A stretch of DNA of 52,059 bases. Source: Hysterium pulicare CBS 123377. Its lineage: Eukaryota > Ascomycota > Dothideomycetes > Hysteriales > Hysteriaceae. Position 1 is the stretch's first letter, and each line of letters begins with the position of its first letter. A program made the position numbers and the translations under genes. The notes under the pieces were generated by a model. It ran no database searches. It was not told where the DNA came from and saw only the letters and a list, made by a program, of their open reading frames with translations. Positions 1-52,059 of the stretch are shown piece after piece. The stretch spans positions 1 through 52,059 of the forward strand of contig AJFK01000164.1 of NCBI GenBank assembly GCA_000467715.1. Direction: 5' to 3'.

Positions 1-19
1 AATCAAACTCTTTTTCTAG
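1..19 (+). repeat. 3' end of a dispersed short element, possibly an intron end
   Basis: The first bases match the 3' end of the dispersed element seen complete near 30.1, 35.2 and 35.6 kb (AATCAAACTCTTTTTC). Here it ends in CTAG, a good splice acceptor, just upstream of the dipeptidase ATG at 41. The rest of the copy lies outside the window, so its target duplication cannot be checked. Confidence 0.5.
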
Positions 20-40
20 AAAGGGTTCATTGAGACTTTC

Positions 41-1664
41 ATGAACCCAGTTCTAGGAGTCAATCTTACTGTCCGATATCAGCCAACTTCGGGGAATATC
101 TCAAACACTCAACCACTTATTATCCGATCAACAGGTAAGGTGCAATGCGAAAACAAAGTGTCAACATGGACCCAAATACTCCAGCCGACAAATCTCATTA
201 TGCAGACCCGTCCAACAATGCATTCAAGGGACGTTGCGATGTCCCCCATACTATCAGAAGCGCTTGATATTATGGCCCAAGTGCCATTGATAGGTAAGTA
301 TGTTCTCAAGCTTCGTGTAGGAGCGAACTCTGACTGAAGGCTAGATGGGCACAATGACTGGCCACACTTGATTCGAGGACATTACGATAATAGACTAGAT
401 GCCCGCTTTGAGCCTGGAAAGTATCTAGCTGGTCACGTAGACATCAATCGATTGAAACAGGGCAGGGCGGGAGGTATTTTCTGGAGCGCCTATGTGGATT
501 GGTAGGTCCTGCCTATGTTCAGACTATAAAGTTTCCGCATTCTCACGTTTGAATTTCCTCTCTAGTCCGAAGGAACATGACCTGTCGGATGCAAATCATC
601 TAGGGACGCTTAGGGACACACTACAGCAAATAGACCTGATCCATCGCCTTGTGCAGTTGTACAAATCCGACTTAGAAATGGCCTACCGAGCGGAAGATAT
701 CATGCGAATTTTCAAGCAAGGTAGATGCGCCAGCTTGATCGGAGTGGAAGGCTTACACCAGATCGGCAACAGCGGCAGCGTTCTGCGTATGTATCATAGA
801 CTTGGTGTTCGCTATGTCACATTGGCCCACAACAAAAACAACCTATACGCGGATAGCGCGGTAAGTAAAATCCTAGACAAGATAATTGCTCACTGACGAA
901 TTTGTAGACATCCACTGTATTGCTACATGGTGGACTCTCCCTGAAAGGAAAAGAAATGATACTGGAAATGAATCGACTTGGGATGTGTGCAGATCCACAA
1001 ACGAACTTGAGATGTTGTTTAACAAGATATTAGGATGATCGACCTTTCGCATTGCAGCGAGGCCGTGGTAAACGACGTAATGGAATGCTCCGTGGCACCC
1101 GTCGCTTTCACGCACTCGTCTTCGTGAGTGCACCAGTATTCGCCAGATTCAAATCCTCATCAAGTTTGCAGATCAGCACTTGTCTTGAGCCCGAGAAACG
1201 TAAGCGATACTGCACTGGACAAATTACAAGCCAACAATGGCGTAATTATGATCAGCTTAATACCAGCGCTTACGAGATCCGACCCTGCTATGGCGAGCTT
1301 AGACGATGTTGTGGATCACATAAAGTATGTCGGCGATCGCATTGGATTCTCGCATGTTGGTCTCGGGTCAGACTACGATGGCATGGTGAAAGCTGTTCAA
1401 GGAGCAGAGGATATCTCAAAATTCCCGTACCTCGTGGAAAAAATGCTGGCAAGGGGTATCTGTAGGACAGATATAGAGAGGGTGATCGGGCTCAACATTG
1501 TGCGGGTATTGAAAGACGTGGAAGAAGTCTCAAGACAGCTTGAAGAGACTTGTCCGGTGCTGGAAGATCAGGTTGAGCAGCTATGGGACGAGCGTTTTCG
1601 GGAATTCGTAAGGTCTCAGTATCCGGAAGCAGAGAAGGACAGCAGAACTCAGCAGTCTAGGTGA
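41..1664 (+). CDS. membrane dipeptidase (renal dipeptidase family, M19)
   Basis: Zinc-dependent dipeptidase of peptidase family M19, which hydrolyses dipeptides. Seven exons fit: 41-134, 258-293, 345-501, 566-860, 908-984, 1034-1123 and 1172-1664, giving about 413 residues. All introns are GT-AG and short. Family motifs appear in order: PLIDGHNDWP (metal-binding H-x-D), [35 protein letters not shown] and [10 protein letters not shown]. The frame is intact across every junction, so the many stops seen without splicing are intronic. The first exon ([10 protein letters not shown]) lacks an obvious signal peptide. A further upstream exon is possible because the window opens on what looks like an intron 3' end. 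The next gene is convergent, with its stop only 34 bp away. Confidence 0.88.
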
Positions 1665-1697
1665 ATAGCTGCAGATCGCGATGGAAAATACGTCGCT

Positions 1698-2573
1698 TCA
1701 CCGACCATCACCTCTCGCCCAAATAATACCGTGCAAATAGTCGTGATAGGCCCACATCGTCCACAACAGGGAGTCAAAGATTACCAGGAACCAAGGCGGT
1801 ACGTTACCATCCTGGCCTTCACAATTTCGAACGAATCCCTCAATCCAGTATGCTACCCTTTGCCAGAAGACATCAAACAACCATTTGCCTAAAGTATATC
1901 GAGCGGAATCAGGTGGCTGGAATGTTGGAACGGCCAGGAGCTTGTTTTGATAAACTTCTGGGAGGGAATACTCATGGGCGCCTCGGATCAGCAGGTCCTA
2001 TATTTGACAAAGTCTTAGGACCATAAACCATTTGATGAAGGCAAATCTCGCTCACCATGTATCTTTTCGAAGGCAGACGGACATATGATTGTTCAATTTC
2101 ATGTCTTCCGATCAAAGTTGAGGCAGTCAGTATGGAGCCACTGTCCAGCAGGACTAGTTGAAGCCGAATGACTCGATAAGCTATGCCTCCGCTGCCCAAG
2201 CAAGGTATCTGGTCAGCGAGTTCACGGGAGTAATTGAGAGATAATTGGACAGAGGAGGCTGGACGCACCCTTCAATAGCGACAAGACGTCGGAAATCATT
2301 CTCGTGGAGGAGATGGACCACGCCAAATACAGGAGTGGCAGCCAGAGTACTGCCATCAGCAGGACATTCCTCTCCTTGGGTTCGTTTTTGCAACCCCCCC
2401 ATAGCAGGATCCGAGTATGGCACACCCATGACGTTGAAGTTAAGCGAGTACTCTTCGCATCGGGCCACCTTGCTCTGCAGGGGGTGTATTTTCCGCCGTC
2501 CGGTCAAGACTGCTGTCAGCATGTTGGATCCATATGCGAAGTACCACAGCAATGATACTTCACATCCGTCCAT
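1698..2573 (-). CDS. gamma-glutamylcyclotransferase-like (AIG2/GGCT fold) protein
   Basis: Three exons (complement of 2269-2573, 2056-2191 and 1698-1997) give about 246 residues. The N-terminus carries WYFAYGSNM, the hallmark YGSN loop of the gamma-glutamylcyclotransferase fold. It is followed by GVVHLL and then VAIEG|GGIAYRV across the first intron, the usual position of the catalytic acidic residue. The C-terminal third (LLIRGAHEYSLPEVYQNKL and a hydrophobic WFLVIFDSLLW stretch) matches the extended fungal members. The family releases 5-oxoproline from gamma-glutamyl compounds, but the substrate of this protein is not known. It is convergent with the dipeptidase. A functional link through glutathione or gamma-glutamyl peptide turnover is tempting, but is only inferred from adjacency. 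Confidence 0.8.
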
Positions 2574-2844
2574 GGCTGTTGTCTAGTGGCTATTCGACAA
2601 CTGCATTCCGCAGATTCAGCGGCTTTGTATGTGTGCATGCTCTCGGCGTTTCAAACAGGTGATTTTGATAGGTTAAAATATCAAATAGTGCCCGAAACCC
2701 TCATTGTCGTCTTCCGCTTTCTCTAGCAACCTGCTCACTTGCACAATCCTGTTGACTTCGCGGACCTCTCTACTTCTGCTCACTCTGAATTGTTCTCCTA
2801 CATCTATTTTCTATTACTCTCCTTTGGTCCTGAAGCCGCAAATA

Positions 2845-4594
2845 ATGGACCATCAGGAGTCTGCGGCTCAAACACAGGACGGCGAAGCAGCATCACCGAA
2901 TGTGTCGTATGCCAAGCAGAATACAAAAGAGCATGAAGATACGACCGTATTGCCCGAGTACCAACCCGCAGAGTTACAGGTCGAATACCCAAGCACACTA
3001 AAGCTATGGGTGATCGTACTCACCCTATCTCTCTCTCTCTTCCTGTGTGGACTTGTAAGACCTGATTGTTGCCTGCTTCTGAGTGGAGCCATCATGTGCT
3101 AACCTTGTTTCCTTGTCTGGAAAATAGGACCAAACCGTCATCACTACCGCTGTCCCAGCCATTACAGACGATTTTCACGCTCTTGAAGATATTGGCTGGT
3201 ACACATCTGCCTACCTTCTGACAACATCTACATTCACGCTCGCTTATGGCAAACTTTATACGTTTTTCTCCATCAAAATAATCTTCCTGATAGCCCTGGC
3301 GTTGTTCGAATTGGGTTCACTTGTATGTGCTACAGCTCAGAGCTCAACCGCCTTAATAGTCGGACGTGCCATTGCTGGTCTGGGTGCTTCTGGAGTATTT
3401 CCAGGAGCTTCTCTCATCTTGGTATGCTCGGCACCATTAGAAAAGCGCCCTCTTTATCTTGGAATCATCACTGGGATGTTCGGAATTGCCAGTATCGCAG
3501 GACCTTTTATCGGCGGTGCTTTCACGGATCGAGCTTCATGGAAATGGTGTTTCTGGCTCAATTTACCTCTTGGTGGCATCACTATGTTTATCATCACGTT
3601 CTTCGTCAAGACTCCACTGAACCGGGTTTACAAAAGCTGGACTCTATTGCAGAAACTCAAGCAACTTGATATTCTCGGACTGGCCATAATCATACCATCC
3701 TTGGTCTGTCTGATCCTGGCCTTGCAATGGGGTGGGGCAATATATCCCTGGAATGATGGCCGTGTTGTCGCCTTGCTTGTCGTATTCGCTGTTCTATTTC
3801 TCGCCTTTATAGCAAGCCAGATATTTCTGCCTGGTGCTCGAACCGTGTCGACTACAATTCTAACAAATAGAAGCATATGGTTCGCGTTTCTCTTCGCAGC
3901 ATTCATATCCGGCTCGATGTTCATCGCGGTCACCTATCTGCCAATCTATTTTCAGGCTATTAAAGGCGTTTCCGCTCTTGCATCAGGCTCCAGAATGACA
4001 CCTACGATTCTTGCATTTCTAGTCTTCACCATCATCTCGAGTATCATCACGACAATTCTTGGATACTACAGCCCCTCCATGATAGCCGCATCCGTTTTGT
4101 CGTCTATAGGTTCTGGCCTTCTCACAACATTCACGGTGGACACAAAAAGCCCACAATGGATTGGCTACCAGACTCTTTACGGATTTGGCATCGGATTTGG
4201 CCTTCAGCAACCTCTGCTCGTTGCCCAGACTGTACTTCCGGAAACTGAAGTCCCATTCGGCGTTGCCATGATCAATCTAGCGCAGATGCTTGGGGGCGCA
4301 ATTTTCGTCGCTGTGTCCCAGAACGTCTTCCAAAATAGCTTGAAAGCAGACATTCACGCCATGTTCCCAGCCTTCAATACTGCGGCTATCTTTGCCGTCG
4401 GCGCGAGGGATCTATTTGTGCTTTTCAGTCCTCAGGAGCTTCGAAGGCTCCTTCCGGTCTATTGTGAAGCCATCATGAAAACGTTTTATATATCGGCAGC
4501 GCTATGTGCGGCTTCGCTGATTGGAGCTTTAGGAACGGAGTGGAAGTCGACTAAGAAGAAGGGTCAGGATGGGCGCACACCAGAACCAAACTGA
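2845..4594 (+). CDS. MFS transporter, DHA2-type drug:H+ antiporter
   Basis: Plasma-membrane major facilitator protein of about 558 residues, in two exons (2845-3054 and 3128-4594). The intron interrupts the first transmembrane segment. The start at 2845 is the first ATG in frame; the frame stays open upstream but only with non-ATG codons. A polar N-terminus (MDHQESAAQ...) precedes TM1. LDQTVITTAVPAI is the DHA2 motif after TM1, GRAIAGLGASGVFPG is the RGxG-like motif B, and GIASIAGPFIGGAF corresponds to antiporter motif C. About 14 hydrophobic segments can be counted. These transporters export toxic compounds or secondary metabolites. No biosynthetic genes flank it, so the substrate is unknown. 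Confidence 0.92.
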
Positions 4595-5602
4595 TAGATT
4601 CCTCCAGGTTAAAAATGATAATATCATTGAAGTTTGTAAATACTTTTCTGCTCCCATAGGATGTCAATATCAAAGTAAAGCAATCGTTCTTAAACCCGTT
4701 TTTTCTTCCAACTGATTACGACCAACTTGTCCCCGAAGCTGAGGGTGTGCTTGACATATCTTGCCAGCTATGACAATTTTTTAGGCATCATGTTTCACAC
4801 GACTCCTGAGATTTCAGGACACAAATGTTCAACTGGTCCTCATGTTCAAATAACTATGCCAAGCCGATTTCGGACAAGACTTTTCGGACTAAGGATCCAA
4901 GAGCTCTTGGATCGCGAATGTTGAATACCTATAGGTGACTAAGCTCCAGAGAGCCTTGCCTGCCGTGTTGAATCGCTCACTGAGCCATTGTGGTATGTCA
5001 TAGTACACTAGGGGCACCTAAGGTTACAGCTCAGAAGATTTTCTCGGCGCGTTGGGTGCTTGGCCGTTGATTGGCATCCTCTGTGCAAGCTGGCAGCAAA
5101 AATATCTGTACGTCTTCGGCGGAAGCCTCCCATCAAGTATGTCAGAACTGTTCAATGGAATCGTCGTAATCATACGTAGTCGTGTAGGTGAAGAAGTTCT
5201 CGCGCGGCTGAGCGTCCGAGGGTCAATTGGATCGGACAAGAATCTCTCCGGGCCGGGAGTCTCATCATCGTAAACTCCGCCGCCACCATTCACTTCACCC
5301 CAATCCTATCCTGTTCTTATTCCGTTTTATGTCCTTCTTTTCCGACCTCCGACCTCTATAAAAGTACGCGGCGGACACCAAGCGCTGGTTGTCTGCTGCA
5401 TCCCCATTCTACCAAGTTGCATCCCTCAACCTTCGCCCCGCTGCAACAGCTGCGGTCACTCTTAAACAAACGTGTTCCCTCCTCAAACCCCTATATCCTT
5501 GTATCTCGTACCGTAGGATTCGCTGGGGCGGTTGGAGTATCCTATACCATATCGCCATACTCGAAGTCCTTAAGAAACGACTCGTCGCAGAACTATTCCT
5601 CG
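4595..5602. other. intergenic region and probable 5' leader of the hydrolase gene
   Basis: No supported gene. An 89-codon antisense frame (5024-5293) lies in the hydrolase promoter and has no recognisable features. A TATA-like TCTATAAAAG occurs at about 5354-5363, and the frame from 5417 to the chosen ATG at 5603 is open but lacks an ATG, consistent with transcribed leader. Confidence 0.4.
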
Positions 5603-7324
5603 ATGGCGACTTCAACGGGCAGCGATGACGAAGTCAGACATCAGACACAACAGAGCCCCCTCGCGTCGCAGCGCGCGAAGGCGAATGGGGAGAGGAGGCA
5701 AAAGGGGTGGTTTGATCAGTATTTTCCACTAAGTGCGAAGGAGGGGTTTAATCAATGGGTGGGCAGAGCGCTTGCAGAGAGATAATTCGGATGCTAATGA
5801 CGATGACAGTGGACTGCGCTACCGTCAGCGGTCGCAGAACATAAAGTCCTATCCTTCATTCCGTACCTTCAGAAACCCCCGACGCATACTGAGACGGGCT
5901 CAGCGCCTGTCTCTACAACCGGTTCCGCCGTTGATTTGGCGGGGCAGGAAGGACACGAGGCTGAGCACGTTACGACAAATTCGATCACAGATCCCCATGG
6001 TCCAAGACAGTGGAATTCGGAGATGGTACACTTGAGTGGGAAGGGTCGCGCCCTGAATGAATTCTCGGTCGAGCGCGTGGGTGAGGAGGTGGATCAAAAC
6101 CTGGTGATGCTACACGGCTACGGCGCAGGTCTCGGGTTTTTCTACAAGAACTTCGAAGCCTTGAGTCGCGCTGCGGGATGGAAATTGTATGCTCTAGACC
6201 TGCTAGGTATGGGACGAAGCAGCCGGCCAACCTTTAGGATACATGCAAAGGACAAAGAGGGCAAGATCTCAGAGGCGGAAAACTGGTTTATCGACGCTTT
6301 AGAAGAATGGCGAATAAAGCGCAACATAGATCGCTTCACACTACTCGGTCACAGTCTAGGAGGTTACCTCGCCGTAGCCTACGCCCTCAAATACCCCGGC
6401 CATCTCAACAAACTTATCCTCGCTTCCCCAGTCGGTATACCCGAAGACCCATACGCCGTCAACGAAGCCCTTCCCGATCCCGAAGATTCCAGCATGGTCA
6501 ACGAGTTCTCTCAAGACCAGTCCGAAACCACCAGCGGGAATCCAAACATCAAAAGCGGTGACCAAAACAATTTTCTAAACCAACGCTCGAAAGCACAAGC
6601 ACAACCAGAGTCTCGCCCCGGACCCCCGCGCAGGAGAATGCCCAAATGGGTTACCTTCCTCTGGGAGACTAACATGATCTCCCCATTCTCTCTCGTCCGG
6701 TGGTCTGGTCCGCTAGGCCCACGTCTCGTCTCGGGATGGACGAGCCGAAGATTCTCGCAGATGCCGCCTGAGGAAGCACAGGCGCTACACGATTACAGCT
6801 ACTCGCTTTTCCGACAGCGGGGATCGAGCGAATATGCCTTAGCAATCTTACTTGCGCCGGGGGCGTTCGCGAGGAGTCCTCTGATTAGAAGGATTCAAGG
6901 GGTTGGACGACAATATATCTCGCCACACATCGCGCCAACCGTCGACGAAGACGCGTCCCCAAAATGCCGTAAACAGCGTTCCAAATCCCCCGCACCCTCC
7001 CAAGCTGCCTCGACATCCTCATCTCAAAACATCACCCCCGAGAACCGAACCCGTGAAAACGGCATCCCGATCGTCTTCATGTACGGCGATGAAGACTGGA
7101 TGGACGTGACGGGCGGCTTTGCCTCTGAAGAAAAGATCAAAGCGGAGAAGGAGAAGACGTTGCAAGGCAAGAGTAAAGAGGAGAGGAGGAAGGATAATGG
7201 AGATGCAAAGGTGGTTATCATCAGGAAGGCTGGTCATCATGTTTATCTCGATGGATGGGAACAGTTTAATGAGGTTATGTTGGAGGAGATGAGGGATGTC
7301 AAACGGAGAGAAGAAAGGAGGTGA
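5603..7324 (+). CDS. alpha/beta hydrolase, CGI-58/ABHD5-Cld1 type lipid hydrolase or acyltransferase
   Basis: Two exons (5603-5758 and 5810-7324; 51-nt intron between the two Trp codons of FNQW|WTALPSAVAEHKVL) give about 556 residues. Catalytic features are LHGYGAGLGFFYKNF (oxyanion region), LLGHSLGGYLAVAYAL (nucleophile Ser in GxSxG), FMYGDEDWMD (acidic residue) and KAGHHVYLDG (catalytic His). The last two are typical of the ABHD4/5, yeast Ict1 and Cld1 group. Yeast Cld1 is a mitochondrial cardiolipin-specific phospholipase and Ict1 acylates lysophosphatidic acid; which activity applies here cannot be read from sequence. Two low-complexity polar inserts (about residues 235-275 and 405-440) and a charged C-terminal tail are usual in filamentous fungi. 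A start upstream of 5603 in the same frame would need a non-ATG codon. Confidence 0.85.
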
Positions 7325-7621
7325 AGGGATTGAGGGTTGGAAGAGGGTTTGGCGTTAATGGAAGGTCGGTGGAGTGTATAGGATATGTTGGGTTGGATTT
7401 GGAGTTGTCCTGTTCTTGCTGTAAGTGTGATTGGAGTTCACCTAGAATCCTATTTCTTTATACATGGCTGCGAAGTTTTGTCGAGGACATCGAGCTGTAC
7501 TATCATCCTGCCTATTATACTCTACCAATTCTACTCCATGGCCTGAAAATAACTTTATCTCTATGTCGTCCTTCTGTTCCTAAGTTCGACACTCAAGCAC
7601 GTGCTCCCCACCACGCCTCAT

Positions 7622-7710
7622 CACGTGCCTCTCAAATTCCATTTTCCTGTCTCCTCAAATATATATACACACTCTCCTCACATTCCCTCTTTTCTTTCTC
7701 CACACTATCT
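7622..7710 (+). promoter_or_regulatory. array A unit 1 promoter
   Basis: Two CACGTG boxes (7598 and 7622), TATATATA at 7660 and a C/T-rich tract ending in CACACTATC. The first downstream ATG is at 7769; it opens a 12-codon frame followed by GTAAGA, a possible donor. Confidence 0.6.
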
Positions 7711-8088
7711 TCCGGAACTTAGATCCAGGAGTGAGCCGATCTTGAAAACACAGGCGTTGGGAGACTATATGGTCTTGTTGTCCACTGTTTGCCGAACAAA
7801 TTGGTAAGAACGAATAAACCATGTGGGAGCGTGTCGGGTGTGGATCAAAAGATCGGCAGACTGATTCACGATGAATCGGGTGATGGGTCGTCAATCCAGT
7901 CAAGAGCGTATCGACCGCCATGATGTGAATGGGATTTTGGGGGTGATTGAAGAGTGTCTGGAAAGGTAGAGTGACTAATAGTGAAGGTCAGCGCCGAAAC
8001 AAGATGATCCAAGTCCCCAGTAGCTTGTGCCAAAGCTATACAAGGCTTTAAAGTCATCGAAAGGTTTCTTCAAGGGCTATAGTGAAAT

Positions 8089-8172
8089 CACGTGTCGCCA
8101 TCTTCCTAGATTCCTTCCCCTCCTCGCATATATAAACCTCCACCTCTCCCTTTTTCTCTCTACACAATCTTC
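8089..8172 (+). promoter_or_regulatory. array A unit 2 promoter
   Basis: CACGTG at 8089, TATATAAA at 8129 (40 bp apart), then a C/T-rich tract and TACACAATC at about 8161. This is the cleanest unit of the array. Confidence 0.65.
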
Positions 8173-8216
8173 TGGAGCTCAGCTCCGATCATCATAAGTG
8201 GCACCAGGTCGAACAC

Positions 8217-8396
8217 ATGGTCTTGCCGCCTGCCGGCTGTGGAACCAAATACCGCATCGTCAACTATTATGGGAAGCATTGCAGTGTGGACCAAAATCAC
8301 AGTCCAAATCGTTCATGGGTTCGATGTGGGGTTGCCAAAAGCAGCAACAAAAAGTACCATGGTGGGAGAGAGATCGGTGGGAATTCAAGAGAGTGA
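8217..8396 (+). CDS. candidate small ORF of array A unit 2
   Basis: First ATG after the unit 2 TATA box (88 bp downstream) and a 59-residue frame beginning MVLPPAGCGTKY, with four cysteines and a Trp-containing centre (SWVRCGVAK). No signal peptide and no recognised family. The ATG context matches those of units 1 and 4, but their frames diverge within a few codons, so coding status is doubtful. Confidence 0.25.
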   Translation: MVLPPAGCGTKYRIVNYYGKHCSVDQNHSPNRSWVRCGVAKSSNKKYHGGREIGGNSRE

Positions 8397-8529
8397 GATG
8401 CAGGATAAACGGCAGATTAAGTAATGGTGATGTTCAGCCTGACTGTATGGTGATAACGCAAATCTTCGGTACGCTCTACAAGAATACAACAGGACTCAGG
8501 GAGACTCCCGGGCTTCGTCTGCTACCTAG

Positions 8530-8620
8530 ACATGCTAGGTTTTACCTGCTCACCACTACTATCCCTCGAGTATATAAACACCTCCTCTCTCTTATTCTCT
8601 TTTTTCCTTCCTTACAATTC
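8530..8620 (+). promoter_or_regulatory. array A unit 3 promoter
   Basis: A decayed box (ACATGCTAGG) at about 8530 replaces CACGTG. TATATAAA at 8571 is followed by a long C/T tract ending CTTACAATTC. Confidence 0.55.
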
Positions 8621-8641
8621 TCCACCGACTATCATAAAACC

Positions 8642-8773
8642 ATGCATGAACTCTGTGGGGAGTTTGGCGGGTATAGAGTAAACATATACGCCCATATCCT
8701 CATATGGGTCTGGTGCGTGCTTATCAAAAACAGTGGCGAGAAGACCCGATGGTGGGACTGGCTTTGTGGGTGA
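8642..8773 (+). CDS. candidate small ORF of array A unit 3
   Basis: First ATG after the unit 3 TATA box. The 43-residue frame is Trp-rich with a hydrophobic centre (HILIWVWCVLI) and ends WWDWLCG. Its nucleotide sequence aligns loosely with unit 2 around the Trp codons, but the peptide is not clearly homologous. Coding status is uncertain. Confidence 0.22.
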   Translation: MHELCGEFGGYRVNIYAHILIWVWCVLIKNSGEKTRWWDWLCG

Positions 8774-8927
8774 GCAATCGGTGAGTATTCTTGGGAGACT
8801 AGGAGTCGAGAGTGGGGTGAGTGGTGAGGATGCTCGGCATCAAATCGTAATAAGTATCTGCAGGCTCAGGGAATGTCCGGCAAGTAGCCCGGACCTTATA
8901 ATCTTCATGTTGCATTGTAGAACTATC

Positions 8928-9022
8928 ATGTGCTCGCTATCCTGTACCAAGGTACTTTCCTATCTCCTAGATATATAAACCTCTCTACCCTCTCTCAATC
9001 TCGTCTTTTCTTCCATACAGCT
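8928..9022 (+). promoter_or_regulatory. array A unit 4 promoter
   Basis: CATGTG at 8928, TATATAAA at 8972, then a C/T tract ending in CATACAGCTC. The first ATG downstream is followed at once by TGA; the next (9078) is the shared ATGGTCTTG and opens only 17 codons. Confidence 0.6.
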
Positions 9023-9710
9023 CTCCGGCGTTCAACTGTAGATTAGGGCCGATTATCATATGTGATCAAACGACATTATGGTCTTGCGGTCTTGCTGTTG
9101 TGCAATCAAACCAAGCTCAACTTCAATATGAGTTTGGCGTGCGCTTGCCAAAAACACAGGTAGCGGGACATTATATGGGGGATGGGCCAACTTGGGTGGT
9201 TGATTGGGGGGTATATGCAGTGGCTTGGGAGCAGAGCGGAGTGGCCTATTGATTATGTTCAGCATTACAGTATGGTTATCGTCCATGGCTTCGGCCTTCG
9301 TCCGGCAAGTAAACCCCACGAATCTTCATATCTTCTATTCTCATCAGTAGTTTTCTAAGTATGACGGATGGGGTTTTGATTTGAGAGCAGTATTCTGGGG
9401 GCGTGTGTGGAGCGTGTCTCGTATTCAGAGTTGAAGGGTAAATCAGCTAATGATAATCTTCAGTATCAGGAAACGCTAACGGTCCAAGTCTTCAAGTTAT
9501 TGCGACGATTAGTCGAAGGAACTTTGAATAGTTCTTTCCGCAACTGCAACGCTATACCAGCGGCTTTGACATCAGCTTACAAAGGCAATTCAGACTCTGG
9601 GAAAGCCACCAAAGCCAGTTGCCATCCTTAAGGTTACTGGAAAGTATAAAGTGAACAGGTACCCTCTAAGCCTATAAAGCTAAGAGAGTGCAGTACGACG
9701 AATAATAAAA

Positions 9711-9805
9711 CCCATCGTGTCCTCTTCTCCTTGGATATATAAACACCTTCTCCTTCTCACAACCATCTTTTCCTTCTCATGGCCACCTCTTTTTTCCCTA
9801 CAGAA
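9711..9805 (+). promoter_or_regulatory. array A unit 5 promoter
   Basis: A decayed box (ATCGTGTCC) at about 9714, TATATAAA at 9736 and a C/T tract ending CCTACAG. The shared ATGGCATTG lies 90 bp past the TATA box at 9826. Confidence 0.55.
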
Positions 9806-10040
9806 AACTACTTTCTACAAGCCTCATGGCATTGTTGTCTTCTGCCTGTTTGCTGTGGAACCGTAAGCACGGATTTCCGAGCTGCATGCGGCAGTTGGTG
9901 ATAGATAGGATTAGATCGAGTATGGAAGGATAGAACAACTATTGATGATGTTTAGTATTAGAAGAGAATGATGATCTAATGCCTCTTCAAGATCACTCAT
10001 CGGAGTCGGCAGAAAATTCGTTCCACAGACACAGCGTTGT

Positions 10041-10145
10041 CACGTGTTGATTCCCCATCGTTGGTAGCCTTACTCCTTTTCTATATGCTACATAAGTATT
10101 CTCTCCCTCCGACACTTTCTTCTCATTTTCTCCTTTCACAAAACC
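10041..10145 (+). promoter_or_regulatory. array A unit 6 promoter
   Basis: CACGTG at 10041 and a decayed TATA (TATATGCTACATAAG) at 10082, followed by a C/T-rich tract ending TTTCACAAAACC. Confidence 0.5.
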
Positions 10146-10181
10146 ATTTTAGTTTGACCGCTGGGGACCAGCCAGAATATC

Positions 10182-10496
10182 ATGCAATGGTATATGGAGG
10201 CATGGTCCTGCTTCCAGCTTTCGCGAAACCAAAAAGAACCACCTGGAACATTATGTGGCGGAGCATCAAAGCCGGCACCATCACCGACTGGGGCTTTGCC
10301 GTCACATGTGGGATGGGTCTGTCAATTATGCAGAGGATGGTGTTTCATGGCTGCGGAGGGATTGGTAGATGAGGAAAGAATATGTTGGAAACTCCCTGCA
10401 ACAAGAGATAGACCTGTCGTGGGCCATGCTCTTGCGGTTTGCCTGTTTGTGACACCCACAATGAAGGCCAATGCTAGTAATATAGCTTTGGAATAG
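10182..10496 (+). CDS. candidate 104-residue ORF of array A unit 6
   Basis: The first ATG downstream of the unit 6 TATA-like box, 100 bp away, opens the longest first-ATG frame in array A. It begins MQWYMEAWSCF and is rich in Cys and Trp. A second overlapping frame starts at 10187 (61 residues, with ITDWGFAVTCGMG). Neither resembles a known family, and two equally open overlapping frames argue against firm coding status. Confidence 0.25.
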   Translation: MQWYMEAWSCFQLSRNQKEPPGTLCGGASKPAPSPTGALPSHVGWVCQLCRGWCFMAAEGLVDEERICWKLPATRDRPVVGHALAVCLFVTPTMKANASNIALE

Positions 10497-10717
10497 AAGC
10501 AATTTAAGGAACTGTTATAATGCGAGTAGCTCGTAGCTTCTAAGTCTGTGGGGACATGATGGTGATCTTTAGTGGCTGAGATGATGGTGATCTTCAGTGT
10601 CTGAGCGAAGGGATGCGTATCATTTTAGAAGACATCATCAGGAAGAAAAGCGTCATTCACTGGCAGTATCCCTCTCACACCCTCCGGTAATTTCGCCTTC
10701 TTTCTCATTATCTTCAT

Positions 10718-10815
10718 CACGTGTCTATCCAGTTCCCGGATTCTTTCTCCTGGTCAATATATAAACCTTTCTGACCTCTGCATTCTTCCATTCCTCATTA
10801 TCTCCTCATTCACCT
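10718..10815 (+). promoter_or_regulatory. array A unit 7 promoter
   Basis: CACGTG at 10718, TATATAAA at 10758 (40 bp apart), then CTCTGCATTCTTCC-type pyrimidine sequence. Confidence 0.6.
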
Positions 10816-10915
10816 AGCTCGAAGAGTTCTGCTTGACATAAAGCTGCGGTTTCTGCTAATGATATGTCATAGCCTTTGTGGTTGATATGGTTCAACAAAC
10901 CAATCAGTAGCCGAA

Positions 10916-10975
10916 CATGTGCTGCTGGCTTCGCCACTGCTGTTCTGGCCGATATATAAATCTACACCCGGTAAC
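10916..10975 (+). promoter_or_regulatory. array A unit 8 promoter (partial)
   Basis: CATGTG at 10916 and TATATAAA at 10953 keep the usual 37-bp spacing, but the C/T tract is missing. An ATGGCTTCGGTC resembling the shared ATG tract follows at 10981 and opens a 43-residue frame. The unit may have lost its initiator region. Confidence 0.4.
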
Positions 10976-11183
10976 GCTTCATGGCTTCGGTCTTCTGGCC
11001 GTTTACGAACGAACAGTCCCACTGCAGTCATGTGGGGAAGGGGTCTCAGGGAATAGAGTCAAGTTCCTCGGAGAGGTTTAGTAAGAGCTTCAGTGATGAA
11101 GATGATCGTTATTGAAATGGCATCATGGTGGCCATGACAGCATTGATCCTGTAGCCCTCCCTTAACTCTCTAGATCGTTCTAT

Positions 11184-11262
11184 CACGTGTCTCTCGCTCA
11201 CGGGCTTTTTTCTCGATCGGTATATAAGCCTCGTCCCTTCTTCCTCTTTTCCGTTACATTTT
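11184..11262 (+). promoter_or_regulatory. array A unit 9 promoter
   Basis: CACGTG at 11184, TATATAAG at 11221 (37 bp apart), then TCCCTTCTTCCTCTTTTCC and TTACATT. Confidence 0.6.
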
Positions 11263-11717
11263 CAAGGTATTCAATGGTCTCAATCCTAGGATAGAAGATT
11301 GTTTCCCGGAGCAGAACATGACTCTGTGCTCCTTTTTCTTCCAAATTTGAACAGGAGTTTGAGGACGTGAGAGCTCATCATGGGAGACCATGGTAAGCAT
11401 GTGGAGAACCTGGATGTTTGTGGCTCTTCGGTTTCCCACTTCTAAGGTCATCGTATTTCTCAATATGAATGATTTGATGTAAGCACGAAGAGATGCACGG
11501 ACGCATGTGTGGAGGACGCGATGATATGTTGACGCTTGATGCTGGTGAAGATTACCATCATAGAGCGGCGAAGGAAAGGATTTAATGGTCCAGACGAAGC
11601 TTGGAATCCCTTGGCTGTAATGAATGATGGTGCTAGTTATTTGAACCGCAGAGCTTCTAGTTGTCAATTTGAAGTTGCATACCTCGATCTTCTGAGGCCG
11701 TTCCATTACATGGCACC

Positions 11718-11812
11718 ACACATGACGGCGCTTAAGAACAGTTTCCTGGTTCTCGAATTTATAAACCTGGTTCCCTAGCTTTCTTTCGGTTTTCCTACTC
11801 ACAACACTTTCA
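11718..11812 (+). promoter_or_regulatory. array A unit 10 promoter
   Basis: A decayed box (CACATGACG) at about 11718, TTATAAAC at 11759 and a C/T tract ending CTCACAACAC. Confidence 0.45.
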
Positions 11813-12248
11813 ACTAAACCACAGAAACTGGTAAGTGGTCAACAACTGAAGAAATACCTGGCTATGTTGCTTTTGCTGAAGCTTACGTGGTGTGCCATAA
11901 CAAATTCCGATAGACTTCAACGCTATGCGGATCTGTCGGAGATTCCAATTCACATAAAAAAAGAAAAAGAATGATGGTTTCTGGTGGGACTGAAAGGTCC
12001 AAGGGTCAAAGGGGTTTGGGGTTAAGATAGATCCGGCTTGGATTTAATTCTAGGTTTTGTTGAGATAGTGAAGAAGAGTATCATCTGGTAATGAGGCATT
12101 TCTGAGCTCAAAATAAGCAAAACCACCGTCACCTCGAATGGTGAACGTCAGATCATTTCCGGGGTGTCTCTAGCCTTATCACAAGAGGGTTGGTCAGCAT
12201 GAAAGCAAACTCACTTTCGCCCCTTCACTCTTTGCCCTTTCTCCAACC

Positions 12249-12300
12249 TATTTAAACCCAGAGCACAATCCGCAGCTCCTTTTCTTCTCCATTACAACTA
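12249..12300 (+). promoter_or_regulatory. array A unit 11 promoter
   Basis: TATTTAAA at 12249 followed by a pyrimidine tract ending ATTACAAC. No CACGTG box is visible upstream. Confidence 0.4.
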
Positions 12301-12704
12301 CACACTGCGGCCGAAGGAACCAGCGGAAGCTTGACCACACATTTGGTATCGTGTCCAATCATGTCGTGGGACGCGGTACCAATTCATGAAAGCATCAGGA
12401 GCAAGACGATGTGATACCAAAAACAAGAACTGGAGCAAAACGAATGCGCCGTGGTTCTGGCTGCGCATCTCAATCACTCTGAATCATGACGAATCCATAG
12501 ATGGGGAAACTGGGAGACGGAGATCGAGGAGATATTGATATCGTCGTTTCCGAAGCGGTGATAGTGAAGATCGTTATTGACCAATGTTACATGTTTTCTC
12601 AACCTGGGCGTGGATAATCCGGAAAATGCGTTGGCACGTAGAGTTTCTGTGGGTCACCCGCCTGCTTATGTAATATTCCTTATATAGTCATCGATGATCC
12701 TGGA

Positions 12705-12752
12705 TATAAAAAGGTTCCCTCGCTCTTTCCTCTCCCTTCTTCCCCTACAGAT
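12705..12752 (+). promoter_or_regulatory. array A unit 12 promoter
   Basis: TATAAAAA at 12705, then a pyrimidine tract ending CCCTACAG. No CACGTG box is visible. Confidence 0.4.
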
Positions 12753-13011
12753 TCGGGATAATGGATCATATACTCTTTACCAGCTTTTCAATGTTGCGGG
12801 GTGTTCTATTCGGCGGGACTCATTGGGGCTATCCATCTCCATAATACGAACGGACTCCACTCTCATGGTGTGCACTGGCGACGGGCGTCTCTTCAAGTTC
12901 TAGACCAATCCGTTCAATGTGTCTCAGACCTGAAGTGGATGGAAGCCACATGGAAAATAAATATGTGGTAGAGTTTGCAAATGGGAGATCTGTGGAGGCG
13001 GGTAAGCTTGT

Positions 13012-13068
13012 CACGTGAGCTTATTCTGACTAACACGATTCAGCGTTAGCTCTATTGTAATATATAAA
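13012..13068 (+). promoter_or_regulatory. array A unit 13 promoter remnant
   Basis: CACGTG at 13012 and TATATAAA at 13061, but A-rich sequence replaces the C/T tract. It marks the edge of the array next to the 13.2-kb gene. Confidence 0.35.
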
Positions 13069-13240
13069 AAAATGTCAATTTAACGTCCGACCCGTTCTTA
13101 ATAGAATACGTAGACTATTTGATAAGCTAGCTATCTAGAGGAAAGTAAGAGTCAGCCGTGTGAAATACAAAAAAAAAAAGAAAATTGAAGAAATAAAACA
13201 TAATAAGAAAAAGATACAGAATCGCCAGTGGGGTCTATAC

Positions 13241-13921
13241 CTAAACCCCGCGTCCTAGTCGTGATAGGTGATTCAAGTGCTCTACTTCTTCCATCATTTG
13301 CGTAACAGCCTCAGTATCAAATTCATCCGGCCCACCGTCATCATGACCATGTCCATTTGCTCCTTGAAGAGTTCTCGCCATAGTTCTCAACTGCAGATTT
13401 ATGCTATCTCGCATTAAGTTCGAACTTAGCTGTCGAAGCCGTTCGGTAGTTTCAGCAACTTTAGTCAGAAGGATAGGTCGTCGCACTTGGGTAGCACATA
13501 TCTAGTTAGCACAGTGATGCTAACCTTACTTGTAGGAATTGGAAGATTGTGACTTACAATTGTCTGTAACTTCATGACCAGCAAACTCAATGAAGCTCCT
13601 GTGCTTCAAGATTCTCTTCACAAGCATATCCTCTTTCGTGGTTTTAACAATTGACCATCCACGAGCACTCCAAAACTCGTTTTTACACAAGTCCACGAAA
13701 GACTTTGACAGAGTCAAACCGGTTCTTTTGCTTTCTCGCAGGTGTCGTCTTGATTGATCTATTTTGGGAATATAGACAATCCAACAGGTATTTTCCGTGA
13801 CCGAATTCTCAATGACGCCAGTGGAGCTTCCTTGCTGGGGGTTGGAGGCATTCAACGAGATCGCATTTGAACTATCATTTTTCGAGGAGCACTCTTGTGG
13901 AATGTCGGAAGCCGACGTCAT
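13241..13921 (-). CDS. hypothetical two-exon protein at the edge of array A
   Basis: Exons are the complement of 13558-13921 and 13241-13485, about 202 residues. The intron starts GTAAGT, has a GCTAAC branch site and ends CCCAAG. Other acceptors break the frame, whereas this one joins VTDN to RRPILLTKVAETTERL. The first part is Ser/Asn-rich (MTSASDIPQECSSK). The middle has a basic and aromatic stretch (WIVYIPKIDQSRRHLRE, FVDLCKNEFWSARGW). The C-terminus is an amphipathic helix-like region with an acidic end (TEAVTQMMEEVEHLNHL). I recognise no domain. It faces array A tail to tail and could belong to an accessory locus together with it, but nothing in the sequence proves this. Confidence 0.55.
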
Positions 13922-14353
13922 GTTGACTGATGAATATGATAGAATTGCTATTGTGGAAGTAATGATTGTATAATGATAATCTGAAGAGCCAAAATGTTGA
14001 GGTAATATGTTGATAAGAGAGATGAAGGGTATCGTTGGTTGAAGGAAGAATGGAGCTTCGATTCGGCGTAGAATATATACTTGAAATGGGGAGTCATCTT
14101 GCTCCCTCTGACTACGATGTGGGCGATGACTAAAGCGATGACCATGAGTAAAAAGAGAAAGTGTTAAACAGATACACAGTCATTCATAAGGAGTCACATT
14201 AAGAACGTTCTTTGATGAGTAACTCTAGGAATGAACCAGTGATGCTGCGTGTCCAAAGAGAATGGTGGGTTGGGTCCTCATTATTGAAGAGGTATAATAG
14301 AAAGCATATATCTTCCTATTACTTGTCATCAAATGTGTCTACATACGGGTCTC
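13922..14353. other. intergenic, no gene seen
   Basis: About 430 bp between two minus-strand genes, holding the orphan gene's promoter and the channel gene's 3' flank. No repeat or RNA gene was seen. Confidence 0.5.
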
Positions 14354-17048
14354 TTACATATGATGCTCATGCTCATCCTCGACGAGTGGATGCAGCGCCC
14401 TCCCACCACCCTCTTCCGACTTCGCTAGGGCAGTCTTTCCCCCGCGGTTCGCCGACTTGTCCAACGCAGATGCCGTAGTCTTCATCCCCTCCTCCTCACT
14501 CATAGCAGCCGTTCGAAGTCTCAGAGCCTCCTCACCCAGATCTTTCACAACGCTCGCAAATGGTTCGGCCGGAGGATTTCTCTTCAAATACCGGACAAGG
14601 CTTTCGCAAAGCCGGTCAAGGACGAATTCACTTTCGGACTGCTCGGCTACCATGGGTGACGTTTCTCCGATCCAATCCCACTGCACTAGCCCTTCTTCCT
14701 CCTCCTCTTTCAGAACCTCTTCTTTCCCGGCGACCGAAAACCTGATCAAGCGCGTGAACTCGACCCATTCCTCGAATTGATATCGGCGCGGCTTATCGAG
14801 AGTCATATCTCGTGCTGTGCGGCGAATTGCGAGAGCAAGCTGCCGTGCTAGAGTCGCTGCATCTGGCTGCTTAGTGTCTTCCGGCGGGGGCTTTGAAGAC
14901 TCGGCATCCTTTAGTATTGAATCGGAGGTATCCGTGCTCTTTTCTTTTCCGATTACGACGCCTTCCAGTACTTCGACTCGATTACGGAGGTCGTTGTGCT
15001 TAGATTGCCACTCTCGCTTCACCTTTCCTAGGCCGAAAGATAGCCATGGGTACTTTTCGACCAACTTGTTCCATACACCTTCTCTAGGGAGGATGGTATA
15101 ATCAGCGATGGTACTGGACCACGTATTGAAGGCAGAGACGAAGGTAGAAGTTATGTCACTGGCGAGGATAGTGATGCTGGGTACCGCGATGATTGACCAA
15201 ATAACGAAGAAACAGCGACCAGCTCCAGTTTTCGGACTAAAATCTCCATACCCAATGGACAATATGGCGACCCAGCAGAAATAGACGGTTTCCCAATACG
15301 TTTGTCCAGTGGTTCCTTTCTCGGCTTCCCAGAATGCAACGGCACCGACGCACCAGAATGTCGTAAACATAGTAAAGGTTATGGTGAGACGCCAGCAATT
15401 TTTCCACACTTGAGCTTGCTTCTGTAATACTCGCATTGCCTCAAATCGATCCTTTTCCTCTCGAAGCAATCTGACTCGGGCATTCGGCTTCATACGAGCA
15501 GTCAGAGAGGTCTGTCTGGAAAGTCCGGATGTGATGCTGCCAGCTCGACTACTCAGACTCCCTCGCCGACTGTCGATGGTTCGATCTAATGTGAACTGAT
15601 ATTGAAGTGCAGTTGCTGGAGATCGGGAACTAGGTCTCGCTGCTTGCTTTGCCATTGCTCGTTCGCGTGCCATCTCTGCCTCAATCTCGCGTCTCTGCAA
15701 TTCGAGACTGGTAGCAACGGTGCGTCCCTCAGCTCTTCTTCTTTGGTGTTCAAAATGACCTCTGCTAACCTTCTTTTCACCAAGTTCTTGGACAGATTTG
15801 TAGATACTTGATACGACGAGACCAAGCATGATAATACCGCCGAGAGAGAACGGAATCAAGAGCGCTCGTCCAGCATTCTCCATAGGATACAGGTCGCCAA
15901 ACCCAACTGTCAGTATGGTTACATCGCAGTAATATAGCTAGGTTGAATTAGTAGTCGATTAATAGACAAGAAGTATAGGAACTCACAGCATCAATAAATT
16001 GCCAGCCTTCAAGCCGGGAGTAAACACCACCACCACCAGCTAGCCAAATGAAGAAAAACATTGTTTGCACGATCAATGTGCGCTGGTCCTCGGTTAAGTC
16101 GAAATGCTGTGGATAATGACCTCGCACATATCCCACAAGATTGATCATCAGAAGTGACGCGAGCAGGAAGTAAACAGATGCCGCAGCCATACCGTACCAG
16201 AAGCCCCCAGAGTAAGTTTCGTATGGAGCTATTGGTGCGGCATGGAGATGCATTCCAGCTAAATCGCCGATGAGCTGGTTATTCCGGGTGGCGTACGTCA
16301 GCTATCATTCGACCAATCGTGAGCAGGAATTGAAGATGACTTACACACCCGCAAGAGATGAACCAAAGAAGAATGGTCGTGGGTAATGATATAACATATC
16401 GGATTCGATTTGTGAAGTTCAGTAGCTGGAAGAAATTGCCGATGAAACCAAGGATGAGAGAGACGACATTGATCCAATAACACCTGTACTGGTCAGTCCA
16501 TCAGGATGGTGCGGAACTAGAAACGCTATATAGATCGAAACAAACCACTGCAAAGTCTCACCAACGAGGATCACGAATGGACGTCGCCTGCAATTGCGGT
16601 AGTATTTTAGTGGGATCCGAAGGATCTCTTAGATCCAATCTCCAGTAAGTCACCAGAGCTCCGATCGACAAGACATTGGCGAGTGGGCCTAGAGTTGCAG
16701 CCAGGATACTTCTCGGTGAGCTATTTGCAAAGAATGGCCAGACTGATAAGCTTACGGTATGGCTGTAGATGCGAACCACCAGTCACTGTGAATGCCATTT
16801 AGTCCAATATCCAACTCGACGTATAGGAGCCGTTGGACGACCTCCAATCAAGAAGCTTACACTGGCTGATCATCGTCCTTTTCCCTCATATGAACCTTCC
16901 ATAATCTGAACTTTTCAATACCTTCTCCGCCCTCCAGATCCACGAGAATTGAGCTCTTCGCTTGAAAGACGGCATTCTTGAAAGCTTTTCCGAATCCTTG
17001 GCCTGCCTTCCGACGATCCAAAAACTCGTCAACAAGACTTTGCGGCAT
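14354..17048 (-). CDS. TOK1: TOK1-like outward-rectifying potassium channel
   Basis: Six exons (complement of 16861-17048, 16756-16785, 16562-16708, 16345-16483, 15987-16301 and 14354-15937) give about 800 residues. Fungal TOK channels have eight transmembrane segments and two pore loops in one chain and conduct K+ out of the cell at the plasma membrane. Both selectivity filters are present: TILTVGFGDLYP (pore 1) and LSIGYGDFSP (pore 2). Family-typical flanks include DWWFASTAIPILAATLGPLANVLSIGALV, split by a 47-nt intron, and ISLPTTILLWFISCG before a 43-nt intron. The long cytoplasmic tail contains a coiled-coil-like KREWQSKHNDLRNRVEVLEG and a Lys/Glu-rich region. The 30-nt second exon is very short but is required to keep the frame. 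The 5' neighbour, at 18.27 kb, is divergent. Confidence 0.9.
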
Positions 17049-18270
17049 CTCGGGGGGAGGTATAGGTGGTCGTAAGTTGGATTAAGCGGTATCTGTCAAA
17101 GGTAGTCTTGTAAATACAATGCCTTAAGTGATAAGAAATAATGACAGTTTATGTATGGCAAAGAAAGAAGTGAAAGTACTTCAAGAACTTCAGTCCACAG
17201 AAGAAGAAAGTCGCGAACCGTTAAGAAGTACGACTAACGACATGCTCCTGTAGGGCTATCGAGAAATCGAATCCATAAGTGGAGTCTAGATCAGAGAAGC
17301 AATGTGGGGAAACGTACTTACTTTCTCGGTTGTGAGATAGGCGCACGCCACCGAGATAAGCTCACTGAATGCGCAAACCGCAACGAACATTCACTACCCA
17401 GATCTTATTTCGGTGGAAATAAAATCAGGATCGTCGTAAGTCACGGTAGTACAATGTGGAAGGGCCAAGCAGGCTGATTGGCCAGTATCTGCTCGGTTCG
17501 GAGAAGGGCAATTCGCCGTTGAAATACATCGCGTCCGTTCTACTCGACAGGCCGAAGTATTACACCCAAATTGAGATACAATCGAAGGGAACGCCTTCTC
17601 AGAGGGACAAACGAGACTAAACTAAGTCTGGAGATGGTTTGGGTTCGAAGATCTTGGATGACTCGTTGTCTGGATAGAAATCTAGAGAACAAGCCAGTGA
17701 ATATCGCATGACGCAGTTAGTATGGAAGGGAAGTGACTCCAGAACATGGTCTCTTTAAGAAGTTGATTTGTATGAGGGTAGCTATAACGCGTGTCCAAAT
17801 TGGAGGCGCTGAAGAGCCATACGAGCGTCGAATACCGATAATGCGGAACAGGATACCATTCGGCTTTTCTTTGGCTTGGCCGGGGCCGAAATGCTCTGCG
17901 TCGATGAGCTGGACAAGACGGCGAGCTACCTGCATGAAGGGTTGGCTAGTGATGCGATCGAGCGAAGGTGTTCGGAGGGACAGGGACGACATCTCCGCTT
18001 GAGCGCTACCTATCACGGCCGCTTACATAACAATCTTATCAACAGCAATTGCCGATCATTCCGATGTCTTACTCTCCGTCTGCAAGCCATCGCAGCTGAA
18101 GCTGCAATATCATCCTTTATATGCAACCTCATCCCTTGTAGCCTGATAATCATGAATGGTATCACAGCAGATAGGATGCCTAACTTTCTCCGCTTTTGCA
18201 ACACATAAGACGGGACCGCCCGTCAGCCACAGCCTTCCTTTGAACTGTCGCACAAATCTTATCGTTCATC
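17049..18270. other. divergent intergenic region with one doubtful ORF
   Basis: Shared upstream region of the TOK1-like gene (-) and the membrane-protein gene (+). A 99-codon minus-strand frame (17717-18016) contains a plausible protein-like segment (FMQVARRLVQLIDAEHFGPG), but it has overlapping frames on the other strand, no domain and no clear promoter. I do not call it as a gene. Confidence 0.35.
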
Positions 18271-19400
18271 ATGGCAGTCTGCAATTTTCAAGGTACCTCT
18301 GATATGTATGGTCTTGGAATTCGGCTTGGGTTTTATTTACAGTGGTTTGGAGCCATACTCGCAGCATGGCTGGCACCATCCGAAGTTAGCGGTCTCAGGT
18401 TCAGTAACTCGCTCTTTGTCGCGGCATCATTTCTTGCGTTGATTATTCTGGAGGCAAGAGACGTCAATTCGCTGCAGCCCGTCGAGGTTTACATTATATT
18501 GTTGTTGATGTTCGGAGGCTATCTTGCGCTTATCCCAATCTACTTCTGGAGGCTACTTACCCGGTGTAATCCATATTGGGATCCTACGCGATATCCCATG
18601 ATTAATCCCGGGCCTGTAGCCGCTAACTTGCATCTTCTTCTCTTAATATCCGTTCTTGGCTTTCAATTCTGGTTCTGGTTCGCACGCGTACCTGCTTTGA
18701 ATCATGAGTCGTGCCAGCAGTACGGTTTCTTCTTTGCGCAAATCCGACTGAACAATAATGGTTTCGTTGCCGTGAATCTGATCTTATATTTCTTTCTCGC
18801 TCTTGTTTGCGCTTATATTCTTCTTCTTAAAATTCGAAAATTAGGGGGACATAATGTTCCGGATGACATAACGGATAAAAGGTAAGCACCAACGCTCGAA
18901 CTTACCGGATTTTCTCTCCGTATTTTTGACTGACAAACATCACCAAAAACAGACATGAGGGAAGAAGAGCGCGAATCGCGCGTATTCAAACTCTTCGAAA
19001 CGTCGACTCAGTCATGAAGCTCGTCGTCGCGTCCGCCGTAACCGCTGGAACGGAATTAACCATCTCGTGGAACCACATCGACGACGTCAGCTCTATCGCA
19101 AGCGTGGGCCAACTGATACCTTTCTTCATTGGCCTTGGAGCTTGGGCACGCATCTTCTATGTAAACATGTTCAAAGTACCCAGACACGAAGATGAAGGAT
19201 ATCCGCACTACGGCTCAACTTCCAGCCCAATACCAGTGGACCAAATGCCAGAATATTTTGTAAGCCCTCGACCGATACCCGTACATCAGATACCTCTTGA
19301 GGCAAAGAAAGCGCCAAGTAGATACTCGAGAGGATCATCTAGTCGAGTGGAATGGGACGAGCGAAACCACCGTTGGATTAGACGACATTCGAGGAGATGA
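18271..19400 (+). CDS. fungal-specific multi-spanning membrane protein, function unknown
   Basis: Exons 18271-18881 and 18953-19400 give about 352 residues. The N-terminus MAVCNFQGTSDMYGLGIRLGFYLQWF is typical of a widespread, uncharacterised ascomycete family, with CN...DMYGLGIRxGFYLQW directly before TM1. About seven hydrophobic segments follow, including LIILEARDVNSLQPVEVYIILLLMFGG, ANLHLLLLISVLGFQFWFWF and VNLILYFFLALVCAYILLL. The intron joins TDKR to HEGRRARIARIQ. A last membrane segment (VGQLIPFFIGLGAWARIFYV) precedes a cytosolic Pro/Ser/Arg-rich tail. The role of the family is unknown to me. Confidence 0.85.
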
Positions 19401-19822
19401 TTGACATTTTCCGCCTTCAGGATTTCAATAATCCCTGTCACACTCCACAGGCTGAAAGATGTCATCTAGGAGTTGAATTTCCGACCACACTCGAATGCAA
19501 GTGGCCGATATATGGGGCTCTGACATGGGCTGGAGGCCGCCTACTCCATTGACAGTTCCCCACGACTACGCACAATTGAGTCTGGATAATGGTGAAGAAA
19601 ATGATTCACATATCATTTCAATTTTCATTTCCTAAAGTCTGAGATAGAATTAGTTCATGAATAATTTTGGAAAGTCTCATTCTATGATAGCGTACAAAGA
19701 TTGGAACGATTCACGCGTGATTCACGTGATCTCAAATAAAGGAATTTAGAGTATGAAGGAAATCAGAACTTTTGTATTAAACCTTTCTTAGGTTTCGCGC
19801 GCGGGCCCAGTCTCTCAACACT
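19401..19822. other. convergent intergenic region
   Basis: 3' flanks of two convergent genes. A single CACGTG (about 19730) occurs without a TATA box or pyrimidine tract, so I do not count it with the arrays. Confidence 0.45.
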
Positions 19823-21087
19823 CTACATATCCCCAAAACGGGGAGCTACAGCGAACGTATATGTTCGCTTTGGGAAGAAAACAGACACTCCCCCACTCCC
19901 AAGCCCCATCTCCTCCACCCCCTGCCTGACCCCCTCAATCTCCTCGGCAGCCTTCTTCTTCTCGGCGGGCTTCTCTTCCTCCTTGGCCTCCTTCTTCTTC
20001 TCCTCTTCTTCCTTCTTCTCCTCCTCTTCCTTTTTCTCCTCCTCCTCTTCCTTCTTCTTCTCCTCCTCTTCCTTCTTCTCCTCCTTCTTCTTCTCCTCCT
20101 CCTCAGCGGCCTTCTCTTTCTTCGCCTTCTCCTTCTCCCGCCGATTCTTATTCTTTCGGGCTGAGCGCCCATTTGCTTTCTCCGGCCTATACATAGTAAA
20201 TTGTTAGTAAAATCCTGAGAACAGCAATAAAAGCTCTCTAAAACTATATTTAGAAAATTAAAAATTTGTAAAAAAATGTAGAGATATAAAATTTTAGAAA
20301 GACAATCTTTTAGAAAAGAAAGGGGGCTAGAAATAAAAAAGTAGAGATAAAAAATAAAAGAGAGGAGATATTAAATAGATATGAGGAGATATTAAATAGA
20401 TACAAGGAGATATTAAGTTGATTGATGGAGATGAAAGAGTCTTACGGGAAGCCGGCAGCGACCTTCTTCTCCTCCTCTTTCTTGGCCTCAACGAGGGCCG
20501 CGAGTTCCTCTTTCTTCTCCTTCGCTTTCTCCTTCCTCTTGGCCTATATATCTACATTAGCCTATGTTTACTATATTGCAGCGATATTGGACATAAAGGA
20601 GTGAAGCAGAATAAAAACGAATGTGCGAATGAAAGACTAGATGCGACGTTTCCTGAGAGATGATGGTAACCAGGTGGAAGGAGAAAATCAAGGGATGGTC
20701 GATGAATCGAAAACGCATTATAGTTTGGAATGAAGACGGCAATAGGAAATATACGCATGGTTCGAAAAAAGATGGAATACATGAAGGGATGTTTGAAGTA
20801 GTACATCTAGAATAGGAGATTGTAGAAATGAGAAGAAAAGCTGGAATGACAGTTTAACGAAAAGCTAGAAACAAATGAAAATAATAATAGGAAAGTAAAA
20901 ACTATCATACCCAATCAACCTTCTTTCCCTTCCCCTTCTCACCACCACCGCCGCCGGAACCGAATGTGACGTTCGTAAACGTCACGTTGCCGTGAAATTG
21001 ATTATTTGTGAACTACACCTACATTAATACTACACGCACACACACACACACACACACACACGCTCACACGCTACTTACTCCCGACAT
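19823..21087 (-). CDS. small Lys/Glu-rich low-complexity protein
   Basis: Four exons (complement of 21079-21087, 20911-21012, 20446-20543 and 19823-20186) give about 190 residues. Exon 1 encodes only MSG. Exon 2 encodes FTNNQFHGNVTFTNVTFG, a Gly run and KGKGKKVDW. Exon 3 is a charged helix-like segment (KRKEKAKEKKEELAALVEAKKEEE). Exon 4 starts PPEKANGRSARKNKNRREKEK, continues with about 45 residues of almost pure Lys/Glu and ends with a more ordered tail (MGLGSGGVSVFFPKRTYTF). Frame continuity over three introns supports a real gene. The Lys/Glu stretch should form a long charged helix. The function is unknown; a nucleic-acid or chaperone-related role would be a guess. Confidence 0.6.
19940..20140. 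repeat. CTT/CTC low-complexity tract (Lys/Glu codons)
   Basis: Runs of CTTCTT and CTCCTC triplets on the + strand encode the Lys/Glu stretch of the minus-strand gene. The tract is prone to length change. Confidence 0.8.
21033..21061. repeat. (CA)n microsatellite in intron 1 of the Lys/Glu-rich gene
   Basis: An almost uninterrupted run of CA dinucleotides from ACACGCACACAC to the end of the line at about 21061. Confidence 0.9.
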
Positions 21088-22177
21088 GTTGATGGTTGTA
21101 TGGTAAGGAGCTCTAAGATTCAGGGGACTCTACACCTATATAATTACCTAGGTACACGACATCTCCGGCACCCACTAGCACGCATCCGTCCACTATCTGC
21201 ATCTCACGCCACTTGCTATCCAATGAACTCTTCCATCCGACCTTAGGTGGAATGGCTGGACTTTAGGATGATGATCTTACGTGCGTTGGTTGAAAGGTGA
21301 GGGGGTGACTGCCAGACGTGGAAGTAACGATGGCCAACCCACGTGCTCGACCAAACTTCAACACACTAATCCTCGGCATCGACACCTAGGACCCACTTCT
21401 GATGCGTTGTTTGCTCAAGAGATTGGTTGGAATATCTGTGCGGTGTCGGATTGCTCGGCACTTCGGAGATTTGAGTTACAGATCGTACTTTGAGCATACC
21501 CCAAATGAGGCGAAGCACTGTTGTGGTTTGCTCCAATCATACGAGGGACATTTCAATGATGAGATTGGGTTGCCGGGGCAAAATGAGTGTACTTTTGCGG
21601 CAAATCTAACGTGAACAGCGAAGCCTGACAGTTCCAGGGCTGATGGCTGAGTCGTCGGCAGAAATGAAGGGGGTAAAGCGAAGAGAAAATTGCACCCTCA
21701 TGATCGTGGCCACACATCTTGTACTATCTCGAGATTACTGTTTGCGAGTCTCCGAATGTTACCTATGCGATACCAAGTGAAATGCGGAGGTGAATGAAGT
21801 ATTGGAAATGCTGTCAATTAAGAAGATAAGTACATACTTTACGTCTCTGCGTTGGTCACGGAGTCGAAACTCCGATGTCCAGGCAACACCACGAGGAGGT
21901 GCAGAGGCCGATTTCGTTGCCCGAAAAGTCGTTCCGAAGAACCCTTCAAGGTCGTTCGGAACACCGAAGTATTCCAAACCCCTTATCAAGCTAAAGTCGT
22001 TCTGAGTGCCGCAGCGCTCTAAACCCTCTAACTTCAGCCAGATCGTTCGATGAGAACCTCTTGACTGCAGCTGCAAGTCGTTCTGAATACCGAAGTACCC
22101 TGAACCCTTCAACTGTAGAGAACCAATATTGATTCTGACCCGTACCAGTCTACTAACAAGTGATTGCTAGCGAGAAG
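21088..22177. other. intergenic, mostly featureless apart from a degenerate repeat
   Basis: No gene is supported. Its 3' half holds the repeat listed separately at 21920-22115. Confidence 0.4.
21920..22115 (-). repeat. degenerate tandem repeat with open frame
   Basis: Three to four diverged copies of a block built around GTCGTTCTGAATACCGAAGTA...CCCTTCAACT (+ strand). On the minus strand they read as an open frame with recurring YFGIQNDL, RCGTQNDF and YFGVPNDL, each preceded by a KG/EGLE-like turn. This looks like a remnant of a repeat-containing coding region or a minisatellite. No start, signal or neighbouring exon could be tied to it. Confidence 0.5.
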
Positions 22178-23798
22178 CTACGTTGACAGTTCATTGGGAC
22201 GACCCTTCGCAGTGTTGGCTGGGAACCAACGGCGAGGCTTCGTCACGTCCTCTTCCTTTTCCTCAAGGAAATCAACCAAAGAGTTGATCTTTCGAAAGGC
22301 ATCAACACCTGCATTAGTGACCCAGTACACACATGGTTCACCGGTCGTCTTCGAAGTCGCGGTAACCTTGATTCCAAGTCGGTTCGCATCGTCAGATGGC
22401 ACTGTATTAGTGCAGCATCTAATGGGATGGACAACGCCAGGATCCATTAGCTCGAAATTGAAACGGATGCTGTCTTCAACCCATGACTTCACCATATCCT
22501 TGCTCAGGTAGAATACGACATAACGGATCTCGATGAAAGGCCTTCCGTCCGTTTTCCAGCGAATGTTGCAAGTGGAACCTTCGAGAGCATTCCGGCGTAT
22601 CTTAGTATTTCGCCTTTCTGTCATCTCGCCCAACCTGGCTGTTGCGCGGCCTATAAATGCCTGGTAGTACGCCTGCTTGACTGGGTCCGCTGAGTCTTTA
22701 AGCAGGTGGAGTCTATTGCCAGCTCTGGTGTCTCCTTGGTGAAGCGGGAGGTGAATATTCGCGCCATGGTCAAGCTCCGGGATGTCAGCCCCAGGGGGGA
22801 GATATTCCTGAAGCGATTTCCGCTGGAGGCTTAGCATGAATAAACTACACCATTGCTCGATCAAGTTAACGATCAGAGGGGAAGCTTCGGCTTCACAATA
22901 CGCGAGAGCAACGAATTCGTCCCGCACTGACTCTTTCAGGAAGCTGTAATGAAGGGAGGGGTTCATATCACGATAATCGGAGTTGGAATGGTCGAGTTTG
23001 ACCCGACGTTTCATCCCTCCTACCCCTGCACCCTGACCGACGTAGAGTCTCATACCGCCAGCCTTCAACCACATGATGTGGAGGTAGATGCCACTCCTAG
23101 AGGTGCGGACATCACCTTTCAACGTCTCCAATCTACAGGCCTTGATTAGCAAGTCCAGTCAATAAAACCGAAGAAATCGGATACGCTATGAGCAGTGAAA
23201 AGTGACTGTGATGTGTAGCTAGAGATGGGGATGTTCGAAGTTACTGAGCATTGTGGAACGATGGAGTAATGCTTTGATACAATCACGGAAATGAGATTGG
23301 CTAATTGAATTCATTGGCAAGAACACTGATATGCAGCCATACTAAGGAAAAAAAATCAATGTTCATCGAGGGAATCAGTACATGATAACCAAGATACATG
23401 AGATTGCAAAATGAGCGACCGTAAAGAACCAGAAGAACCACTTACGCTTCGGGAAGCAGCAGCTGTCCGTTCTCGTAAAGAGCGAGAACTTCTGGCCGCA
23501 ATGCATCCTTGCACTGTTCGATGGCTGATTCCGGGTCTACAACAACGAGCTGGTATCGCTCACTGTGCTTCTTTGGGATCATCTCACAAACCAAGTGCCA
23601 GAGAATTTCGAAAGGATGGACCAGGTAGGCCTCAATGAAGATCGCGGGCTCAGGGGGCGAAAGCCTACGTCGCTTTCCAAGGGCTTTCTCGGAGGGCGGG
23701 GGGACATTCTCTTTGTCGTCATCGTCGTCGGAGGAAAGGGGTCGTTTCTCAACGATGGGAGGCATCAATTGCCACTTGCCGTCAGTGCGAAATGCCAT
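22178..23798 (-). CDS. GIY-YIG nuclease-fold domain protein
   Basis: Two exons (complement of 23446-23798 and 22178-23132) give about 435 residues. Exon 1 encodes MAFRTDGKWQL, an acidic and basic linker (SSDDDDDKENVPPPSEK and GKRRRLSPP, a possible nuclear signal) and a helical region. The 313-nt intron has a GCTAAT branch site and ends CCTGTAG, joining LLLPEA to LETLKGDVRTS. Exon 2 opens with SGIYLHIMW and MRLYVGQG, the GIY...YIG signature. Then come conserved Arg/His (RRVKLDH), PSLHYSF and a NLIEQW segment that may supply the catalytic Glu. The family cleaves DNA in repair, restriction and mobile elements; fungal stand-alone members of this form are uncharacterised. The start at 23798 was chosen as the first well-placed ATG. 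Confidence 0.7.
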
Positions 23799-26700
23799 TG
23801 TGATAGAATTGAGGAACGATGGTAAAGAGGAAGACTTACCTACGCGCCGAGAGACTTTTGGAGGTTGACTCCGCACGATCAGGGTGCGCCTTCCTTTTGG
23901 ATGGCGCACCCCACCCACGCGTCTTGCACCCACCTCAAAACTTACTGACTTTTCGACTGACCTCAAAAAGCACACAGTGAAACGTTAATCATATTAGGAC
24001 TCGTGGTAGAGAGATTTTGGCATTTACGGACATCGCATCGAGTCCCAGTCCTTGGGCGCCTGATAGCCTTGCTAGACGTTGCATTGTCATGCATTGAGGT
24101 TTTTGACCTCAGTTGGGCAAGGAGCCTTTTGTAGTATGCTGTTGTCCTAACCGCTGTGTCAATGGTAACAAGTATATGGAGATAACAGAATTGACCGGCG
24201 TGGATGCTTTCAATGAAAGAATGACTTGGCGGGTAAACCGATCTCAATTCAAAAGTGGTTCTGAGCCACATTCTGCACTCAATAAATGAACTAGGTTATC
24301 AGAAATAGCTGGAAATGAGGAAGAGAAATATATTCGAGCGGGCGCAAATTGGATTTGTAGAGTCTCACACAGCTCGAACGTATCCTGGAGGGCGAGGGAA
24401 CCGACGTAGGCTTACTTGGTCCATATAACAGCTTGGAATAATGCACTGAATATTGTTACAAAATTTACGGATACGATAACTCGATATGGAAAGATCGACT
24501 CTTTGATTGGGGATGGGACTAGATACCAGCCACGACACCCATGAAACGACTCACCACTGGAAATTTGCGCCTTCGTGGCCATCATACATTTTAAATGAGA
24601 GATGAATGGATCGCTCCGAGGTTATGTATTCTGCATTCTGCTTGAGTAACTCTGGGGATGCATGCAAAATTATCAACGCACTTCCGCATTGCGGATCTGT
24701 AAGTGGTCTAAAAGTTCCTGGTTCTTCTCCATCATGTTACACGTTCATTTCATTCTTCAAGACTTCGGCCTCTGAAATAATGATGGTTACTGAAGCCCAT
24801 GTTGCCGGGTACAAGCAGAACAATGAACCTCGGCGAGATAGTAACGTAGCTCCATCGAAGGCAGGGCCCAAGTTCCATGAGATGAAAACAGCTTCCAAAG
24901 GCCATGCGCGCACATGGAGGATATATAATACGGCTCAGGGCTATCGCGTTTATGATCTATGAGAAGTCAGTCCTTGCGGTCAGAAGTCGAGCCACTTACG
25001 GGTTGAGGCTCAGTCTCATCAAACCTATTGAACCACCTCGCATAGCACATTCGATCTTGTTAAACTGCCTCAGCACACCATCTCTGAATATCGAGAGGAA
25101 TGAAAAGGACGTAGATATTGAGAATGGACTGCCTTTATTACTTGAGTCGGCAGTTGCCCGGTAACTTTACTCGGATGCGACAACGTCAAAAAGACGGGCT
25201 CAAATCTGGGATTCGGGTAATATCAAGTCCAAGTAAATGTTCGAACTTTGGCGGGAGCTCATGTAGTTAGTAACGACCTCGCTCACTGGAGGGTCCTTGC
25301 ATAAGTACACGTACTAAGAGCGAATGCCAAGGAGCTTCAGCACCGGGAGCAGAGCTGCTACGTGGTGGCTGCGTGGTGGCTGGTACCGTGGTAATACGAT
25401 CGATTAATTGTCGTGGGAGGATCAATGGCGATTCGGGAGGCTGTGAATACCGCAGCTTTACTTCTCCAATTCTATTCTCAACGAGTTCTGTCCCTGGACG
25501 ACCTAGATAGCGAAAAGTCACCTATTAGAGCCTAGCTCCAGCGTGGGAGTCAGGTACCAGTAACCGTATCATTGGATTCCAACCTAAGACTTGCCGATCG
25601 TTGATTCGTAATGCGGACGCTTTCATAGAAATTCCGCCGATATATGACCTTTGCGGCATGCCCAGAAGGAGGTTCGATTTGGTCTGCTACCAGCGGTTCA
25701 AAGTCAGCACAAACGCGTGCGGTTCGGAGTTACGCCAGGCTGAAATAAGAAGGGAAGCGTGATCTTAGTTCCATCGAGTCTATGATGTTTCGAGCTGTTG
25801 CTCTCCGATTCCATATATATGAGTAATTTCAATTTTCAGGTAGAAGAGATGTACTTGCAAAATCTTAGCTGTCCTAGGATAAGAAAGAAACTGCCAAAGA
25901 CGAGCATATTGGAGCCGGCTGGCTCGGACTAAACAGAATGGAGACAACTTTGGAGGTTCCGGCTCACAATAATTTCGTAGGCTGGATGGGCAGCTGGCTG
26001 CCTCGCTGCCTCGCCTAGCAGGTGAAGATAGTTTGAAGTTGATGGGATAGACTCAATGAAAACCTTCGAAGCTTTTATTCCCGAGAACATAGCTCGCAGT
26101 ACCTGATGGATCACGTTTAAGGAACGCATGCCTAGAACGACGACAGGTGCACTGTCAAACCTCGGTTGCATGCCATACCTGACGTGCACATCGACTTCGC
26201 TCGATAGTCCGCCGTCCTACACAGTCCGGCCGCTGCTGTGGTAAGAAGAATTGCTAGATTATTGAATTGACCAGGTGCATCGAGAAGTGTTTTTATGTGG
26301 GAACGAGTCAAGCAATTGTTGCGGTGGGGTAGAATATTCTACGCGGCTAGCGCAAAAGCGACTCGAACTTCGGCAACTTACGCCGAAAATCGCATGTCAT
26401 ACAATTTTCATAGCTTTATTAATTATTTAAGGCTGGCCGGTCTGCAAATACATGGGCCGGTTGGCGCAAGCAAGTGATTTCCGATCCGACCAATTTTGTG
26501 CAATATACTAACTTTTATTAGTGGTAGCGTGCGAATTCCCTGAACCCTCACAAATGATAATTTGTTAACACCCACATAGGCGTGCCCCTCCTAAGGGCAA
26601 GGCTGCGGGTTCGAGTAAGTTCAGTCAACCTTATTGATTAATCAATAGCATTAACACTGCGCCAGGTCCCGTGCTGGTCGCATCAAACACACTTTTTTGC

Positions 26701-27301
26701 CTGTTGAGTGTTTATCTCTTTTTTGCACTTTCCGCGACGAGACGCTAAGTCGAGTCCCGTGCCAGTCGTTCTTTTTACATTTAAGAGTAACTCTGTTCTT
26801 TTTTTGGCGTCTGGGGACTCGTGGCGTTGGATTTTGCATTTCTTGACCTCTTTGGAGCGAGTGGGACTTTCTCCGACCTTTTTCTTTGCACCTGAAGGGT
26901 TTTTCATGTGAAACACAATGCCTGGGGAAAGGGAATAGTGTGTGGATTCATTAGGGGTGGTTCGGCATGTATGTGTAGAGCCAGAGACGATAGAGTTATA
27001 TAGTAACCATATAGCAGCAGATATTCTCTGGATTCGTGGAATTGAAATACGCATTGTAAGAGCTTAGATTGGATGTGTATATTGCTTATAAGCCCAGGCC
27101 CTAAACCTTTTTTCAAAACTGTACATGCACAGGCTTTGTATATGTGAGTAGTTTTTGGATTTTTCTAGTGAAGGCAATTGGCTTTAACGACCGATGCCGA
27201 GTTCGAATGATCTACGCACACCCGTAACACAGAAGTTGATAGTGGCAGGTATATTCTTGGTTATGATCTTACAGCTCCCACAGTTGTTTGTCGAAGGTAA
27301 T

Positions 27302-27344
27302 AGACTAAGACTCCTACTAAGACTCCTACTAAGACTCCTTCTAA
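27302..27344. repeat. short tandem repeat, 12-bp unit
   Basis: Three and a half copies of CTAAGACTCCTA-type units, giving a Leu/Arg-rich spurious frame. Confidence 0.8.
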
Positions 27345-27894
27345 AAGTCTATAAAGTAGCATACGCGCATCTCTTAGATTGCCTTACTTTAATGATACCG
27401 CTATTATTATTTCTGGGTGATTATAAATAGATACGAAGAATGCTACATGTTTGCGAAACCGCCCTTTCTTCCGCATATGTATTCTATTGAGCCCAGCAAA
27501 GAAATGAATGATTTCTTAGAGCTAGAAATGGAATCACTACGGCCCAGTCCTTGATCCTAGCGGTACAGGTCTGATTCGGAATTCCAGAACCGTTGCATAA
27601 GCTGTTTGTTTCCCCTTTATCCCTTGCTGTACCTCTGGGAAGCCAGTTATGGCCTAGCGTCCTTCAGCGTTACACAGCTCCAGGAGGCGGATCTATGCTA
27701 TTTTAAGATCTATTCCTAATAAATTATTAATATTGTCCCCACATCTTTCGTCGATCTGATGCGAGGCGGGAAGGTCATCACCTAAATATTTTCCTATGCC
27801 TTATGCAAACGTCTTTAGTATTACCATATCACTCACACCTCTCATTTGAGACATCATCATGCGAGTGGTTTCGCCAGCTTACGATTCGAAACAA

Positions 27895-27992
27895 GGGCTC
27901 AGAAGAAGAGTTTGGTAAAGCCCAACCACGCGTAAGCGGTGATTATTTTCAAAGCTCTCGTTTATGGTTGATTTCGTTAACGGGCTCAGAAG
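27895..27992 (-). repeat. dispersed short element, 76 bp, truncated, with 11-bp flanking duplication
   Basis: GGGCTCAGAAG flanks the insert on both sides (27895-27905 and 27982-27992). The insert is a minus-strand copy of the element present at 30.1, 35.2 and 35.6 kb, sharing CACGCGTAAGCGG and the GCTCTC...TTTATGGTTGATTTC region. It lacks the first half of the longer copies. Confidence 0.8.
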
Positions 27993-28271
27993 GCGGAAAC
28001 GAAACGCCATCGTGCGCAATGATGGTTGCAGCCAAGGACCATGCGGGCGATACTTCGTGCATGCTTCTACGTGGCACCACGTTGCATCGGGCGTAATGAG
28101 GCTGAGACAACTGAGTGGAGATTTAGCAACCGTACTGGACGGGGCACGAAGCAATACGAGATGAGAGTTTTGCCAGAGTGCTAAACAATCAAGTATGAGT
28201 AGACACTCTGCCTTTAGGGTGGTCCAGTCCCTTCATCATTCCCTTGAAAAGTCCGTATCTACTTTCAAAAC

Positions 28272-29969
28272 ATGGCTCGCGATTTGGGCTTTCGCCTCTC
28301 CGTCCTTTTTACCTTTCTGCTTTCGACGGCTTATTGCGCTGACTGTAACCTTGAGCAGCAGAGGCAGCAGGGTGATCCATCAGGCGAACAGATTGCCACA
28401 GCCTTGACCTCTAATAACCAATTGGACACTGTCTGTGCAGGTAATTGGCGTACTGGCGACGATCAATAACTAAAGTTCACATTCCATCATGGTGGTCCGT
28501 CGTAACCAGCTGGACCGACGATTTTCCGTTGCGCTGATATTTTTGCAGGACTTATCTACAATGTCTCTCGGACAGACAATGCCAAACCTTTGCAATACTG
28601 CAATGATGCTTTCACCAACATTATTGATCAGTGTATCTCCAATAGGAACTACTAGGGCGGTCAATGGAGCCTTGATGACGAAATATATGCTATTTACAAT
28701 AGCGAATTTCCAGATAACCCACTCCTCCCATCAGATCCCGGAGCGCCCTCAATTTCGACATCAAGCGTCGGAACAACTTCTAAGCCAAGCTCTACAACAA
28801 GTCCTTCTACAACTGGACCGATCACTGTTGGCCCGCAAACCGCTATTGAAACCGTTTCCTTCTCTACGACAACCCCAAGCATTGATGGCTTGACGGCCAA
28901 CTCCGTGACCACCACATCTAGTGATGGTAATCTAACCATCCTCTAAGTCTGGTTCGTGGGCCCTGGAGTGGGAATTCCTGTCTTACCAGGTGCTGGAGTC
29001 ATCCCAGGCGGGTTAGTACCTCTTCTTCCTGGATATCCGCCCCTTAGCATTGGCCTAGATGGTAACCCTTTAACCGCCGGAGACCTATCTGGAACGAAGC
29101 AACCACCAAGTAGTCAAAGCTCTTCATCATCATCAAGCTCGAGTTCAAGTTGCTCTGTATCTACACGTGTAATCTTGGAACGAGTGTCATTGATTCGATC
29201 CCAACCGATATCGCTGATATCGACCCCGACATGCCCCTAATCATTCCCGGCGGAACGACGCCTCCTATAATACAATCCTCATTAAGAACTCCCCCGCCAT
29301 CCTCTACGCCATCCTCATCTAACCCGCCGATGCAATTCGCAGACCCCATCGGCTCGCCAACATGTAAGGATAATACTGTCAGTTCCGATGATATTCCCGA
29401 GACTTTAGCATCGACCAACGCTGATCTGAGAGACTTGCTTTACCGCATGCGTCAAGAGGTATGTGGCGGGACTTGCAGCTCGGCTCCAAGCGGAGTGCCG
29501 GACAGCGTCGTGAACGTGTATACTGATGATCAAAACACGGAATGTGAAGTTCGTGTCGCCATGTCCGAGCAAGTTGAAGCTTATATGTGTCGGGGGACTT
29601 CAGCAACGGGGGTAGAATGGTAGGTGCGTTGGGAGAGCGCCACTGCAACAATTGATGAGTGCGTCAAGGACGGGCCGAATAAGGGTTGGTGGTAAGTTCT
29701 CATTCATTTAGCTTGCTTCCTTGTCCTATCAAATCATTAACAAGGTTGTCAGGAATGATGACCACGTCAATTAGTTCTATGAAGGAGGAGCGAGGTCTCT
29801 CAATGATGGGACTGCAAAGAATAACTTCGAACTTACCCAGTGGCTTGGGCCTTCGACCGAAGGGCTTTCCTGTGACAAGGACTACCAATTTGTTATATCC
29901 CTAATCCAGACTAATGCGCACAGAACTACCCACAGAAAATCTAGTGTATCAGGAAGTTGGATGATTTAA
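28272..29969 (+). pseudogene. RIP-type nonsense-mutated secreted Ser/Thr-rich protein
   Basis: The frame starts with a clear signal peptide (MARDLGFRLSVLFTFLLSTAYC). Exon 1 ends at 28440, exon 2 starts at 28549 after GTAATT...TTTGCAG, and a last intron spans 29692-29752. One frame runs through a Cys-containing domain, a Ser/Thr/Pro linker and a poly-Ser stretch. A C-terminal domain follows (CKDNTVSSDDIPETLA, VCGGTC, DECVKDGPNKGWW). It is broken by stops at 28653 (TAG), 28944 (TAA), 29621 (TAG) and 29772 (TAG), and there is a frame change near 29150. The architecture recalls C-terminal parts of fungal GH18 chitinase or killer-toxin-alpha-like secreted proteins, at low confidence; the GH18 domain itself is absent. 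The intact reading frame is not reconstructed here. Confidence 0.7.
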
Positions 29970-30024
29970 CTTTTCAATGGATGTAATATTCTATTCTTCA
30001 TGTATTCGCTTTTACTACTCATCC

Positions 30025-30204
30025 AAAGACCGGAGGCAACCAGAACCAAAGAAACCAAACCAACGAGAACTCAACGCAAAAAATCAAAGCAACACCGTTA
30101 CATCATTCAATGAAATTAACCATAAATGAGAGCTTTAAATATAATCACCGCTTACGCGTGGTTGAGCTTAATTAAACTCTTTTTCAAAATAAAAGACCGG
30201 AGGC
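30025..30204 (+). repeat. dispersed short element, 154 bp, with 13-bp flanking duplication
   Basis: AAAGACCGGAGGC occurs at 30025-30037 and 30192-30204. The insert between them contains the full shared core (AACTCAACGC, CAACACCGTTACATCATTCA, GAGAGCTTTAAATATAATC, ACGCGTGGTTGAGCTTAAT) plus extra 5' sequence not present in the other copies. Confidence 0.85.
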
Positions 30205-30383
30205 TATACCGACGACAGTTCTCGACGTCAGCAAAGGACTATATATCCCTTTAGGATAACATTACCAAGCTCACATGAAGTCCACATATATCAAGAAGAG
30301 GCACGACTAGATTGATACTCCATATCCGCCTTATTGTTCAGTACAGAGGATCTGGATGTCCAATCAAGAGGCGAACAAACAGT

Positions 30384-30389
30384 CACGTG
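30384..30389. promoter_or_regulatory. CACGTG box upstream of the HET gene
   Basis: TCACGTGA lies about 375 bp before the HET start codon. No TATA box follows at the array spacing, so this is a lone bHLH-type site at best. Confidence 0.3.
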
Positions 30390-30762
30390 ACATGAATGTA
30401 ATGAATTGTTTTTCATCTCAGCTATCAGAATAGAGCACAGTCCATGCTAGTTAGCATAGTCTGGAACAGTCTCATGCTTGACACCTGTTTACAAGTATAA
30501 GATATGTTTGATCGATCATCCCCTTCGGCTCCAGCGCTATGCAGGCGCTTGGGCCATTTAGTTCTAAAGCCAAGATCCGGCTGAACGCCTTCTACAATAC
30601 ACGATCGTAATGACACCCATTATATCTCATCGAATACTGTTTGAATGCGAATTCATACATTTAAAGATAAACCCCCTTCCCGCTGGTCGATCAATTGGAC
30701 TGAATGGAGCTGTGCGTGACCAGTAAGGAAGCCTAGCGTTCACTTCACGTCCAGCTAGGAAG

Positions 30763-32721
30763 ATGTCGAAGTACGACTACACCAAATGCCCAATTGACAC
30801 TTCGGCTACGCAGATACGCCTTGTACACATCTCGCCTTCTCTGCATAATCGACGGTCGAAGCCTACTAATGACTCCGAGAACCTCGTGGAATGTGGCATA
30901 GAACAAGCCTCACTGAGCGAATTGCCTTCATACTGTGCCCTATCATACACGTGGGGGGATCAAAATATCCGCAAATCTATTTCATTGGATGGATTGACCG
31001 TCACGGTTACCACAAATCTGGAGAATGCCCTCCGACATCTGCAGAATGACCTGAAGGAATCCATGAAAATATGGATCGACGCAATCTGCATTAACCAGGA
31101 TGACAATCATGAAAAAAGCGAACAACTGCAACTAATGAAGAGCATCTATCAAAATGCAGACAACGTACTAGTTTGGCTAGGACCAGCAGCAGAAGGGAGC
31201 GATAAGATTGCCGATGCCATCAATTCTTTGGGCCCTCAAGCAGTTGAGGCGGGAGCACTCAATTTGAAGGTCTCCGAAGTAGCTAGTTGGACGGGAACTG
31301 ATATAGAGAATCCACAGATTCAGGCTCTGGATCGTCTAGTAGAGAGCTTTGATGTCGAGTTCCCGCCGCAAGAATACTCAAACCTACTTTCTCGCGGATA
31401 CTGGTCGCGGGTCTGGGTGGTTCAAGAATGCGTCACAGCAAGCCGAATTCGATTCATCTGTGGGACGAAAACATTCGAGTTCAATCATTTAGCAGCAATA
31501 TTTCTCTTCTACACGTTCTACTCTAACCGGTCCGTGCACCGCATCATGTCGAGTGATGCTGCCGATCAAGACAAGCTTGACCGAATCAATGCTCTCCAGC
31601 TTGCTCCAACTTCGGCTGGGAAGCTTATAGGAATGCGACGGAATCAACAAGAATGGGGAAGATCCGGCGAGTCATTGATCCGTCTCTTGGACAAGTTCAA
31701 CGTGACTGCGAGCAGTCTCAGTTTCAACGCTACAGATCCGCGCGACAAGATTTTTGCGCTTTTGGGTCTTGCAAATGATGCAGAGCAAGTTGATCTCAGT
31801 GCTGATTACAGCAAGTCTTGTAGAGAAGTCTACATTGACGTTGCTAGAAAGCTACTCTCTTCCGGGCATACCGATATTCTTTCATTATGCCAGTTTCCTA
31901 AGTTTTCGCCATTGGAAGAAGAGAAAGAAATTCCATCATGGGTTCCAGACTTTCGCGGCCAGTTAAAGGAGCCCTGTGGCCAGTACATCCACGACAAGCT
32001 ATTTTCGACGGGGACCAAAAATGAAAGGTCGGCTGTAGTCACCTCCGCTGATAACGAGACAATTTCGATTGCTGGCATACGAGTAGACACCATACTCAAA
32101 GTTGGAAGCTCATATACACTGGGACCTGATGACAAGCTTGACTGGAAAGCTATAAAGGTTCTTTTTTCAGAGGTCGAAGCTTTCTGCGACGAGTCAGATG
32201 CAATGGGCCAAGATATCTACCAAACTGCTCAACAAAGAGCGGAAGCGAAATGGCGAGTTCTAGTATTCGATATTGAACGCGGCCCCTTTGGTCTTCCGCG
32301 GAGAGCAACCATTGACCTTGGAGGAGCAGGCTACCAGGCATCGAAAGATATCGTTGCTCTTCAAGATCGGATCGAAGATGTTTTAGCTGGCCGCACGCAA
32401 TCTTTCCCTCCAGAAGAATTCGAACTTCTCACGACGCAAATGCACGAGAACCGTGGCAGTTTAAGTGCATATACAACTGTCCTGACCGATACGCATAATC
32501 GAAGGCCGTTCATTACGACCAAGGGATATGTTGGCCTGGTACCTGAGCATGCTATTCCTGGAGATATCATATGTGTCATTTTCGGAGCTATAATGCCGCA
32601 TACGCTGCGGGAATTTGAACCTGGGAAATTTCGGCTCATTGGCGAAACATATGTTCACGGTATATGCGATGGGGAGTTCCTTGACGAAGAACGGGAGACA
32701 GAAATGTTTGAGCTTTACTAA
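30763..32721 (+). CDS. HET-domain heterokaryon incompatibility protein
   Basis: A single-exon gene of 652 residues. The HET domain occupies about residues 55-220. Hallmarks are YCALSYTWGD, the IWIDAICINQDD block, QLMKSIYQNADNVLVWLGP and SRGYWSRVWVVQECV. A family-typical middle follows (TDPRDKIFALLGLANDAEQVDLSADYSKS), and the C-terminus carries RRPFITTKGYVGLVPEHAIPGDIICVIFGA and YVHGICDGEF, the usual closing motif. Such proteins trigger cell death when genetically different hyphae fuse, or act in related immune-like signalling. No partner gene (NLR, lipase or prion-like SesB type) is adjacent. The frame is intact and shows none of the damage seen in the pseudogene 800 bp upstream. Confidence 0.93.
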   Translation: MSKYDYTKCPIDTSATQIRLVHISPSLHNRRSKPTNDSENLVECGIEQASLSELPSYCALSYTWGDQNIRKSISLDGLTVTVTTNLENALRHLQNDLKESMKIWIDAICINQDDNHEKSEQLQLMKSIYQNADNVLVWLGPAAEGSDKIADAINSLGPQAVEAGALNLKVSEVASWTGTDIENPQIQALDRLVESFDVEFPPQEYSNLLSRGYWSRVWVVQECVTASRIRFICGTKTFEFNHLAAIFLFYTFYSNRSVHRIMSSDAADQDKLDRINALQLAPTSAGKLIGMRRNQQEWGRSGESLIRLLDKFNVTASSLSFNATDPRDKIFALLGLANDAEQVDLSADYSKSCREVYIDVARKLLSSGHTDILSLCQFPKFSPLEEEKEIPSWVPDFRGQLKEPCGQYIHDKLFSTGTKNERSAVVTSADNETISIAGIRVDTILKVGSSYTLGPDDKLDWKAIKVLFSEVEAFCDESDAMGQDIYQTAQQRAEAKWRVLVFDIERGPFGLPRRATIDLGGAGYQASKDIVALQDRIEDVLAGRTQSFPPEEFELLTTQMHENRGSLSAYTTVLTDTHNRRPFITTKGYVGLVPEHAIPGDIICVIFGAIMPHTLREFEPGKFRLIGETYVHGICDGEFLDEERETEMFELY

Positions 32722-33776
32722 TAATCGGATATTATATGGAAGATCCTTTACAACGTCGACGCTTGCCTGCGTGAAGGATTTCATATGTCCACGTGACTTG
32801 ATTCAAGAACCTCTCTGGATGCGCTCGAGCAGAGACATAGGAAGCCAAGAAGCGGGAAACTTACAAAACGGTAGGAAGAATGATTCTACATGCTAACAAG
32901 GAGGTAAACCAAATTTGATGCGGCGTACAGAGGTTAGACTGCCTATGTAGAGCCAGTACATCTTCCCAAAAGCGAGTCGTATTGAACCCCCAAACATTAC
33001 ATTTTTCTTCGTTTTCCGCTGAAGGCATGTTATAGGAGCTCGGCTTGAGTTGATGAAAGTTTCTCGAAATATCGGGACCACATATCTCTATTATTCACCC
33101 CTACATCATAACCACTAGCGCCAACGTCGGTTCTAAGATGCTTATCCGGCATCAAAACTCGACAATTTCAGGACTGCGCCATCTGTTGCGAATGATGAAG
33201 TCATGTTATAGAGGCCAGCTGTGTCGGATCGCGTAATCATCAATATGATGCATGAATTGTGGATACCTGTGATCCAACGAAACCACCATTTCCACGTCCA
33301 AATAGGCGATACCAGAAAAGTGATATTTCTTTTCTCAACAATACAATAATTCCTCGTCCGAATGCTCTTCTCGACTTCTTTTCTGTGATGCGGTAATACC
33401 ATGTTATACGGTGATGCGCAAACTTATGAATGAACCGGACATGCTCAGCCTATTTCAACGGAAAGACAATAGAAACGGTAGTGCAGGGCGCCTTTCATAT
33501 TATGTTAAGCCTAGGAGTGTGGAACCCGAAGGATCTTACAACCTGAAGTTGACGCTGACGCAGAGTGACTTAACGTAGGGACTCTTTTCAGCTTTCAATT
33601 TTTTCGAACCACTAGTTAGGGTAACTCTGGTTGGAGCATGAGGTCGTGATTTCTTGAGAAGCTTTCATCAATAGAGACATGTATTCATTATCCCCCCTCA
33701 CGGCTCTAATGCTAATCATCCTTCTTAAGCTCATCCACATCAGCGCTCAAGTGTTTGACCAAGAAATTCGTGACTT
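32722..33776. other. intergenic, no gene seen
   Basis: About 1 kb with only short random frames on both strands. One CACGTG at about 32791 has no TATA box at array spacing. Confidence 0.45.
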
Positions 33777-34433
33777 TCATGGTTGCATCTGTGATGTGCC
33801 TCGACCATGCCTGCCCCAGGTTCTCCTCGCCATCATCGTGACGCCAGAAACGACTGTGTCGCAAATAAACCTCTTCTCCACCTCTTTCACCTCTTCCCAG
33901 GTCATTGGTTCCTCCGGCTTCAGCCCCATTTCTTTCATAAGAACGCCCTGAAGGACTGGAAAGTTGGCTTTGTCAACGTAATCCTCGAGATATACTAAAC
34001 CTTTATTCGCGAGTGCCTTCCCATCTGCACCCTTCTTATCTGCACCCTTCCCACCCCCCTTTGTACCCTTCCCACCTCCCTTTGCACCTCCCTTCCCACC
34101 TCCCTTTGCACCTCCCTTTGCACCCCCCTTTGCACCACCTTTCCTGCGAGTGGTAAGAGCGTAGCTATCATATGATGGAGTTATGTCATGTATAAACCGA
34201 TCCTTCAGTTCTTTGAACTCTATCTCTGTCAGTGGCTGTTTCGAATCCAGGTGCATCCCTTCGCGGAGATTATGATCCATGGGGTCGCCGGGAGTGATGT
34301 GGAGGTAATCTGTCACATTTATCGGGAATTTCAAGGATGACTTGAAGGTGGAGTCTGCCTCTGGTGGTGGCATGGGTAGGGCGAGAGTGAGAGTTGTAAG
34401 GAGGGCCGAGATATGGATCGAAAGGTATTGCAT
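33777..34433 (-). CDS. secreted protein with Gly-Gly-Lys/Ala repeat region
   Basis: A single-exon, 218-residue protein with an N-terminal signal peptide (MQYLSIHISALLTTLTLALP). The mature part starts with a conserved-looking domain (FPINVTDYLHITPGDPMDHNL, then DSKQPLTEIEFKELKDRFI). Residues about 97-135 are a repeat of KGGAKGG and KGGGKGG units. After the repeat comes a second domain that partly mirrors the first (MGLKPEEPMTWEEVKEVEKRFICDT). The two EFKELKDRFI/EEVKEVEKRFI segments suggest an internal duplication separated by the repeat. The basic repeat could bind polyanions or cell-wall polymers. A secreted effector role is possible but unproven. Confidence 0.7.
   Translation of the reverse strand: MQYLSIHISALLTTLTLALPMPPPEADSTFKSSLKFPINVTDYLHITPGDPMDHNLREGMHLDSKQPLTEIEFKELKDRFIHDITPSYDSYALTTRRKGGAKGGAKGGAKGGGKGGAKGGGKGTKGGGKGADKKGADGKALANKGLVYLEDYVDKANFPVLQGVLMKEMGLKPEEPMTWEEVKEVEKRFICDTVVSGVTMMARRTWGRHGRGTSQMQP
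34033..34142 (-). repeat. GGK-codon minisatellite inside the secreted protein
   Basis: Repeats of CCCTTTGCACCT/CCCTTCCCACCT-type 12-mers on the + strand encode GGAK/GGGK units on the minus strand, so copy number is likely variable between strains. Confidence 0.8.
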
Positions 34434-35142
34434 CGTGAAAGCGAAATGTAAGTCAGAGGTACAGTCGATTTGAGGTGCAAGGCCAGAGGGGAAATTGGCA
34501 AGCTATGTCGGGCTTAGTAGTTGGAAGCCCACAAATCTGCTAGGCGCACGAATGACCTCAAGATGAGATACCGACATCATCGACCTGTTCCAACTTAAGA
34601 TGGTAAAGGAGGTAGTGGATAATCCCTCAGATTACGTTTGAGCTCGGTACCTTGCATCAGATCCAATTCGCAGCCGGGAGTAGGACACAGCTTGACTATT
34701 TGGAATGAGTCTCATCTCTACCCTCAATCGTCGCTTCCACGCGGTAGCGCTCCCAACAGCAGTCTGCTGCGGCGCATTCATATCATTTCTGTGCTTCAAA
34801 AGATCTGCAGGCGGAGGTGGAATCAAACCGCCTGTTCTTGCACCGACCTACAGTGTCCATAAATTGGTCAACCTACAGCGAAAATATAATACATGACTCT
34901 GAAGATGTAGGTCAACTCAAGGGTTAATGGACATAGTATTGTAGATGTGGTATTCTGGTTCGGTTCCGGCTTATCAAGCTCAGCTTTACATCATCACTCC
35001 CCAGCTGAATATCGCTATGAGTATCATATTGACCAACACAGATGGAGGTTTCGGTGCATGCGCAAGCAGATGGCTTGCATCTGCGCAACCCATTTATAAG
35101 GCCGATATTATGTTATACTCGCGAAACTCTTCAAGTCTTCTC

Positions 35143-35289
35143 CAAGGTCCATCGGTGAGAACTCAACGCAAAATCAAAGCAACATCGTTACATCATTGAA
35201 TGAAATCAACAACTATAAATGAGAGCTTTAAATATAATCGCCGCTTGCGCGTGGTTGAGCTTAATCAAACTCTTCTTCAAGGTCCATCG
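35143..35289 (+). repeat. dispersed short element, 119 bp, with 14-bp flanking duplication
   Basis: CAAGGTCCATCGGT occurs at 35143-35156 and 35276-35289. The insert begins GAGAACTCAACGC and ends TCAAACTCTTCTT. Read with the flank, its ends give GTGAG...TTCTTCAAG, resembling splice sites. Confidence 0.85.
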
Positions 35290-35358
35290 GTATGTCTTCT
35301 TCAAAGCTCTCAACATCCGCTTTTCTCTTTTGTGGTTAGCTCCATAATCCTATTCCAG

Positions 35359-35682
35359 TCATATCTCTACGCTTTCCAATACATCGTAGAAATCGTCGTC
35401 GTCACTGCTGTCAAACCCAAATTGATTTTCGACTTCCGCATTCCCTCTGTTCAAACTTTCAACGAGTGCTTCAAACTGCTCCACGGTTTCGGAAGGGACG
35501 CCCGTAAACCAACAAGAACTCAACGCAAAATCAAAGCAACACCGTTACATCATTCAATGAAATCAACCATGAATGAGAGCTTTAAATATAATAACCACTT
35601 ACGCGTGGTTGAGCTTAACCGAACTCTTTTTCAGGGGACGCCCGATCGCGCAGCGAAATATTGCCGAGCGGTGACGAAACTA
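35359..35682 (-). pseudogene. coding-like acidic C-terminal fragment interrupted by an element
   Basis: Read on the minus strand and ignoring the 140-bp insertion (element plus one target copy), the frame gives FVTARQYFAARSGVPSETVE, then FEALVESLNRGNAEVE, then an acidic end with FDSSDDDDFYDVLE, and stops at 35359-35361. The open frame extends on both sides of the insertion and resumes in phase when one target copy is removed. I do not recognise the family, and no upstream exon was found. Confidence 0.4.
35495..35644 (+). repeat. dispersed short element, 130 bp, with 10-bp flanking duplication
   Basis: GGGACGCCCG occurs at 35495-35504 and 35635-35644. The insert begins TAAACCAACAAGAACTCAACGC and ends CGAACTCTTTTTCAG. 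It is about as similar to the 30.1-kb copy as to its close neighbour. Confidence 0.88.
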
Positions 35683-36107
35683 GTTGAAGTATTAGGATGC
35701 ATATTGATATATAAAAAGTGTAATGATGATACGTAATTACACCCTTTTATGATGATAATCATCGGCCTAGGATATTCAAACACGCACCACGACTACTCGT
35801 TGCGCGTGGCCATCTTCCAAAACACCCACCTGGCACAGACCATTCGGTTTCCTCGGTTGCTCAACGGCAGACACCTCTATGAATAATTGGATCGCCAGCC
35901 CAAAATATAATACCATCGAGAATGCCCTGTTTGGAGAGAAACATCTGTGCTTCTTTTGACATACTTTTGATTGTCGAAAGACTCTGACTGTGGTGCCTTT
36001 GAAGTAGGCCTGGATCTGCCTTTATAATCAACAATCATCGCAGCTGACAAATCGCACGAAGTGAGGAGCCACATGATATATCTATCCCCTCTTCTCCCCG
36101 CCATGGA

Positions 36108-36155
36108 TATAAACCCTTACTTCTCTCATTCCAAGGAGATCACACAGCAATTTCA
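36108..36155 (+). promoter_or_regulatory. array B unit 1 promoter
   Basis: TATAAACC at 36108 followed by CTTACTTCTCTCATTCC. Upstream, CACATGATAT stands where the CACGTG box would be. Confidence 0.5.
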
Positions 36156-36167
36156 AGCAATAGGCCG

Positions 36168-36368
36168 ATGTCTAGAGTATGCTTGGCAAAAAAGCAGCCC
36201 ATGGTAACGTACATGTGGTGTGTCTTGAGCGGCCGTGAGCATCAAACAACATCGATGCAACCCCATGGACTGTCTGTCCAGAAAAAGAGGTATCCTCGAG
36301 CTCATACCTGCTTGGCTGCTGTCCAAATCGCCGCCAGCAGCATCTGCATGGCGGGTTGTCGCGAGTAG
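36168..36368 (+). CDS. candidate small ORF of array B unit 1
   Basis: First ATG after the TATA box (60 bp). The 66-residue frame begins MSRVCLAKKQ and contains MWCVLSGREH and five cysteines in total. No signal peptide, no known family and no matching frame in neighbouring units. Confidence 0.22.
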   Translation: MSRVCLAKKQPMVTYMWCVLSGREHQTTSMQPHGLSVQKKRYPRAHTCLAAVQIAASSICMAGCRE

Positions 36369-36732
36369 AGCAAAACGAACTATCGAGACAATCATGGGGG
36401 GATGGTATCCAATAGAGTCTCAGGACTAAGGAAAGGTATATTTTTTGAGCTAGTGATGATAATGACTATCGTCTTACAATGGGTGATATCATCATCTGCA
36501 ATTTCCCAAAATTGACAGCAGATCCTTGACGTGCCTTAGGTTGCACATGTCTCCAACCCGACTCCACCATGAGTGAGACTTTTCCTTTGTTCTAGTTGCG
36601 CACTAGCCAGACAAATCCTCTGGAGCATTCAGTTGATTGCGATAAGATTCTTGATTGTCACTTCTTGTCGATGTTGTAGCGTCTTCAAGAAAAGAGGGGG
36701 AGATCTTATAGTTTCTCATGGAAAGGGGTAAT

Positions 36733-36840
36733 CACGTGCTTTTGATCTTGCCATGCACGTGCTCTAGAATTCCTTCTTCAAGTGAACCAATATAAAAGCA
36801 CCCTACTTCCCACTATAATGCTCCTCTCCACATCAAAAAA
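36733..36840 (+). promoter_or_regulatory. array B unit 2 promoter
   Basis: CACGTG at 36733 and 36756, TATAAAAG at 36791. An ATG at about 36818 opens a 35-codon frame. Confidence 0.6.
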
Positions 36841-37497
36841 CAGCTTCAGGGTGCAGGTCAAGATCGGCTACAAACCTATCGAAGCTTCCGAGCAAATGGA
36901 GCTTGGGAGAAGATACAGACATTAACTTATTGCGATTATACACATCGATGGTGTCTTGGATGGATCGGTCAGAGTCTGTAGTGCCGGTCTTATGATATCG
37001 GAGCTTCCCAAAAACAGTTGCTTGAAAACGCGATGTCGAAAGTCGTGCTGCGGGAGTCAAGGCGATGATGCCTCTAAAATGACTTGAAGTCGGAAGATGA
37101 ATGATGGGTCTCTATGGCATCTTGGTAGTGCACATCATCATCGGCACTCTCCGGTCTCTTCGGTGTGTAGGAGGTGGCACTGATCATAACTATGTTACGC
37201 GCTGCGCTTCCATGTTCCCTAGGCTTTTAAATTAATATTCAAGACCCCGTTGGTAGTTGTGGCTTTCTGTTCATAAGACCACATCTTGACGTATCGTGTA
37301 AAGGTTGATCTACAGCGCCGACATGGGCTCTAACTCAGATGGCTTCGGGAGACACACGCAGGACGACCATCAAAAAGTTGGACTAAAATGATATGATATC
37401 ACTTCTTGTCCGCAGTAATGATTCTGGAATTCTAGATCCAAGCAAAGCTTTATAGACGAGATGTGCGGATTTTTTATTCCGAGACAAAGGGTAGATA

Positions 37498-37575
37498 CAC
37501 GTGACATCCCAAATCCTCCACACGTGTTAAGGCTCATACCACAGATATAAAAGCCTCGCCCCGAACAGTTCTTTC
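37498..37575 (+). promoter_or_regulatory. array B unit 3 promoter
   Basis: CACGTG at 37498 and 37521, TATAAAAG at 37546, followed by CTTTCAACTCCACTGC. Confidence 0.6.
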
Positions 37576-37690
37576 AACTCCACTGCTGGAACACTTAAGC
37601 TCTAGATCCGATCTTGATCAAAGTACCACCAAGCTTAGCTGCGTGGTTGTACCGGAGTGACAGTTGCTACATCGTACGATTCTCTCCCAC

Positions 37691-38203
37691 ATGAAGAGTT
37701 CGGGATCACAAAGCGCATCCAACCTGGCACATGTTAAATACCATTTCAAAAGGACAAAATGCTTGTTTGGTCGCTTTTCAAATGATCAATTCCAATTCGT
37801 TCATGGTGGAGTTTCGGACTGGAACGGTATTGGAATGTGGAGAAGACTGAGGAGTAGGAGGATCGATCACAGTCCGGGGACGAGAAATGAAGATCGAGTT
37901 CATCTTCTCGTTTTGCCGATTCTCTCCATTAGCCCCAACTCTAGGTATCAAGCTAGGGCCAGAAGACTCCTACTTCTTTTCACCATTCACCCAATTCCAA
38001 AACCTTCCCATGGTGTTTATCTTTGGTGGCATTATCAACATTGTAAGCCACTACTAAGGAATTTTAGAGACCCCGAGAAGGCCATTGTCGACTCTTTTGC
38101 CGTTGGTCCTGTGCCACTTCCTTTTGCGGTGGTGGCATGTAAAAGAAGAAGAAGAGGAGCTTATATGTGGAATGAAGACGTAGCGAAGAAACGTGTTAGG
38201 TAA
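37691..38203 (+). CDS. candidate 170-residue ORF filling array B unit 3
   Basis: The longest ATG-started frame in the arrays starts 145 bp past the unit 3 TATA box and ends 7 bp before the next CACGTG. It begins MKSSGSQSASN and contains VSDWNGIGMWRRLRSRRID, VYLWWHYQH and a basic end (VACKRRRRGAYMWN). It has no signal peptide or known domain. Its Trp-rich middle distantly recalls the 41991 frame. It is either the best evidence that units encode protein, or a chance opening. Confidence 0.35.
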   Translation: MKSSGSQSASNLAHVKYHFKRTKCLFGRFSNDQFQFVHGGVSDWNGIGMWRRLRSRRIDHSPGTRNEDRVHLLVLPILSISPNSRYQARARRLLLLFTIHPIPKPSHGVYLWWHYQHCKPLLRNFRDPEKAIVDSFAVGPVPLPFAVVACKRRRRGAYMWNEDVAKKRVR

Positions 38204-38209
38204 TCCATT

Positions 38210-38275
38210 CACGTGCGGGAGTGAGGACTCAGCAGGATATAAGAACCTCCAGCTATCGGCTTCTGAAACTCATAC
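38210..38275 (+). promoter_or_regulatory. array B unit 4 promoter
   Basis: CACGTG at 38210, TATAAGAA at 38238. The ATG at 38323 (85 bp past the TATA box) opens 31 codons (MGSTMGCVLAIY...). Confidence 0.55.
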
Positions 38276-38985
38276 ATCTATTTGCTCAAGTGTTTTGGAT
38301 TTAGGTTATCAAAAAGACCGCGATGGGTTCTACCATGGGCTGTGTCTTGGCCATATACAACTTAAGTCGAGTCTTATGTTCGTCCTCTACCTACTGCTCA
38401 ATCAAAATGGAGAGCTGAGCGATGGTCTGAGCAGTATGGAGTGGTGGGTTGAACACCAAATACATACTATACAATCCTGCAGTTCTCTTACGGGAGAGCT
38501 GGCGTCTGGGTAAGCCGAATATTCATGTTTCCGTAAATGAATGAGAGAATTGTGAGGATGATCATCACTATCCTGTCTGAATAGGGAGCATCTAGAGCGA
38601 TTTTCTCCATACTCTTCATGTAGAATAGAGCTATAGAATGATCATCAACACAGCCGGATGAATCTCTTCACCACATCATCTCCCAGCGTTTGTCAGGCTC
38701 AACTCCGCCCCGCAAGTCCCATTGTTCTTCAGTGATTTGATGCTTGGAACACCACATTCTTCTCTTCGAGACGGGGTTTCAATCTACCGAGCGTATTCTA
38801 TTGGTTGGTTCTTGAAATTTAATCATGCAGAAGACAAAGCCTTACTCTTTGGCCATGCAAAAACTATAATCAAGGTCAAGGTTCGCATGAGTGTATCTTT
38901 GAAGCTGACGCCGAGACGATGTTTTTAAGACACGGTAGCTTGGGAGTTGGGCTTGGGGAGACGGCGAGTAGCTGAGAGCTCTATC

Positions 38986-39070
38986 CACGTGACAAAATTC
39001 CAAGTCTTTGGTATCGAAGCGTCCTTATAAAAATCCCTTCTCCTAGGTCAAAATTCTCTTTCGAGTCACA
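38986..39070 (+). promoter_or_regulatory. array B unit 5 promoter
   Basis: CACGTG at 38986, TTATAAAAA at 39025 (39 bp apart), then CCCTTCTCC and a leader reaching an ATG at 39083. Confidence 0.58.
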
Positions 39071-39082
39071 CACCTGCAAGAT

Positions 39083-39271
39083 ATGATCGCGGATGGAGAT
39101 TGCGGAGGTTCCGTCGATCTAAAAACGAAATCACGAAGCTTACATAGTCTGCTATGCCTACTGTTCAATCGAACTAAGCGAGAAATAAGCACGATGTTGG
39201 GAGGAGGTGGGAGGAGGTGGGTGGAATTTGCCACAAAAGTTGCAGAACACCAGCTCCATGGGGCTGCGTAG
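39083..39271 (+). CDS. candidate small ORF of array B unit 5
   Basis: 62-residue frame from the first ATG past the TATA box, with LHSLLCLLFNRTKREIST, a Gly-rich turn and WVEF...EHQLH. Unit 4 contains a loosely matching stretch (FVLYLLLNQNGELSDG, then WWVEHQIH) in a non-ATG frame. This is one of the few hints of peptide-level similarity between units. Confidence 0.28.
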   Translation: MIADGDCGGSVDLKTKSRSLHSLLCLLFNRTKREISTMLGGGGRRWVEFATKVAEHQLHGAA

Positions 39272-39732
39272 CTGGATCAACTTTGTCTAAGAGCGTCCCT
39301 TACTTTGGGAATATGGGAAGATGGCTCATGATGCCCAATCGCTTCTGCTGACGATCGAGTTCATCGATCGATAGTTTATATGATCAACTTCATCACCGGT
39401 CCGAACACCCAAGGGCAGCCTTCATCTCTTCTCGTGTCCGAACCCGATTCCAAATCCCACTCCCACATAATGGGATGGCCGATCGTATGAAAGATCCCTA
39501 GCTCAACAATACACCTTGCTTGCAACTCCTCCAGCCCAAGCACAGCATGTAATCGCGTTCTATGAGGATTTTGAAGTCCAGCCAGCGAGACCTTAGAAGC
39601 GCTGTATTGAAAGTATGATGAATCCAGTTAGGTCCATTGTGGTGAACCTGGAGAAAAGACCGCGACGAAGCATTTATATACACGATCCTCCTGAAAACGT
39701 GCCTGTGAGTAGCTCAGCCCTCCGGATACCTT

Positions 39733-39835
39733 CACGTGACGCGAAAGAGGGTACCACGTGCGCCAGAACCGCTCTACTTCAATATAAAATCCTCATCTTC
39801 GAGGCTCGAAAGACTTTCTCTTCACCTCACTGGAA
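39733..39835 (+). promoter_or_regulatory. array B unit 6 promoter
   Basis: CACGTG at 39733 and 39755, TATAAAAT at 39783, then CTTTCTCTTCACCTCAC. Closely related to units 7 and 8. Confidence 0.65.
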
Positions 39836-39951
39836 GGCTTAAGTCGCTAGTGGTGCTTAAATAAATTTCTAGACCATATCAAAGAATATGATGGAGTGTG
39901 GAGTCCGGCTTGAGACTCCTTACCAAAAAAATCAGACCGAGATTCGCGACC

Positions 39952-40182
39952 ATGGCTGATTCTCCTGCTCCAACCGGGGTTCGCCAAATAAACCTGGAGT
40001 GGGTCAATTCGTCGGATAGCTGTCCAGAAACTTCAATGCTGAAGCCCGATGCTGCCTTTGGGAGGCACCATAACCATGTAGAAACAAGATGGAGTGGCGT
40101 TTCTTTCGCTGAGCCATTCCGTCGTACTAATAATACTTATCTACAACTACTTATACGCCAAAGTAATATCTTTATCTCATAG
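39952..40182 (+). CDS. candidate small ORF of array B unit 6
   Basis: 76-residue frame beginning MADSPAPTGVRQINLEWV. An upstream ATG at 39888 opens a short competing frame (MMECGVRLETPYQ...) that does align with the unit 7 start. Coding status is unresolved. Confidence 0.22.
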   Translation: MADSPAPTGVRQINLEWVNSSDSCPETSMLKPDAAFGRHHNHVETRWSGVSFAEPFRRTNNTYLQLLIRQSNIFIS

Positions 40183-40552
40183 TGGTGAGTATAAGTGAGT
40201 AATAATGACGTTGTTGATTACCGCCGCACTTTTCAGTTAGTACCTTCCCCGTAGACTGGACCAAGGTTAAACTCCAGAGCTCTCGGCATGCAGGAGCGTC
40301 TTTTTCAAGATTGTTCTCACGAGCGCAGTATCGAGACTTCTTTTAGTTGTGTATAGCCACAGAATCCAAGAACCATCGCATGGAGTAACGCATTTATCTT
40401 GATTTCAGCAAGAGCTTTTGTCGCTCGAGGAATGCTCTGAGTGTAGTAGATGTTATCGGAAGAGAGTATGTATCTGTCAAAAATAGGGGAGGTTACCAAT
40501 CGGACACATGATTAGGCCCTCTACCTTCATGCCCTGAGGGCTCAGGGGAGAT

Positions 40553-40640
40553 CACGTGCTTCTGGGCCGTCCAAGGTTTGCTTCGATATAAAATCATCGT
40601 CTTCGAAGTTCGTTAGACTTTCTCTCCACTTGGAAGCTCA
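40553..40640 (+). promoter_or_regulatory. array B unit 7 promoter
   Basis: CACGTG at 40553, TATAAAAT at 40587, then CTTTCTCTCCACTTGG. The ATG at 40680 (93 bp) opens 32 codons beginning MDKWVERGNPLETYCQ. Confidence 0.65.
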
Positions 40641-40687
40641 AAAGTCTCCAGCGGTGCTTAGCCAGCAAAACAGACCGACATGGACAA

Positions 40688-40918
40688 ATGGGTGGAGCGT
40701 GGAAACCCACTCGAGACTTATTGCCAATTATTCGACAGTCGAGCGGTGAATGGCTGGTTCTTTCTGCCCCAAATCTGATCAATAAAGACCACATGTGGGG
40801 TGCTTTGGTTTCTGGGAATCGTATCCAAAACCCGTGGGAGACGAATCTATGTGGGCTTTTGGTGGTATTGTTTGGAGGCAAGAAGAAAGGGGTCCGTTCT
40901 TTTCACCAATGCTCATAG
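40688..40918 (+). CDS. candidate small ORF of array B unit 7
   Basis: 76-residue frame (MGGAWKPTRDLLPII...), the same length as the unit 6 candidate, with hydrophobic LCGLLVVLFGGKKKG near its end. It overlaps the 32-codon frame from 40680 in another phase. No known family. Confidence 0.22.
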   Translation: MGGAWKPTRDLLPIIRQSSGEWLVLSAPNLINKDHMWGALVSGNRIQNPWETNLCGLLVVLFGGKKKGVRSFHQCS

Positions 40919-41338
40919 TGCCTGACCACTAAACCAATAGCCTTGAGCATTATTACTTTCTTGTGATGTTTTGAGATAGCAAGTAACAGGAATGCTGAAC
41001 CTCGTCATCAGCATCATAGAGTCTATCATACCGCGTCGTTCTCATGCCCAACCTGCGATGAACCTCCAATTCCAACTCCAGAGCTCCCACATCGTGCGTT
41101 ATCGCGTTTGTTGGTTGACCCCAAACACAACATCATAAATCCGAAGAGGTGTTTTCTTGGATCCAGAGACCAGCTCCTATCATGGACGACTTCAGGAGTT
41201 GATAGTATAAGCTGAGGTGCTGTAATAGTGGTAGTGGGCATGCTTGAGACGAAGCAAGAAGACTTTATAAATGAAGACCTTCCAAACAATATGTCGGAGC
41301 CGAGTCTCCTGGCAAAAGTAAGCCGCATGTCTTCAACC

Positions 41339-41435
41339 CACGTGGTAGAGGAACCGCGTGACGGTGCACCGCAAGCCCTCCACATCAATATAAAATCCTC
41401 GCCTTCGAAACTCTTGACACTTCTTCTCACACCAC
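41339..41435 (+). promoter_or_regulatory. array B unit 8 promoter
   Basis: CACGTG at 41339, TATAAAAT at 41389, then CTTGACACTTCTTCTCAC. The ATG at 41485 lies 96 bp past the TATA box. Confidence 0.62.
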
Positions 41436-41484
41436 TGATTAGGTCAAGCTTTGGCGAAAGCTGAACCAAAGAAACAACGTTTCA

Positions 41485-41682
41485 ATGTACATGTGGTCGT
41501 GTGCGGAGGTCTGGGTTGAAACTCTGTCCAAACCCAATACCACGCTTCAACCATGCCTGTTGGGCTGATCCACAAACCTGGGAAACCGCCCGCCCATGTG
41601 GCTGTGCGCGGAGTTCTGGACTGAACTCTGTTCCAAACATGTATTCCCGTCCGACGCATGCCCGTTGGGGTTGATATAAAAT
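41485..41682 (+). repeat. internal tandem duplication of a micro-ORF in array B unit 8
   Basis: Two copies of an ~85-bp block (about 41491-41573 and 41598-41676) share ATGTGGxxGTGxGCGGAG, CTGTxCCAAAC and CATGCCxGTTGGG. Each opens a 25-27 codon frame: MWSCAEVWVETLSK... and MWLCAEFWTELCSK.... Confidence 0.7.
41675..41682 (+). promoter_or_regulatory. weak TATA-like box closing array B
   Basis: TATAAAAT directly after the second micro-ORF copy. No CACGTG and no pyrimidine tract, so it is probably a decayed or chance unit. Confidence 0.25.
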
Positions 41683-41990
41683 TGAAGAATGACTCGCGAT
41701 GGAGTAGAGTGGACATGTGGACTTCTGACCAAAGATATGGTTGGCACTGGGAAATGTGGGATTCGGAGAGGTTGGGAAGAACTGGAAGTACGACGCTTCT
41801 TCTGAGTATGTTTTGGAGAGTGCGATGATGCCTCTCACTGCGCTCTACTGTGCTCCCGATTATCAATACTCCCTACATCGCCTGCTCAGCATTGGGTCAT
41901 GATACCCATGGTTATCAATAACTTCTTGTTGATACTACGTTTCGCCCCTTCTTTAAGCATACTCTATGGGTCAACACCAAGATCCTCCAC

Positions 41991-42275
41991 ATGGACCAGC
42001 CTTGCCGAATGTTATGGTCTCCCGAGAACAGCAAATTTTCGCAACCCATGATTCTTGGAGACGGGAGAAAAGCGCCACACATGCATATGAGAGTAGGCTC
42101 GGTTATTGAAGCCCAGTGGCTTGATTTGTGGTATAGAAAAAGGCATGGCAGAGAAGGCGAGGTGGTATTTATAGATACGAAGCCGTGGCAAATGGCCGGA
42201 GATACCGTCGGCCCGGAAGTGACAGGGAGAAAAGTGATGTGGAGTAGAGATTTGAAGACACGGAGGGAAGGATAG
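41991..42275 (+). CDS. candidate 94-residue ORF past array B
   Basis: Frame beginning MDQPCRMLWSPENSK with a Trp-rich centre (QWLDLWYRKRHGREGEVV) and KPWQMAG. No TATA box in array position directly precedes it, no signal peptide and no known domain. It may be a unit body whose promoter has decayed. Confidence 0.28.
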   Translation: MDQPCRMLWSPENSKFSQPMILGDGRKAPHMHMRVGSVIEAQWLDLWYRKRHGREGEVVFIDTKPWQMAGDTVGPEVTGRKVMWSRDLKTRREG

Positions 42276-42446
42276 AAGAACTGAATAAGAGTATGAGATT
42301 TCTAAAATCCGAAAAGTACGTCTAATCTATGTCTGTTCAAAACCAAAGCGTCGCTTTGCGTCGCGACTGTTACCCAAACGCCGCTTGATGCATATAATCC
42401 TTCCTTGTCTGACAAGTACACCCAAAATATCTATAATACATCTATA

Positions 42447-43799
42447 CTATACAAGATCTTTATCTACGTTGACGAGGGGATGCTGCTCGAACCATCTGAG
42501 GAGAGTTTGGTACAATACAAGCATAGTTCCACTTTGTACACTCGTCCACACGGCTCTTGGTCCTACGCCGCGGAACCATCCTGCGATGCCTTCCGTTTTG
42601 TAGATGATTTTGAGGCCTGTTATGACGGACGAGGTGTCGAGAGTGGCGGCGGAGTGGTTTTTGAGAGCGGTAGAAGGGGAGGAAGTGGAGATCGGCCGAG
42701 AGTGAGGTGGAGGAGGCGGTTTGCCCGGTCTGGGCGATGGAGTTGAGTGTTTCGAGGCAGAAGAAATCGGGTTTTGAGAGTTTGTTGCTGAAGGTCGTGG
42801 TGAGGGTTTAGGTCCTACTGCGGGCGCATCGGGATTATGCTGCGTTTGTACTCGAGTCTTGACAACATCCAGTGGGCATGTGATAACACCAGCCATTCCT
42901 CCAGCACTTGCTGCTGTTAGAATCTCTAGCGGGAGGCCGATGTCTCGTGAGCCGACGTAGGTTTTCGCGAGTTTCTGTTCCTGTTCGTAAAACGCGAACT
43001 GAAGGGCGGAGAAGGGAAGATCGCGCCATAGGGTTGCCTTGTAGCCATAGAAAAGGGCTGAAAAGCCCTCGGTCTTTGCGATTGTGCGAGCTGCGTGGAT
43101 TGTAGAGCGGTAGTTATAGCCGGAGTGGAAGAAGGGATTGTTATATCGACCTTGGAGTTGGAGGCGAGTTTTGAGGACTTCGGATGGGACATAGAAAGGG
43201 GCAGCTGCGAGGTCTGCAACAAGGCCTAATTGGAGAGATTAGTAGTGGCCACCCAAATTCAATGATGAGACACTTACCTGCAGTAAAATACGATATAGAC
43301 GGCGCAATGCCCTGATCTATCATCATCCGCTTGCTCCACTCATACGTCCCGAAGAAGATGACAGTCCCAGCGAATGACCCCAAAAACGCCGGTTGCACTC
43401 CTCCGTAAAGACCTCTCCTTATTCCTTCTTGTCGCCATATTGTGTAATACGTCGAGCCCATGGAGGTGTATTTTGGCGGCATATGCGGATCGCCCTGTTG
43501 TCGGGTTTTGACGGTATCCAAAGAATGCATCAGCATGTCTCCCGTCGTACCTCCAATGCCACCAGCCAACATCGCCTATAGTCTCCTATATCAGCTTCCA
43601 TGCGCGATGTATAGTGTTGTGCCCTCACATGTATGAAGGGAGGTCTCGTAGCCTCCAAATCTATCTCCTTCTCCTCCACTGCCTCCCGCGTGTTTCCCGC
43701 ATGTTCCATTTGAAGCGCACTACCTCCCCGTCCATCATCTACGAAATGAGGTACTGTATCCGAGGATGTGAAGAAATTAGCCACTCGGGCTAGAACCAT
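42447..43799 (-). CDS. mitochondrial carrier protein (SLC25), Mme1/YMR166C-like
   Basis: Three exons (complement of 43629-43799, 43278-43575 and 42447-43225) give about 415 residues of an inner-membrane solute carrier. The three signature repeats are visible: [36 protein letters not shown] and [15 protein letters not shown]. The first has Ser in place of Pro, as in the yeast YMR166C (Mme1) group linked to mitochondrial Mg2+ export; I assign this by resemblance only. A Ser/Pro-rich insert of about 65 residues sits in the matrix loop of repeat 3, which is usual in filamentous fungi. The upstream frame is open but lacks an ATG before 43799. It is divergent from the next gene. Confidence 0.87.
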
Positions 43800-44384
43800 G
43801 AGGGCTTCGACAGAGTAAGCGGAGGGCCGCGATAGGGAAAACGGAGGGTATAACGACCGAAGGAAACCTCGCCAATATAAAAGAGATCTGGAAAGAGCGA
43901 TTGAAGAAACCCGAGGGAGTGTTGGGATGGTATTGTATCCTTGATAGTGTGAAAGAGCTCGGGAAGTTGTCAATGATTTTTTGGCGATGCAGTCCCGACA
44001 AGGCGCCGAGAACGGCCAGGACGGCCAAGCTCTGAACTGCTGGCACCCGACAAGCTTCCACCAAACTGTAGCAATATCACTGAGTTTTTACAAAGAGGGT
44101 CTCATACTCTGCATACATAAAAGCCATAGGACATAGAGCATACAAACATAGGATTCCAGCGGACCAATTAGCTGACGAGTGTATCCGGTTTGCCTTTGGG
44201 GACTAGCGCGTTTGTTGGAGGTGTTTACATCTCGATCACTTGTTGACCAGAGCTTCCCTCCTCCACTTCATCCCAACCACCTCGCACCACAGCGTCATCC
44301 TTTCCTCTGCCAACATATTTAATCGCTTTTTTTTATATTGCAAAGTGATCGCATCGACTACGCGACCCCAAGTATACCATCACA
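43800..44384. promoter_or_regulatory. shared divergent promoter region
   Basis: About 580 bp between the carrier (-) and the SAP-like gene (+). No array-type CACGTG-TATA pair is present. Confidence 0.35.
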
Positions 44385-45529
44385 ATGTCGACTTCTTGGC
44401 TTACGAAGAAGCGCAAAAATGAGCTTGTCGAGCTCGCCCACAAGGCCAATCTGGAGGAGTGAGTATATCCCTCCCCAAACTCGACCGCGTCTCCTAAAGT
44501 TAACTGCGACTTAGTGCGGACATTCTCTTGAAAGACGAGCTCGTCGAGAATTTACAAGCACATCTTCTGGAAAATGAAAACAAATATGGAAGGAAGAAGG
44601 ACTTCATCGATTTCTACGCACGCGCTGGGTCGCCCGTCAAGCGTGAACGCCCATCTCCTCCAGAGGCTGGTGCTCTCACCGTCACGAAGCCAAGGAGGCG
44701 ACAGACCAGGCTTCTGGAAAATGCCGAGCCGCAGTAAGTGCGATTGTTTACATTTACGCGCTTAGCGTATACGCGCCGCATCTACTAAGCTTCATGCTTT
44801 AGGGAAGAGCCTACACCAGAGAAAGCCCTTGCGACGCGTACTCCACGAACCATATCTCGAGTCATGTCCCAAGTTGACATTCCCGCCTCACCCGCGCAGC
44901 TTGCGAACGTTGCCGATCAGGGAATGCGAGCCGCGCAGACGAAGGCAAGCGACATTTGGGAGAAATACATTGAGACCGCCCTTGAGTTTATGCGCGAGAG
45001 AGCCAGCTCCGTGACTGCGATCGAAGCCCTTGTGCTCGGTATCGAGGCACTCAGCTTGCAGTATAACACGCTCACCTGGATGCACGCGTTCAACACTCCT
45101 ACTGTCCCGAGCCTGAGCTTGAACTCGCGTCCTACATACATCCCCGACTTTCGCGTCCTTCTGACGAGCGACTTCTGGGCGCCGGCAACACTTTGGGCGT
45201 TGACTAGCTTATGGTTCCCGTTGATTGCGTCGTATTTTTTCAACCTCACCCTACGTTCCAACACGCGCCACAAGTCCTCCAGGGGCACTTATGCTGCCGA
45301 TCCCCTTACCTTCAACATCATCAAGGCCATTCTCCAATATACGGCTTACTCTGCCCATTGGGTTGAGACAGGTGGCTTGATTGTAGCTGCTCATTCAAAT
45401 TGGGGGCCTTTTAGCGCATTTACTGTAAAGACTGTCCAAGACAACGTGCTGGGTGGGTATATTGGAATGCAGATTGGAGCTGTCGTTGGTATTGTTGTCA
45501 GTATTTACGACGCGGCTCTGAAGAAATAG
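44385..45529 (+). CDS. SAP/HeH-like domain membrane protein
   Basis: Exons 44385-44458, 44515-44733 and 44803-45529 give about 339 residues. The N-terminus forms a SAP-like helix-extension-helix (LTKKRKNELVELAHKANLED, then DILLKDELVENLQAHL), with the intron inside the motif. A basic linker (GSPVKRERPSPPEAG, KPRRRQTR) follows. The C-terminal half has hydrophobic segments (FWAPATLWALTSLWFPLIASYFF, IGMQIGAVVGIVVSIYDAAL). The combination of a DNA- or chromatin-binding-like module and membrane anchors suggests a nuclear-envelope or ER protein, but that is inference. This architecture is conserved in ascomycetes and uncharacterised as far as I know. Confidence 0.82.
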
Positions 45530-46139
45530 ATCGCTTGGGGAAGCTTTCTGAGTAGAAACAAATGTATGAACGGGTAATGGAAACGAAGGATAGTGTTGAT
45601 GAGACATGTTTGTTCACTTGGTAAAGGGTATGAGGCGCTTTGTTTATGATCTTTCGTCTTCAGTTCTGGCATTCTCCTTGTGTTTGGAAATCTCCCTGCG
45701 GGAAGGGAGACGGGTGGGCTGGCGTTGGAGGCGCTCTGCCAAATGCCATTGTCGCAGAATGGCTTGTAGGATATATTCGTCATCAGTAAATTCATGTTGT
45801 TACGGAACTATGGGGCTTTCATGGAGCATATTCAAACGGGCTGACTGACACGAAATCTTGGCACCCCACCAAGCGGAATTTCTTTGACTCAGGTCATTTG
45901 CCCGCCACATTTTGAACTTCAACAACACCTTCACCCTCCCACCATACATTCCGTACCCTGCTTCTCACAGAACAAGGTCTACTTCACGAAAAGATACTAC
46001 TGAAGAGATCTAGGGCCCTACTTAATTTTGGTGCGAAAACACTAATCACTAAACACCACACTTCCACTTCCACTTTCATAAACTGCTGCTCGAGGCAGCT
46101 TACCCTCCTACCCTCAATCATAACGACCATACCGCAAAC

Positions 46140-47306
46140 ATGTCTCTCACAAACTGTCGATTCTACGAGGAGAAGTACCCGGAGGTGGAGTCGTTCGTCA
46201 TGGTCAATGTCAAGCAGATCGCCGAGATGGGCGCATACGTGAAGCTCTTGGAATACGGTACGTCGCAGCCTCTGAATACTTTTCGCGAAATACTGTGTTT
46301 CTAGGGAACTGTTTATCTCATCCGTAACAGACAATATCGACGGCATGATTCTCCTCAGCGAACTCTCACGAAGACGTATTCGAAGTATTCAGAAACTTAT
46401 CCGAGTCGGAAGGAACGAGGTCGTGGTTGTGCTCAGAGTGGACAAAGACAAGGGTTACATTGATCTTTCGAAACGTCGAGTCTCTCCGGAAGATATCGTC
46501 AAGTGCGAGGAACGGTGAGTCTGCCCTCTCACTCTTGTTCAAAGCCTACGTGGTCTGAGTGCAAGCAGATATAACAAGTCAAAGATGGTGCATTCGATCA
46601 TGCGCCATGTCGCGGAGAAGACCAATACCCCCATCGAAGAACTATATCAGAGTATCGGATGGCCATTGAACAAGAAATACGGACACGCTGTTGATGCTTT
46701 CAAGCTTTCGATTACGAATCCAGATGTGTGGAACGAGGTCACCTTCCCATCGCAGGTCGCGCAAGACGAGCTGAAATCGTATATTGGCAAGAGGCTTACA
46801 CCGCAGCCTACGAAAGTCCGATCCGATGTTGAAGGTACTTCCCGCAAGCTATTGCCCGCTATATTCAAGTGTACTAATGATGACAGTGACATGTTTCGGA
46901 TACGATGGTATTGACGCCGTCAAGACAGCGCTTCGATGCGCAGAAGCAAAGAACACTCCCGAGGCGCAAGTCAAAGTCAAGCTTGTCAGCCCACCTCTCT
47001 ATGGTAAGCCATCCTAAACTCTTTGGTTGCCGCAACCTCCTAACAGTACCAGTCCTCACATCTCAATGTCTGGATAAGAGTATCGGTATCCACACCCTCG
47101 AGGCGGCGATCAAAGAAATCGAGGCAAACATCACCAAAGCCGGAGGCAGCTGCGTAGTCAAGATGGCACCCAAGGCAGTCACAGAAAACGACGATGCGGA
47201 GTTGGCCGCGCTTATGGAGAAGCGAGAACGTGAGAACGCAGAAGTCAGCGGTGACGAGGACGAGAGTGCCAGTGATGAAGGAGGTGTTGTCGAGGCGGAT
47301 ACCTAG
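46140..47306 (+). CDS. SUI2: translation initiation factor eIF2 subunit alpha
   Basis: Five exons (46140-46257, 46331-46514, 46569-46834, 46887-47003 and 47053-47306) give about 312 residues, close to yeast SUI2. It delivers initiator tRNA with eIF2 beta and gamma. [24 protein letters not shown] and the S1 RNA-binding domain come first. [20 protein letters not shown] holds the regulatory serine (Ser51 equivalent) phosphorylated by Gcn2, and [22 protein letters not shown] and [13 protein letters not shown] follow. For the last intron the acceptor at 47052 is preferred because it gives [11 protein letters not shown], matching the yeast protein; an acceptor at 47046 would add two residues. The acidic C-terminus is normal. 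Confidence 0.95.
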
Positions 47307-47778
47307 ACGCTTGTCTCTTCTGTTGCGCTACGTTTGGGGCGTTAGATGGCCGACCCAAAAAAAGGACACGGAGTTCAAAAGCGAGGCATGTCTAGAATGC
47401 ACATTAGCAGGAAACATCGATGGAGACGAGTTTTGGACCGGTATAGGCTCCTATAATCAGATGAATGGCAAAAACAATTCAAACCTTGTTGAAATGGTGT
47501 GTAAGTGTACCTATATGAGGCTGGTTGGTGGTTGATAATGCAGGGGAGGCCGGATCGTCGTCATAGCCCGGAATTTCTAACTCGCACGGCCCTACCAAGC
47601 TATCAAAGCCAAGCAACCAACTTTCAAAGTGATAATGGGAGACACTTCCCCTCTTCTGTTGCAATTGAAATCTCACGTCTTTTGTCAACTTCTCCTTTCT
47701 GTAAAACCCCCTCCGTACTGGAACATTCCCATCTCCGCCACGCAATCAACTGGAGCTTGAAAGAAGCTCCACTGCGCG
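47307..47778. other. intergenic, no gene seen
   Basis: eIF2alpha 3' flank and channel-gene promoter. Only short overlapping frames are present. Confidence 0.45.
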
Positions 47779-49807
47779 ATGGTGAAATGGACCAAGCTAT
47801 GGAACGGCGCCCATGATAGGCGCCACAGGATTCAAGACGAGATGCGGACGCGTAAGTACTTGTATCTGTTAACTCTTGCTCCAATTCACGTGTAATACAT
47901 ATTAATTGACCGTAGTTCTGCCCATGCGCCGCGATGATGTACCCCCATCGCCCATCCCCGCCAAGGAAGTAACATTGGTCGCACTTCGCCTCAAACACCA
48001 GATCGAACAAGTCATACCCTGCGAGCTTGAGGAATCGAGAGTCACAAAGGCTCACAGCCCTATAATCACCGACGCAGTAGTGCGAACGGCGAAGGAGGCT
48101 GGCGGCGAAGAAAGCAAAGCCTGCGTGGTGTACTGTCTGCTGGTGGTGAAGAAATGGTTCAAGAAGCAGGCTATGTTAGAGCTATGGGATTCCGAATTGC
48201 ATGATGTTAGAGCAGTAGCCGCCGAGATAATTGCCAAACGGATTATTGAGGATGAAGAAGATACGGGATACCTTCTCCAGGACGTCTTGCTCAAACGCTA
48301 CTCCATACTTGTCAACGGCCAAGACACCCTACCTGCCAATGCGATCGAACGCGCAGTTGATCTTCATGCCCTTGAAGTAATTGGATCGTCTGGGTATCAG
48401 AAATGCGTGTCGTACCTGTGGCATGGATGGTTGGTTCAAGACGACGAGGACCCCTCTCGGTTCGTTGATTACAAGAAGAAGACGAATACTTCTTACTGGT
48501 CGCATTTCGACCCAGATAGGATGCGGGTTCCAGTCTACCAGAATACCGTCCAAGTGGCCATGTCCATCATCTTCCTGGGACTCTACACTGGTGCTATCAA
48601 TACGATCAATCCCACCGGTGACCTAGATATTGTTGAAGGCTTCCTCTACCTCTTCACTCTGGGCTTTGTATGCGACGAAATTGCCAAATTATGGAAAGTC
48701 GGTCGCTATTACATTGGTTTCTGGAACGTTTTCAATAGCACCCTCTACGCTCTCCTGACGACTTCTTTTATCCTTCGTATGATAGCTCTTGGATATCCAA
48801 TAGAACATCACACGAGGGCGCGCTACAATGTCCTTTCCTACAATTTCCTGGCTTTCTCAGCCCCACTATTTTGGGCGCGACTACTCCTGTACTTGGATAC
48901 ATTCCGCTTCTTCGGTGCCATGCTAGTCGTTCTGAAAGTCATGATGAAAGAATCTCTTATTTTCTTCGCATTACTAATTGTGGTATTGGTTGGCTTCCTC
49001 CAAGCATTCATTGGAATGGATCTCACAGACGAGAGCCTAACCGACACCGGCTTCATAATTGAAGCCATGTTAAAAGCCATAATGCAAAGCCCCGAATTCG
49101 AAGGCTTTGACAAATTCGCAGTACGTCACACCCCTCCAACCCCATCTCAAAAACCTCCACTAACCACCCTCCAGCCCCCCTTCGGTCTAATCCTCTACTA
49201 CATCTTCACCTTCGTCGTAATGGTCATCCTCCTGAACATCCTTATCGCCCTGTACAACTCAGCCTACGAAGACATAACCGAAAACGCAATCGACGAATAC
49301 ATGGCTCTCTTCTCGCAAAAAACAATGCAATTCGTCCGCGCACCCGACGAAAACGTCTTCATCGCCCCCTTCAACCTCATCGAACTCTTCTGCCTCGTCC
49401 TCCCCTTCGAATGGTGGCTCCCGCGCTCCACATACGAAAAACTAAACGACTACGTCATGGGCGTTATCTATTCCCCCTTGCTTCTCGTAACCGCAGCGCT
49501 GGAGACCAAACAGGCGCATCGGGTTCGCGGGAATCGCAAGAGGGGCGAGGAAGATGATGATACGGTCGAGGAATGGGAACAGTTGAGTGTGCAGGGGGAA
49601 TGTGATTGGGAGGCGGATGGGTGGGCTAAGAAGGTTGAGGCGACGAGGCCGAATGTTGAGACTGATGCGGCGATTTTGGAGGTTAGGAAGTTGAGGAAGG
49701 AGGTTGAGGAACTTAAGGATTTGGTTAAGGAGGCGATTGGGAAGGGGGGAATGGGGGATTCGGCGGTGGGGGATTTGGATAGGAGTGTTGGTGGGTCGGG
49801 AGAGTGA
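47779..49807 (+). CDS. YVC1: TRP-type vacuolar cation channel, Yvc1-like
   Basis: Three exons (47779-47851, 47916-49120 and 49175-49807) give about 636 residues. The yeast orthologue releases Ca2+ from the vacuole on osmotic or mechanical stimulus. The second intron is 54 nt, divisible by three and without a stop, so an unspliced model would look intact; it would insert 18 residues into the pore region. Family features are YLWHGWLVQDDEDPSRFVDY, transmembrane segments from VAMSIIFLGLYTGAI onward, LLYLDTFRFFGAMLVVLK, the pore region GFLQAFIGMD...MQSPEF and the last segment ILYYIFTFVVMVILLNILIALYNSAYEDI. A cytosolic tail with a coiled coil (ILEVRKLRKEVEELKDLV) follows. The first exon (MVKWTKLWNG) was chosen for frame and donor quality. 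Confidence 0.9.
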
Positions 49808-50062
49808 TGGGGTTTGGAGATGGTTAGGATTGAGAAGGTAGTATTATAAAATGGCGGTTTGTGTGTCTATATTTCTTCTGTTCTGGTTTCTGTCTATTGA
49901 ATGCATGGCGTTGTGGCATGGATCTACATTCTGGCTGAATCTTCCTGTAGATGTCTACGTGCACTGTAGTCCGCATATTCTCGATAATCTCGTTCATCTC
50001 GATCCCCTATGTTATCCGCACATCCTTACCTGACACACTTGCTCTCCTCCGGCGCTTTCCGA

Positions 50063-50168
50063 ACCGGATCGGATCATTACTCTCTCCGACTGATCTTCGA
50101 TTTCTTTGCTGTTGGTGCCATATAAACACCTCCTCCTCCCTTCCCCTCTTCGAATCCCCACAAGAGCA
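50063..50168 (+). promoter_or_regulatory. array C unit 1 promoter
   Basis: ACCGGATCGGATCATTACTC at 50063, TATAAACA at 50122, a C/T-rich tract and CCACAAGAGCATGG. Confidence 0.62.
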
Positions 50169-50211
50169 TGGGTGGCTCAACAGTTCCCAACAAAAAGCAC
50201 CGACTGAAGTC

Positions 50212-50343
50212 ATGGCTCGCCTGCGCTGGTTTCCAAAATTGGAAGACTTGGAGGACTATGCGGTTAACCAATACGAACGAGTTCCAGATGTGCTGTGGCC
50301 TTTGGGGGTGCGGAAGGGTATAAAGCCTATGTGTGCAAAATGA
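50212..50343 (+). CDS. candidate small ORF of array C unit 1
   Basis: 43-residue frame beginning MARLRWFPKLEDLEDY, 90 bp past the TATA box. The unit 2 frame begins similarly (MALRSWVPTDTES) but stops after 21 codons. An earlier ATG (50168) opens a different 51-codon frame. Weak coding evidence. Confidence 0.28.
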   Translation: MARLRWFPKLEDLEDYAVNQYERVPDVLWPLGVRKGIKPMCAK

Positions 50344-50579
50344 GCATGTGGTGTTGGTGGGGAATGTGGAACTTGAGAAGGAGAAATCGGGACCTGGGGA
50401 GTGAGATATGGGAGGTGGGAGGAATGATGGATATTGTTGTTATTATTAAGGAGTAATGAGGATTATCATCATCTTACCAGCGAGAGAATTGTTAACCGTT
50501 AAGATAGACTCTAGGCCCGAAGGGCCCCTTGGTTGAACTTTACCAATATCATCTTCCCTTCTCCGCAATCATCTTCCAG

Positions 50580-50690
50580 ACCGGATCAGATCATTACTCT
50601 TCCGAACTATATTCCTTCCTCCTTGCTACCCTTGAATATAAATATCTCCTCCTTCCTCCCCTTTTCAAATCTTCACAAGAGAATGGACGT
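50580..50690 (+). promoter_or_regulatory. array C unit 2 promoter
   Basis: ACCGGATCAGATCATTACTC at 50580, TATAAATA at 50637, CTCCTCCTTCCTCC and CTTCACAAGAGAATGG. Confidence 0.62.
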
Positions 50691-51033
50691 CTAGTGCTTT
50701 CAAAGAAGCCACGGCGTTATACTGATGGCTCTGCGGAGCTGGGTACCAACAGACACAGAATCAGCCGTCAATGTGGTCAGCCTCTGGTGATCCGCTCCCC
50801 GATGTGGTTGGGAGTTGCGAGCGGAGATGAGGATGCTAGACATCTTAGAACAACGAAGGAATGGAGATGGGGTGTTGAGAGCGGGAGTGATCATGGGAGT
50901 AAAGAGGTGAGGAATGATGGAGTTTATTGTTATAATCTTGGAGTAGGTGAGAATCATCATCTTTCTAACAGCAGTATGAATCCTGATGGCTTAGATAGAA
51001 CCTGGACGCCCCTTTTCTGCAATCGTCTTGCGG

Positions 51034-51135
51034 ACCGGATTATTATTTTCCCTGAGTCATTCCAGTATTTCTTTTGCGTTACCTGGATATAAATACTTCC
51101 TCCTCCTTCCCCTTCTTCGAACCTGCACAAAGACA
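51034..51135 (+). promoter_or_regulatory. array C unit 3 promoter
   Basis: ACCGGATTATTATTTTCC at 51034, TATAAATA at 51088, CTTCCTCCTCCTTCCCC and CTGCACAAAGACAATAG. Confidence 0.6.
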
Positions 51136-51787
51136 ATAGTGGCTCAACACTACTAAAAACAGTCAGTTCTGGGCGATCATGTGCTCGTCTGGGCTGGGCT
51201 CCAAAATCAGCATGGGAATGGACGAATGTGGTCGATTAGAATAGCCATTTCGTTGTTACGATGTGATGGGGGCTTGAGAGCGGTGGCGTGGTGTCAGACT
51301 TTATGTGACAGGAATGGTATGGGGGATTGGAGTTGGTGTTGGAGCGTGGTGGAGAGGTGTTGGAATGGGTGAGAATGGGGGAGATGATGGTGGGAATGAA
51401 GAGTTGAAGAAGTAGTGAACGGCTGTGTTGTCTCGAAGTACTGGATGTTAAGCTATTTGGGTAAGTGTGAAGTGCTGCGTCACAATGAGATTAGTGAGCG
51501 TCATCATTACACTACTAATTATTACTTGATGTCGGAGGAGGAAACGCAAAAACGTCCAATTACGCTCTCTCCACATCTAACCAATTCATCGTAAAGATGT
51601 GTGAGTACATATCATACATCAACACCATTTTGTCAGTCTCTATACTACGAACAGATAGGCACTCCAAATCTCAATATAATTCCTCGACACTGGCTTATCT
51701 CGGCCTAGTCTCTCTACACCGCTCTTATCCCTGAATCTCCGGCCAGCGTTATTTCCGATATTTCCAACCGCTTGATACTTTCCTCCG

Positions 51788-51835
51788 TATATATACCTCC
51801 CCTCCCTTCGCATCTTTGGCTCCACACAGAGAATA
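51788..51835 (+). promoter_or_regulatory. array C unit 4 promoter
   Basis: TATATATA at 51788 followed by CCTCCCCTCCCTTCGC and CCACACAGAGAATATGG. The ACCGGAT box is missing, and the TATA variant is closer to array A. Confidence 0.5.
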
Positions 51836-52059
51836 TGGATGTTCAATACCCTACGGGTTTTGCTTCACGATGAATCAAGGTTGTTTTGGTATGATCAATC
51901 ATAGTAGTTTATCTGCATAAATCAAGAGTGGTTCTTTCGGTTTTTACACCATGATTCATGTAGATATTATAATATTTCATCGTGAATAAGGGAACCCAGT
52001 CAGATCTTAAATTTAGTGGTTCAGTCTTAATATCATAATAAGTCATTATTCTCTAGTCT

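Follow-up and report, generated by a model that had tools for sequence, protein, structure and literature searches.

The type-1 21U-RNA (piRNA) mini-genes of C. elegans are clustered autonomous units in which a conserved upstream element accompanies a unique body (PMC3597512, available portion). The DSR lncRNAs of fission yeast (meiRNA and nam1), which are bound by Mmi1, are noncoding RNAs in which short motifs recognised by an RNA-binding protein recur (PMC8293462, available portion). Neurospora disiRNA loci are sites of convergent transcription in gene-rich DNA (PMC3764098, available portion).

This report concerns a family of short, putatively transcribed units first noticed in a 52,059-nt stretch of Hysterium pulicare DNA (the window). 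Like the 21U-RNA mini-genes, the H. pulicare units combine a per-unit conserved upstream element with a unique body, although the element itself differs. Unlike those mini-genes, in which a ~50-nt upstream motif accompanies a 21-nt RNA, they have a ~280-nt body in which a bipartite module recurs and which extends up to a palindrome (P) as its boundary; their promoters pair a TATA/CT core with boxes specific to the array. Fungi are not known to have PIWI. A possible parallel to the DSR RNAs lies in copies of one short motif within a predicted RNA that is otherwise unconstrained: the module is enriched in sense orientation, and at 5 bits, 47 of 79 units have at least two modules, 26 have one and 6 have none. 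However, the Mmi1 motif UNAAAC, known as the fungal sponge motif, is not enriched (21 seen vs 26.3 expected), which rejects a UNAAAC sponge reading, and the DSR RNAs are individual genes whereas this is a family of arrays. Convergent geometry as at disiRNA loci is predicted for B-type arrays only; arrays A, C and C506 (a cluster elsewhere in the genome) are non-convergent, and the available text on disiRNA loci describes no repeated unit or module.

The three arrays named in the preliminary description (at 7.6-13.1, ~35.7-42.3 and 50.0-52.06 kb) are present (Table 1), as is its layout of TATA box, pyrimidine (CT) tract and ACA start, a core common to the units of all three. Plus-strand TATA positions in the window listed by hand number 23, and the automatic unit set kept 17 plus-strand and 4 minus-strand window members. 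That set was reduced from 93 units to 81 (units with CACGTG or within the window; one duplicate TATA removed) and then to 79 by taking out the window units at 8052 (minus) and 12703-12705 (plus). The minus-strand candidate at 8052, in array A, had been flagged and was then dropped as weak. The proposal of a single promoter design holds for this core but not for the upstream box. CACGTG lies 18-45 nt upstream of a TATA box 12 times in the window (0.05 expected), at 10 distinct TATA boxes of which one is on the minus strand. It precedes 5 of the 11 units of array A and 7 of the 8 plus units of array B, while array C and other clusters elsewhere carry other boxes. Similarity between units is higher in promoters than in bodies, as had been proposed.

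Table 1. Positions of arrays and unit parts in the window.
Feature	Position	Strand	Remarks
Array A	7595..13050	+	11 units head-to-tail, period ~450 bp
TATA, array A	7660, 8129, 8571, 8972, 9736, 10086, 10758, 11221, 11758, 12249, 12703-12705	+	
CACGTG, array A	7622..7627		unit 7660
CACGTG, array A	8089, 10041, 10718, 11184		before units 8129, 10086, 10758, 11221, respectively
Module, array A	8285..8335	+	unit 8129, ATG 8315; also found by model trained without the window
P, array A	8423..8441		after unit 8129
P centres, array A	8432, 9257, 9458, 9950, 10564, 10592, 11101, 11553, 12076, 12569		score at least 12
Weaker P, array A	near 7986, 8832		
Array B	35700..42250	bidirectional	alternating CACGTG (E) and palindrome (P), spacing ~380 bp
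TATA, array B	36107, 36789-36791, 37546, 38237, 39025, 39783, 40588, 41389	+	
TATA, array B	36710, 38165, 39680, 41269	-	
TATA, array B	42173	-	further candidate, without CACGTG
CACGTG (two), array B	36733..36761		between TATA 36710 (-) and 36789-36791 (+)
CACGTG, array B	37498/37521, 38210, 38986, 39733/39755, 40553, 41339		
Example minus unit, array B	41000..41269	-	TATA 41269 to P 41000; module ATG 41136
Module, array B	36180..36236	+	ATG 36213
Modules, array B	38335, 40793, 40849, 41596, 41658		
P, array B	38551..38569		score 17.7
P centres, array B	35757, 36461, 37133, 39388, 40213, 41000		weak P near 37886, 41824
Array C	50040..52059	+	4 units head-to-tail
TATA, array C	50121, 50637, 51088, 51788	+	unit 51788 may extend past window end
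Box CCGGATC(G/A)GATCATTACTCT, array C			before units 1-2 (50121, 50637)
Box CCGGATTATTATTTTCCCT, array C			before unit 3 (51088); none recognised before unit 4 (51788)
P, array C	50455..50473		unit 50121, score 19.0
P, array C	50922, 50955, 51499		

The units had been placed entirely on the plus strand, but array B is bidirectional. Its four paired minus-strand TATA/CT starts each lie at most 75 bp from a CACGTG shared with a plus unit, such that divergent pairs have a common CACGTG and convergent pairs a common P. The GC skew pattern agrees: skew is positive in all 11 array A bodies, and in array B it is positive in 7/7 arms running from CACGTG to P and negative in 5/7 arms running from P to CACGTG, a test that used nine P centres, two of them weak, and in which some values are near zero.

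The 3' part originally described as rich in GATGAT/ATCATC is confirmed and is better described as the palindrome P (TGATGAWNWTCATCA), located ~300 bp after the TATA box; the last unit of array A (TATA 12703-12705) has no clear P. The motif scores 252 by EM vs 58 and 61 in two shuffles. The profile of P was partly trained on these arrays, and P was looked for solely in the interval 30-460 nt downstream of TATA. Across 64 units, G and C frequencies are 0.36 and 0.15 at 49-60 bp before P and 0.18 and 0.30 at 60-71 bp after it. This flip holds on average, with contributions from the CT tract of the promoter that follows and from the opposite arm; past P in array A, skew drops just to about zero (-0.23 to 0.33 in 11 gaps). 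Because the G excess of the body stops there, P may be read as the 3' boundary of the units, where it would end or insulate transcription. Its half-sites show no covariation in 75 sites (selection by a symmetric profile could have damped covariation), which favours a DNA element and leaves an RNA hairpin unsupported. A splice-site meaning of the GATGAT part was dropped, P being palindromic and common to convergent units; GTATGT, GTAAGT or GTGAGT occurs 18 times in sense and 10 in antisense. A box C/D snoRNA was considered because TGATGA resembles box C, and was rejected in the absence of an Rfam match. Rfam and a tRNA finder gave no match in the whole window, nor did Rfam at E up to 5 in arrays A and B (array C at gathering cut-offs only).

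The bodies (~280 nt, start to P) are strongly diverged from each other, but the idea that nothing is kept past the promoter is not borne out. They contain a module that is degenerate and strand-specific, CCAAAA-N19/20-ATG with an A-poor stretch, in copies mostly 40-51 nt apart. Within the units, conservation is highest in the box, the TATA, the module and P. Two-block EM scores 222 in sense, 116 in antisense and 71-85 in four shuffles. In cluster-wise cross-validation over 22.2 kb, the module model matches 86 times in sense, 11 in antisense and 20 in shuffled sequence at 7 bits, and 47, 1 and 3 times at 9 bits; sense exceeds antisense in 15/15 groups, with a module seed taken from the whole data set, so that the procedure is not blind to module discovery. 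The cross-validation and the tests on regions chosen by P were run after a weak hold-out of 13 loci, in which 21 promoters gave 16 sense vs 8 antisense modules; the loci were 13 of the 30 from the CACGTG-TATA scan, and some are surely ordinary genes. A model trained outside the window finds 14 plus but only 5 minus matches in array B. An amino/keto periodicity peaks at ~52-54 nt in A, B and other clusters and is absent in control DNA, with weak phase-locking to the start site. Since module orientation mostly follows the predicted direction of transcription, an RNA-level signal is indicated, and the module would be read as RNA by a protein. Folding gives a mean z of -0.21 over 78 bodies, rejecting a structured body RNA, and pairing of A-rich with G/T-rich blocks gives z of 0.01 and -0.09.

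The preliminary count of ~25 units understates a family with similar clusters throughout the 37-Mb genome, whose assignment to the Dothideomycetes is based on YVC1 hits, the best of them at 78% in Mytilinidion. The earlier view that the family is dispersed and keeps its transcription signals is upheld. CACGTG-TATA has 88 genomic matches vs 5 in a reversed control (nested matches included), TATA-CACGTG-TATA has 36 strand matches at 21 places vs 3, and CACGTG-TATAAA-CCYY has 71 vs 4 (some places counted under several gaps). Promoters from three genome scans (115 hand-typed positions on 62 contigs, with a few doubles on C102 and C240) form 49 pairs within 3 kb vs 0.9 expected, the window contig excluded and divergent partners included. 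Perfect P occurs at 28 places vs 1, of which 10 lie within 5 kb of a promoter match (0.6 expected). Nine P regions comprise about four with clear or possible arrays and five without. The 8-unit C506 array, to which P alone led, has its 8 TATA/CT starts on the plus strand; it holds 7 P sites, and its module matches number 11 plus vs 2 minus. Over C506, C58, C224 and C591 (17 units; L046, without units, left out), the module occurs 23 times in sense and 5 in antisense. Taken whole, C58 shows 9 matches on the plus strand and 8 on the minus strand, which fit the module model only if C58 is bidirectional. By rough extrapolation from the 50 places that match a strict P pattern, the ~4/9 of regions with arrays and the fit of that pattern to only 4/90 P sites of known arrays, the genome may hold hundreds of units.

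Beyond the anatomy, module, genome-wide spread and lack of coding signal established by sequence statistics, the best explanation, with a probability of about 0.45, is that the units are short non-protein-coding Pol II genes with bipartite RNA signals, bounded by the DNA operator P. Each gene would comprise an upstream box that varies by array (CACGTG for B and for some units of A), TATA, CT tract, ACA start, ~280-nt body and P, which would mark the 3' boundary and, in bidirectional arrays, serve two convergent genes. The body would diverge freely apart from its copies of a bipartite signal in single-stranded RNA (CCAAAA-N19/20-ATG with the A-poor stretch). Most likely, the transcript would offer one RNA-binding protein a series of sites for docking or processing, and may act as a decoy, a scaffold or an elimination RNA in the manner of fission yeast meiRNA. 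Different arrays would respond to different upstream factors.

The units could instead be small-RNA precursors, each body a unique guide set as in nematode 21U-RNA or Neurospora disiRNA loci, with convergent arms giving dsRNA. The 21U loci likewise pair a conserved promoter with unique bodies (PMC3597512, available portion), B-type arrays have convergent pairs and the CAAAA-to-ATG distance is 24-25 nt. We consider this unlikely, however, as arrays A, C and C506 run head-to-tail with no convergent partner, the bodies are unfolded, and ~280-nt units with internal repeated modules are unlike 21-nt cassettes. Less credible is a series of early cleavage or termination signals, in which the RNA would be disposable, the act of transcription or a chromatin effect would matter and P would be the last stop. 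Poly(A) sites have a GU-rich downstream element, and the module, in which a G/U-rich stretch follows an A-rich block after ~20 nt, is similar to such an arrangement, with an A peak ~16-25 nt before the ATG and A at 4-10% from +3 to +13; the body's GC skew also stops at P. Yet the strict retention of ATG (94-99% per base in a fitted model seeded with ATG) would be unexpected at a cleavage site, and AATAAA is rare in the bodies, with 6 sense and 0 antisense occurrences over 22 kb.

Micropeptides that evolve fast had been offered as one possible product and noncoding RNA as the other; the data favour the latter and make micropeptides, which would start at the conserved ATGs, improbable. ATG is the module's best-kept triplet, and the A-free run after it (median 9 nt, compared with 2.9 nt on average following other ATGs) makes stops initially rare. 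The longest sense ORFs of 82 units have a median of 41 aa, above the 32 aa of base-shuffled sequence, and a mean codon score of 0.89, uncorrected for picking the longest ORF (genes 2.29; gene frame +1, -0.04), but antisense ORFs are equally long (44 aa). The ATG belongs to the repeated module, not to a short frame as described: the median distance to the first in-frame stop is 30, 25 and 29 nt for the three frames, with no frame preference after the conserved ATG and no conserved reading frame of the kind that would define a small-peptide family, which also rejects micro-ORFs at the module ATG. The period-3 ratio is 1.16 in units vs 3.19 in genes, and no strong purine was found at -3. Searches with a 95-aa ORF and with an open stretch of 180 aa gave no homologue, and 10 ORFs have no Pfam family above cut-off.

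Nor did the units prove, in the comparisons made, to be fragments of a known transposon: one 601-bp query matches only itself in the genome, near-identical dispersed copies of the transposon or MITE kind were not found, and ordinary RIP indices reject RIP-driven divergence. One tandem repeat was called, with two copies of 25 bp (10556-10605). Decayed satellite or transposon fragments carrying a promoter by chance would fit the tandem layout, dispersed copies and degenerate periodic body, but are very improbable given a longest match above 85% among 93 extracts of just 106 bp at 89% (overlaps of neighbouring extracts aside), the concentration of conservation in box, TATA, module and P, the RIP indices and the lack of any called 45-54 bp tandem repeat in the arrays.

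The literature matches listed, among which subscription papers are few, contain no description of such a family. It is tentatively proposed, at somewhat under even odds, that the units represent an undescribed class of fungal ncRNA genes: hundreds of units in dispersed arrays, with a per-array upstream factor, a common core promoter and a palindromic 3' operator, whose RNAs would be constrained only in a bipartite signal every 40-51 nt read by a dedicated protein (a lineage decoy, scaffold or processing system). Should the units be transcribed, they would make up a very large family of noncoding genes in a fungus, one that annotation misses for want of conserved proteins or alignable sequence, and a clean case of genes in which signals alone are conserved. 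The concrete RNA motif and DNA operator provide handles for seeking the binding proteins, and the arrangement suggests regulation layered array by array over one core design.

A mechanical scan for a TATA box with a pyrimidine-rich stretch behind it recovers the units of arrays A, B and C, the three clusters in the window; most of these units are on the plus strand. CACGTG (the E box) lies 18-45 nt upstream of TATA in 12 cases in the window, at 10 distinct TATA boxes, versus 0.05 in shuffles. Neighbouring units align at 70-78% in their promoter blocks and most bodies do not align, which bears out the preliminary description in ranking the promoter block as the best conserved part. The single promoter design proposed there persists as a common core; the upstream boxes vary from array to array, including C506 and C58, arrays on other contigs. 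At three sites elsewhere (G000 C180:53286, C180:70040, C208:40964), CACGTG and then TTATGTCA stand ahead of TATATAAACCTC. The box of array C58, TGACATAA, is the reverse complement of the TTATGTCA-type element beside CACGTG on C180 and C208, and suggests a putative second upstream factor common to these promoters.

Upstream boxes and minus-strand starts of the arrays
Feature	Array	Units or positions	Strand
CACGTG box	A	5/11 units	
CACGTG box	B	7/8 units	plus
CCGGATC/CCGGATT box	C	three units	
TCACATG box	C506	4/8 units	
(G/A)ATGACATAA box	C58	4/5 units	plus
Starts	B	36710, 38165, 39680, 41269	minus

Arrays A and C consist of head-to-tail units. Related clusters outside the window contain divergent pairs with one common CACGTG and convergent pairs with one common GATGAT..ATCATC block. 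Array B follows the same bidirectional plan: E boxes and palindromes (P) alternate about every 380 bp, and GC skew flips sign between arms (positive in 7/7 from E to P, negative in 5/7 from P to E). An all-plus orientation, as first described, therefore fits A and C but fails for B.

The GATGAT/ATCATC-rich 3' part reported earlier reappears as P in a motif search of 81 units seeded by frequent 8-mers (consensus close to TGATGAWNWTCATCA; score 252 versus 58 and 61 in shuffles). The search covered the range from 30 to 460 nt past TATA, and most of the best sites fall at 200-450 nt. With a profile trained partly on arrays A-C themselves, P is about eight times denser inside arrays (25 in 14.5 kb versus 6 in 28 kb outside; window, score 10). 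Across 64 units, composition is G 0.36, C 0.15 upstream of P (49-60 bp) and G 0.18, C 0.30 downstream (60-71 bp); in array A, skew past P drops no further than to about zero. The P half-sites show no covariation. We read P as a putative DNA operator marking the 3' boundary, and infer that it may act in termination or insulation of transcription.

Within the bodies, cross-correlation gives a favoured CAAAA-to-ATGG distance of 24-25 nt (14 pairs). A two-block model (CCAAAA, N19/20, ATG, G/T) scores 222 in sense, 116 in antisense and 71-85 in shuffled sequence. The refined module comprises, in order, a block rich in A, a neutral spacer, the ATG and then 11 positions at which A makes up 4-10%; with training and test clusters kept apart, it matches 86 times in sense, 11 in antisense and 20 in shuffled sequence. 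The commonest spacing from one module to the next is 40-51 nt, and an amino/keto periodicity of ~52-54 nt, absent from control DNA, occurs separately in A, in B and in other clusters. The bodies are strand-asymmetric (GGG 433 versus CCC 127; AAA 530 versus TTT 297), and folding found no structure in them. The units conserve a start, a boundary and an unstructured motif that recurs and is tied to orientation, a pattern expected of RNAs with many sites for one protein, which the putative transcripts of these units may be. meiRNA is such an RNA, with many UNAAAC sites for one protein (PMC8293462); that motif is not enriched in the present units.

Of the other explanations, small-RNA precursors are the best placed, and still unlikely. 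Nematode 21U mini-genes resemble the present layout in logic and differ in size and structure. Rfam gives no match for arrays A and B up to E = 5, nor for the whole window at gathering cut-offs. Such a family is not described among the literature matches listed, in keeping with the earlier view that no fungal family of this layout is known. Serial termination signals are somewhat less probable. Micropeptides are doubtful: the bodies carry no coding signal (period-3 ratio 1.16 versus 3.19 in genes; median longest ORF 41 aa in sense, 44 in antisense, 32 base-shuffled), the two stretches searched have no homologues, and 10 ORFs yield no Pfam family above cut-off. Stops past the module ATG favour no frame, so this ATG is not read as a start codon; the ATG and short frame first proposed give way to an ATG within the repeated module. 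Decayed repeats are the least probable explanation.

Ordinary genes fill the spaces separating the arrays. The window, on contig C133, encodes a HET-domain protein and a YVC1-like channel (best named relatives in Mytilinidion, 78%, Lophium and Lepidopterella), and these two proteins assign it to the Dothideomycetes. A minus-strand ORF (33777-34502) has a KGGAKGG-type glycine/lysine repeat and nothing in Pfam. A dispersed repeat of ~125 bp (27902-27978, 30057-30187, 35157-35282, 35506-35636; pairwise identity 86-92%; one copy inverted and short) has its last copies directly ahead of array B.

Across the genome scanned (37.2 Mb, 596 contigs), CACGTG-TATA patterns number 88 versus 5 in a reversed control, a second promoter pattern 71 versus 4, and a divergent form occurs in 21 places (36 strand matches versus 3). 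Nested and repeated matches are part of these counts, and a share of all the hits will belong to ordinary genes. There are 28 perfect P sites versus 1, with 10/28 within 5 kb of a promoter match (0.6 expected). Nine regions were picked through P, C58 additionally lying near a promoter match: two of them (C506, C58) are clear arrays, two more (C224, C591) are possible arrays, and five are lone P sites. C506 has 8 plus-strand TATA/CT starts, 7 P sites and module matches of 11 plus versus 2 minus; its array has no CACGTG, and arrays are therefore missed by box-based counts. The 17 units of the new regions hold 23 sense and 5 antisense module matches. The longest body match above 85% (106 bp, 89%) joins regions on different contigs, L034 (~4198-4301) and L040 (~5433-5538), and suggests occasional copying between clusters. 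The family put at about 25 units is indeed dispersed, and the genome-wide promoter patterns, P sites and further arrays C506 and C58 make it larger: several hundred units by extrapolation rather than by count. The five lone P palindromes stand at L046 (C380), L048 (C92), L050 (C355), L051 (C81) and L052 (C517), and given these sites P may have a wider role beyond the arrays.
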